A stretch of DNA of 64,000 bases from Telmatactis stephensoni (lineage: Eukaryota > Cnidaria > Anthozoa > Actiniaria > Isophelliidae), in assembly GCA_029948255.1 (NCBI GenBank), contig JALIZF010001784.1, positions 558,001 to 622,000 of the forward strand, written 5' to 3'. Shown here in pieces: positions 1 to 64,000 of the stretch. A program made the position numbers and the translations under genes. A model generated the notes under the pieces. It worked only from the letters and a program-made list of their open reading frames with translations. It was not told the DNA's origin and searched no databases. Numbering within the stretch: the stretch's first letter is position 1; every line of letters begins with the position of its first letter.

Positions 1-303
1 TGTCAAGAGGAACTGTGACAAAAGCCCGAGGGCTGATTAATATATGCGTTGCAAAGCATTGTGGGATCTCATTGTTATGTTAATTATCCGTCTTTATTTC
101 CGGTAATTAGAATAGTACTATATTCTAAGTACCTACAATACACACGGATAACCAATGAGATATGGAATCGGGAAAAAAAGGTGTCACATCCTCTGACCGG
201 ATATGCGTAGGGTTGAATATGAAAAACTGCAAGAACACATGGTATCATAGAACGAGAAATTTTATTAGCACGTTCCTCCCATTCTTCAAGTTAAAGGAGG
301 ACA

Positions 304-973
304 TTAAGGGAAAGCTGGGCTAAAACCTCTTAACATATTTAAATTGGCGTAAGCAGTTCCTACTTGGCCAATATTGGATGAGACTCCCGAGAGAAGAGAG
401 GAGGGTGACGACGCCGACATTATTCTGGCTAGTTGGATATAGTATGCAGCGGTACTTGAGCTGCGCCAACCAACGTGTGACATGATGTCTTGTAACTCAC
501 TTCCTGTGAGGGCAAGGGTGATAGCACAACCAGCCCGGAAACCATGTAGGGCCGTCTCATTCCCCTTGTACAAACCAGATTCTTTGAGGTAAAAGTGAAG
601 CCGGGATTCTGCCGCTGACGACGAGAGAGCTTTATTAGCGATTCCTCCTTGAGGTGTTGTTGGGAAGCCATCACTGAGGTTGATATTAATTCTTTTAGAA
701 AAGTTATAGTAGTCGTCGATACCTTTTACTGGGCAGATATCTGGGTTAGGGTTTCGCCTTACACCAAAAAGGAAAAAGTAGATCCCTTAAATTTGGGGTC
801 ACAGAGCCCATTGAGATATTAACAACCAAATCCAGGTCAAAAGGTCGGGCTGTCGTCCCTTCCGAGTTCTCCTGGGGGATGCCTTCAAAGTCCACCCATT
901 GGACGCGAACGTTGTTACTAAGCTTGTCCAGTTCAAAGAGATCTATATCATTTAACACGATGGCGGGACGGGG
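304..973 (-). pseudogene. Tyrosine recombinase C-terminal catalytic domain, frameshifted
   Basis: Reading leftward from a possible acceptor (TTCTCAG) near 974, one frame gives a segment around NLRDLLF. After a frame change in a T-rich run near 770 a second frame continues through CPVKGIDDYYNF and ALHGFRAGCAITLALTG to DIMSHVGW and TAAYYIQL. The HGFR, SHVGW and AYY triplet matches the Arg, His-x-x-Gly-Trp and Tyr nucleophile spacing of the tyrosine recombinase (phage integrase) fold, the enzyme that cuts and rejoins DNA in DIRS and Crypton elements. The N-terminal part is missing or split by introns. The frameshift sits in a homopolymer, so it may be decay or an assembly error. Confidence 0.65.
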
Positions 974-1880
974 CTGAGAATAATAAATAAACAAACTAAA
1001 TTTGAAAGCAAAAAACGGCATGAGACATAGACCCCAGGAGAGGGAAGGGAGGACAGCCTGACCCAGATAAACTGGGGGGAGAATTTTACTCCTTTTTCAG
1101 GCTGACGTCTCCCCCCTCGGGAATGAGTTGTGAAAAGGAAAACAAAACCAAAACCAAAAAGACTCAGTAAAAAAGGACGCTGAATGAATTTATTACAATT
1201 CAATAAAGGGTAAATTGGAAATTGAGTTGAATCTCATAAACGGGTTGGATCAGTAAGGGCAGAAATCGTGTTTTCAGCTTTAATTCTTTCTCTGTTATTC
1301 CTTATTTTTCAAATAGCAACGTGCAATTTTTGATGAAAATCGCGTTTTGTTCTTGAAAATAAGGTCAAAAATGCATGTACTTCCAAAAAATTCGACCTTG
1401 CTGCAGGGGAGGGATTTGCTGGGCTGGTTGTTGGGCTGGACCGTTTTTGGGGAGGTAAGTGAGCCTGTTGATTATCTGGCTGTAACGCTGGAAGCTGAGG
1501 CGCTAATGGTTGGGCTGGATGCTGGCCTAAAGGCTAAAAGAGCGACGAAACAAAAGGATTTGAGCAAAGCAAGTGGACAAAGGGGGAGGAATCTCCAAGG
1601 GAATACAAACTTAATTAAGTACAAAAGGATAATTTATGCGAAAAGAGACTAAAGGAAATTTTGACAAAAGAAGGGAATAATTAAAGTTATAGAACGATGT
1701 GAACTTTAAGAAAATAAAACCAAAGTTAAAGTATTTTTAGTGAAACTCTCTTCTAGACCATTTAATAAAGGAAAAAACTTTAGGCACGGATACAGAACTT
1801 GGAAATTAAGTACATTTAAAAAAGAACTTGCGAATTTAGTTTTACGAGTTTTGGGAAGCGAGGGAAGAACTTTTGGTATT

Positions 1881-2460
1881 GCAAAATGTTGTTTGACTCC
1901 CTGGATGGTAACTGAGGGAATTTAAGCACGACACACAGTGTGCAAATTAAACAAATGAGATTTTGGGGTTATTCTAACCGCGTTCTAGCTGATTCGATTT
2001 TGGGACAATACAATCAACTGGACGTTATTTGGTGTGGTTCTTTTAGGGGCTTTGAGAAATATATCTCCTAGCACGAACACACAGCGTGCAACACTACATT
2101 TAATTCGGTAAAAGGGAATAGGCTTGTACGAACACACAGCGTACCGATTAAGCGTAGTCAGTTCAGTTTTTGACTTACAAAATGTTGTTTGACTCTTTGG
2201 GTGGTAACTGGGGGGATTTAAAGTACGAAACACAGTTCAAATTAAAAGTCAACAAACAAATGAGCTTCTGAGTAATCCTAACAGCGTTCTAATCCTGGTA
2301 CGATTTTGGGACAATACAATCAAACTAAACGTTCCGGAGGTGTGATTTTTTGGGGGGCTTTGAGAAAATATATCTCCTAGCACGAACACACAGCGTGCAA
2401 CACTACATTTGTAAAAGAAAATGAGCTTGTACGAACACACAGCGTACCGATTAAGTGTAA
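1881..2460. repeat. Two-unit tandem duplication, about 296 bp per unit
   Basis: The segment beginning CAAAATGTTGTTTGACTC near 1882 returns near 2178 with small differences. Both units share the block CGAACACACAGCGT, which appears twice in each. It lies inside the direct-repeat-bounded element and may be part of its non-coding end. Confidence 0.75.
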
Positions 2461-3204
2461 ACCGTTAAAGACTTAAGAGGCTAGGAAGGAGTGGAGAAAA
2501 ATACAAAACCTTTCAAACTTGAGCTAACCACGTACCCACACTGGTAACGAAGGTTGAATTAGAACCTATACCTCAAGGTTTCCTTGTGGGGGGAGTTGAC
2601 CTTGAGTAACGTCGGGTGCTTGATCGTTGACTTGAGGAAATTGAACATCCATAAGTGAGATGACGGCGTGTCGCGATCAGGAAAGATTCCAAAAGTCGAG
2701 ATGTTTGCTCCTCGGTTGTCAAGAGGAACTGTGACAAAAGCCCGAGGGCTGATTAATATATGCGTTGCAAAGCATTGTGGGATCTCATTGTTATGTTAAT
2801 TATCCGTCTTTATTTCCGGTAATTAGAATATGGGATTGTTGAAATAGGTGGAGTGATAAGATGCGTAGACGAGTCACCTTTCAGGTGCAACTACACTGTG
2901 TAATGTTTTCTGCAATTCGTCTTGCAATGGCGTTGCCCAACAAGTTGCATAAACCAATGCAGCGTGTCATATGGCCTTGCGAGAAAGGAGAAAACCATTG
3001 TTGTTGTTGGCTGCGTGACACGCTCATCAATGGTTTGTGCAACTTATTTTTGCATCGACACAAGTGGCAGAAAACATCGCACCGGCAAAAATGAACGAAT
3101 CCAATCAGCTTTCGTGGCCGGCCACTAAGGCTAGAAACAAATCCCAAAACCGGCGACCGGAACCGGATACCTGTTGCAATAGTTGGATGTATGAAAGGCA
3201 CATA

Positions 3205-3560
3205 AACACAAAACAAACGAACAGGCAAACGAACGAACGAACTAGCAGGCAAACGAACGAACGAACTAGCAGGCAAACGAAAAAAACGAACGAACGAATT
3301 AGCAGGGAAACGAACCAACGAACGAACTAGCAGGCAAACGAACGAACGAACTAGCAGGCAAACGAACCAACGAACGAACTAGCAGGTAAACGAAAAAAAT
3401 GAACGAACGAACTAGCAGGGAAACGAACCAACGAACGAATGAACGAACTAGCAGGCAAACGAACGAACGAACGAACTAGCAGGCAAACGAGAAACGAACG
3501 AACAAGCAGACAAACAAACGAACAGACAAAAAAACAAAAAAACAAGCAAGCAAACAAGCA
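3205..3560. repeat. AACG-rich minisatellite with an ACTAGCAGG core
   Basis: Runs of AACG alternate with ACTAGCAGGCAAACG in units of roughly 20-30 bp over about 350 bp. Both strands give long low-complexity ORFs, which are by-products of the repeat. It lies 3' of the last visible WD40 exon. A TTCG/TTCA run of related composition on the opposite strand occurs near 21417-21470. Confidence 0.85.
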
Positions 3561-3638
3561 AGCTGACGGATATGAACGAATAAACGAACGGACAAACTAA
3601 CAAACCGTCAATAGGTCTACAGCAATCAAACAACTCAC

Positions 3639-6600
3639 CATCCCCTAACGACCATAGTCTGATAGAACAATCTTTGGATCCAGTAATGGCCAGGTACTGA
3701 AGAGCTTTAGTTAGAGAAGAGACATCTAAAAATATAATAAGGAGATTATAAAGCATCACGTACACGGGAAACGACAAACGGCAGAGAGGATCACGTGACC
3801 TGCTTTTCGCGTCTATCGTTGCTGTTTCAACGCGAGAATAGGTCGTTTTGCGTTTGCCGTAAACATGAAAAGTCGCCCTTTCGTATGAGTGCCAAACGCG
3901 CAAGGCCAGTCGAGAAATTCGTAGGTTACGTGTTCCTCCCTGCCGTCTGCCGTTTTGTGTGTGCGTGATGCGGCTTAATCTCTCTATAAAATATAATTCC
4001 ATCTTCCTCGACGGAACTCCCTTAACGATTGCAAATCGAGTCTACGCGAGCACGCGCCGGTTGTGAATATAGTGAATAGCGAAGTACGGACCGCTTCGTG
4101 CCGTGATGAAGTAGACATATACGTGAAGTTGTGAGGACCTCGACTTGCGCGATTCTTAATAGCCTGCGTAATCTGCCGCCCTTTTCCATTCCTTCCTTCT
4201 TACCTGGGGTCCGTTCCTCGAAAGACCCAATAACTTTACGGGCCCGTTAACTTCCCTGATAAAGTTTACAGGTGTTTCCTGAAGCGTGCCTTCAATTTCT
4301 ATGATTTTACGGACAAGTTTACGGGTGCTCGCGCAAATGTCTCCCGTAAATCAGTGGACCCGTACAATTACCGTGTCTTTCGAAAAACCGGCCCCAATTC
4401 CTTTACCCACGAATGTGAGTCCATCGTTAGTACTAGATTTTTTGACAGGGGTGGGGTAGAAGTACCTACCTTCTTCCTCCAAAGTTATGCCTATATTTGG
4501 AATTAGCTTGACTGACGTCACGGTCCCAGTATGACCACCCATGCTGCGTAGTTCTTGGCCCGATTCAGCATCCCATAATTTCAATGTGGTGTCGCGACTG
4601 TGAGGAAAATAGACAATACATATTTTAGTGATATTTATATATAATCGGGCACTTTGGTTCCATTTGGCGTGATATCTAGGCGAGTTTGGTCGAGCCAAAA
4701 TACCCATGGCGAGACCAAGCGAGACCTGATATCGAGCCAAAACTATCGTCCTTCGTTTTTCGCCGAAGAAGAGTTTTAGGACGAGATTGATTGTTTGAAA
4801 ACACAAACTAATTAGCATATTGCCGGCGCGCGTCGGTGTTTGAGAAGTGGCGGGAAAATGTAATCTCTCGCGACTTTGTTGAAAAATTTTATCTAACCTT
4901 TCAGATGAATGATATTTATTTCCCTTAATTGTCCAAAAAGTAAAACAAATAAAGAAATAAATAAAACGTTTACATTTCATTTAGGAGCCAGTTTCATTTT
5001 ACTACTCGTGATATGTATAGGTAATCATACGGTTTCGAGTTCAATTTGGAATTAATTTGCACGAGTGTGTTTTTCAAAGAGTATCAAAATTGCACGAGCC
5101 CGTAGGGCGAGTGCAATTTGAGCTCTTTGAAAAATACACGAGTGCGAATTAATTCCAAATTGAACGAGAGATCGTATGATTACCTTTTAATAATATACAT
5201 GAAAAAATTCGAGAAAATAATCTCGAGAAGAAAACTTTCAGCGCGCGCTCGTTGAGATGTGATGGCGTCAGTGGCGCGCGCAAGTCATCAAAAATTGTTT
5301 AACTGACAACCAGATCCTCATAGTTTTTGCCATTTTTTTCAAACAAACATGTGCTTTAATGAATGAAAACCTCCATATTTGCATTGTTGGTTATGTTTTA
5401 CAATAGCAGTATAAGGAAAAATTGATCTTAATGCGACTTTGAAATTATAAATTCAAATGTAATTTGCACTGTATTACAGCTCTTCTGCACTGTGTTACAC
5501 TTGAACTGCACTGTTCTCGACCAATCAGAATCGAGTAATTTTTTCATGTATATTATTAATCAGGTTATCAAAACACTGTCCTTGATATCGTGGAATATCA
5601 GGACAGATCTTGCCTCTGATTGGCTAACTAATTTTAGTGAGATGATAAATATCAGTTATACAATGGCTTCAAGTGACATACCTTGGAACACAGGCAGCCC
5701 AAGCTCTTATTCTGTGGTATTGTATTACAACGAACGATTGTTTTAACGGAACATTAACGGTCATATTTTACATCCTTAAAATATGGTACTTGTGTGAATA
5801 TAACTGACTTAACTCGATAACATGTTGTGTCATATATTACTTGGCCCAGTTTGCAGTCATTTGGGTGAGTTTTCACTGAGTTATCCTTGTTTTGCTCCCC
5901 CCACTATAAAGAATCCTTTTTAGAATTCTTTATAGTGGGGGGAGCAACACAAGGATAACTCAGTGAAAACTCGCCCAAATGACTGCAAACTCGGCCAAGT
6001 AATATATGACACAACATGTTATCGAGTTAAGTCAGTTATATTCACATAAGTACAATATTTTAAGGATGTAAAATATGACCGTTAATGTTCAGTTCAGAAA
6101 ACAATCGTTCGTTGTAATACAATACCACAGAATAAGAGCTTGGGCTGCCTGTGCTTGGAATATCCCACGAGTTACTTGTATTTTTTTAGTGTACACATGA
6201 CCTTTAGGCCAGTGTGCGTACAAAGAAAACGGTATGCCTCAAGAAGCCATTGTTTCATCCCACACCATAGAAAATACAGCCAATTACCGCAATGCCTCAT
6301 GGGAAGTTCCTTATTAAGCCCGATTTAGCGCTAATCCAAGATTAACTCTTAAGAAAACCATAGAATGCAATCGTGAATAAGCGCTAATCGGACTTTGAGA
6401 AACCGTATCGACTCCAAGATCGGAGCCACTGAATGGACTCCTGCTGAGATAACCGAGAATCAGACTTCGACATGTTTTTTTTACTTTTGACAATAAAAAG
6501 AGCCAAAGTTTGAAACAAAAATGCAGAATAAACAGATCAGGGAAACAACATCAGGATAAAACTGCAAAGAAAATGCATCTAAAAGATTCTGATTGCATTT

Positions 6601-8100
6601 TGGTTAACTAGAAAGCAAATGAGAAGAGCCCCTGAAAAGCCAATATCTTTAATCAAAAAAGATAAAGCATTGATTCTTCTGGGTCCAAGTTTGAGTCATA
6701 ATGGCCAACTTCAGCACATCCATAACGGGAAACGCATTGTTGTGTTTGTGGGACAGGAACGCTTGAAGGAAAACCTTTCAAAATTCTCTCTCAACGAATA
6801 AGTAAACAACATTTTTCAAACGGAATTCTAGTCGGGCTGTCCGTTTGAAAGAGTTAAGCGTCTCAATAGCCAATCCGAAAAGCTTAACTTCGCATTTATC
6901 AAAAACAACATGTTCACCTTCCGAATAAAAATACACTGTAACTGGAGTAAGCAATTGTGCAAATAAGGTTTTAGTCCACGGCAAATTGACAAAACTCAAG
7001 CGTCATTTGCACAATATTTTACAGCCAAATATTTTGCAAAAAAACAAGTGCACTTGTTAAAAAAGGAAAAAGTCAAAAATAAACATTCAGTTTTCCATTT
7101 TCTGAAGAAATGGCAGCTGTAAATCTTTCTCACGCTTACTTGAAGTCTTGAATCCCCCCATGAAGTGTAAAGCCAGTAAAGTGTTTCTCCTCAAAAGTCA
7201 ATATTAAGAAATTTTGACTTTCAGCTCTCGGGTTCTGCAACACTCGATAAAATCTTCCAAAAGCATGTTTTGGACACTATTTTGGTTAAATATAAATATT
7301 TTACCGTTCCTACCAGTATTAACCGTCAATAATTAATCAAACTGTAACGAATTCAACAAGTAAAAGAAATCTGAGCATAAACATACATTTTAATACAGCA
7401 CAGAATTCGAAAAACTCAAAATAATAAAAAACGTCCTTTATGATCAAGAATTACAATTTAAATGCTTATTATTTTTAATCTCGCGTAATATTTTCGAGTT
7501 TCTAATATCTAAAGTTTAGACTACTTCGGTCAAAGCAGATTCTTGCGGTTTTCGGGAAATATGGTCCGATTTAATACAACTCTCTTATTGGACATATCAA
7601 TAAGCCGACCACAGAAATTTTGGCTCCAATTGTTCATTAGTGAAGGCGACAGTGTAAAATCCTGATTTTCTGGTTTAAGGATTTCTTTTCTGATTTGTCA
7701 ATATTTGTCAATTTTTTTCATTGAAACCAGTTTCAAATACTGCAGAAATAATGATTGGGCAATGATGAAATTCAAAAGGATAAAGTAGAATTAAGTGAAT
7801 TTAGAAAATCTTGGTATGCACTGTTTCGTTCCGGCCAAGGAATTCATCACAGACCTTTCGAATCTGATAGCCAACTCGTCAAGCATCTGCGTACGATGTC
7901 CTTTACAACTTTGCAAATTGAATAAAATATGAGAATATATACCGAAAAAAATTAAATCAACATTTCTTATTCTACTTCTTTCATTCAATCTCTGTTATCT
8001 GGATTGTCATAAGTAGTTAAACAAGAATTTTGCAGAAGGAATAAAGGGAAAAGAAAGAAAGGAAAAAGAACAGAAAGAAAGAAAGAAATCCAAAAAAAAA

Positions 8101-8148
<48 letters not shown>

Positions 8149-9581
8149 AGGAAGGAGGGAGGCATGGTAGGAAGGAAGGAAGGATGGGAGGAGGGAAAGA
8201 AGGAAGGAAGGGAAGAAGAAAGGAGAAAGGAAGGAAGGAATGAGGGTGTTGGAACATATCTTGTTCCCAAGCAACAAGGTTGCTATGGTGGCCATAACAG
8301 TTAAGACACCCTTAAGGAAAGAAGGAAGGAAGAAAGAAGGGAAGGAAGGAAGGAAGGAAGGAGGGAGGGAAGGAAGGAAAGAAGGAAGGAGGGAGGAGGG
8401 AGGGAGGGAAGGAGGAAAGGAAGGAGGAAAGGAAGGAAGGAAGGAAGGAAGGAAGGAAGGAAGGAAGGAAGGAAGGAAGGAAGGAAGGAAGGAAGGAAGG
8501 AAGGGAGGAGGGAGGGAGGGAGGGAGGGAAGGAAAGAAAAAAGGGAGGGAGGAGGGAGGGAGGGATGGAGGAAGGAAGGAAGAAAAGAAGTAAGGAAGGA
8601 GGGAAGGAGGAAAAGAAAGAAAGATGGAAGAAAGGAAGGAAGTTGCAGGAACTTTGCTCTCTTGACAATTAAATGGAATTTGCAAGAAATATATTGAAAG
8701 TTACTAGGCCCCAACATTTGATTTCTCAGAAGTGTGATAATTAGCAAAATAATAGACTATCTACTTCCCAGTGAGTTTCCAGATGATACTAACCTTCCAG
8801 AGATGACTACAGTCTCACTGCAGTCAACATCAGAGATATAATCATTGTGTCCTTCAAGAAACTGCACAGAAAACGTAGAGTCTATCCATTCCTTGTGAGC
8901 TTTGGATAGAATTTTAGTTTCTTGGTCAGCTTGTTTGGTGGTCTTGACAATTGATGGAGCAGATGATGGTGATGATCTTGATGATGATGATGATGGAGGT
9001 GATGACGATGATGGTGATGATGATGATGGTAGTGGTGTTTTGGTTGTTGATGGTGATGATTCTGGAGTAGACTTTGTAAGTTTTGATGATGATGATGATG
9101 AAACTGTTTTGTCTTCCGTCCACTTCAGATGATGGTGATGACAACCTATGATGATCACCACGAGAAGACGATGCCTGATCACTTTCACCACCATCTTGAG
9201 CTTCAGTTTCAGTGAGGATAGCTTCTGCAGACCTCCCTTTTCTTGTTTCTTCAGTTGGTCTAGCTAATTGCGGCTTGAGAGATAGGTATTTTATCTTGTT
9301 CTGTATTAGTCATCTTCTGAACATGCTTTAAGGCTTTATCGCGTTCTGCAACAAGTTTTTGGAGTTCTTTGCGAACCCTATCTTTTGTAAGAACCTAGAG
9401 AAAGATTATTCAAAGATTTTTGAAAAACACTGAATGACTTGCTTGGTAGATTTGATCTGAGATTTACTTTCACCTTAGTGTACTCTTCTTTAGTTAATTC
9501 ACGGTCTACTTGTTCCAGGTGCTCAATTTGTCGAAGTTTTTTTCGTAATTTTCTAATTTCAATGGTTTTGTTGTCCGCCAT
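3639..9581 (-). CDS. Coiled-coil/WD40-repeat protein, 5' part (gene continues off the left edge)
   Basis: Four minus-strand coding exons can be joined: 9474-9581, 8794-9394, 4470-4597 and 3639-3704. Exon 1 starts MADNKTIEIRKLRKKLRQIE, a charged helix likely to form a coiled coil. KKLRQIExLE motifs of this kind also occur in helices of PYM and eIF2A. Exon 2 carries a Ser/Pro-rich stretch encoded by GAT/ATC repeats, then starts the propeller (FLEGHNDYISDVDC). Exon 3 has SRDTTLKLWDAESGQELRS and GGHTGTVTSVKLIP, exon 4 has AITGSKDCSIRLWSLGDG: blades of a WD40 beta-propeller, a binding scaffold. Phases agree at the 2/3 and 3/4 junctions and donors are strong (GTAGGT, GTGAGT). Exon 2 is not open in one frame: 601 nt where the phases need 3n+2, with two +1 shifts, one in an AAAA run near 9302 and one near 9120-9180. 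Later blades lie outside the window. I cannot name the orthologue. Confidence 0.65.
4205..4397. mobile_element. Short TIR element (MITE-like), about 190 bp
   Basis: The left end GGGGTCCGTTCCTCGAAAGA is answered at the right end by the reverse complement of GGGGCCGGTTTTTCGAAAGA, and the similarity continues through TTTACGGG motifs. It has no coding capacity. It lies in the intron between WD40 exons 3 and 4, just beside exon 3. Confidence 0.6.
5020..5184. repeat. Inverted repeat, about 65-bp arms
   Basis: GTAATCATAC at 5021 pairs with GTATGATTAC at 5174. The arms share AATTCCAAATTGAAC-type sequence in opposite orientation around a short spacer near 5100. It looks like a small fold-back element in a WD40 intron. 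Confidence 0.7.
5683..6160. repeat. Long near-perfect palindrome, about 235-bp arms
   Basis: The centre lies near 5921 inside CCCCACTATAAAGAATCC / GGATTCTTTATAGTGGGG-type sequence. The arms run outward to TTGGAACACAGGCAGCCCAA on the left and its near reverse complement ending near 6160. Few mismatches are visible, so the arms are young or kept alike. It carries no coding sequence and lies in the large WD40 intron 2. Confidence 0.85.
6165..8030. other. AT-rich intronic sequence, no gene seen
   Basis: This is part of the WD40 intron between 4597 and 8794. I see only short ORFs without family features. The first 100 bases (TCCCACGAGTTACTTGTATT, CACACCATAGAAAATACAGC) resemble the fold-back element at 16055-16345. 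Confidence 0.6.
8037..8645 (+). repeat. Polypurine tract, (GAAA)n then (GGAA)n and GGGAGG variants, about 600 bp
   Basis: The plus strand is almost all A and G from 8037 to 8645, apart from a mixed interruption near 8240-8312. The order is GAAA repeats, then GGAA, then GGGA. All long Phe/Pro/Ser or Lys/Glu/Gly ORFs here are artefacts of the repeat. Homopurine tracts this long can form triplex (H-DNA) structures and are prone to assembly errors. It sits just 3' of WD40 exon 2. Confidence 0.9.
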
Positions 9582-10018
9582 TTGCAAACTTCGCCAACTT
9601 CGCCACGTCGAGAAACTAAGATAATGGGCTTCCTGTGGTAAACAATAATCTTATGGGCTTCCTGTGTTTTAACAAATATACTTAAAAGTAAAAGCACAAG
9701 AAAACAAAATATTAAGATGAAAAAGTAGATCAAATGAAGCAAGTGGTTGATCAATTTTGAAATGCTTAATATGTAAACTTTATCGACATTTAATATCAAG
9801 GTTTCTTTATATTTAGTTTGGGTTTCCTGTGGAGATAACATCCATAGTTCGGAATGCCTGTGTTATTTTGCGTGCATTGCAGCAAATATGGCAGAAGGAG
9901 AAATGTCTGAAAAGTTCTAAAAATTTACCGATATTTCGGCATATTTTAGCTCAGAACTGAGCTTAAAGTACCAAGGTTATTCAAAATTGTCATTGATTAA
10001 CAAATTTAAGCTTTCAAA
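9582..10018. promoter_or_regulatory. Candidate bidirectional promoter between the WD40 gene and PEX14
   Basis: The start codons of the two divergent genes are 437 bp apart with no other gene between, so both 5' UTRs and promoters must share or crowd this space. No TATA box stands out. A shared promoter is an inference from spacing. Confidence 0.45.
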
Positions 10019-13000
10019 ATGGAGAAAGATAAAGATTTGACCCAACAAAAGGTGAACGATCTTGCAATGGTTTCATATTCCTATAAGCTTAAGTTAATTG
10101 TATAGTGATATTGACCTTCAATTTCCCTTCTTTAGATCGACACAGCAGTAAAGTTTCTAAAGAATCCACGTGTACGTCAAACTCCTATGCAGCAAAGAAG
10201 AGCATTTTTAAAAAAGAAAGGTATTTTAGCTCTTGTAAAGTGATATGCCAAAAATGGAACACAATAACTGTCTAGTAGTCTCAGTGGGGGAGGGGGCTCT
10301 TTCTGAGTTTATAAAGTAAATGAACAACCTTTATCATATCCCCCTTTGGAATCAATAAGAATGCTAATACGATCAGTATAACAGGGCGTATCTAGGATTA
10401 AAGGGTCAAGAAAATATTTAGGAAGAGTATCTAGAGGAAAGAGGCCCAAAGAAGTCTCAGGATAGAATGCATACCCTCACACCCCTTCACTAAGTCTGTC
10501 CATGTACATATTACCAAACAATGAGACTATCTTATATGTCTTATTTCTCTTCCATAAACCATTCCTCTCTGATCCATGTCTGATAGTTTAAAGTTTTCCC
10601 AGGCTAATTGCCCCCTCCCAGGTATCAGAAATGAGAATAGCCCACTAAAATGTAATGGTCAAGTCAGGAGCAAGTGTTACTCAGTTGGTTTATAGTGCCC
10701 AGTTTTCTGATGTGAGAGGTCCCAAGTTTGATTCCGAGTCACCTCACACTTGTTTTAACTTCTTTCCATTCATATCCAGCTGACAGTTTAAGGAAATATA
10801 ATATGAAAAGTAGTCCAATGAAGGACATCTCATCTTAATGTTTAAGTTAGAAGGTGTAAAGATGGTGATGTGTATATTTTGGTTTAATGTTAAACCATTC
10901 TCAAAACAATATGAATTTACAACATGTTTGGCTATATATACCAAAAGGGACAATAGATTCTTTCCATTCTGTGTAGCTTTTTAAGCTAATATATTAAAAT
11001 TAATTTTAAGTAATCTTAATGTGGAGCACTGATGGAAAGATGGGGTAAAGAGTACACTGTCTGCTTCCTGGGAGACCAGCTTCTAACTGAATACTGACAC
11101 TAGTAAATATTAGGGATTTACCTGTACCTTTTTAGACTAGTGGGAAATAGAATGCTAAAATTTTGCAATTTCTCCATTCCTAGACCATATCTACATTTTG
11201 AATTTCTTTATATGTGATCACTCAGCCAATATATTGAAAGTGGTGTTTTATAATCTAAATATAATTTGCATCTAGATCAATTTGTTTTTTCAAGGTTTGA
11301 CTAAAGATGAAATAGATCAAGCAATTGCTCTCTCTGGAACTGCAGGAGATGAGGTTTGCACTGTAGTTCCCTGTATTTATAGTCTGTCTTTCTGTCCAGT
11401 TTTATAATCAATATGTACATTTATGTAGAACATTGTTCCTTCAAGTGCTATGGTTCCAGCTCAATCAATGTCTGTATCAGGGTATGTACTGATCATCATA
11501 CAGAAAAGTATTTCATTACAGTATAGAATAATACAAGTTACACATCTCTGATCTATAATGAACAGGTCCCTTCTGTATGTCCTGGCAACTAGAATCTTGC
11601 ATTTCTGGGACCTCTACTAAATAAATATATTATGGACACTTTTTTGCTCTTTGACATTTGTATTAAAACTAAAGCACTGTAAAACTGTGTGAAACAGGAA
11701 GCCAATAAGTTGTTGAGATATTTCAGTCTGAGTTATGGGTTTTTTATATTTTTTTCTCAAGAATTTAATTACAGTCTGTTATGTTTTATCTTATCTTTTT
11801 CTATTTATTTAGACCACCACCACCTCCCCCTCTACCCCCTACCATACCCTGGAAGGGTTACTTTGGTGCTGCTGTCATTGGTGGAAGCTTAGGTTATCTT
11901 GTTGTCAACCTCTTTAAGGTATAATGCTGCAATGAATATCTAGTAGACTTTGAATATATATATTTAGAGTTAAGACCAATCTCAAGTCCTCCCTGAAAGC
12001 ATTTGCATCAAGCTAGGGAGTACTTTTTTCACCATTGCATTATATCTACACAATTTATGATTGGTGAAATTTGAGTGAGAAATTGTTGTGATCATGTATT
12101 TTGAAAAGTGTGTCCCATTATTCAATATAATCCATTCCTGTAATTCCATTGCTAATAATCATGTACAGTAAAAGGTCTTATAGGGGTACTTGGATGAAAA
12201 TAGGTCAAAATTGGAAAGTGGTTAATTCCTAAGTGGACGTCAATTAACGACCAATATAGATTAAATATAAAAATACTATCCCAAAAATTCTGCATTTTAA
12301 TCATATTATCACCAAGAAATTTTGGTTTAAGATCGAAAAGAACAATAGGGTTGTACTTACAACGTCATAGATACACAATGTAGATGCTAAAATACGTGAT
12401 AACTTTTTATCTCTACCTTTGGAATTTGATGAAAATATATTGCTTGGTGACTATTGGTCACATATAGATACATTGAACCAAGTTTCAAGTCATTTTAAAT
12501 TTTTATCAATTTTCATCCAAGTACCCCTGTATTAACTTTCAATTAGCTAAAAACAGTTTTTTTAACACCACAGACATATATACTTCCACTGGTTTTTGAC
12601 ATGAAAGAAAAAGATGAAAAACTAGAAAAGCTGGAAACAGCTGTAGCAGAGACAAATACCAATGTCACAGAAGCTGTTGGATCCTTAAAGACATCTCTGC
12701 AGTCAGTACAGGTAACCATGGAAACTGCAAGATAATTAGCATAAACAGGAGAGCATAATCAGGGGAACTAGACTTAGCAGCCATCCAAATGGAACCTTTG
12801 TTAGCCAAATGTAATGTGACGTGTGTTGGACTATTTTGAGAACTCATTCTGATCTCTTTTGGTCGTTTTGATGTCACTGAATGACTCTCAACCGGTACAT
12901 GTATAGTCTTACAGTACAATACGTACTGTAGACCACTCTTATTCATGTATAAGGCTAAGCACAGCATTTTTTGGCATTTTTTTGTCATTCATAACAGGTG

Positions 13001-15061
13001 TTCATCAGTCCTGCCAAAGCCAGAAGTTAAAAAGGCTTGAGGATTTTTTAAAAAGTTAGCACTTGTAGTAAAAGTATTGGCCAGGGGTGCAAGAGTAGTC
13101 GAGTGGCTAGACCTCTTGCACCTCACTGCTGTGGTCCAGGTTCGATTTCCAGATTGGGTACTTCATGTGATTTGAGTTTGTTAGTTTGTTTTCTCCCTTG
13201 CTTTGAGGGTCTTTCTCTGGGTCCTCTGGTTTTCCTCCTTCCATAAAAAATGAACTGGTGAAAAGCAGTACGCATAGAATATTAGAATGTAGTGGTAGTG
13301 TGTGAGAGTACAGTGTAACTTCCAATTAGTGCACAAGTGCTAGAACACATTGGACACAGTTATTTATTTTTTCATGGTATACAAGACATTTCTTAGTCAC
13401 AAGGTATTCTGGTCTTTTTGTTTTGTTTTGTCGGGGGGGGGGGGCAGATGGCTATAGGGACATCCCCCCCTCCCCTTAAAAAAATATATGTTGGAAAGGT
13501 TTAAAACTATTAATTTTGATGCAAAATGAGGGGTTGCTAGCTGCCCAATCTATCCCCTACTGAATTTGCTCTAGCACGCAATTGCAGACTGTTCAAGTAC
13601 ATAGTCCTAATGCAGGGCAACACCTTTTATTGTACCAACACATTGATTTCTTTGGTTTTCCAGGAAATACTTGTTGAACAGCGTAGGATGATCCACAGTG
13701 TATCATGTGATCTTGCAGCTACGCAAGACAAACTTACTGGACTACCAACAGACAGTTATTCTGTAGGGGACTTGAAGGCTGAGATTGTGTCTTTGAAGGG
13801 TCTATTGCTAAACAGGTACATGTATGAGGGCTGGGTTGTTCAAAGAGTGGATAGTGTTTTAAAATCCTTAGTTAAGATAGATTTAAGACTGGGTTAATGT
13901 ATTCATCTAATAAGTAATAAAATTAATCTAATGTTTATTTTTGTGTCTTCCCAAAAGGAAGCAGTTCCCACCTGCCATAATGGGTTCTCCACAAACAGGT
14001 ATCCCAGCCTGGCAAAGGATAGCCAGTACTCCATCAACAGCCTCAATTTCATTTGCTAGAGATGTTAAGAGTGGCGATGACTCAACACAGCAGCTGAACA
14101 ACCCACCGAAAGAACCAGGTTCACAAGACCACTCCCACATGAATGGTAATATGATGATGATGCCAGGTAATGGTGATGATGGACAAATATGATGATGATG
14201 ATGATAGTGATGATATAGACAGATTCCAGTGGGTCTGTTCGCTGTTTGGGCTACCTGTGGCTCGATCCCTGCCGATGTAATAAAGAAAACCGACTTGTGG
14301 ATTCAGTCAGGGTGAATGATGATGATGATGATGTTGAAAATGATGATGATTAATGGTGGTGGTTATGTAAACTGATTTGTGGTCGTAATTGGGCTTCCTG
14401 TGGTGGTCAACACGGGACTGACATGGTCTTGGCACGGCGTGGTCCGTTTCACATTCATACGAAAACAAGCTATACCGTATTGTAAATCATACGTAAACGT
14501 AACGAGAGAGGTTTACCATATTTCTCGCACCCTTCCATTTCGTTATGTGATCTTGAACGTATTGCATTTAAGTAGTGTAGGTTTGTTTGCTCTCAATCAT
14601 AATCGTAGAGATAACGATGATGATTGTGATGAAGATGATTGTGATGATTGTAATGATGATGATGATGACAATGATGGTGATGACCGACTTCCAAAGATCA
14701 ACATGCATGTCTTCTCCTTTCAAAACTTCTCCGCCGTTTTCTCTTTCCAGGACTCACCAGCAACCTAGAGACCCGTGAAAACCAAGAGGCTAGCCCACAA
14801 AATTCGTGCAGTAGCAGCGAAACATGCTCACCCAGCACCGTCAAATCAAACATCACTCAAACTGGACAGAGCATGAACGATGCTTTAATAGCTGACGGGG
14901 ATTTAAGCAACGATACAACATTATCGTCTCTTTCTGATATGTCCGCTAGTGCCTCCTTTAACGAGGCTTCCATAGCCTTCTCTTCGACTTGCATCAAAAT
15001 TCCATCAGAGGCAACATCTGTTGATGATTCCGCTATAGTGGATACTCAAGAAGTTGATTAA
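10019..15061 (+). CDS. PEX14: Peroxisomal membrane protein PEX14
   Basis: Nine exons join in phase to 374 residues (human is 377): 10019-10051, 10136-10220, 11295-11353, 11429-11481, 11813-11918, 12574-12711, 13664-13815, 13958-14145, 14751-15061. PEX14 is the docking component of the peroxisomal import machinery: it binds cargo-loaded PEX5 and, with PEX13, forms the translocation site. The N-terminal PEX5-binding domain is clear at residues 12-60 ([33 protein letters not shown]). A proline run (PPPPPPLPP, about 78-86) precedes a membrane segment ([17 protein letters not shown], about 92-111), then a charged coiled coil (113-158) and the conserved [15 protein letters not shown] block. The C-terminal tail is Ser/Thr/Asp-rich. 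An AATAAA lies about 310 bp after the stop. Introns hold a TIR element and SINE-like sequence. Confidence 0.96.
10655..10790 (+). mobile_element. tRNA-derived SINE-like fragment in PEX14 intron 2
   Basis: An A-box-like ACTCAGTTGGTTTATAGTG is followed by a B-box-like GTCCCAAGTTTGATTCC about 30 bases later, the layout of a tRNA-derived SINE head. The boxes are degenerate and the cloverleaf is incomplete, so it is not a working tRNA gene. Confidence 0.45.
12181..12535. mobile_element. TIR element (MITE-like) in PEX14 intron 5
   Basis: The left end ATAGGGGTACTTGGATGAAA is matched by the right end TTTCATCCAAGTACCCCTGT in inverted orientation, about 355 bp apart. No transposase is encoded. It ends about 40 bp before the acceptor of exon 6. 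Confidence 0.75.
13082..13260 (+). mobile_element. tRNA-derived SINE in PEX14 intron 6
   Basis: The head has an A-box-like TAGTCGAGTGGCTAGA and a B-box GGTTCGATTTCC. The body (ATGTGATTTGAGTTTGTTAG, TCCTCTGGTTTTCCTCC) is shared with the sequences at 51612-51830 and 62592-62815, so it is a multi-copy family within this window. Confidence 0.65.
14146..14690 (+). repeat. GAT/ATG microsatellites in the last PEX14 intron
   Basis: Two clusters of GATGAT-type triplets (14150-14350 and 14605-14690) flank the partial TIR copy near 14425-14472 (TTTCACATTCATACGAAA). ORFs with Asp or Met runs here are repeat artefacts. The same triplet forms the Ser-rich region in exon 2 of the WD40 gene. Confidence 0.8.
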
Positions 15062-16054
15062 CTGCTTTGCGCGAACTCAAGAAAACTGTAATTATCATCT
15101 TCCAAGACCCCCTCGATCTCTTTATGAGCTTCTGCCAATATCAACGTTTTTTTCCATATGAGGAAAATGATGAATTGGACGTTTTTAACAATGCGACTCG
15201 TCTTCGTTGTTATGTCGATTAATTCAGTGTGCTCTAAAAGCTTACTTTGGAAACACGCACACTTTCCAGCCATTATGGCTTCAATCAGAGTACAAAAATA
15301 TTGCCCAAGGATTTTCTAATTATCAATTTCGGATTCCTAATATTTGATTGGTATCGTATGGATTTACTTCAATAAAATTGTTAATTCTCTCTGCGATTTC
15401 TAATAGCATTTTTAATGGTGATATAGTTGAACTGAATCGGGTTCCAAAAGAACCGTCACACCTTACCCCAAGCTAACCAGTCTCGATCCCTTCAAACTAC
15501 GGTTTCAACAGCCGTGCTTTTGTGGTTAGTCATCTCACTTTTGCCCAGGTGAGCTGTTCCTGCACTCAAAGCGCAGGCTCGCAATGACGTCACAATTAGA
15601 GTAGATTTCGTATGACTGTGAAAACGGCACCGCACGGTCACGGCAGTTACGGCAGGAATTTTTTTTTGAATGTTTTTACAGACAACACGGCAGTGACGCG
15701 ATCACGGCACAGCCCGGTCCTTTTCACATTCATACGAAATCTGCTCTATACATTACCGTTGCTTCAGACAAGTCTCGATTGCGAATAGGGTGCATCAGGC
15801 TATTCAAATAATCAGACAGTCAAATAATAGGTGCAGTTTTAACCTAATTGATATTGGAACTGTCTGAACATTGTGTTGGGTTGTTGAGGGCAGTCTATCG
15901 CCATACTTACAGTCGAAACTTCTGACACAGCGCATATTTATGCAAACGGTGATAAACATCCTTTTTATCAACTAAAAAATTGCAAACCAAAATATACCAA
16001 AAATTTTATTTGTTGATTTACTTTGCTTTCGCATATGGTGCATGCATGATTTTG
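15062..16054. other. PEX14 3' flank and intergenic space
   Basis: The PEX14 3' UTR probably ends near the AATAAA at about 15374. A minus-strand ORF (15058-15273) starting MAGKCACF abuts the PEX14 stop but shows no family feature and is not called. The only other structure is the TIR element at 15599-15746. Confidence 0.5.
15599..15746. mobile_element. TIR element of the TTCGTATGA / TCATACGAA family
   Basis: The ends GTAGATTTCGTATGACTGTG and TTCACATTCATACGAAATCTGC are inverted repeats around a core rich in CGGCAC/GTGCCG words. Members or remnants also occur at 14425-14472, 35945-36139, 51843-51977 and 62821-62966, with a possible degenerate piece at 21301-21410. No protein is encoded. Confidence 0.75.
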
Positions 16055-16345
16055 GTATTTATCCCACACCATAGAAAAATACAGCTAATCAGAAAGCACG
16101 AAAGCCGTTGTATATTCGGCGGTATTCCACTGATCCTTCCCATGACACATTGCGCCAATTGCTGAATTTTCTCTGGCGTGGGATAAAATAGTTATACAAC
16201 GGTTTCTTGTGGCATACTGTGGACATCCCACTCGTCACTTGTATTTTCTTTGTATACACACTCACCTAAAGGCTCGTGTATACTAGAAAATACAAGTGAC
16301 TCGTGGGATATTCCACGGTATGCCACTCTAAACCATTGTATAACT
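16055..16345. repeat. Fold-back element with nested inverted repeats
   Basis: CCACTCGTCACTTGTATTTT near 16230 is repeated in reverse complement as AAAATACAAGTGACTCGTGG near 16287. Flanking segments with TTATACAACGG / CCATTGTATAAC also pair. Sequence at 6160-6280 is related. Confidence 0.65.
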
Positions 16346-16509
16346 ACTATATAGACGCACATATATGCAACACACGTTCAGGTATCACACCTCTTAAGTG
16401 TGAGAACACGGATAGATACTGCTCAAGGACAATAATGTTTGGGCTCTGTTTGTACTGCTTTTGAAAACCACAGAACATGTAAAGCTATTATACATTTATT
16501 AGACGGTTT

Positions 16510-19500
16510 CTAGTAAGGACTATTGACTCTAGATAAGTAGACTACTCCATCTACTACGTAAGGCTGTACGTCTGTGTTGGTTGGTTCAAGACGTGGCACT
16601 GCAGGGCTAATTAGGTCTTGGAAAGCCTATCACAAAACAAAGGAAGGATGAAAAACACGATTCATGCGCAGTTGGTGAGTCTAAGGGGGTGTTTACATGA
16701 CACTAGGATCATCCTAGCAGGTGAATCATACTACCTGCTATACATTTACTGCATTCTGTTTACAAGGATGATCCTAGTACCCGAAGTGAAGACACAAATT
16801 TCCATGGAAACAGAATGCAGTAAATGTGTAGCAGGTAGGAGGATTCGCCTGCTAGGATGATCCTAGTGCTAGGATGACAGAGGATGATCCTATTGCCATG
16901 TAAACACCCTCTAATCTTACAAAAGCGATCACATGAATTGTCCGGTCTTTGTCAACAAGATACAACAATAGCGTTCACTCGGGCTACGAGGTAACAAAGC
17001 TTACTTGCAAAGGACATCTGGGTAATTTTACACACTTGCTCGTTTAACGAGTGCAGCCCGAGTAATTATCTAGGCTATATTACTAACCTTGCATGCAGGT
17101 TCCTCTAGTTTGTTGCCCCAGATGTACATAGAAATTAAACCAAAGTTGAGTTTCATTGCTTTGGCCAAAGCACATAATCCCTGACTGGCAATGTTGTTGT
17201 TACATAAGACAAGCCTGAAAATAAATATCACAAGTCAATTGCATATGGTATATGCAGCTCCGACTCATGTGTGGCTTGCAAACAATTTCCAATCATAAAT
17301 TCAACGCATACGGGGACCAATCACGCACCAAGTGGCACACCACATTTTAGCAAAACAACGAGACTTCTTTTAAAACCATAAATCTCGCCCGAGTTTGCAA
17401 GGTCACGAATCACGCAGTCTAGTTTTGGAGCAATCAAGCGTCACTCATCAAAAGCCCCTGGCCTGCGTGACTGGTTCTGAATGGAGGGGGGAGGGGAAGG
17501 GCGTCCAGGAGATTTGCTACCTCAATAAGAGTTAAATTTCACACTATTCCGGATAACATTGAAAAAGAAAATCATTTTTTTTCCTATTCGATTTTTACGT
17601 ACGTTAACGTATACACCTATTTCAAAAAAGGTCGTCAGAGCTAAATGCGATAGGCGATAGGAGATAGGTCATTCAAACTCCGAAGTAACCAAGAAGTTTT
17701 AAAAAATAGTTTCGTTATTCCGTTTCTTTTGCTCCGAACATTGGATATGAACGTCTGATTGTTAACTTTCTTAATATAAATAAATAGAAAACCCAACCGT
17801 GAATAGTGGAATGACCTGCCACGAACTGCCAAGGCACAACACGTATCTTTTTATACGGTTACCATAGTTTTAAAATAGGAAAAATTAAAATAAATTAAAA
17901 TAGGAAGCTTAAACTGGAGACGTGTTTGTCAACGCGGACATCACCGCAGTGTACGTTCTACTTCATTTATTTATTTATTTAATTAATTTATTTAATGAAT
18001 TCGCCCAAAGGCAGGTAAATTTACAATAGGACCCAAGGTCCCCTACAAGGTAAATTACCCGACCCAACCCCTAAAAGAAAAAAGATATAAACCCACCCAC
18101 TTACAAGCACCCCTTGCTACAAAAAAGACAACTAGTTAATAATAATAATAAATTATGATAATGAAACGATTCATAAGAATGTTTTCAATACGTTCCACAT
18201 ATGGAACTATGGACCTTTATGATATAGTGAAGAGAAAGGGGCTCAAAAACACTAAAACTGGAAATAAGGCTCACTAAGATAGAGAGCAGTAGGAACGTAT
18301 GAAACGTTTCAACATGTACAGCTAGTAAATATGTTCAGACGACGACACTTAAGACAAACTAACTTGTAAGAACGAATGTCGTCTTGGTTGAAAACAATAG
18401 TAAGTCTTTTTAAAAAAAAATGACTTAAGATTCTTTTTAAATGATTCTAGCAAGCTTTCAGATTTAATATGCTCTGGAATAGCATTCCACAAATTAGAAA
18501 TGCGAACAAAATACGAGTCACGAAACAGGGAGGTTCTAGCAAAATTATTCTTTAGAAAAAGACCATCATAGATGATGTGCCTGTTTTCGTTAAGGAGAAG
18601 GTCAGTTAAAGCTTTTTCATCTTCTACCAAGAACAGCAACCTCGTCTATAACGGCGAACGAATGAACGGATGAACAAAAACGCGCGTGTGACGTCCGTGT
18701 TGACAAAAACGTCTCCTGCTTAAGGTGGCCCGTATTTATTGATTTGTTTGTCGGACATAAATTTTTCATCGCGTCTTTTTACATCAAAACTTTTGGGAAC
18801 AAAGACAGTAGTTCTCTGACTCCAATTGCTTCTGAGTCTAAATCCCGTGTGGAATTTTGCAACAGATAGTAAGGTGTTGTTTTGAATAAATTAACAAACC
18901 ATGAGGGTTTACCTTGGCAGCTCAAACGCCGACTCGATGTAGTTGCTTACTTTTGAAGCTTACTGAACTATACCTAGTGCAGCAAAGACAACGACATTTG
19001 GCAACAGGTATGTTAACATCTTGTTCTATCCCATACTTAGAAAATTTCACGAAAAAATTCGACAGAACTTGTAGAAGTCGAAGTCGAAGGATACAAATTC
19101 GCATGCAATGTTCACCTCGTGGTCACAAAAATTACTCCCCAAGTTTGCTTGAGGATAACATTGGCGTTTAGCTTCTCATGTCTCCATATTTTGTTCACAA
19201 GTTACAATAGGCATTTGTCTTTCTTCTAGCAGATATGGTTCTCGCTGTTTTTGAAATCAGTTTTGTTGAGATTTTAGCGGTAGTTTTGACTACATAATTT
19301 TGCGTCGTAACAGGCAGCGCAAATTTTGTATCGCAACTTCTAAGTATTAAATTGGCGCGATACATGTTGTATGTACTCCTCTATATGCCTTAATACTGGA
19401 TTAACGAAATAGGAAAAAAATTCACCTTAGATTTTTGGATTTATGACCAATTTTTCTCATAAAGCTACTTTTAAAAATCTCGTCTGATATCTCGAATTAT

Positions 19501-22500
19501 TTGATCTAATTCGCACGTACGGTACGGGCCACCTTAAGCTCCCTAATATTAACTATGGTGTTACAGATTCCCATTCATTCCTTATTGCATCTTTATACAC
19601 CGACGCAGCCCAGACGTTTTTACTCTCTAGTTTTCGTTTGTTGTTATGAAAGCTGCATGCGCTCTAAACTAAACTGCCTTTGCTTCGCACTGGTTACCAT
19701 GGTGAAACCATATAGATTCATATATGACGTCACAATATGGTGGCAACGTGGCTTTGCAGATGTTTCAGCGACAAAGAGTAGGAACATTTTAATTTTTTTT
19801 CACTTTAGATTTTCTTACGTTGTCAGGTTTGTGTTGTACGCGGATAAGGCTTCAGCTAGCGCCATGGCGCCATCATCCTCTATTCTGTTGTAAGCCAAGT
19901 TCAGTACTTCCAGTGGAGTATTACGCTTCAATAGAATTGCCAGTTGTTTGGCTCCATCTCGAGTTATATTATTACTGTAAAAGAAAATGTTTTTTGGACG
20001 TTAGACGCGTCTGGATGGATAACATTGATCAATGAATATAAACTATGGTAACTCTAACCCAAAACTCGTCCTTCCATTGACGTTTCGAACTCACCTTCCC
20101 TACGTACAACATTCGAAACGAGCAAGGCAAAAAAAAAACTAAAAAGAAAGAAAAAAGAAAAAAGAAAAAGAAAGAAAGAAAAGAAAAGAAAAAAAGAAAC
20201 AAAAAGTTAAAAGGGAGAAAAGGAAAGTAAGAAGAAAAATAAATAACAAGGACACTATTTTGACACTGTATAGACGTCGAGTTCTGAGCACATTTTCAGG
20301 GGTTTTTTTTTCGGTTTCTTTCCTTCTTTCTTTTTTTTAAGCATCGCAGATTTGTCATTTTACCATTGTTCATAGACATTCACAATATTCAACAATCCAT
20401 TTTGGGCCAACCAATTATCAACTAATTATCTGAAAGTATTCGCCCTGATAATTTCGTAGTTGTTACCTGCTCAAGTTAAGGTGTGTAAGGGTCAGATTAT
20501 CGTACAAATGTTCTTTAATTCTCTCAGCACCAAAGTCTCTGATATCATAGTGTGTCAGGTGTAATTCCTTTAATCTTACGTTGACCTGAAGAAAATTACC
20601 AAAATGCCTGTGTCTCTATATCTTATATCAGGGGTGGATAGAGGGAGGGGAGGGGGGGTTCGCTGAGGGGGTGCGCACCCACTTCTGAGACGACTTTGGG
20701 CGTATCTTCTGGATCCTCTGGACAATGAGCTTTTATCATGTAATCCCAAAAGTCACAGTACAGAAATATAATTACCATAGCTGGAAAGAGCATGTCAAAA
20801 TTAGTAAAACCGCGAAGTTTGAATGAAGTAACTTTCAAACTCACGAAGATATGGATTTTCCGAAATCAAAATTTTGTATGAAAACATTCGCTGGTAGGCA
20901 AGAGATGCCTACCAGCAAAGGTTTCTTACAAATTCACACTTTGCAAAAATTCATATTCTCGCGAGTTTTGGATTTAATTCCTTCAAACTTCACTGTCTTA
21001 CCAATTTTAACATGCTCTTTCCAGCTATGGTAATTCCTTTTTTGGGTTTTCCGAAATATCTGATAAAAGCTCATTTCCCATTTCTTTAAGCTGCAACCCT
21101 TCCTGAAGGACTCGATAATCCTGAATGCACTCCTGTAGTCATTTGGTTGTCAGTCGTGCGAGAAATCTTATCATACGAAAACGTCTGAAACATTCATGAT
21201 AGTATTTTAATATGCTTACAGGCATTGTCTCAGTAAGGTGCTTTCTAAGCAATTCGCCTATGTTATTCACTATAAAAACCTTTGTAGATAGAGAAGCTTT
21301 GTGTGACTGTGACAACAGCATGGATAGAGCATGGTAACGGCACGGGAATTTCGAATTTCAGCTTTAGACATCACGGCGCTGATACAATTACGGCACGGCA
21401 ATGCAAGGCGCAGAAAGTTCGTTCGTTCGTTCGTTCGTTCGTTCATTCATTCGTGCGTGCGTTCGTTCGTTTAGCAAGAGAAAATAATTTTGTATTGTTT
21501 TTGCTTACTCCTTACCTTTAGCATCTTGGCTAGATGTACCGTAGTTTCTTCCTAGGAAGTGATTAATAATGTACAGTATCAGTTAAATACTAAAGATACA
21601 GTATATACTGTCAATCTCACTAAAACTAGTTAGAAATACATGTATTTTGTATCCTCTCCCCAAAGTTATACTGTAATATATTAGAAGAACCAAATGTTTG
21701 TCATGGAGGGGTGGGTGATAGATAAATCAGATCTCATGGGGAAAGGTATGAATGATAGTAGCAGTTACTAATAGCAGTAGTGTACTAGTTACATGTATTT
21801 TGTATCCCCTCCCCAAATACTGTAATATATTAGAAGGACCAAATGTTTGTCATGGAGGGGGTGGGTTGATAGATAAATCAAATCTCATGGGGAAAGGGAT
21901 GAATAGTTGCAATTTACCTGGTGACTAAAGAGCACTGGTCTGTTCATCACAAGTACTTTAAGGGTGTTGTTGAAATTAAGTATTGTTGCCATAGCAATTA
22001 CACTCTCTGTTTTCTATAAATGGGGAAAAATAGAATGGTGGTAATTAATACTGAAACAGTTCTTTCCTTTAAGGAAAAGGAAAAAAATGGGCCAAGCATA
22101 TCTAGAAATTAGATCCAGCATCCTGTGCATAGACACCTTAAATTATGCACTACAAAAATGAGGCAGCTAGCATGTTGTTTTGCAGCAGGCAGTAAGTTAG
22201 TCTTCCTTGCAGCCATGTTTAGCCTTGTCACACAACCAGGGAGCTGCGAGGGAGACTAGCGGTAAGTTGCATTTAAAAAATAATAAAAAAATCTTTTCAC
22301 AGCAGCATATCCCACATAGTGGTTCTTCATTTGCTGGCACTCACTCTCACTATACCTCTACATTAAATATTTTTCATACATCGCTCAACTCACATCAAAC
22401 ACATCAAACAAACTCAATTTATGATCCAGCTTCCGAGCTGGTACTTGAACCCAGACCAAAGCAGTGAATGGCCAGAGCTCTCACCATTAGGCCATCATCT

Positions 22501-24917
22501 CACCCATTAGTTGAATTCAGAGTCTAATCTAGAAGGGATGATCTTGCTGCCAATCCCAAAAGGCTGCTCCCACTTTCAATGGGAGAACCAACAGAACTTT
22601 CATACATACCAAGTCTACTTCAGAAATATCCAATTCTTCTAGTGCAGTATTGACTTGTAGAGTACCAGCAATAGCCATTCCTCCTCTGTTGCCAATCTTG
22701 TTACCATTGAGCTTTAGAACTCGTAATGTCTCATTGACCTAAGGGGTAACATTTTGAGCTAGACTTAATCAAGTCATATTAAACAAATTACAAACCTTGC
22801 CATTATTAATTTTGTTGACACAATGAAAAATTAAGAGTGTTTTTGAACATCATGGACAATTTAATTTCCATAATTTAAACATTATTTTTACGAATCTTAA
22901 ATTCGTATTAGTGGTTTTAGTCTGGCACATTGTTGTAACATAAGATATGTATATTTATCTTGTGGTTAATATAGACTCATTATTATTATCATTATTATTA
23001 TTATTATTATTAGTGCTCTTTTCGTTCCCCCCCCCTCCCCCCTACAATATTGCTGGTATGCCATAAAGTCTGTGCTACTGATTTCAGGGTATTAGGTGCA
23101 AGACTTTTCACAACAATATTGCTATTGGCAAATAGAATAATTAAGTTTGTACCTGAAGGCCTTTTGCGATAGCTTCCCCTCCATCAGGTCCTATGTCATT
23201 GTAACTTAATATCAAGCTTTGAAGAACAAGTGTTTCCTGGAAGAAATCCAGTCTGAGTTAGGATTTGTTATAATTTAGGCAAAATAACTGCCTGATGTTA
23301 GAAGAGTTTTTATCCATGTGAGTGTGAACTCTGCATAGGCACGTACTGCAGAGCATACAGTAACAAGAGGAATTTCAAATGCTTCCATAGATATCACATT
23401 GCCAAAGTGGTCATGGTACAATAATAAAATGATGTAATTATACCTTTAATAGTTGTGCTAATATTTTGGCACCATCATCACCAATATTATTATAACCCAA
23501 GTCTAGTAGAACTACAAAGGTGTTGGATTTCAGAGTCTTATAGAGGATTTCTGCATCCTGTTGATAATAATTCATTGTTCTTGATTATCAAATAATATGT
23601 ACTTATTGACTGAGTTGGAGGGCCGCATGGGAAGAGTCAAATATTTTCCCATCCAGCTGACAGTGTTGTTTTTTGTTTGTTTGTTTGTTTAATTAACTGA
23701 GCTTTTGGTCTTTGCGGCCATCATCGTGTTGTGTGATTTTTGTTTGTCCAATACCCCCTTTCTAATATTCCCTTGAGATAAACATTGCACATTGATTGGT
23801 GGAGCTAGTGTTAGCAGAGTTGGTGTGTGAAGTGAGAACAGCCTCATTTTATTTTGCATGATAAATGAGTCTATTCCTGCTTCATCTATCCAGTCAAGTT
23901 AAGCTTGGTTTTCACTTCAGTCGGAATCGGAGTCGGAATCGGAATCATAAGCACCTTACGTCATAGTGAAAACCAGAAAACAGAGTCAGAAATATTATTA
24001 TCTGAGTCATAAGTGCATCTGAATCAGAATCACAAGAATAAGAAGGTTTCCATTTTCTTCCAACTCTGACTCCGACCCTTACGATGAGTGAAAACAAAGT
24101 GAAAACCAGAATCTCGGAATCGGAAGCAGAAGTGAACAGCCAATCACAGTACTCTTGTCCAGGCTCTCTCCACTGTTAAACATGGCAACTCTTGATGAGA
24201 GGCTTCTGCTACCGATTCTGCTTATGACAAGCAATTTTCACTTGTCTTAACTGCTTATGACTCCAATTCCCAATCTGATTCCAACTCCGATAATGCAGTG
24301 AAAACCAGGCTTTAATAAATAAACTTTCAATACCTCATTCACTAATCTACGTCTGTAGATTTCATTCCGTTCATTTCTTTTGTTTCCATGGAGATGAAGG
24401 TAAAACTCATCTGTCGGGTCCCTATATTATCAATAAAACATACAATTGATTTTGCGTTACAATGATGTCAATCAATCTAATGATGTCATATCAAAAGTGC
24501 GCACTTGGACATGCGCCTAATTATTTCAAGGAGCAAGTGGAAATACACTTTAATAAAACAAAGTGATATTTTGTGTGTCTCAGTAGTCTTTACATGTACA
24601 GTAAAGAGCTTAACTAAGTTAAGATTAATTTTTAGCAGCTTTCGATTTTAACAAGCTTCAGATTGCTCGATATTTTATAATAATCTAAAAAAATCGACCA
24701 CAGAAGTTCAGTTTGGTAAATAAATATATTACTCTCTACAATCATATTAATTCATAAAAAGATAAATCACCAAAAACAATTTTAGCAAGCTTATTACTCA
24801 CATGATGCTGTCATCAACTGCCGAGTTCAAGATTGCAAGAATTTCAGTGTTTGGTTGCTTCTGCATCTCTGCGCAGACTGCCAGAAAGTCTTCTTTCGTT
24901 GAACTTGCGTCTCCCAT
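16510..24917 (-). CDS. LRRC34: Leucine-rich repeat-containing protein 34 (LRRC34)
   Basis: Eleven minus-strand exons join in phase to 393 residues: 24802-24917, 24334-24421, 23444-23557, 23153-23236, 22610-22738, 21918-22013, 21516-21551, 20467-20585, 19819-19974, 17088-17214, 16510-16626. Start is MGDASSTKEDF. Ribonuclease-inhibitor-type repeats run through the middle (LDLGYNNIGDDGAKIL, LILSYNDIGPDGGEAI, LKLNGNKIGNRGGMAIA, LNLAYNRIEDDGAMALA, LVLCNNNIASQGLCALA). The end matches the family: MYIWGNKLEEPACK, then NTDVQPYVVDGVVYLS. LRRC34 is reported in germ and stem cells of vertebrates; its molecular role here is unknown. Intron 10 (16627-17087) holds a fold-back element and intron 9 (17215-19818) a LINE remnant and a TTAA-flanked element. 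On the minus strand AATAAA lies only about ten bases past the stop, implying a very short 3' UTR. Confidence 0.94.
16687..16915. mobile_element. TIR element in LRRC34 intron 10
   Basis: The ends GGGGGTGTTTACATGACACT and the reverse complement GCCATGTAAACACCCTC frame inner words such as AGGATGATCCTAG, CAGGTGAATCATAC and GCATTCTGTTT, which also occur inverted. It is about 230 bp and non-coding, with several nested palindromic blocks. Confidence 0.75.
17962..18650 (-). mobile_element. 5'-truncated non-LTR retrotransposon, 3' end only
   Basis: A minus-strand ORF (18349-18639) carries the extreme C-terminal block typical of CR1/L2/Jockey-like reverse transcriptase polyproteins: FRDSYFVRISNLWNAIPEHI then SLLESFKKNLKSFF. 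The 3' end on the minus strand is an (ATTT)n-like tail near 17962-17995, following GGGCGAATTC. It lies in LRRC34 intron 9. The rest of the element is missing, as is usual for 5'-truncated LINE insertions. Confidence 0.7.
18720..19543. mobile_element. TTAA-flanked TIR element, about 820 bp
   Basis: The left end reads TTAAGGTGGCCCGTA and the right end TACGGGCCACCTTAA, an inverted repeat with TTAA at each outer edge. TTAA target duplication is typical of piggyBac and Kolobok transposons. No transposase is visible, so this is a non-autonomous copy. It lies in LRRC34 intron 9 next to the LINE remnant. Confidence 0.7.
20120..20230 (+). repeat. A/G-rich low-complexity tract
   Basis: Runs of A with scattered G (AAAGAAAAAAGAAAAAAG) in LRRC34 intron 8. 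No coding signal. Confidence 0.8.
20741..21055. mobile_element. Fold-back TIR element in LRRC34 intron 7
   Basis: The ends pair as ATTACCATAGCTGGAAAGAG and CTCTTTCCAGCTATGGTAAT, and the centre near 20905 has GGTAGGCAAGAGATGCCTACC. The arms are about 150 bp and imperfect. No protein is encoded. Confidence 0.8.
22400..22500 (-). mobile_element. tRNA-derived SINE head, minus strand
   Basis: On the minus strand an A-box-like TGGCCTAATGGTGAGAGCTC is followed by a B-box-like GGGTTCAAGTACC. It lacks a proper cloverleaf. It lies in LRRC34 intron 5. Confidence 0.5.
23905..24313. mobile_element. TIR element with GGTTTTCACT ends, about 400 bp
   Basis: The left end AGCTTGGTTTTCACTTCAGT is answered by GCAGTGAAAACCAGGCTTTA at the right. 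The interior is made of short GAATCGGAGTCGGAATCGGA-type words and their complements, so the arms are themselves internally repetitive. It ends about 20 bp from LRRC34 exon 2. Confidence 0.75.
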
Positions 24918-25352
24918 CTTTAATTTTGCCTTTTGAAGGAAACAAGTTCGCTATTTTATCAATTTCTTTGGAAAAACACAAAAATCTAACTTTTGTCCGC
25001 CATTTTGTCTTGTTTCTATAGAAACGACACTTTTCCTGACCTTTTTAGAAATTCATACGCAATAGTTATTGTCTGAATGAAAGAGCCATTTTGATTGGAT
25101 AAAGTGTGTCGGGAAGTAAAATCTGACCAATCACAGCTATGGATAGAAGTGGTTCGATAAATATTTACCCGTAGTTATGCCAACCAAATCAACACGTGCA
25201 AAGTGTTTGTGATTATTTATTTTATTACATAAGGGCTCTTTTGTTCTCATATAATACTTCAAATTCTCTCTTGAGCTGATTTCACTCTAGCTGAGCTCTC
25301 CTTGAGTCAAGGAATATTTTTGGACTCTCTGAGCATCAATTTTTTTTTCAAA
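24918..25352. promoter_or_regulatory. Candidate bidirectional promoter between LRRC34 and the ankyrin/C2 gene
   Basis: The two start codons are 435 bp apart and diverge, with no gene between. The spacing nearly equals that of the WD40/PEX14 pair (437 bp). Shared regulation is an inference. Confidence 0.45.
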
Positions 25353-28300
25353 ATGACGATAAAAACAGATCAAGAAGAAAGCAAACTTCGAGTTGCTGTA
25401 CGTTCAAGAGATTTACCTGTTGTTCAAGTTGCTTTAGCAGAAGGCTGTGATGCCAACGAGCTCGATGCACACGGCTGGACTGTATTACACGAAGCCGTCT
25501 CAAGTGGAAGCTCTTCGATTACTTTGGCATTACTTCGTAAAGGAGCAAATCCGGACGTTCAAGAACATTTGAACAGAAACACCCCACTTCACGTAGCTGC
25601 GAAGAAAGGGCATATGAAGATCGTCCAAATTTTGTTAGACACCAATGCGAAACTAGACTTGCGGAATACTGATGGTAAAATTCCTGAAGATTTGGCAACT
25701 TCTGCTTGCAAAGAATTTTTTCAGAAAAAACGTAAGTAGAAATTTTTTGCCCAAAGTTTTTCAGCTTCATGTTGAAAAAAACAAAAAAACAAAAAATAGA
25801 ACTTGTTCAAACCACTTAGCAAATATTTAGTCACGGTAAATAATTCAATGATAATTAAAGTATTTGAGTTCAAAACATGAAAGGCAGTCATGTATTTGTC
25901 AAGTATTGTTTATGTGTAAACGACGCGAAGTATCGAATTTCATCAGTAAATATTTGGAATATGGCGGAAAAAAAATCCGACATTTTCCAACCAGCCAGCC
26001 ACCAAGCCTAGAACAATTATTCCCATAGGGTGTTATTATGTCAGAATGTTTACAAGACAGTCTATTCTTCTGTTTTATTTGTGTATGCGTTGTCAAGGAA
26101 ATATAGCCCCATTGTCTGATGCCATAGAATTGAAAGTAATTTTAGTTTTACCTCAAGGAGCTTCAAAGTCATTATTTTAATTACTTGCTATTACTGAATT
26201 TCTTTAATATTATTTTACTGATGTTTTTGACATGGAAATTGACCCATCAATGCTCTCTGCAAGGGGTGAAGAGGGGGGGCTTTTAAATGAAGTAGGGGTA
26301 TTGTCAGGGTCCCCTATACCTTTTGCGTGAAACGTGACTGGCTGATTAATTGACGTGAAACGTGATTTAAGGTCTAAAACCTTTTTGTGTCCACGTGAAA
26401 CTTAATTTTTTGTGAACGTGTGAAAGAGATTTTTGAATTATCTGTGATGCGCGAAAAGACCAAATATTGTTGCGTGATTTCATTTTGCAATGGGGTATAG
26501 GGGACCCTGTATTGTGAAGTGAAGTGTTAGTATTCAATTTTAAGAACGAATGAAAAATAAAGCTATATGTCCTATGTGTTATAAGCCTAAATTTTCATTT
26601 CTATATTCATAATCGGTTACATATTAAGGATCTGGGTCAAATTTTGTATTATTACATGTGACGAACTTAATACATTCTATTGTTTGTCAGACTTTTTAAT
26701 TCTTTAATTTGTTCATTCATAAATGCATATATACATACAAACTTCTTTCATTCTTTTTCCATTTATTTATTTCTCTGTTCATCTTTTTCACCCATTCCTT
26801 TTACTCACTTAAAATTGATAATTTTTTGTTTATTTTTTAAGGAATTGCATTGTTAATGAGAGGGGGAACCAAGTCATATCCAGATAGCTCTTTACATAAG
26901 GTAATTCTAATTTGTATTAGACCAACCCTTTTCCTGTCCTTCCCCCCAAGGGGGGGGGGGGACTCCCATTGAAAATGGGCAGGGATGATCATCGGAAATT
27001 TTCAAAAATACCCCTAAAAGATACCGGAGTCTTATGAAGGTGGGCGTGGCAGCATAAGATTTTTACCCCTAAAAGATACCAGCTAAAAAATGATAAAAGC
27101 AATTTAAAGCTGTCGTTGCTGTTATTATTATGTAATATGTTATTATCTTAAAAGAATACCCAGCTTAGACTTTGGAGGCCCCAAAACCTTTAATACACCC
27201 TAAAAGATACCAGATCCCTGATTTTAACCCCTAAAAGATACGACGACCATCCCTGCCCAACGATATGGGGGAGTCACCCGGATCCTTCCCCTACAAGAAA
27301 TACAGTAAATATAGCATTTTTCTAACATTGGAGTTCCTGTTTATAGATGTACCCCAAAAGAAGCTCAAGCCCTAAGAGACAACATCAAGAACATCATCTA
27401 ACGGGAAGGACTACCCATGGGTCCAGCAATACTATGTCATCATTAAGTAAGTGGCCACACCCTTTATAAGCATGCAAGATATCCTCAAAGTAGTACATGT
27501 TGCTAAATAATAATAAACTGTTGAGCCTTTCACATGAACTTTTATTTACTTCATAGCGGGGCCATGCAATAATCTCCATTCAAAGAGTATTAGATTACTA
27601 GAACCTTCAGACTACCTGCAAAATCTTGTCTCTCTGTATCTGGTATCAGAAAGAAATCATTTAAGAGCTCTACATATATAGTCATGACTATGCATACTTA
27701 ATACTGTTTTTCAAATCAGTCACAAGCAGTCGCACCTCCCATAAGCAGACAGCAACCCTCAGTTCCTTCTCTGAACAAACTTTACATTTTTTACCTCCAA
27801 TAACCAGACATCTCTCATCAATGCAACCACATTCTGGTCTTGAGGGTGTCCAATATTATTATGGTATTTCATATGTTATTGATCACTATGTTGTATCATT
27901 AATTTGTCTAAAATTGAAGTTTGTTTATTTTAACAGATTATGGTGAAAATGTCCAAACTGGCCCAGGAAAGGTCCAACTATTAGTTGAATATGATAAGAT
28001 AAATACGTGGTTGAAGATCAATATTCAAGAAATAAAAGATTTGAAACTTCCAACAGGTATAAGCAATATTATTAAATAGAATAATAATACAGTTATTATT
28101 TAGATTATTAGTTACTGGCACAAAAATGAAATTTCATTGAGTGCAAAAAGACTCAAAAAAAAAAAAAAAAAAAAAAAATCAGAACCCAGACAAGGTTTTT
28201 AACTAAGCTGTTAAGAGGCTGGGACTCGAGAAAATTGGCATAAATTTGGTCAATGATACTCAAATATTTCTCCTTCTTTGATAGTGCACAACTACACCCA

Positions 28301-30090
28301 CATCTATGTCAAATGCTACCTGATTCCTGACAAGAACAAAGAAACAAAAGGAAAGACAAAGCTGATCAAAATTGAAACAAGCTCAGAGGATGGTTATTCA
28401 TCTCGTGGTAGTAGTGCCAGCTCACAAAGCAGCACTTTTAGTTTAAAAAGCACAGACTCTGATGCCTCACAGATTTCTGATAAGGTGAAGTCTGTACTAA
28501 AGAAGAGACCACATCTTCATTCAAAAAGAAACAAAGAAGAAGGTAATGAATGCTTTATAGTGATTTATGAGAAGTCTTAAGACATACAAGCAGAGACAGT
28601 TAGACAGAAAGAGTGAGATGTATGATCAGGCAGACACCCCAAACTCTTTTAAGTGTAAAAGTGAGATCAAAATACAGAGATCAGAATATTTTTGTATTTA
28701 TATCCTGAAGGATCTGCCATGTTTATAAATACAAGTTTAATTTTTTTTAAATCTATTTGTCAATCAAATATGTTTATAATAATTGAATCATTGAATTTTA
28801 CTTTCTTCCACAGTTAAATGTGTGCTTCATGCTGACGAAAGTGATTCATTTGGACGTATATCAGCCAGTGTTAATGAGGGTGTTTGGTATAATGCCATCG
28901 TGCTGAGAAAATACAATAACATAATGTCTGAGGTTAAAATTCACTTGAGTGTCTGTGGTCGTAACCGCTTCACATCACACTGCATAGTCATTGCTGATGT
29001 CATCATTCCTTTGCCTGTTGCCTTGAAGAAAGCTGGCATAGTACAAGCATATCAGCTTGACTATAAGATTGCAGTTCCTGAATCAGTGGGCCAATCAAAA
29101 ATGAACCAATCCTGGGAAGTAAAAGATGGTAAGTGAATAAAAATACTATCAATGGTTAATTAATATGCATGCAGATTTCCCAGATTTAGGGAAGGAATAA
29201 AGGGAGTGCCCATAACTCTGAGCCCTTTTCTACTCATGTTAATTGTCCAATTCTGAGATGTGCTTCATCCTACCACATACAAACTAAGGAATTAAAAACT
29301 ATCTAATGTTAATTGTTATGAAAAGCGTCATCTTGATTCCTTTATGGTAAGCAAAGTGAGGTGAAACACTTTTCGGCTAGTTGACGTCACTAAAAAGTTA
29401 GTATACATGTATCTGCCTCTGAACTCTGGAAAAGCAAAAACAAAAGTGCTGACATTGTTTGACTTCCTTGAATATACTCAGATTCTCAAAATACTTTGAA
29501 GCTTTTATTTACATCATCACTGGATGACAATATCAAAAAATGTCTTAAAACAGTCTCAAAATATTTATTGAAACATTTTTCTAGCTACTTCATTTAACAT
29601 TTTTCTCTTTTGCCAAATAGGACACCATTACACTGGACGAAGTTTAGCATGGAACAACGGAGAAGCATCAGAATCAACAGAAGCACAAATGTTCCAATCA
29701 CCTTCTGTGCCTGATGTGTCTACCAAGAAACACCGCCGACACCAATCACGAATGTCCAAATTTTTGAAAAGTGATATGAATCTGTTCAAAGGAAAACAAA
29801 ATGACCGCTACAAGAAAAACTTTGAAATGGCAGCTTCTCAAGAATACATTGATACATTGGTAGAGAATCCCAAAAGATCAGTGGTTGAGAGAGTTGGTCA
29901 GGATGAAGTTGAATACATAGGACGTGGTGCAGAACATTGGAATGATAATATATTTGAAATTAGAAAGGAACTTGAGGTATCAGCTCCATCTCAACCATCT
30001 CTTAAATATAGCCGTGCATTTGGAGAATCTGCTAAACCTTCTGTAAGAAGTAGTTTTTATAATGATGGCATATGCCTTGAAGACATGTAG
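25353..30090 (+). CDS. Ankyrin-repeat protein with an interrupted C2 domain
   Basis: Seven exons join in phase to 566 residues: 25353-25731, 26842-26900, 27347-27446, 27937-28056, 28285-28542, 28814-29128, 29621-30090. I chose MTIKTDQEE because the upstream extension has no ATG. Residues 9-120 hold three ankyrin repeats and part of a fourth (GWTVLHEAVSSGSSSITLAL, NTPLHVAAKKGHMKIVQILL). Residues 188-250 look like the first half of a C2 fold (GKVQLLVEYDKINTWLKINI, THIYVKCYLIPDKNKETKGK). A Ser-rich insert follows (247-290), then a likely second half (RKYNNIMSEVKIHLSVCG, DVIIPLPVAL). The calcium-binding Asp residues expected in C2 loop 1 are not apparent, so calcium-independent binding is likely. 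The tail is basic then acidic, without a recognised domain. An AATAAA lies at about 30378. I do not recognise the family. Confidence 0.85.
26292..26512. mobile_element. TIR element in ankyrin/C2 intron 1
   Basis: The ends CAGGGTCCCCTATACC and GGGTATAGGGGACCCTG are inverted repeats about 220 bp apart. The interior repeats CGTGAAACGTGA-type words. Confidence 0.75.
26946..27290. mobile_element. TIR element with internal CCCCTAAAAGATACC words (copy 1)
   Basis: A G-rich left end (GGGGGGACTCCCATTG) and the right end ATGGGGGAGTCACCC are inverted. The word CCCTAAAAGATACC recurs four or five times inside. Related sequences lie at 32595-32945 and 36361-36890 (there with AAAAGGTACC). It is non-coding, in intron 2 of the ankyrin/C2 gene. 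Confidence 0.65.
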
Positions 30091-31819
30091 TTCAATTTGG
30101 CCATTCTGACTTACATGACAAAAATTTACAGTATTAATTATTTTCACAGTTTAATGTTTCAAATGAACAATTCAGTGTGAAAAGTTTGAGTTCAAACACA
30201 AGGTAAAAGGGTGATAATGGTTACTTTTAGAATAATTATTTTTTTATATATATCTAGCTCCAAAACAGCGTGGGGAGTACCTATAGCTAATTTCAAAAAC
30301 ACAAAGAAATTTTAAAATATAATAAATTGCGAGTTCACAAGAGTTTTTAAAAGACTGTATATTACTTTTGTGTCTGCAATAAAGAGAAATATTTAGATAC
30401 CAAAAATTTTGCCAACAATGTAACAGAACTTGTTAAATGACCGTGCCATGGGCCAAGAGCCCTGTGGCCATTCCTCTATGGGTGCAGTTGCTTTTATTAA
30501 TACAATTTATTAATATTATTTGCATGCCTGACAGGCCTTATAACCAAGGCAACAAGTCTGCATGTTGAAAATAGTGCATGCCAAACAGCAAATATAAAAC
30601 AATTGTTTTAATAAAAAAACTTAAAATTTTCAAAAAATATGTTTTCAAGTTTAACTCCAATGATATGATCATTCTGAAACTGCTAAAACAATTTAGTGCA
30701 ACAAGTCAACTGTATTTTTCATAAACTATAAAGGGCAGAGGGGGTACAAAAATCAAGCCCAATTTCCAACACCTTTTATCATGTGCCATGCTGAGTTGAT
30801 TGTGTTCAGTATATCAAGCTATACAAAATCCTGAAGTTTGTTGTTAATCTGGTCAATATTAAACAACTTACAGCCATTCATAAACTCCAAAATTTACAAA
30901 GAAATGTATTGCCGGACAGTTGTCCACTCTTCCATTCATTTCTAATAAAATTCTATCATTTTTGAATGGCTGTAAAGCATCCAATAGACTCCATTAACCC
31001 CAAACTTCAGGACTTTGTATAGTTTGATGTGCTCTGTCTGGCTATGTGGTACTTGTGTTGATTATCACAATTATAATACACAATACAAAATTACTCGATT
31101 CTGATTGGACGAGAGGAGTACAATTAAATCGTTAATTGTACTCTGTAGAGTACCTATTAAGTCGCTATGGCAACGACAACGGCGCGCGATAAACTTTTCC
31201 ATTTGGATTTTCCTTGACAAGCCATGGCTACTCGTTTAAAAACTTACAGTTTTGCTAGTTCAGTTTTTGATGATTATCATAGAAGATAAAATAGTAATTT
31301 ATTTGTCAAAACAATGACAATTTTAAACGGAAAGAAAAATGACTTCCAAACAATGCCGTGCTGCAAAACTAAGCGAAGGAGCGAAGGACATCAATTCACG
31401 GCTATCAGCCAGAGTACAGAAATGGTCATTTGGTCAAACTTTTTTACTCTTTTCCAAAAGAATCTGATAAATCAAGCTTAAAATAATGAAGTTTTGAGGC
31501 ATTTGAAAGGCCAGGTATGTTTAAACAACGTAAATTTGATCATATTTCTCTGTGAAGGAACTCAAATTCTTTGCCGTGTCTTGGGCTCTTCGCTCGTCTT
31601 CATTCAATAAACAAACCTGTCACGGTAAATAAACTACATGCTTAAGAAGTGTAATTCGCTCAGAATACAAATTAACTCTATTTTATTTTGTTTTCGAAGT
31701 TTCTTCCCTCTTTGAAATAGTGTCTACTCGTTTAAGTCTGCACTTTTTAAGTGAAAACATGCTATATGTCAGATATTTGTCTTTCCTCGAAGAAATTTTG
31801 TATAGTGTATTATAAATAA

Positions 31820-31982
31820 AAAATCGCACGATCTTCTCGTACAATTCAGAATTAATAGTTACTCGTAATGTTTTGAAAACTCTCAAATAGGACTCGCCTA
31901 AAGGCTCATCCTATTTTGAGAACTTTCAAAACATTACTCGTACCTATTAATTCCGAATTGTACTCAAGATCGTGCGATTTCC
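31820..31982. repeat. Palindrome, about 75-bp arms
   Basis: The centre near 31902 reads ACTCGCCTAAAGGCTCATCC. The arms carry AAATCGCACGATCTT and AAGATCGTGCGATTT at the ends, with few mismatches. Confidence 0.8.
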
Positions 31983-32039
31983 TATACTAATCAGGAACTT
32001 ATGCCCAGGCTCTCACATTGTGAATTTCCACGATGGAAA

Positions 32040-32385
32040 TGAAGAGATGTACTGTTGAGGTGTACCATCTAATATTTAGCATATAAAGAGTAAGTTATAT
32101 AATCAAGTGATTTAAAACAAACCAAAAGAAAATACCATGAGACACTATTTTTTGTATAATTTTTATTGAAATCTCTGTCCAACAAATGTAGAAATGACAT
32201 CAATGTCAGAAGAACAACAAAAGTACTCTCACCTGTCCATAAGCTAAGTCGAATGGCATGATTGTAATTCTCAGCATAAAAAATAGTGTCTCATGGTATT
32301 TTCTTTTGGTTTGTTTATCACTTGATTATATAACTTACTTTTTATATGCTAAAATAATATTAGATGGTACATCTCAACAGTACAT
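32040..32385. repeat. Inverted repeat, about 110-bp arms around a 120-bp spacer
   Basis: CCAAAAGAAAATACCATGAG near 32125 pairs with CTCATGGTATTTTCTTTTGG near 32290, and the match extends through TAAGTTATATAATCAAGTGA. It looks like a fold-back element. Confidence 0.85.
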
Positions 32386-32594
32386 CTTTTATCTAATCTG
32401 TACATCTATTAGTGTACAGGCAAATGGAATCCATTTGTTTTATATTATATTCATCAAAACAGTTCAGCCAATCAGAGCAATTCAACATCATCTGTGTGTG
32501 TACTATAAACACACAATTCTTGACCAAAATCACAGTGTGCATATTAGTATTCAATTATTACATAAGACTCCATTGTAAAAACATCAGGTATGCT

Positions 32595-32945
32595 TGTTGG
32601 AAATTTTCAAAAATACTCCTAAAAGATACCAGAAGTCTTTTAAGGAGGGCGTGGCTGGAGAGATACCAGTGATAACAAGCTAATGGACATTATTATGATG
32701 AACATAAAATTGAACGGTCGACACACTTTTGTTGGGCAAATTTCTACCATTTGAGAATAAGATAATATGCGATGGGCTCTTTTGATATACCCTAAGAGAG
32801 ACCAGGAAATGCTAAAAAACTCTAAACTTCAATTTTAACACCCTAAAAGATACCAAATCACTGATTTTTACCCCTAAAAGATACAAAGAGCATACCCGAT
32901 CCTTTTACAATGGGGTCCCACCCCCCCGGGCTGGTACCCTACCCT
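32595..32945. mobile_element. CCCCTAAAAGATACC element (copy 2)
   Basis: It shares GGAAATTTTCAAAAATACTC, CCTAAAAGATACCA and the phrase GGAGGGCGTGGC with copy 1 at 26946-27290, ending in a GGGGTCCCACCCCCC-type border. It lies about 125 bp beyond the stop of the first WW/zinc-finger gene. Confidence 0.6.
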
Positions 32946-33069
32946 GTTCTACCAAAGGATGTGTATTATTCAGATGTTACTAGTAACTTTTCCACTGACT
33001 TTCTTTTGTAATAATGGCTATAACATTGATGGCACTTTCTGTTCAGATATTAATATCGGCCACAGGTTG

Positions 33070-36000
33070 TCATAACATTTGTTCTGCAGTTTTACTGTAC
33101 GTTGCATGAGTGTTTTCATGAATTTCAAGGTCTTTTCTTTGTTCAAACGACTTTCCACAGATTTGGCACACACATGGTTTTACAGTATCATGAATATTTT
33201 TTTCATGTTTTTTAAGCAGTTGTTTCAGTCGAAATGCCTTTCCACAGGTATCACATTTGAATGGCTTTGCAACAGTATATAAAGATTCATGGATTTTCAG
33301 AGGTGATCTTTGCTGAAATATGCTTCCACTTTTAGTTGTATGTATTCTTTCATGCACTCTGAGATTTCTTTTTAGTTTAAATGCCATTCCACAGGCATTA
33401 CATTCAAATGGTCTTGCATCAAATGGTCTATGCATTGATTCGTGGGTTTCAAGTTCTTTCTTTTTCAAAAATGCAATTCCACAGATGGTGCATTCATATG
33501 GAATCTTGGCATCATGTATCTTTTCATGCACTTTGAGGCCTCTTTTTAGCTTAAATGCCTTCCCACAGGTCTTACATTCAAATGGCTTTTTGTTAGTATG
33601 TGTTACTTCATGCATGTTGAGTGTGTATTTTAGTTTAAACGTCTTTCCACAAGTCTTACATTCAAATGGTCGTGCATCACTATGCAATGCTTCATGAGTT
33701 TGAAGATTTATTTTCGCCTTAAATGCCTTTCCACAGGTCTTACATTCAAATGGCTTTTTGTTAGTATGTAGTATTTCATGCTTGTTGAGATTTCCTTTTA
33801 GCTTAAATGCCTTTCCACAGGTCTTACATTCAAATGGTCTGGCATCACTATGCACTGATTTGTGGATATCAAGAATTGTTTTTCGCTTAAATATCTTTCC
33901 ACAAGTACTACATTTAAATGGTCTTACATCACTATGCACTGACTCATGGGTTTTAAGACTTGTTTTACGCTTAAATGTTTTGCAGCAGATTTTACATTCG
34001 AGCTTGTCGACGTCACTGTTAATTGATCCATACAATTCTTCATTTTGTGAACAAGTAAATGATTTCTTGGAGATAATTGCAGGTTGACCTTCAGCATTTG
34101 GGCAATTATTTACAATTGCATCACTTAGATTTCGAGCTTCTACATATGTATCTCCAGTAACGTCAGCCCTATCTTGGATTGTTTTTTCACCATCACATAC
34201 TTCATTACTTTGACTGTAAGCTCCTACATTGTAGCCACCAGTAACATGTGCCACATCTGCAATTATACTTGCAATATCACACATTTCATCACTTTGGCAA
34301 TGGGTTGCTACTTTGTTATCTCTAACCACATCTTGAATTGTACTCTCATCATCACACACTTCCTTACGTAGAGCGTGGACTTCATAACCTCCAGAGACAT
34401 GTACAATATCTGAGGGTTTGTGCTCACTTTGACTATGAGTTTTAACTTTATAATTCGCCGTAACTTCAGCCATATCTTGGATTTTACTCTCACTACATAG
34501 CAATTCACCATGACATTGTCCTGATGCAACATTGCGCATTTCTGGATAAGGGCTTTCCATAGGGTTTCCTCTTTCAATTCGTGTGTCTTGGTCATTCAAG
34601 TTATTATCAACATATGGGGATGTACATCCATTATAACATCCATAATCATCTGTTTGTGTTCCAATACAGGAAAGTTGTCGTCCATAAATAGGTGTTCCTT
34701 TTTCAAGGCCCTAGAAAATTTTTAAATTTGTACAAAAATTAAAGAAAATTTATATTCTATACACCAAACATGGGGGACAATGTGGGACAACCTGAGTCCA
34801 TGCAGTTTCATGAAATTGAGGCTACTCAGTCATCTACCAAGAAGAGTTTTCCCTTTGGTAGTTTTAGTTGGAATGCCATTGAAATCATGCTGATGGAAGA
34901 ACATATTCCTGGATCTCAGTAGTCTTTTTTGTAGAAAACCATCCATTCTCAAAACAGACAAACTTCATTTCTGGCAAAAATATAAAGGGGACTCTTCATT
35001 AAAAAGACTCAAAACAAAGGCACAGTCAAGTGGTGAGAGGCTCAACATTACATGTCAAACTGCATGGCTGTTGTCAAGATTAGAAATCAATTTTAGGAAC
35101 ATAGAATTGGTAAAGATACATATAAATTGATTAAGTGATAATTCCACGGTACAGCACACCATGAACCACTACAGAAGGCAAGTATCCAGTGTTAATATGC
35201 CTAAATTTAAAAAAAGGAAACACTTTTGCCACCTTTTCACATGTATAGCCTCTTTGAGCAACAGACAACACAATTACAGTGAAAGGCATAGATTTAAAGA
35301 AGTTTGATTCAAAGTAAAAAGTAAATTAAAAACACCACAAGCATCTAAACAGCAGTGAACTCTCTTGATCGACTCAATGAACAAATGACTGACTGGCTTT
35401 GATTTCATGAAACTTGGCCTAGACCAGCTGTGCTGTCAAACCGTTGTCAACATATTTTCAGTGGGTATATATTAATGTACAGTAGTTGTTGACTGAGTTT
35501 AAGGGCCAATGTGAAAATATTTGGCTCATTAGGTCATGTCTGCATGGACCTCTCTGTGCTCAGTCCATGCTGAATGATGAAGAGCCAAATATTTTCCCAT
35601 CAAGCCTGAGCTAACTCAGTCAATGAGCATTAATTTTTATCACACGATCCTTTATGTAATGATTGTATTTTCAATTTTTATTTTTATTAAAATATTATTT
35701 GATTGGCTACTTTGGCAAGAAATCCTTTTGCAGTTGACTGAGGAGCGAGCTTATACAATGCAAAGTTAAAGCCATTTTGATCCAGGAGGAGTGAGAGACA
35801 GAGATTTGCATTATTATTGGTGACACACTGCATGCATGAGTGTGTGCTACGTGTACAGTTGTATGGAGTCTCTTAGTCCTGGACCCCCCTTCTCTCCCTG
35901 GTGAGTATGGTAGACAGTAAGTACTCTTTCAGTGATACAGTGTGAGGGGTACTGGTGCAGATTTTGTATGAGTGTGAAAAACTACGGCACAGTTACGGCA

Positions 36001-37330
36001 CGACACGGACACCGCACGGAACAGGTCTCGCCTGCTGATTTCTTTACAAGAAGACATCAGCAGGCGAGGTTCCGTGCCATATCTATGTCGCACTGTAACC
36101 GTACCATAGTTTTTCACGCTCATACGAAATCTGCACTAAGTGGTGGATAGTGAATGGTTACCATAGTTATGACCTTATTGCCAGAGACAGGTGTGTCCCT
36201 CATGGTGGCTCTGCAGCACCCAAGCCCAACCTCATCACTGCTAATGAGTTTGAATTAAACTATACTGAACTACACAGATTTGAGGGAAGTCAAATGAATG
36301 AAGTACATACAATCATATAAGATTACTGCACAAATGATGCAAGCCAAACCTCTCACCCCAGGGGGGGACTCCTATATATAAGAGGATGGGGATGCTCGTC
36401 GGAAATCTTGAAAATGACCCCTAAAAGGTACCTGAGTGGGAGTGGCAACAATTCATTTCTACTCCTAAAAGGTACCAATTCAAAAACAATAATAAAGAAT
36501 TAAACTAATGAAACACTTTGTTATCGATGTGCTTTGAAGATGCAATGCAGATCATCAAAATCGTCCCTTTCATGCTTATTTTAGGTACTTTATTTACCCC
36601 AAAACAGTCCCTAAAAGGTACCAGCTATGCCTCTGGTAGTCCACTTAAGTCTGAGACACCCTAAAAGGTACCAGATTGCAGATTTTGACCCCTAAAAGGT
36701 CATTTGATCAAACTGGATGCATGCAATATTCCTGACCAATTATTTGGTGTATAGGTGATTCTAATTAATTATATGTGGGAGAAGGCAAGGTTTTGGGGTT
36801 CAAGGCCCGGGGGGGGGGGGGGACTCCAATCGTAAATGGATCCATGGGATGCTCGTCGTACCTTTTAGGGGTCAAAATCTGCAATCTGGTACCTAATAAC
36901 TATTGTTCTGGACTGTCTACCCTCTCATTCATGTGAAAGTGCTTTTGTGTTTCCATGTCAACACTAGGCTAGTACATCCAGAACAGGTCCAAATTCAATG
37001 CCATGGAATAACTATAGAAAACCCTACAAATGATATTCATGTAGACGATATTTTTGAAAGCGATGCAGAAACACATTATAGAAACCCAATAGGATTAATA
37101 TCATTAATATCATTTGGGGGGGTATTCTATAGTAATGTGCACAATGCCATATTTTAATTTTCATTGATACAGTATTTAGAAAGAAAGCCCTTGAGAGCAA
37201 TAATTATACTTACATTGGAATTGTCAGGCCATCTGTGTTCTGCAGTCACTTTGTTGTAATAAAACAACAGTTCTCCTGACTTACAAAAGAACTCCATCCA
37301 ATCTGTATCAAGAGTTGATGATGACTCCAT
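33070..37330 (-). CDS. WW-domain/C2H2 zinc-finger protein, paralogue 1
   Basis: Two exons, 37214-37330 and 33070-34710, join in phase 0 to 585 residues. Exon 1 is a 39-residue WW-like domain: W11 and W34 are 22 residues apart, with the FYYNKVT core aligning with YYYNHIT of typical WW domains, though the usual His is Lys. Exon 2 opens with a linker containing GTQTDDYGCYNG, then about five degenerate acidic repeats of 20-28 residues (for example EVCDGEKTIQDRADVTGD). The C-terminal half has ten C2H2 fingers (CKTCGKAFKLKGNLNKHEIL type) plus one degenerate finger that has lost its cysteines and last His (TTKSGSIFQQRSPLKIHESL). Linkers are HTNKKPF or HSDARPF rather than HTGEKPF. Such arrays bind DNA in the nucleus; WW domains bind proline-rich peptides. 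The roles of this combination are inferred. The 2.5-kb intron holds TIR elements. Confidence 0.88.
35945..36139. mobile_element. TTCGTATGA-family TIR element with long arms
   Basis: The ends GCAGATTTTGTATGAGTGTG and the inverted CACGCTCATACGAAATCTGC enclose CGGCAC-rich arms and a central palindrome (CTCGCCTGCTGAT / ATCAGCAGGCGAG). Related to 15599-15746, 51843-51977 and 62821-62966. Confidence 0.8.
36361..36890. mobile_element. CCCCTAAAAGGTACC element (copy 3)
   Basis: GGGGGGGACTCCTAT on the left and GGGGGGGGGACTCCAATCG near 36810 bracket a region with repeated CCTAAAAGGTACC. A further inverted piece GTACCTTTTAGGGGTCAAAA follows near 36860, so two copies may be nested. Confidence 0.55.
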
Positions 37331-38242
37331 GGTTTTCTGGATAAAATAAAATAAATAATTACAATGAATATTAAATTTGTCAGATCAGTTATTTAGATAT
37401 TGAAGTAAAAATGAGATTGAATCAATGAATTATATATTTTCAATGATATTATATGATGATCTTTAGAAACACTTCCCTACTCAAAATTTGGACATTTCGG
37501 TAATGCTATGTTTAATTTAAGTTCCTGAATTTCATGAATTCACTTATAAGTTTAAATGCTATCACTTCTTTGCATATTGCATGTATTCTTCTACAAAATG
37601 AAATCTAATATATTAAATTAAACTTTCTCAACTCATAGACCAACCATCTCAGGGTTAGAATGTGTCCCTTAGGAGAGGGGGATCACAAAACCACACAATG
37701 TAATGCAATATGCACTGTGCAAAAGATGGACTATGATCACCCTTGCCTCTGAATGCATGCTAAATCCAGTGTTTTATGTTTGTGGAAGTATCTGGCATCA
37801 AGATCATCAACTGTTTAGTGATGTTTTTGGGGGGAAGGCATACATGTTCTTTTATGAGTCTTTCTGTGAAGTGAGACCATAAGTTTCTTTATAGTCTTGA
37901 AACTATTTATCAATAAGTAGCTAATTTAATTTATTAACTTCGCCATACAAAAAACAATACAATGACATATAATACATGAATTGTGTATTGTTTTGCAGTA
38001 CTAAACTCCATAAACCCTTTGCATCTAGCTACTAGTAATATACAGACCCTTCACTCCACCTCGCTTTGGCCCAGTAATTAACCATGCCATTGTTTAGCTA
38101 TGCCGAAGTAAGGTGAGAGGTGTATCTGCATATGGTAAGCAGTATATATTATGGAAAGGGTAACTACATTTTGTAGTTTGAGAGCAAAAATACAATAAAC
38201 TGTTGTAAGCTTACATCTAGATTATGAAAAATCAAAATAAAT

Positions 38243-38278
<36 letters not shown>

Positions 38279-39326
38279 ATAAAACCGTTGCAGTACCACA
38301 ACTAGTAGAGACTAGTGGAAAACAGACTGAGAATGTTTATCAGCACTTTTAAGTTATATGCAGGCTCATGCAAGTCCATTCAATTCGACAACGGAGTACT
38401 TAGATTTTCAATTGGAGGTGGTTTGCTTCTGCATCTGGAATTTCGTTTCTTTCAAGTGCCTTCATTTTGGCAGCCGTTAAATTATTTGCCACACGTCATA
38501 TTTCATGGAAATACATTCATCAAACGAACAACGATTTCGTGACATTTCTCGTGGGGAATATGATGACGTTATCAAAAAGCTAATATCAGAACTATTCATC
38601 ACACGAAACTGTTTCCTAGATATTTTATTTATATCATTAAGAAAAGTCTTCACACAAAAAACTGAGTTCTTTCGATGGATGGTTTTTTTTTTTTGTTTTT
38701 TTTTTTTGCGAGTCAATTTCTGTCACGCAACACTGTCACGTATATCGTAAAGACGCAGAATTATACTTAGGAAAATGTGATTCAAATCGTATGACTTTAA
38801 CTTTGTAAGTGGTAAATAAATTTGTTTTGGTGAATATTTGCATAGAAAACACGAATTATAGCGATATTAACGCTATTTACAAAGGTTGACGGCACCAAGA
38901 TGGCGGACCCGCATGCATGCCCACCAAACAATGAAGATATTTGATCGATATTTGATCTCGTTATCAAAATATTCTTATGACTAAAAATTTCGTATAGATA
39001 CAAACTTTCAACTGATTTTATTGATGCAAGACATTTTATTCAAAAATATTCTATATTGAGCCCGAAAAATGTTATGATGAATCTTTCTTTATAGCTCGAT
39101 CATTAATATCCTGCAGTTGTTGACAAGCAAATTGCCTCGCAGCATTGCACTTTATAATTCTTCTATTAGTAATGAGCTTGTACATAAAGAAAGCACTCTT
39201 TACAGGGTTATACAGCAACAATTATTATGGATTAATTTACCTTTCTATAGAATTCCTAAACTCTCAAGATGGTCCTCTAGTAGACAGGTAACAACTCCAT
39301 GTAAGGACGATGGTGTAACACACATG
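37331..39326. other. Upstream flank of WW/zinc-finger paralogue 1, no gene seen
   Basis: AT-rich sequence with a (GAT)n run at 38246-38278, and a C/T-poor T run at 38680-38710. Short ORFs on both strands around 38477-38750 overlap each other and show no domain. Confidence 0.55.
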
Positions 39327-40385
39327 GTAGGTGTTGTAGTACTTGTAGTAGGTGTAGTATCCGTAATTAGTGTAGTAGCTGTAGTACCTGTAGTACGTGT
39401 ATCTATAGTAGCGTCTATAGTAGCACCTGGGCCCAGTTGTACGAAGGTTGGATAAAGTTATCCACCGGATAAGAATTACCCACTGTATAGATTTTGTATA
39501 GATTTTATCCGCTGGATAAGGATTTATCCGCTGGATAGCGCTATTCACCCTTCGTACAACCGGCCACTGTAGTAGAAGTAGTGCCTGTAGTAAGTGTAGT
39601 ATCTGTAGCACCTGTAGTAGGTGTAGTAGACCTAGTACAGTACTTCTCATAACATAGGCTGTGTAAACGTAGTAGGTGTAGTATTTGTAGTAAGTGTAGT
39701 GGTTGTAGTTGGTGTAGTACCACTAGTAGATGTTGTAATACTTGTAGTAGGTGTAGTTTCTGTAGTTCGTGTAGTACTTGTAGTATTTGTAGTACGTATA
39801 GTACCTGTAGCACCTGTTGTAGGAAGGCTGTGTACACGTAGTAGGTGTAGTATTTGTAGTAGGTGTAGTGGTTGTAGTTGGTGTAGCACACATGGTAAGC
39901 GTAGTAGCAGTAGTATCTGTAGTACCTATAGTTAGAGTAGTACCAGTAGTAAGTGTAGCTGTAGTCAGTGTAGTACATGTGGTACCTGTAGTCAATGTAG
40001 TATCTGTAGTAGGGTGTAGTAGGTGTAGTATATGTAGTATATATATGCAGCACCTGTAGGAGAAGGAGTATCTGCATTGCGGTTTCATTAGTAGGTGTAG
40101 TACATGTAGTAATTGTAGTCAGTTTAGTATCTGTAGTCAGTGTAGTGTAGCACCTGTTGTATGGTGTAGTATTTATAGTATCTGTAGTGCCTGTAGTAGA
40201 TGTTATACCTGTAGTGTAGTTCCAGTAGTAAGTGTAGTACATGTAGCACCTGTAGTCAGTGTAGTATCTGTAGAACCTGTTGTAGGGTGTAGTATTTATA
40301 GTAGTACCTGTAGTAGGTGTTATTACCTGTAGTATATAGTACAAGTAGTAGGTGTAGTACATGTAGTACCTATATATGTAGTATG
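39327..40385 (+). repeat. Degenerate 9-bp minisatellite (GTAGTANNT)n, about 1 kb
   Basis: The plus strand repeats a nine-base unit GTAGTA plus three bases, usually ending in T (GTAGTACCT, GTAGTAGGT, GTAGTATCT, GTAGCACCT). Because the unit is three codons long, every frame stays largely open: plus-strand frames give V-V-x patterns, minus-strand frames Tyr/Thr-rich ones, including a 273-residue ORF. These are not genes. The array is split by a TIR element at 39430-39566. Confidence 0.9.
39430..39566. mobile_element. TIR element nested in the 9-bp minisatellite
   Basis: The ends GGCCCAGTTGTACGAAGG and CCTTCGTACAACCGGCC (inverted) enclose repeated GGATAA and TTATCC words. Minisatellite sequence resumes immediately on both sides, so it inserted into the existing array. 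Confidence 0.8.
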
Positions 40386-40439
40386 TGGCAACTCTTCTTA
40401 TCTATGTAAGTTGAATTCTTTCATTAGAAAGACTCGATT

Positions 40440-40830
40440 CATTTATAGTTCAACTATAGGAGACGGAGACTCTGCGCGCGCCATTATAAAATTAACAAAT
40501 TGAAGATGGTTTTGAGTTGTCTGTTCTCTTATTGACACACTCTTGATGTCATAAAATGTTCAAAACTCAAGTGGAATCACCAGCGCAGCGAGTGGTTTCA
40601 CTGCAAAGTTTTGAACATTTTATGGCGTCAAGAGTGTGTCAATAAGAGGACAGACAATGAAAAACCATCTTCAATTCGTTTTTTACAACAATTATTTGAG
40701 ATAAAAGTTAAAAAATCCTTTTCAAACGGGGCAACAGAACGAGCGCGCGCGCTGAAACGCGTCAGCGGTGTGTCTGTCCTCTTATTGACACACTCTAATC
40801 AACCAATCAGATCGCGAGATTAGTATCAAG
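40440..40830. repeat. Long palindrome, about 150-190-bp arms
   Basis: AAGATGGTTTT and TCTTATTGACACACTC on the left pair with GAGTGTGTCAATAAGA and AAAACCATCTT on the right around a centre near 40590. The outer parts include GCGCGCGC. Further TTATTGACACACTC near 40780 suggests a second, shorter arm. Confidence 0.75.
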
Positions 40831-43800
40831 TGTTGTAAAAAATATAATGTGTGCTCCCGCCACATATGGGCTATTTTTACGTCTCTCCTTCAGTTACTTC
40901 GAGAACGAAGACTTTGCTTAATGTATAAAATCATTAACATGTACATAGCAAGGGGAATTCCAGGGGACGTGAATTAACAACTTCCCCTCCCCTCTTCTCC
41001 CCAATCCCCTCCCCCTCCCTTCTAGTTTCTCCTTGCAATCACTTGAAATCGTACGTGCAAGAAAAAGTAAAACTCGTTTAACAAGTTCTTACGTGCGGTT
41101 TTGCTACAAAATAATATTTCTATTAAGAATTTGAATAAGAAAAACTTACAGACATATGCTTTAAAAGCTCGTGTCTTTGGCGTTGTCACGGGTTCTTTAT
41201 CAGTACTGGATTCCCTACTAGCAGAGACTCAGCAGATTAGGGTTAGGGTTTCACGAGATTTTCTTGTCCTCTTGCCCAACTAGACTTGAATATACAAGTG
41301 ATGAAACCCTTAGTGATAAAGTTTATTAAATCTCTAAGTGTACAACTTTCAGTTGAGTTAAGATATTTGTAAACGAGATACTTAACTTTGCTGACATTTC
41401 AAATCTTCGCGGCCCTTTGTCTGGATAATCATCGAGATCTGCTTTAGGGCTACTCTTAAATAGCAAATGTGATTACCAGTTGCAACCCTTCATCCAGCAC
41501 GTACAAAATAAAGATCCATACTAAAATACAGCATAACGTCTTCAAGTTACAAAGGAGCTCGATGGACCTAAAATGCATATTGTTAACGCAACTTTGTTGA
41601 TCTTTCTTCAAAATACTCGCTTTTGATTGGTTCCTCTATGTCCCAAAGGATTTGGGACAAACATATTAGCACCATAATGAAACTTCGCCGAATAGACTAC
41701 CCCAATTAGACATTAAATTTATTAAGTGTCTAGGTAGCGCAGCGGTCTCAGGTGATATCTAAAGGTATGGATTAGGGTCCGGATATCGTCTCCCTCCCTG
41801 GCCTTCGGGCCAAGACAACTGTTTTATGTAGCACCGGGATAGCGTGGATGGGGCCGAAATCTTCATCCGTAACGTAAGTCGATTCGATGTCTCAGCTTCC
41901 TTGAATGTCTCGGGAGAATCGTCCCAAAATGTAATTTTTCTTTTTTTCTTTTTCAGTTAAATAATCATTTCTACTTTGTGTGCGGGGGGTGCATATCTAA
42001 TAGGTTCGAGTCGTGTCGGGGGCGAATCCTTTTTCCTTTTTCTTTTTTTCACTCTTTTTCTATAACTTTGTCTTTTTTTACCTGAATATCCTGACTACTT
42101 ATTGTCTTGCTACAGATAATTGTTTTGGATCGTTCAGAAATTATTGAGATTCATTAATATTCATTATTATTGATATATGGATATCGTTTAATTTCTCTAT
42201 TATTATTTCTTAAATGTGCGATCGAATATCATGCGTTCTTTATGCGTTTTGCAATTGCCCCGCTAAGCAATATAATTGCCAAGTTAATCAAGACATACTA
42301 TTTTTTAAAGTTAAATTCAAGCATCCACCTGGTAAACAGTCGCACGAAACTCCTGGCTATACTCCCCTGATAGACCTGGATTCCCCTCACTCTTTTTGGG
42401 AACTTTTACGGAAACAGAACTTAGGGTAATGGCCACTCAAAATGTAATAATAACTCAAATAAAGGGTTTGGTTGGGAGGAGTGAGAATGCGAACGCGCTT
42501 GCGCAAAGGCCGGCAGGCAAAGAGAGAGAAAAAGCCTCTATAGGTCGAATATATGGATCTGTTTTGTTTTGAATTTCTTTACTCTTCTTCTTTGGCCATA
42601 ATCCCTCCGATAGAGTAACGCGTCTTCCATTTCAGTAAAACGCTACATTTCGACAATATAAAAGGTTAAGATAAAGCATAATATTTAGGGTCGGTAGTTT
42701 CTTCAGCGAGCTAGTTAAGCTGGTTACGTTTCCCAGGAAGCCGGGGTAGGAAACGGCAAGAAGAGTATAGTCCTTTAGCTCAAAAGTTCAACCAAGCGTT
42801 GTTTGAAAATTAATGTTCAATCAGTCATTTTCTTTGAATATTAGTACATTTTATATTGCTTTTATCCGACCATGAAGCTCAGTTTGTAAATTAAACGATC
42901 GATAACTAGAAAGATGGAGAGTCAGTTTTGTTTGTTTTTAGGTTTTGGTTTCTTTACTGAAAGTGAAAGTGAAGTTTGTGGAATTCATTCGTCAGAAAAC
43001 CATGTCTTTGCCGGTGAAAACCATTCATTTTCATCTTTGGAAAGGGATCTCCGTGCCAATCAATCATATATATTATCCTGGATAATCAGCGAAAAAGGAT
43101 ATAAATTCCTTAACCGTCCGAGGTTTTGCCCTTCTCATAAACCATACGTCATGTTGGTTTTCTTGTTCATAGTTCTTCAACCCGTAAAAAGGCAAAGTTC
43201 ATGTCTTTTGTTCGTCACAAAAACGTGGAGCCCTTAGGAGCTCTTTCCATAAATTAACATCCAAATTTCTTCTTCTTTAACTGAGTAATATAAGGGTATT
43301 TTTCCTATATATTCAATTTTGAAGTGGACTTTTACTTAATTATTTTGTTGGGTACTGATTTGTCACACTGTTCCGGCATTAGTCTACAAACGGTGATATA
43401 ACCGATAATTCAAAACTGCGACAAAAAAAAAATCAACAAAAACAGATCACGATGTTTTAAAGTTCTCTGAGGGAGCATTCATTTTTTAGGAGGGGGGTGG
43501 GCCGGAGGAATTGCAGGAATCAAATACAAGAAAATGCAAGCCCCCACGGTAAGGAATTGAACTATATTAATGACCCACCCCACTTCCAAATATGAAAATA
43601 GGGTCCCTTGACCTGGTTTAACTTTCAGAAAAACATGACCCACCCCCTTTCATAGAGTAAATTTCTTTTGGCCCACCCCTCAATTCCTCCGGCCCACTCC
43701 CCCTCCTAAAAAATGAATGCTGCCTGAAATGTAAAACACGTTAGAGAACGTTTTCTTATATCAAGCTTTTCTTGTCTATTATTCACCAAAAACCTTTAAA

Positions 43801-44080
43801 AAAACAACTTCAAAAAACCAAATCAGCTATTCCAATATATTTACTTCCGGTCACTACCGGTAATTTATGCGCAAAGCTTCATGGGAAGATCTGCCAATCC
43901 TCCTTGCATTTGGTGCCTCGCTCCTTGGTATGTATGTATATGTACGTACGATGTACGGACGGACGTGTGTCCATGAAAAATCAACTCGATGGGTTACCAG
44001 TTTTCTTATAGAGATGGTCCTCCGCGCAGGAGCTCCGCTAATAACTCGCTTAATACTGATCCGTATGGCATGAAAATTCA
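40831..44080. other. Intergenic, no gene supported
   Basis: I see no coding exon with family features. A plus-strand ORF (42914-43237, MESQFCLFLGFGFF) has an ATG but no recognisable domain and is not called. One clear TIR element lies at 43471-43724. Confidence 0.5.
43471..43724. mobile_element. TIR element, about 250 bp
   Basis: GGGAGCATTCATTTTTTAGG at the left is matched by CCTAAAAAATGAATGCTGCC at the right, followed inward by GGCCGGAGGAATTG and CAATTCCTCCGGCC. The inverted ends are over 40 bp long. The interior contains GACCCACCCC words. Confidence 0.85.
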
Positions 44081-44084
44081 CAGG

Positions 44085-44195
44085 GGTAAAAAAAAAAAAA
44101 ACCGAAAAAAAAAACCCGAAAAAAAAACAAAAAACAAAAACAAAAACAAAAACAAAAACAAAAACAAAAAACAAAACAAAAACAAAACAAAAAAA
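44085..44195 (+). repeat. (AAAAAC)n low-complexity tract
   Basis: About 110 bases of A runs broken by single C. Lys/Asn ORFs on one strand and Phe/Val ORFs on the other are artefacts. Confidence 0.9.
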
Positions 44196-44669
44196 AGCCC
44201 ACACACACATAAGGCACAATTCAGAACATTTATTTGCCTTGAAGTTTATTTTTTGATCTCACCCATAATTGGCCCTCCAAAAGCGCACCTATATCACCTA
44301 TAAAATCCAGTCAACGTTTGAATTTATCATTCTGGAAAGAACATTGTTAGAACTTTACAAAACCACTGGATATGTCAGTAGTGTCAGTAAGAATCCTCTA
44401 TCATAGCATGGCAGTGTAAAACTATTAAGCCCAACGTTTACGTAAAAATCCCCCTACAACTAGTAAGCTTTTACACACACTGATGCCCAGGGCCAGGTTA
44501 AACCTACAGTACAAGGCATGGTTCAATGAGGTCTTCACTGTCTTAAAACTACTCTATAAAGCAATGCACAGTCATTAATTATCGACAATCATTGTTGCCA
44601 ACCATTGTTTTCCTACAAGTTGCTATCTTGTTTCTTGCACAATTTTAAGTAAAAGCCCAGTAATACGAG

Positions 44670-44935
44670 CAACAGAATCATGCCACTTGTCGCGCAACAT
44701 TGTTCGCTGCAAGTTGTTGAGCGATGTTGCTCGTATTACCGCCCCGCGCGCAGCTTGTCACGCAACAAAAAATCGATGTTGCAGGTTGCGGCTACTTGTT
44801 GCAAAAAGTGGTTCTATTTTGTGGAACAAATTATTTTTTTGTTTGTTACGTGATAAGTTGCGCGCGGGGCGGAAATACGAGCAACAATGTTGCGGGACAA
44901 GTTGCATGATTTTGTTGCCCGTATAACCGCACCTT
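44670..44935. repeat. TIR-like element with ACGAGCAACA words (empty site for the copy-B LINE)
   Basis: ATACGAGCAACA and TGTTGCTCGTAT words recur in both orientations with GCGCGCGGGGCGG and CCGCCCCGCGCGC. The corresponding element in copy B (56020-57600) is split at GTATT by a retrotransposon. Confidence 0.7.
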
Positions 44936-44999
44936 AATATAAAATTCTTATAAACCTCAACATTAGAACAGTAACAAAATTATAATAAACACAATAAAT

Positions 45000-45440
45000 G
45001 TACGTTTATGAATGGAATTGTCACTCGGAAAGATATTAGAATTGTAATATATGCTTCGTCGTGTGAAATAAAACTCGGAAAAATATGTGGTTTGAACCTA
45101 CGACTTTCGGATTTCCGGTCCCACGCTCAACAACTGAGCTATTTGAAGGCTCTAGTGGCGAGCAGATCGTATCGAAGTTCGTTAATAAGCGCGCGCGGGT
45201 TCGATAACCTGAGCGGAATGATTCGTACAGAAACTCTGCAGAACTACAATAAATGTAAGTTTATGAATGGAATCGTCATTGGAAAAGATATCCATTCATA
45301 AACTTACATTTATTGTAGTTCTGCAGACTTTCTGTACGAATCATTCCGAACGGGTTATCGGACAACGTCCGTCCCGCACCACGTTCAAACCACGCTGAAG
45401 GGCTCCGAGTTTTATTTCACACTCGACGAAGCATATATTA
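45000..45440. repeat. Inverted repeat containing a tRNA-like minus-strand segment
   Basis: AATAAATGTAAGTTTATGAATGG near 45250 is inverted at 45290-45317, and outer ATATGCTTCGTCG / CGACGAAGCATATA words also pair. On the minus strand AGCTCAGTTGTTGAGCG and GTCGTAGGTTCAAACC resemble A and B boxes near 45080-45160. Copy B has the matching tRNA-like pieces at 57760-57830 and 58045-58115. Confidence 0.65.
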
Positions 45441-45904
45441 TAATACAATGTTCATAACTTCAGTCATTGTTTACAATTCTTCAACAATAAAAATAAAATA
45501 AAATTCTTCAACAATAAACATTGTCATTTTCAAAACCGTTTGAGGCACATGCGGAATTATCAATATGCATCATCATATTACTGGTACTAATCAATAACGA
45601 ATTGTGAAACAGCATTTTCGTTTTGATTTACCAAGTATTTCTACTACGTTTTGTGGGAATGCTACATGTGCAATTCGGCCAGAGAAATGTCGTCAACAAT
45701 ACGACAAAGTCTGAAGAAGCTTTCCTGTAATGTTGGAGATTGCACAAGCTCATGAAGTCTGATTTTTCCATTTGTAAAGTATTTACAACAAGTTTTCAGA
45801 AACAAAACACAGAAATACAGGGATACTTTGAGCTGTTTTTTCAAAGCAACACGTCAATTTTGTTTTATGAATTTCTTGAAGGATATTTTTCCGCCATCTT
45901 TGAT

Positions 45905-46127
45905 TTGTAATGATGCTTACAATACTGATGATGCTTAAGACTTGCTCGGTTGGCATAAAATAGGTCACAGGGTGTACATTCACGTGGTTTTAATTATGGT
46001 TTTTACATCTTTTAAGCTCAGTGTTGTTTTCGTCGAAATGCCTTTCCACGTATACCAAATTCAAATGGTTTAGAGTCAGTGAGCAGGCTTTCGTGACTTG
46101 CGAGTGGTATTTTAAATTAAAATCCTT
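45905..46127 (-). pseudogene. Decayed zinc fingers downstream of the paralogue 2 stop
   Basis: Past the TGA, finger-like pieces continue in other frames: KPFEFGIRGKAFRRKQH, then KPRECTPCDLFYANRASLKH followed by HQYCKHH. They show the array was once longer. The last piece keeps a C-x2-C and His residues. Confidence 0.6.
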
Positions 46128-49100
46128 TCAAAAGGTACTGCATTTTAATGGCTTTCCAGCACTATGCAATGATTCATGGGTTGTAAGGTGTTTCTTAAAC
46201 CAAAATTCTTTTCCACAGATACTGCATTTTAATGGGGTCTTGGCAGTATGTATTCTTTCATGCCCTTTAAGGTGGTCTTTTCGCTTAAATGCCTTTCCAC
46301 AGGTATTGCATTCAAATGGCTTTTGGTTAGTATGTATTCTTTCGTGCACTTTGAGATTTCCTTTGTGATTACATGCCTTTCCACAGGTCTTGCATTCAAA
46401 TGGCTTTTTGTTATTATGCACTCTTTCATGCACTTGGAGAACTCCTTTTTGTTTAAATGCCTTTCCACAGGTATTGCATTGAAATGGCTTTTGGTTAGTA
46501 TGTATTCTTTCGTGCACTTTGAGATTTCCTTTCTGATGAAATGCCTTTCCACAGGTATTGCATTGAAATGGCTTTTGGTTAGTATGTATTCTTTCGTGCA
46601 CTTTGAGATTTCCTTTGTGATTACATGCCTTTCCACAGGTCTTGCATTCAAATGGCTTTTTGTTATTATGCACTCTTTCATGCACTTGGAGAACTCCTTT
46701 TTGTTTAAATGCCTTTCCACAGGTCTTGCATTCAAATGGCTTTTCGTTATTATGTATTCTTTCATGCACTTTGAGATTTCTTTTGTGATTAAATGCCTTT
46801 CCACAGGTCTTACATTTAAATGGATTTTCATTATTATGTATTCTTTCATGCACTTTAAGGTGGTCTTTTCGCTTAAATGCCTTTCCACAGGTCTTACATT
46901 TAAATGGATTTTCGTTATCATGTATTCTTTCATGCATTTTGAGAACTCCTTTTCGCTTAAATGCCTTTCCACAGGTCTTGCATTCAAATGGCTTTTGGTT
47001 ACTATGTATTCTTTCATGCGCTTTGAGATTTCCTATTAGCTTAAATGCCTTTCCACAAGTCTTACATTCAAATGGTCTTGCATCATTGTGAACTGATTCA
47101 TGGGTTTTAAGAGTTGCTTTTCGCTTAAATGCTTTTCCACACATACTACATTCAAATAGTTTTGTATCGGCATGCACTGATTCGTGAACTTTTAATGTTC
47201 CTATCCGAGTAAATCTCTCTCCACGGTTCTTGCATTTACGTGGTCCATCTGTATTGGTGTGTTCCAGTTCATCACACTGCAGATTATGTCTTGTTGAAAA
47301 TGACTTGCAGCAGATTTTACATTTGAGCTTGACAACACTGTTAATTGATCCATACAATTCTTCATTTTGTGAACAAGTAAATGATTCCTTGGAGATAACT
47401 GCAGGTTCACCTTTAGCTTTGGAGAAAGCATCAGTTACATCACTTACATTGTGAGCTTCTACACTGCTATTTCCATTCACTTTGGACTCATCATGGATCC
47501 TACTCTCTTCGTCACACACTTCATTACTTTGACCATTTGGAGCTTCCTTGTTAATTCCAGTATCTCCAGCCATATATTGGACTATACTCTCACCAACAGA
47601 CACTTCATCACTTTTACTATTCGCTACTCCATTGATATCTCCAGTATCTTGAGCCATATCTTGGATTATACTCTCACCATCACACCTTAGATAACTTTGA
47701 CAATGAGCTGTTAAATTGTTATCTCCAGTAACTTCAGCTATATCTTGGGCTATACTCTCACTATCAAACACTTCCTCAATTTGACAGTGAGCTGCTAAAT
47801 TGTTATCTCCAGTAACTTCAGCTATATCTTGGACTGTACTCGCACCATCACACACTGCATCTTTTTGACTATTGGCTGCTCCAATGTAACCTCCAGTAAC
47901 TTGTGCCATATCTGAGGTTGTACTCTCTTTTTCACTATCAGTTGGTACTTCATAATCTCTGGTAACTTCAGCAAAATCTTGAATTGAACTCTCACTGTCT
48001 AACGCTTTATTGCTGCATTCTTCCATTGCTGGTAACATAACATTACACCCATCTGCATAGGAGCTTTCTGTAGGGATTTCTCTTTCAATTCCTGTATTGT
48101 CTTGCTCATTCAAGTTATTATCAACATATGGGGATGCACATCCATTGTAACATCCATAATCATCTGTTTGTGTTCCAACACAGAGAAATAATTGTTGTCC
48201 ATAAATTGGTCTTCCTTTTTCATAGCCCTAGAGATACAATGAATACTATATGATTTTTTTATATTTTTGTAGTAGTTGTTGTTGTTTTTGAAAAATTATG
48301 AAATTGAGAAAAAATATATATTATATATCTAATTATACATGGATGAATTTGATCTTACAAAAAAAAAAATTTAAAAACTTGCAACTTATACAATGTAGAA
48401 GTGTGTAACAACTTAAATTTGATAGCTTGCAAGCTATCATTTTATTGATAAAGGCCATTCATACATGTACATTTTGCATGTACATTTGAAACCAAAGATA
48501 AATCAAGTTATATTAATTATCATTATGAATCCTGATTGCAGATTTAAGATTATTTTTGTATGATGAGTTATCAAAATTGAGAATCAAAATAAATCATAAA
48601 TGTTTTCTCTGTGTTTTAAATAAATGTCACACTTCTTATTAATAAGTACTTTTCCGGAGTATAATTATGTACCTCCACCTCTTACCGGTAAGGGTGACAA
48701 TTATATTTATTAATTAATAAACAGATGGTCTCCTTCCACAAAATAAATTGATCCTTCAAGGGCAGTGCTGGCCATAACCCTCTGATCAGCTGCCCTGAAC
48801 TTAACACAGATTAGAGAGCAGTCAAATACATAACATACATACATACACATGTAAAGATTGTGGCACAACAATGTGGGCCAAACTGTCAACCTCTAATCCT
48901 TGCTCCTTTTGCTCTTGGCTAAATCCAAATCACTTGGTATTTAGAAATAAAGTTTTTGGGTGCAATAATTATACCCGGGGGGAAGGGGGGGGAATACTCA
49001 GCCCTCTTTTGGATAGGGGTGTGCCACTGGAGCTCTAGAACCCTGACCCTATCTAAGACACTCTAAAGTGAAAAAATCCTACCCTATTCAAGACAAATGA

Positions 49101-50129
49101 GAAGAAAATCGACCTGTCGCGTAATGAGACAAAAAATGGCTACAAAAGAGATAACAGAGCTGTTAACTACGATATACTTTGTCAGCAAGTCAGTGGTAAT
49201 CTTGCACGGCAAGGCTGTTTTTTGTATATTTTAAGAACAGTACCCTATCTAAGACACAAAAACATATGGCTTGTGATTCCTTGTCAAAATTATAGAATGA
49301 TCCTGTTTAATTTAATCCATTTACACTGCATTTAACACAAGGGAAAATGTACATACATATATATAAGAAAACTAATCAGAAATTAAATAAATACAACGAA
49401 AAAACTACTCAATAACTAAGAAAAATATGCAGTGGGGAAGGACAAGAAGGGAACATATGATCCATTCGAGCTAGTCCACCCAAAAAACGTACAAACACTT
49501 AACAGCAACAAAAAAACGTTAAAACTTTGTCATACATCCTATCGTATTCGTCGTCATATTCATCGACATATCCTATATTTATATATCTACCTGCTACCAA
49601 CAAGTTTTCACCCCATATAAGCAATACAGGACAGGCCCCCACGCGCCACAAGCAATATAGGATACATCATGACAATAAACATTGTCATAATATATCCCAC
49701 ACCGCCCAAGCAAGCAAGACAATTTTGGGTCAAATGTATACCCTGTTTAAGACAGCAGGGCCAAAAACCATACCCTATCCAGTGGCACAGACAGACAGAC
49801 AGAAGTTTTTATTTGGTGTCTTATATAACAAGCATATATATCAACCTTTTTCCAAATAAGTGTGGTGTTAACTTTAGATATATACAAGTACGGCTTTAAA
49901 TAAATATTAAATAAAGGTGCACTAAATCCTGCCTTGGCCCACGCTTTGGCACATACCCATATAGCAAATATATGGGAGTACCCCCCCCCCCCCAACTTGG
50001 AATTATACATACATTGAAATTGTCAGGCCATCTGTGTTCTGCTGTAACTTTGTTGTAATAAAACAACAGCTCTCCTGACTTACAAAAGAACTCCATCCAA
50101 TCTGTAGCAAGAGTTGATGATGACTCCAT
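46128..50129 (-). CDS. WW-domain/C2H2 zinc-finger protein, paralogue 2 (duplication copy A)
   Basis: Exons 50013-50129 and 46128-48227 join in phase 0 to 738 residues; donor AAT|GTATGTA, acceptor TATCTCTAG. The WW-like exon equals that of paralogue 1 except D8 to A and S38 to F. About seven acidic repeats follow (residues 117-300); the last five are spaced 28 residues apart (for example ESIIQDMAQDTGDINGVANS). The finger array starts near residue 343: two degenerate fingers (one with His to Cys, one with Cys to Arg), then twelve intact C2H2 fingers with HTNQKPF/HNNEKPF linkers. Two fingers have Cys in place of the core Phe (GKACNHKGNL). The block KQKGVLQ-ACNHKGNL occurs twice, a recent internal duplication. 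The ORF ends abruptly inside a further finger (KCSTF, then TGA), so the C terminus is truncated relative to the ancestor. Likely a nuclear DNA-binding regulator (inference). Confidence 0.88.
48228..50012 (-). other. Intron of WW/zinc-finger paralogue 2
   Basis: Contains a G-run-bordered repeat with CTATCTAAGACA words (48975-49990), ending in a C run next to the WW exon. The same repeat is in copy B (61440-62060). A block near 49312-49715 is missing from copy B. Confidence 0.7.
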
Positions 50130-50147
50130 ATTATCTGAATATAAATA

Positions 50148-50457
50148 AATAATTTAATAATAATAATAATAATGTTTAAGATTTATATATCGCAAATATC
50201 TATGTGTATATAAACAAATGCGGTTGAAATGAACTGAACTGAAATGAAGTATAATGACAACATAAAGTAGCTAAGAATCCCAACTGGCGAGGAGGCAAAC
50301 CAGTTGGCTATATTACAAGCATGGCCGAGAAACTGAATTTGAACTAATCGAAATCGGAACAAATTCAGTCTCAGCTAGTGGGCATAGCAGGAATTGAACC
50401 TGGGACCGCCAGATTGCGAGACCAACGCTCTGACCACTCGGCCATGCTGCCTCCTAT
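50148..50457 (-). mobile_element. SINE, apparently full length, inserted only in copy A
   Basis: On the minus strand it begins GGAGGCAGCATGGCCGAGTGG, a tRNA-like head with A box GGCCGAGTGGTCAGAGCG and B box GGTTCAATTCC. A unique body follows, then an (ATT)n tail. Copy B reads straight through (ATAAATAATTTACACTG) without it. A short ATTTA at both edges is a candidate target-site duplication. Confidence 0.75.
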
Positions 50458-50837
50458 TTACACTGTATTAAAATTTTGCTTTTTTAGGCATTTATTCATT
50501 AAGTAAAAAATGAAATTGAATCGCTGTGGGAATCATATTTTGATCAATACATTGTCATGAGACAATACACTAGAATGAGACAATGCAGATTAATCACGTG
50601 CTGACTGAGGGGTGCAAACAAATAATTAGAAAATAAAGATTTCAGCTGCTTTATTGATTTGATTTGGATAGTATGAAACAATATTTGGCATAAAAATAAA
50701 AAATCTAGGACAAGTCAATTAATTTAAAAATGGTCTCTTGAATGTTTACCCCTTTGAAGACCCTATATGGCTAATTTGCACTGCAATATGAAAAACATGG
50801 TATCATATCTATCATGAATAGTACTTTTAAAAGTAGA

Positions 50838-51094
50838 AATATTGAGAGATCATCACGGATATGTAAGCAATTTAGGCAATTGCTTTAGAAAAGCCCGAAA
50901 AAAATTCGGGGCTTCAATGGGATTCGAACCCATGACCTTTGCGATACCGGTGCAATGCACCGGCATTGCACCGGTATCGCAAAGGTCATGGGTTCGAATC
51001 CCGTTGAAGCCCCGAATTTTTTTCGGGCTTTTCTAAAGCAATTGCCTAAATTGCTTACATATCCGTGATGATCTCTCAATATTTCTAGTTCCAT
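50838..51094. repeat. Palindrome of two head-to-head tRNA-like units
   Basis: The arms (50838-50955 and 50962-51094) meet at GCACCGGCATTGCACCGG. Each arm holds the tRNA-like 3' half with B box GGTTCGAATCCC, then CGAAAAAAATTCGGGCTTTT-like sequence and ATCACGGATATG. Both strands therefore encode nearly the same ORF, an artefact. It is absent from copy B. Confidence 0.85.
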
Positions 51095-51177
51095 TACCGC
51101 GGATCAATCCATATACATTTACATTCCTATGTGGTATTACTATGAACCCAACAAAATGGCCTGCTCCCAACATATGT

Positions 51178-51249
51178 GGCTTCATAGCTCAGTTGGTAGA
51201 GCATTGCACCGGTATCGCAAAGGTCATGGGTTCGAATCCCGTTGAAGCC
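51178..51249 (+). tRNA. tRNA-Thr-like sequence, probably SINE-derived pseudogene
   Basis: 72 bases fold as a cloverleaf: acceptor GGCTTCA/TGAAGCC, D arm GCTC/GAGC, T arm ATGGG-TTCGAAT-CCCGT, and anticodon arm TTGCA/CGCAA with one mismatch. The loop CCGGTAT gives anticodon GGT, but position 33 is C instead of the invariant U. Its 3' flank repeats that of the adjacent palindrome, so it is more likely a mobile tRNA-like unit than a working gene. Confidence 0.5.
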
Positions 51250-51611
51250 CCGAATTTTTTTTTGGGGCTTTTCTAAAGCAATTGCCTAAATTGCTTACAT
51301 ATCCGTGATGATCTCTCAATATTTCTAGTTCCATTACCACGGATCAATCCATATACATATACACTTTTAAAAGTAAACTAGTTTTAAGGCCTTCTTTTTT
51401 GATAGATTGAGGTTAGTCTTTGATCAAGACAACATTAGATCTTACAAGATTGTTTGCCCAAAATGTCATAGGATAAGTCTGTTAACTTTGTGCTCGTGCT
51501 AAATAGTATTTTTTCTTCCTGTGTTATTCTCAATTATTATATTATTTTTGCTTACATAGTTTGTTAGCTGAATCTGCATGTAAATAAATAAATATTAAAT
51601 AAATAATATAA

Positions 51612-51830
51612 CCTATAGCTGTGGCATAGTGGCATAGGTGGCATGGTGGTTGATTAAGCCACTTACATCTCATTGCTGTGGTCTGAGTTTGCATGGGCAC
51701 AGGATCATATGTGAGTTGAGTTTGTTTGATGTGTTGTTCTTAGATCCCATGTCACAAGGATTTTTTCTCCCAGCTGGCTCTCCAGTTTTCCTCCCTCAGC
51801 AAAAAACATGTAAGTTTCAGTGTTGTATGT
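51612..51830 (+). mobile_element. SINE-like repeat (copy A member)
   Basis: GTGGCATAGTGGCATAGGTGG and a degenerate head precede the body ATGTGAGTTGAGTTTGTTTG and CTCTCCAGTTTTCCTCCCTC, which matches the PEX14 intron SINE at 13082-13260. The partner in copy B is at 62592-62815. Confidence 0.55.
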
Positions 51831-51842
51831 AAAGTGTATCAT

Positions 51843-51977
51843 AGAGCAGATTTTGTATGAGTGTGAAACAGACCGTGTCATGTCGTGACCATGTCTGTGC
51901 CATGATGTGGATAAAAACATTCGAAATTCCTGCCGTAACCATGCTGTAACCATTCGATGGTGTTTTCACAGTCATAT
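51843..51977. mobile_element. TTCGTATGA-family TIR element (copy A member)
   Basis: GAGCAGATTTTGTATGAGTG and the inverted CACAGTCATATGAAATTTAC enclose CCGTGTCATGTCGTGACC-type sequence. The copy B partner is at 62821-62966. Confidence 0.75.
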
Positions 51978-52261
51978 GAAATTTACCCTATGTAGTGGTA
52001 CTGGAAAATGGTGCAATTCCCAGCTGGGGTCAAACATTGGGAATCCCTGGGAATCTGTTCTATTTTTACAAGTTTGAGTATAACAGATTTCACAAGTAAA
52101 ATACAACAGATTTACAGTTTAGACCCAGGAAAACCCCAAGTTGGGAATTGACATTTTTTTTCTTGTGTATAGGGAATGTGAATGAGTCTTGGAGATATAA
52201 GCAGTATTTGCTACTCTGAAATCCAAGGATAAAAAAAGATTTGATTTGATTTTGATATATT

Positions 52262-53180
52262 AGTCTTTATTATATTTTGAAAATAATTCAAGAGTTTTGA
52301 TTGGCTAAGAGCCACCGGATAAATTACCAGAGTTGCCGGCTAGCTGCCCAAATTTCGAGTTATGAAAATGTTGAAAACCATTATTCGAAGTTATGACGTA
52401 ATTTTCTCGAATATGGAATATTAGCTTGCGGTATGACGTCACGCTAATTTATGCAGTTCATGCCAAAAGTGGGAGAACAACAACAACATGTATTCTTGTC
52501 AACAAACCACAACTGAGTAAGAATTATTTTCAAAAATAATAATAAAAACAATTATTGAAATTATTCGTTTCTCGTAGGATATGGGGAATTATTAAGGCCT
52601 CGGTTTGTGTTATCAAAGATAGCACAAACATAACACGTACAAACCTCAGCCTTAATAATTCCCCATATCCTACTCGACCTCATCAAGGGCACTAGAACCA
52701 TGAAATTGAGCTTATTATTAAGCTGAGATCATTGATAATAAACAAAGTTTTACTTAACTCAAATGTCGCTTGTTATATAGTAATTGTAGTAATAATTTTG
52801 CTGCTTATAAGCCTTCAATTGCCTTCTTTACTGCCCAACGATCCAAGGAACAGTTGTATACTACGATTGTTTACCGCTGTACCGCCTGTACCAGCCAACG
52901 CCATCGCGACAGTTATTATTGATTAACTGATAAATTGAACTAAGTCGCCTCTTTGTGTGTAAAGAGGCGACTTAGTTCAATTTATCAGTTAATCAATAAC
53001 TGTCGCAATGGTGTTGGCTGGTACAGGCAGTACAGCGGTAAACAATCGTAGCAGCAACAATTACTACATAACAAGCGACATTTGAGTTAAGTAAAACTTT
53101 GTTTATTATCAATGATCTCAGCTTAATAATAAGCTCAATTTCATGGTTCTAGTGCCCTTGACCTCATTCAATAATTGCAT
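52262..53180. mobile_element. Nested palindromic insertion, only in copy A
   Basis: Copy B passes directly from TTTGATTTTGATATATT to the sequence that resumes near 53180 (CAATTGAAGAAACATTGTCA). The insert has one palindrome around 52600 (GGGGAATTATTAAGGCCTC inverted) and a larger one, about 230-bp arms, centred near 52955 (GAGGCGACTTAGTTCAATTT inverted). No protein is encoded. Confidence 0.8.
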
Positions 53181-53881
53181 AATATATAGACAATTGAAGA
53201 AACATTGTCAGCTAGGTCTAAAAACATTAAGAACATAGATGCTGGTCGAGACTGAAATATTGCATAGGATGTGAATAATTATATTCTGATTTATTCATTT
53301 AATTACACTGTCTTGCTTGTGTCTAGATGGGATCCTTGCAAACAAGGTTTGGTTAGTTTTAGGGCTATAGTTTAGGGCTTTGTTTTTACAAAGTCTTCCC
53401 AAATACTAACCCTAAACCTAACCAAACCATGTTTGCAAGGATCCCATGTATTATAGCCACAACCTTTACACTTGCCTTCGATGCCAAATGCTGAAAGCAA
53501 TTGCAGTGTAAATGAGTAATTCAGAATACAATTATTCACATCCCATGCACCATTTCGGTCTCAGCTTCCATGTTCTATGTTTTATGTTCCGAAACCCTTG
53601 TCTTATTCCTCCATAGCTAATTATAAGCAATCAGGATCAATGGATAATCTCTACAACTGACGCGAGCAAAATATTTTACAACTTTGCGCGCGTATTTCAG
53701 GGTTTTCGACAAATTCCTGTAAACGATTTTAGCAATATTGGAGAAATTAACTTCAACAGCCCCAGTGCTAACTGAGCTATACTGACTTCAGCTTTGCCAA
53801 CTTTGGCATTCAATGGACTTTGCTTGATTACCATGTATGTCTAAGCATTTTCTACGATCGCATTCCACAATCATATCTAGT

Positions 53882-55615
53882 AAGCTTTTTTGCATAAACA
53901 AGAGTTCTTTACAGAGTTATTAATTCATAATTATGAATAAATTTACCTTTTAATTTATACACCAGATACAGCTCGTGAAGAAGATGCGCACCATCAACCA
54001 CACTGTCACCACAGGAAGACCGAAACATTTTCTACACCAAGGCCCGCGTTGCTTTCAGCGGGCCCTGGGTTGCGTGACGACACAAACTGCGGCTTCGTAG
54101 GAGACTACCCCTCCCCTAAAGGCCGGCTGTAATTCGAAATGGCTTTGGTTCAAAATATCAGATATGTGAAAGGGGTTTTTTACGACCAAAGCCAGTGGGG
54201 AATAAATCCGTGTGTACGAACTGAAACCATTTGGAATCCCCCGGGCGCCAGAAATTTGGCTCGCTTTTAAGAAGTTTCGTTAATGGGCGATTCTTCCCAT
54301 ATGATTATTCACGATACGTAACGCGAGCCGAATCAAGTGGTCCGCGAATTATTTGGAATCGGTCAGGTTGCGTCTACGTCTGATTCCAAGTCAGGTCTAT
54401 TCGCTCCTTGGGCTTCCTGTGGTAGTCGCTCTAGACGACGTCCACACTAACGATTCTGGGCGCACATGGCTCGACCTGCCATAATCTGCTTCGCAGGCAT
54501 CCTTTGCGTCGTCAATCAATGCTTCCATTCCCAAGAAGCTATGTATTGCGTGACGACCAACTTTATATATATAATCACATAAAAAAAGCAATTTATACTG
54601 ACCCCCCTACCCCCAGCACCCACCCACAACATTTATACAAATTCAGTGTCCACAAAAATTTTCGCCCCACGTCCTTTTTAGCCCTGCAAGAAAGTGGCTT
54701 TCCTCTTTCTGCACCAGTCCCCTTGTTTCTCAATCCAAATAAATTTGGGAACTAATCTTTCTTCCCTCCGTTTTCACTATATCCATTCGTGGAATCAGAA
54801 AGAAAAGTTCACCGGTTTCCCAACTTAATATGAGACAAGCGGGTCGGGATCCGAATCTTTCTTTTCGCTATCCATTCGCAGAATCAAAAAGTTGACCGGT
54901 TTCCCAACTCAATATGAGGCGACACCCCCACCCTCTAGCGCATAGTAGCCCCTTCTTTGAAATGACCCCACCTAACTTTAGGTTATTTTGCAAGTTCCAT
55001 TCTTCTTAGATGAGGCTTTATCATGATGAGAGTTTGCGAGCAGTCGAATACTAAAGAAACCCAATCATACTGGAAAGAGTACATGTAGTCCATATTGCAT
55101 CATTTAGGTCGGGCCGGACAAGAACATAATTGACTCTCATTGATTTTGTATGGACTTCGACAAAATATTTTTCCGTCCGGCCCTGATCCTACTGTGTACA
55201 TTATTGTAGGAAAATGTGCAATTACATGTATGTGGTTACAGCCAGATTTGGAACTATACATTTTGATACATGCTGGGGTTAGAAAGAAATTTCTGGTATT
55301 TTTGAATAATTTACGTTGACTCGAGGCAAACGCTGTATAAATGCGCCTTTTGTCTGGAAACTTGTCTAGATCTGGAGACTCAGCAGTCTCTAGTAATAAG
55401 AAACTGGACTATTAGCGCCGCATCAGAAACCCAAAAATTTAATAAGCGCCGCGGCGCTAAAACGAGTAAATACGGTATTTTTTTCGTAAACCCTCCAACC
55501 CGGTCAATACTTACATGATCTCGTTTCACACAACATTAATATAAAATGTGTAATACACGTGTGGTTAATTACAGACCGAAGCGGAATAATACATTTTGAT
55601 ACATGCTGAAGCAAG
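53882..55615. other. Spacer between the two duplication copies, no gene seen
   Basis: Contains GC-richer sequence at 54000-54120 and a short local repeat (CATTTTGATACATGCTG at 55257 and again near 55591). No ORF with family features. Confidence 0.5.
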
Positions 55616-56094
55616 TCTCACCCATAATTGGCCCTCAGAAAGCACACCTATAATCTACAGTCAACGTTTGAATTTATCATCCTGGAAAGAATACTGTTAG
55701 AACTTTACAAAACCACTGGATATGTCATTAGTGTCAGTAAGAATCCTCTATCATAGCATGGCAGAGTCAGACTATTAAGCCCAACGGTTTCGTAAAAATC
55801 CCTCTTAGCTTATAACTAGTAAGCATTTTACACACACTGATGCCCAGAGCCAGGTTAACCCTACAGTACAAGGCATTGTTCAATGAGGCCTTCACTGTCT
55901 TAAAACTACTCTATAAAGCAATGCACAGTCTTTAATTATCGACAATCATTGTTGTCAACCATTGTTTTCCTACAAGTTGCTATCTTGTTTCTTGCACAAT
56001 TTTATGTTAAGGCCCAGAATTACGAGAAACAAAATCGTGCAACTTGTCGCGCAACATTGTTTGCTGCAAGTTGTAGAGCCATGTTGCTCGTATT

Positions 56095-57446
56095 GTTATT
56101 TGTTTTGTATGTAAATAACATTCCCGACTATTTATCAAGTCCTACAGTCATGTTTGCTGATGATACGTTAATTCATAATCGCTGTCCTTCATCTCTAACG
56201 TCCGACACTGCCCAAGAGAGTCTCGATCAAGTCAGTGATTGGTGTGGCTCGTGGCTTTTAAGAACTAACGCTGACAAATGCGAGTCCATGAAGTTTACCA
56301 GGGCAAGAACACCTGCTCCATGCAACTATATTATTGATAGCAAGCCACTTGTTCAAGTATCTACGCATAAACATCTTGGAGTGGTTCTCTCTGATGATTT
56401 ATCATGGAAATCTCACGTACTTTCTGTGGTTGCAAGATCAAACAGATTATTGGGCTTACTCAAGCGGACGTTTGGGACTCACTTTAAGGCTTTATTTACT
56501 GGTTATAAAGTGATGGTTCGCCCAATACTTGAGTACGCCTGTCAGGTGTGGAACCCCCACCAAGCATATTTGACCGAAAAACTTGAACGCGTCCAAAGAA
56601 ATGTTACAAGATGGATCATTGGTAAAGACACTCCATATGAAGATCGACTGAAATCCCTTAAGCTTCCGACGCTTGCTCATCGTAGAGAAATCCTGGGTCT
56701 GGTTCAACTTTTCAAGTTCATCAAAGGACATTCTGCTGGAAACACTAATGATTACATGTCATTCAGTAATAGGCAATCAAGAAACAGTCATCGCTATAAA
56801 CTTTATAAGCCATTTTGCCGTACAGATATTTTTAAGTACTCGTTCTGGCATAGATATATAGACACATGGAACAGTCTACCGGCATCAGTAGTAGAACATG
56901 AGTCAGTAAATAGCTTTAAAAAAGCTTTAAAGTCAACATTAATTGATTAGGCACTAAGTATGTTTACGTATTTAGTATTATATTAAATTAATTAAATTAA
57001 TTGATGTACATTATATCACCATATATAAGATTCAATGATCAAGTTTATATTCAATTCCATTCAAATATTCCATATATAAAGTCAACATTAATTGATTAGG
57101 CACTAAGTATGTTTACGTATTTAGTATTATATTAAATTAATTAAATTAATTGATGTACATTATATCACCATATATAAGATTCAATGATCAAGTTTATATT
57201 CAATTCCATTCAAATATTCCATATATATATATATATATATATATATTTTATAGAGAGTGAAATTTTATGACAGATTTTTATATTATATTGTATACTGTAT
57301 TGTATTGTTAAATGTATGTAAATGTATATTTATATAGTATATTTATTGGGGTATAGTTTAAAATGAGGATTCAGTTCCTCCCTTCTATGGCCCTGTTGTA
57401 GTAGTAATGTTATTTATTACAATTACAATAAAGTTATTATATATTA
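56095..57446 (+). mobile_element. 5'-truncated non-LTR retrotransposon with reverse transcriptase C-terminal half
   Basis: The ORF runs to the stop at 56950. It begins inside the reverse transcriptase at LLFVLYVNNIPDYL, continues through the catalytic FADD motif (PTVMFADDTLIHN), the KHLGVVLSDDLSWKSHV segment, and thumb/C-terminal parts (RPILEYACQVWNPH, WNSLPASVVEHESVNSFKKA). The layout is that of Jockey/CR1/L2-like elements. It splits the element seen intact at 44670-44935. GTATT occurs once there and at both ends here (56090-56094 and 57447-57451), a 5-bp target-site duplication. The 3' part has a 149-bp tandem duplication and an (AT)n run. It lacks the 5' reverse transcriptase domains and endonuclease, so it is not autonomous. 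Confidence 0.88.
56929..57226 (+). repeat. 149-bp tandem duplication at the LINE 3' end
   Basis: TAAAGTCAACATTAATTGAT begins at about 56928 and again at about 57077. The two 149-bp units look identical and include the last codons and the stop. An (AT)n run follows at 57220-57246. Confidence 0.9.
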
Positions 57447-58535
57447 GTATTACCGCCCCGCGCGCAGCTTGTCACGCAAAAAAATCGATGTTGCAGATTG
57501 CGGCTACTTGTTGCAAAAATGTAAAACGTGGTTCTACTTTGTGCGACAATTTTTTTGTTTTTGTTGCGCGACAATTGCACGATTTTGTTGCTCGTATATC
57601 CGCACTTAATATCAAATTCTTATAAACCTCAACATTAGAACAGTAACAAAATTATAATAAACACAATAAATGTACGTTTCAGTGAATGGATTGACACAAT
57701 TGGTGCTAGAAATATATGCTTCGTTGAGTGTCAAATAAAACTCGGGAAAATTCCGAGCCCTCAGCGTGGCTTGAACCCACGACCTTTGGATTTTCGGTCC
57801 GACGCTCAACAACTCAGCTATTTCAGTGAAGGCTCTTGTTAAGCAGATTGAAGTTTGTTCTTCTTTATGCTAAACGCGCTCGGGACCGACGTTGTCCGAT
57901 AGCCCGAGCAGAATGATTCCTACAGAAACTCTGCAGAACTACAACAAATGTAAGTTTATGAATGGAATTGTCATTCGGACAACGTCCGTCCCGCGCTCAC
58001 TCAGCATAAATAACGAACCTCGACCTGCTCGCCACTAGAGCCTTCAAATGGCTCAGTTGTTGAGCGTCGGACCGGAAATCCGAAGGTCGTAGATTCAAAC
58101 CACGCTGAGGGCTCAGAATTTTATTTCACACTCGACGAAGCATATACTATAATTCTAATAAATACAATGTTCATAACTTCACTCACTGTTTAGGATAGCA
58201 CTTCTTCAACAATAAAAATTGTCATTTTCAAAACCGGTTCATAATCATCATCATTTTTTTTTTCTTTTTGATTTACCAAGTGGGAATTCTAGATGTGCAA
58301 TTCGGCCAGAGATATGTCGTCAACGATAAACAAAGTCTGAAGCACCTTTCCTGTAATGTTGGAGATTGCACAAGCTCATAAAGTCTGATTTTTCCATTTC
58401 TAAATTATTTACCACAAGTTTTCAGAAACAAAACACAGAAATACAGGGATACTTTGAACTGTTCTTTCAAAGCAACGCGTCAATTTGCTTTTATGAATTT
58501 CTTGAAGGATATTTTGTCCGCCATCTTTGTTTTGT

Positions 58536-58743
58536 AATGATGCTTACAATACTGATGATGCTTAAGACTTGCTCTATTGGCATAAAATCGGCTACAGGGT
58601 TTACATTCATGTGGTTTTAATTATGGTTTTTACATCTTTTAAGCTCGGTGTTGTATTCGTCCAAATGCCTTTCCACGTGTACCAAATTCAAATGATTTAG
58701 AGTCAGTGTGCAGGGTTTCGTGACTTGCGAGTGGTATTTTAAG
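58536..58743 (-). pseudogene. Relic zinc fingers downstream of the paralogue 3 stop
   Basis: In frame past the TAA stop the sequence reads LKIPLASHETLH, then SFEFGTRGKAFGRIQH (cysteines lost), and after further stops KPHECKPCSRFYANRASLKH and HQYCKHH. The first relic shows the stop lies inside a finger. A donor-like GAG|GTATGT overlaps the stop, so splicing around it cannot be excluded. Confidence 0.6.
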
Positions 58744-61700
58744 TTAACATACCTCTCCAAAGGTACTGCATTTTAATGGCTTTCCAGCACTATGCAATGA
58801 TTCATGGGTTGTAAAGTGTTTCTTAGACCAAAATTCTTTTCCACAGATACTGCACTCAAATGGGGTCTTTGTAGTATGTATTCTTTCGTGCACTTGGAGC
58901 CCTCTTTTTCGCTTAAATGTCTTTCCACAGGTCTTACATTCAAATGGCTTTTCATCATTATGTAATTTTTCATGCACTTTGAGATTTCCTTTGTAATTAA
59001 ATGCCTTTCCACAGGTCTTACATTCAAATGGCTTTTCATCATTATGTAATTTTTCATGCACTTTGAGATTTCCTTTGTAATTAAATGCCTTTCCACAGGT
59101 CTTACATTTAAATGGCTTTTCGTTATTATGTATTATTTCATGCACTTTAAGGTGTTGTTTTAGCTTAAATGCTTTTCCACAGACACTGCATTCAAATGGT
59201 CTTGCTTCACTATGTATTCTTTCATGCTTGTTGAGATCTCCTTTTAGCTTACATGCCTTTCCACAGGCCTTACATTCAAATGGTCTTGCATCACTATGAA
59301 CTGATTGATGGGTTTTAAGATTTCCTTTTAGCTTAAATGCTTTTCCACAGGTACTACATTTAAATAGTTTTGCATTCCTTGATTCCTTGGAGATAACTGC
59401 AGATTCACCTTTAGCTTTGGAGAAAGTATCAGTTACATCCCTTAAATTGTGAACTTCGACACTGCTATTTCCATTAACTTCGGACTCATCATGGATCCTA
59501 CTTTCACCATCACACACTTCATTACTTTGATCATTTGGAGCTTCCTTGTTAATCTCAGTATCTCCAGCCGTATATTGGACTATACTCTCACCAACAAACA
59601 CTTCATCACTTTGCCTATGAGCTGCTAAATTGTTATCTTCAGTACCTTCAGCTATATCTTGGACTATACTCTCACCAACAGACACTTCATCACATTGACT
59701 ATTCGCTACTCCATTGATATCTCCAGTATCTTGAGCCACATCTTGGATTATACTCTCACCATCACACCCTAGATAACTTTGACAATGAGCTGTTAAATTG
59801 TTATCTCCAGTACCTTCAGCTATATCTTGGACTATACTCTCACCAACAGACACTTCATCACTTTGACTATTCGCTACTCCATTGATATCTCCAGTATCTT
59901 GAGCCATATCTTGGATTATACTCTCACCATCACACCCTAGATAACTTTGACAATGAGCTGTTAAATTGTTATCTCCAGTAACTTCAGCTATATCTTGGGA
60001 TATACTCTCACTATCAAACACTTCCTCAATTTGACAGTGAGCTGCTAAATTGTTATCTCCAGTAACTTCAGCTATATCTTGGACTGTACTCTCACCATCA
60101 CACACTGCATCCTTTTGACTATTGGCTGCTCCAATGTAACCTCCAGTAACTTGTGCCATATCTGAGGTTGTACTCTCTTTTTCACTATCAGTTGGTACTT
60201 CATAATCTCTGGTAACATCAGCAAAATCTTGAATTGAACTCTCACTGTCTAACTTTTTATTGCTGCATTGGTCCATTGCTGGTAACATAACATTACACCC
60301 ATCTGCATAGGAGCTTTCTGTGGGGACTTCTCTCTCAATTCCTGTGTCTTGCTCATTCAAGTTATTATCAACATATGGGGATGCACATCCATTGTAACAT
60401 CCATAATCATCTGTTTGTGTTTCAACACAGAGAAATAATTGTTGTCCATAAATTGGTGTTCCTTTTTCATAGCCCTAGAGATACAATGAATACTATATGA
60501 TTTTTTTATATTTTTGTAGTAGTAGTTGTTGTTGTTTTTGAAAAATTATGAAATTAAGAAAAAATATATATATATATATATATATCTAATTATACATGGA
60601 TGAATTTGATCTTACAAAAAAATTTTTTTAAACTTGCAACTTATACAATGTAGAAGTGTGTAACAACTTAAATTTGCTCTAAACATTATACTCTGACGAT
60701 GGGTAAAATGGAAAAGCTTGATTATAAATATTGTTGGAACAAATCAGCTATATGATACCAACCTACAACCATTGTTGAAGGTGAGATAACTGCTATTTAA
60801 CCAATTAACATGAATTGAAATACAAACTTCTCTCACATGATGATAATAAAATTTTGTTGGCTTCCAATTTTAATAAAATGCCCAAAAACTAGATGATAGC
60901 TTGCAAGCTCTCATTTTATTGATAAAGGCCATTCATACATGTACATTTTGCATGTACATTTGAAACCAAAGATAAATCAAGTTATATTAATTATCATTAT
61001 GAATCCTGATTACAGATTTAAGATTATTTTTGTATGATATGTGTTATCAAAATTGAGAATCAAAATAAATCATAAATGTTTTCTTTGTGTTTTAAATAAA
61101 TGTCACACTTCTTATTAATAAGTACTTTTCCGGAGTATATATACCTCTACCTCTTAAGGGTGACAATTATATTTATTAATTAATAAACAGATGGTCTCCT
61201 TCCACAAAATAAATTGATCCTTCAAGGGCAGTGCTGGCCATACCCCTCTGATCAGCTGCACTGAACTTAACACAGATTAGAGAGCAGTCAAATACATAAC
61301 ATACATACATACATGTAAAGATTGTGGCACAACAATGTGGGCCAAACTGTTAACCTCTAATCCTTGCTCCTTTTGCTCTTGGCTAAATCCAAATCACTTG
61401 GTATTTAGAAATAAAGTTATTGGGTGCAATAATTATACCCAGGGGGGAGGGGGGGGGAGGGGGGTACTCTGCAGCCCTCTTTTGGATAGGGGTGTGCCAC
61501 TGGAGCTCTAGAAACCTGACCCTATCTAAGACACTCTAAAGTGAAAAAATCCTACCCTATTCAAGACAAATGAGAAGAAAATCAACCTGTCGCGTAATGA
61601 GACAAAAATGGCTACGAATTAAAAGAGATAACAGAGCTGTCAACTACGATATACTTTGTCAGCAAGTCAGTGGTAATCTCGCACGGCAAGGCTGTTTTTT

Positions 61701-62198
61701 GTATATTTTAAGAACAGTACCCTATCTAAGACACAAAAACATGATATGGCTTGTGATTCCTTGTCAAAATTATAGATCCTGTTTAAGACAATTTTGGGTA
61801 AAATGTATACCCTGTTTAAGACAGCAGGGCCAAAAACCATATCCTATCCAGTGGCACAGACAGACAGACAGAAGTTTTTATTTGGTGTCTTATATAACAA
61901 GCATATATCAACCTTTTTCCAAATAAGTGTGGTGTTAACTTTAGATATACAAGTACGGGTTTAAATAAATATTAAATAAAGGTGCACTAAATCCTGCCTT
62001 GGCCCACGCTTTGGCACATACCCATATAGCAAATATATGGGAGTACCCCCCCCCCCCCCCCCCACTTGGAATTATACATACATTGAAATTGTCCGGCCAT
62101 CTGTGTTCTGCTGTTACTTTGTTGTAATAAAACAACAGCTCTCCTGACTTACAAAAGAACTCCATCCAATCTGTATCAAGAGTTGATGATGACTCCAT
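58744..62198 (-). CDS. WW-domain/C2H2 zinc-finger protein, paralogue 3 (duplication copy B)
   Basis: Exons 62082-62198 and 58744-60474 join in phase 0 to 615 residues; donor AAT|GTATGTA, acceptor TATCTCTAG. The WW-like domain keeps W11, W34 and YYN. The acidic region has about ten repeats, three more than copy A, including a doubled two-unit block (SVGESIVQDIAEGT then CDGESIIQDVAQDTGD). The array has only seven C2H2 fingers. Fingers 4 and 5 are identical (AFNYKGNLKVHEKL). The segment with the two degenerate N-terminal fingers of copy A is gone: the linker AVISKES runs straight to CSTCGKAFKLKGNL. The ORF ends KCSTFGEVC inside an eighth finger. A nuclear regulatory role is inferred from domain type. 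Confidence 0.88.
60475..62081 (-). other. Intron of WW/zinc-finger paralogue 3
   Basis: Non-coding. It contains the G-run-bordered CTATCTAAGACA repeat (61440-62060), which ends in a long C run beside the WW exon, as in copy A. About 210 bp near 60680-60895 (CATTATACTCTGACGATGGG onward) has no counterpart in copy A. Confidence 0.7.
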
Positions 62199-62591
62199 AT
62201 TATCTGAATATAAATAATTTACACTGTATTAAAATTTTGCATTTTTAGGTGTTTATTCATTAAGTAAAAAATGAAATTGAATCGCTGTGGGAATCATATT
62301 TTGATCAATACAATTGTCATGAGACAATACACTAGAATGAGACAATGCAGATTAATCATGTGCTGACTGAGGGGTGCAAACTAATTAAGAAAATAATGAT
62401 TTCAGCTGCTTTATTGATTTGATTTGGATAGTATGAAACAATATTTGGCATAAAAATATAATATCTAGGACAAGTCAATTAATTTAAAAATGGTCTCTTG
62501 AATGTTTGCCCCCTTTGAAGACCCTATGGCGAATTTGCACTGCAATATGAAAAATATGGTATTTTATCTATCGTGAATATAACCTATAGCT

Positions 62592-62815
62592 GTGGCATAG
62601 TGGCATAGGTGGCGTGGTGGTTGATTAAGTCACTTGCATCTCATTGCTGTGGTCTGAGTTTGCATGGGCCCAGAATCATATGTGAGTTGATCGAGTTTGT
62701 TTGATGTGTTGTTCTTAGATCCCATGTCACAAGGATTTTTTCTCCTAACTGGCTCTCCAGTTTTCCTCCCTCAGCAAAAATCAACATGTAAATTTCAGTG
62801 TTGTATGTAAAGTGT
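62592..62815 (+). mobile_element. SINE-like repeat (copy B member)
   Basis: Matches 51612-51830 closely, including CTGTGGCATAGTGGCATAGG and GGCTCTCCAGTTTTCCTCCC. It predates the duplication. Confidence 0.55.
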
Positions 62816-62820
62816 ATCAT

Positions 62821-62966
62821 AGAGCAGATTTTGGATGAGTGTGAAACACACCATGCCATGCCGTGACCATGTTTGTGCCATGATGTGGATAAAAACATTT
62901 GAAATTCCTGCCGTAACCATGCTGCAACAATTTGATGCTGTTTTCACGGTCATACAAAATTTACCC
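62821..62966. mobile_element. TTCGTATGA-family TIR element (copy B member)
   Basis: Partner of 51843-51977. The ends GAGCAGATTTTGGATGAGTG and CACGGTCATACAAAATTTAC have drifted slightly more. Shared presence shows insertion before the duplication. Confidence 0.7.
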
Positions 62967-64000
62967 TATGTATAGTGGTAGCACAGGAAAATGGTGCAAT
63001 TCCCAGCTGGGGTCAAACATTGGAAATCCCTGGGAATCTGTTCTATTTTTACAAGTTTGGGTATTACAGATTTCCCAAGTAAATAGAACAGATTTACAGT
63101 TTAGACCCATGGAAACCCCAAGTTGGGAATTGACATTTTTTCCTTGTGTATAGGGAGTGTGAATGAGTCTTGGCAATATATGCAGTATTTGCTACTCTGA
63201 AATCCAAGGATAAAAAAAAGATTTGATTTGATTTTGATATATTTATTTAGTTTATATATAGTCAATTGAAGAAACATTGTCACCTGCTAGGTCTAAAAAC
63301 ATTAAGAACATAGAAGCTGAGACCGAAATATTACATAGGATGTGAATAATTATATTTTTATTTATTCATTTAATTACACTGTCTTGCTCGTGTCTAGATG
63401 GGATCCTTGCAAACAAGGTTTGGTTAGTTTTAGGGCTAGTTTAGGGCTTTGTTTTTACAAAGTCTTCCCTAATACTAACCCTAAACCTAACCCCAAGGTA
63501 CTTGAGTGTTTATTTCTACAAAGTCTTCTCAAATACTAACCCTAAACCTAACCAAACCATGTTTGTGAGGATCCCATTTAGCCACAACCTTTACACTTTG
63601 CCTTCGATGCCAAATGCTGAAAGCCATTGCAGTGTAAATGAGTAATTCAGAATACAATTATTCACATCCCATGCACCATTTCGGTCTCAGCTTCCATGTT
63701 CTATGTTCTATGTTCCGAAACCCTTGTCTTTCCTCCATAGCTAAGCAATCAGGATCAATGGATATAATCTCTACAAGAAGCGAGCAAAATATTTTACAAC
63801 CTTGCGCGCGTATTTCAGGGTTTCGACAAATTCCTGTAGAAGATTTTAGCAATATTGGAGAAATTAACTTCAACAGCCCCAGTGCTAGTAACTGAGCTAT
63901 ACTGCTTCAGCTTTGCCAACTTTGGCATTCGATGGAATTTGCTTGATTACCATGTATGTCTAAGCATTTTCTACGATCGCATTCCACAATCATATCTAGT

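Follow-up and report, generated by a model that had tools for sequence, protein, structure and literature searches.

We found that three minus-strand genes, here called g1, g2 and g3, are each predicted to join a small exon encoding a WW-like module to a long exon carrying a tandem array of C2H2 zinc fingers, all within the window, the 64,000-nucleotide stretch of DNA analysed here. Our best reading is that they form a poly-zinc-finger family of anthozoan type whose effector is WW-like and whose build resembles that of the KRAB- or FiNZ-ZNF genes. Because a near-frozen WW-like piece is combined with fast-changing fingers, and because this layout is repeated in a predicted anemone protein, the family resembles, as a so far undescribed counterpart, those zinc-finger families of other animals that follow changing targets in DNA. 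We assign a probability of roughly 60% to the proposal of a small tandem poly-C2H2 family whose WW-like N-terminal effector sits on its own exon and whose arrays are re-targeted to moving targets. Families of poly-zinc-finger genes whose effector is specific to a lineage (KRAB, ZAD, SCAN, FiNZ) arose repeatedly, and to our knowledge little has been described of the effectors of such families in non-bilaterian animals. The kind of family seen here is already known and its WW-like effector appears to be new, and such an effector, if true, would tie a zinc-finger family of this kind to proline-rich partners.

Gene structure and relationships of the three copies

The features of the locus are the following.

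33070..33996, minus strand: g1 C2H2 array, 9 canonical fingers and degenerate ones
33997..34710, minus strand: g1 exon 2, first part, a conserved block (TQTDDYG, C..GC.SPYVD) followed by acidic repeats
34711..37213, minus strand: g1 intron, 2503 bp
37214..37330, minus strand: g1 exon 1, ATG and WW-like domain, 39 codons, phase 0
45910..45978, minus strand: pattern-intact C2H2 finger behind the g2 stop codon
46128..47150, minus strand: g2 C2H2 array, 12 canonical fingers
47151..48227, minus strand: g2 exon 2, first part, holding the conserved block, the acidic 28-residue repeats and also degenerate fingers
48228..50012, minus strand: g2 intron, 1785 bp
50013..50129, minus strand: g2 exon 1, WW-like domain
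58537..58605, minus strand: pattern-intact C2H2 finger behind the g3 stop codon
58744..59370, minus strand: g3 C2H2 array, 7 canonical fingers
59371..60474, minus strand: g3 exon 2, first part, holding the conserved block and the acidic 28-residue repeats
60475..62081, minus strand: g3 intron, 1607 bp
62082..62198, minus strand: g3 exon 1, WW-like domain

The coordinates, strand, lengths and phase of the genes agree with a preliminary description of this DNA: 37330-37214 plus 34710-33070 gives 585 aa for g1, and open minus-strand frames of 50129-50013 plus 48227-46128 and of 62198-62082 plus 60474-58744 give 738 aa for g2 and 615 aa for g3. By predicted splicing, each gene has a 117-bp phase-0 exon starting at the ATG, a GT...AG intron and a single long terminal exon; at the g1 exon 1 donor, AAT is followed by GTAAGT. 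The genes had been described as having two exons, a count that is probably too low: since an acceptor-like sequence (..ATCCAG or ..ATTCAG) ends 5-6 bases ahead of the ATG in all three, an additional non-coding exon upstream is likely. The start codon of g2 is preceded, at a distance of 20 bp, by a tRNA-like insertion.

Judged by sequence comparison, a single recent segmental duplication comprises g2 and g3, and the three genes therefore represent two old lineages. Pieces of the g2 and g3 introns are 91.7-96.0% identical, the flanks 92.5-94.3% (upstream) and 92.9% (3'), and a 742-bp piece of exon 2 outside the array 94.2%, as against 83-86% in the best-aligned pieces of the C2H2 array. Global alignment of the introns gave 1326 identical columns among 1355 aligned, an upper value because that alignment is gappy. 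By the same kind of comparison, g1 is an old lineage relative to this pair. Outside exon 2, its sole long match to g2/g3 (89.7-92.6% DNA identity) covers the WW exon, 19-44 bp ahead of it and 12 bp of the intron, the remaining matches being at most 73 bp each; beyond those 12 bp at the donor, the g1 intron matches non-exon-2 sequence of g2/g3 in short stretches only (38-73 bp or less). About 34-38% of synonymous sites differ between g1 and g2/g3 in the acidic and array parts (Sd/Ss), and the residues of the g1 WW exon are identical at 37/39 positions to g2 and at 38/39 to g3.

A WW-like module on its own exon

WW motifs have two tryptophans about 20-22 residues apart and an aromatic YY core. 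The W-x22-W signature with a YYN core, reported earlier for the small exon, is present in g1, g2 and g3, and W11-x22-W34 together with FYYN occurs in 4/4 sequences when the predicted Actinia tenebrosa protein P0079 is included. The expectation that a WW profile would match the 39-residue exon held in part. With a threshold of E <= 10, the Pfam WW model PF00397 matched neither the exon nor g1, the N-terminal 404 residues of g3 or P0079, and for this reason we name the exon WW-like and do not file it as a WW member; PDB sequence, profile and fold comparisons, on the other hand, pointed to WW domains. These made up 17 of the 20 PDB matches to the window exon (best E 0.0014), 8 of 11 to the P0079 exon and 10 of 17 to a four-sequence profile, with PRPF40A at the top of all three lists. 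An hhalign comparison with WW gave a probability of 87.9, and the WW-profile scores of 14.1 bits (g3) and 17.9 bits (P0079) were reached by 0 and 1 of 20,000 shuffles, respectively. A template-free AlphaFold model of the g3 exon (pLDDT 78.8) has strands at 11-15, 21-26 and 32-33, and Foldseek with this model placed Pin1 or WWP2 in rows 1-28 of the 50 matches listed, with weak E-values. The PDB matches and the shuffles show a resemblance to solved WW domains above chance.

It is nevertheless conceivable, if highly unlikely, that the likeness is a chance or convergent beta-meander and the exon an unrelated lineage-specific domain associated with zinc fingers. The lack of a Pfam match, the weak Foldseek E-values and a best g3 shuffle of 14.0 bits would fit such an origin, as would the chains other than WW among those PDB matches (HOP/STIP1 TPR in 3/20 for the window exon and 5/17 for the profile, fucose lectin in 3/11 for the P0079 exon, and two single chains for the profile); WW proteins at the head of all three PDB lists, the rarity of shuffles that score as high and the WW proteins leading the matches to a template-free model argue against it. 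Comparisons of sequence and, with weak scores, of the predicted fold support a WW-like module on a small exon of its own.

Its best sequence matches are the WW domains of PRPF40A, WBP4 (FBP21), TCERG1 and yeast Prp40, with which it has the YYN core in common, and E-x-R-W in strand 3 is found as in the second WW domains of PRPF40A and WBP4. Compared with those domains, the exon is one residue longer between the tryptophans in the alignments, and the flanking prolines are missing. The hydrophobic buckle of WW domains is formed by L-P before the first tryptophan and P three residues after the second; the four sequences read LDTDW, LATDW or LDPDW before W1 and WPDN or WNNN at W2. In the matched proteins the WW domains are known to be accompanied by FF domains or by a finger of the matrin type instead of C2H2 arrays, and WW domains of the Prp40/FBP type bind proline-rich segments. 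From these resemblances the module probably binds a proline-rich partner, and we propose that a cradle of F23, Y24, Y25 and W34, the aromatic positions kept in 4/4 sequences, would bind a proline-rich cofactor as a Prp40/FBP-type ligand. Alternatively, the exon might be WW-folded without such binding and act in self-association or as a structural cap, like SCAN or ZAD, which are dimerisation modules. The missing buckle prolines point this way, as do K27 and H32 at what we take to be the positions of the usual ligand-contact histidine and threonine, and the near-unchanged residues outside the core between g1 and g2/g3. We regard this as rather unlikely, in that the aromatic positions are retained throughout and PRPF40A, WBP4 and TCERG1, its nearest relatives of solved structure, are known as proline-rich binders. 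The idea that the proteins supply their own ligand was rejected: PPxY, PPLP, PPR/K, PPP and LPxY are all missing from g1-g3.

Acidic repeats, finger arrays and rates of change

Between the small exon and the fingers lie acidic repeats, as first described, with D+E at 17-20% and K+R at 5-8% of the repeat region; 84 residues (3 x 28) of this region in g3 stand opposite a gap in g2. The region of 28-residue repeats is expandable and may be a flexible spacer. A role as activation domain was rejected, a 9-residue activation-domain pattern showing no enrichment in the middle region of the four proteins (2000 shuffles, p 0.18-0.54). LC8 binding was also set aside as speculation, since TQTD is kept in g1-g3 but P0079 has only SQT, elsewhere.

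The arrays proved to be finger arrays as claimed, with 9 (g1), 12 (g2) and 7 (g3) fully canonical C2H2 fingers by pattern. All pass the Pfam cut-off for tandem C2H2 fingers (PF00096: 136 bits for g1, 213.4 for the g2 array and 125.5 for the g3 array; cut-off 25.2), and, as is typical of this family, the arrays probably bind DNA. The g2 array contains an internal duplication, its fingers 6/9 and 7/10 being 99% identical, and fingers 4 and 5 of g3 are 100% identical over 84 bp. Different stop codons end g2 and g3, whose array was once longer: behind each stop persist one finger of intact pattern and the remnants of broken ones.

The WW exon has changed little (dN/dS 0.14 for g1-g2, 0.05 for g1-g3) compared with the next 50 codons (0.80 and 0.55), the acidic part (0.65 and 0.77) and the C2H2 array (0.58-0.75, with 0.58 for g1-g2 and 0.64 for g1-g3). 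The WW exon has far less nonsynonymous change than the array (Fisher p 4.6e-9, g1-g2). Synonymous change is also low in the WW exon and next block (p 0.0003), and selection may for that reason be helped by gene conversion, or the exon-2 values may be inflated by misaligned repeats. In the g2-g3 array, synonymous change is raised too (p 0.016 versus the acidic part), which suggests finger shuffling or the pairing of non-corresponding fingers besides selection.

The preliminary description of the array as fast-changing is borne out: it diverges faster than its flanks between g2 and g3, and fastest at DNA-contact codons. When the 2380 possible subsets of four positions are ranked by summed entropy across the 28 window fingers, contact positions -1, 2, 3 and 6 come first; in the 12 fingers of P0079, 15/2380 subsets reach the entropy of the contact positions. 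In sets of finger pairs of rising identity, ratios of pN/pS at contacts and elsewhere were 1.36 and 0.43 in 376 pairs, 1.77 and 0.42 in 165, and 2.40 and 0.44 in the 53 with at least 85% identity, pairs that are not independent. At 90% identity or more (n=16, again not independent), contacts differed by 19 N to 0 S, against a ratio of 0.46 elsewhere. In 14 non-overlapping nearest pairs the signal was weaker than in overlapping ones, with ratios of 1.66 at contacts (pN 0.245, pS 0.148) and 0.43 at other positions (pN 0.099, pS 0.230), and 68/2380 subsets reached the contact pN. An excess of amino-acid change at contact positions, finger duplication and an array outpacing its flanks were thus all found, as in KZNF-like dynamics.

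Could g2 and g3, or all three genes, instead be decaying copies with open frames and truncated arrays, evolving near neutrality? The comparison of N with S between g2 and g3 is non-significant (p 0.17), their arrays end at different stop codons before a further pattern-intact finger, and the insertion upstream of the g2 start could likewise reflect decay. We judge this distinctly improbable, however: 585-738 codons are open in every copy despite the synonymous divergence of g1 from g2/g3, non-contact finger codons hold pN/pS at 0.42-0.46, and the WW exon is strongly constrained. In the preferred reading of a functioning family, the WW exon would be spliced to exon 2 in each gene and the array would bind specific DNA. 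The WW-like module would serve as a natural effector, constant while the array changes, and the family would copy and re-target its arrays, which turn over by finger duplication.

Known zinc-finger systems and a sea anemone relative

Like tetrapod KRAB-zinc-finger genes, g1-g3 have a small effector exon followed by one long array-holding exon, and occur in a tandem cluster with diversifying contact residues. KRAB recruits TRIM28; this domain is unrelated to the WW-like module, and a Pfam scan gave no row for the KRAB box PF01352 in g1, the WW exon or the N-terminal 404 residues of g3. FiNZ is reported to be a module of 28 residues that resembles no known domain, found in ~700 zebrafish genes; many FiNZ-ZNF genes of cyprinid fish reportedly show positive selection, and the ZNFs are predicted to bind transposons (PMC10547256). 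The window genes resemble them in placing a short conserved N-terminal module on a fast-evolving poly-ZF family and differ in that this module is WW-like; a term search of the article finds no 'WW domain' (PMC10547256). By analogy with KRAB- and FiNZ-genes (PMC10547256), the arrays might track transposons, and their targets would be moving genomic sequences, probably repeats, as is thought for those genes. Tentatively, one may go further and envisage a non-bilaterian counterpart of the KRAB-ZF system, an anthozoan gene family in which the WW-like exon, in place of KRAB, would enlist one shared proline-rich partner for silencing or activation and the arrays would follow transposons. The exon offers a short, near-frozen handle for finding the family in other genomes and for fishing a common cofactor, and with it one can ask if a zinc-finger system that tracks transposons operates in cnidarians.

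No described family with WW and C2H2 array in this order had been known to the preliminary description, and among the open-access papers listed no title or abstract opening describes one. The architecture does recur in another animal, a sea anemone, in the predicted Actinia tenebrosa protein P0079 ('zinc finger protein 2-like isoform X4', 642 aa; N-terminus MSVSDQLDPDWYGYECKPGQLLFYYNKTTGEHRW), a relative that suggests a cnidarian origin for the window genes. Alignment of the g1-g3 proteins led to it as the sole motif carrier among the best 120 of 3008 matched proteins; its annotation carries no WW domain. Of 6 candidates obtained with the N-terminus of g3, not one reached E <= 10, and of 2 obtained with that of P0079 only P0079 itself did, in a homolog search that needs shared 5-residue words and whose silence does not equal absence of the layout elsewhere.

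P0079 shares with g1-g3 a WW-like module at the N-terminus, 56% identical across 39 residues, followed by a block of the form C-x3-C-x-S-x-Y-[VI]-D, a D/E-rich middle region (18% in P0079) and an array, here of 12 canonical C2H2 fingers. Homology of the middle regions is weak, with scores reached by 56/500 (g1), 13/500 (g2) and 2/500 (g3) shuffles, and in self-comparison that of P0079, unlike those of g1-g3, showed no internal repeat. The linkers also differ, taking the form TGxKPYK after 6/12 fingers of P0079 in place of the NNEKPFE or SDARPFE forms of g1-g3.

Insertion upstream of g2

The zinc-finger gene g2, which together with g3 forms one recent segmental duplication, is preceded by an insertion of approximately 307 bp (50149-50455) located 20 bp upstream of its start codon. 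This insertion is missing from the corresponding site of g3. It carries an ATT-repeat tail and, on the minus strand at 50379-50451, a tRNA-like sequence scoring 23.5 bits against the Rfam tRNA model, below the cut-off of 29. We consider the insertion to be probably a tRNA-derived SINE.

Other tRNA-related sequence within the cluster

We also found a complete tRNA sequence within the zinc-finger cluster:

51178-51251, plus strand: tRNA-Thr (GGT)

This sequence could be either a tRNA-Thr (GGT) gene or a tRNA-derived repeat. Separately, a fold-back repeat was seen at 50887-51034, both arms of which bear the tRNA T-arm-like GGTTCGAATCCC; several miRNA models matched this repeat, with scores below their respective cut-offs.

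Further open frames in the window

Two open frames gave these matches:

307-786, minus strand: tyrosine recombinase (phage integrase family), 28.1 bits, cut-off 27.1
55904-56950: reverse-transcriptase-like, PF00078 at 27.5 bits, slightly below the cut-off of 29.6

The tyrosine-recombinase frame likely represents a mobile element. A block overlapping the start of the reverse-transcriptase-like frame shows 90% identity to 44257-44737. A perfect 151-bp tandem duplication was observed at 56928-57227.

Two additional frames were identified:

4354-4980, minus strand: weak WD40-repeat matches, each below cut-off
25275-25739, plus strand: ankyrin repeats
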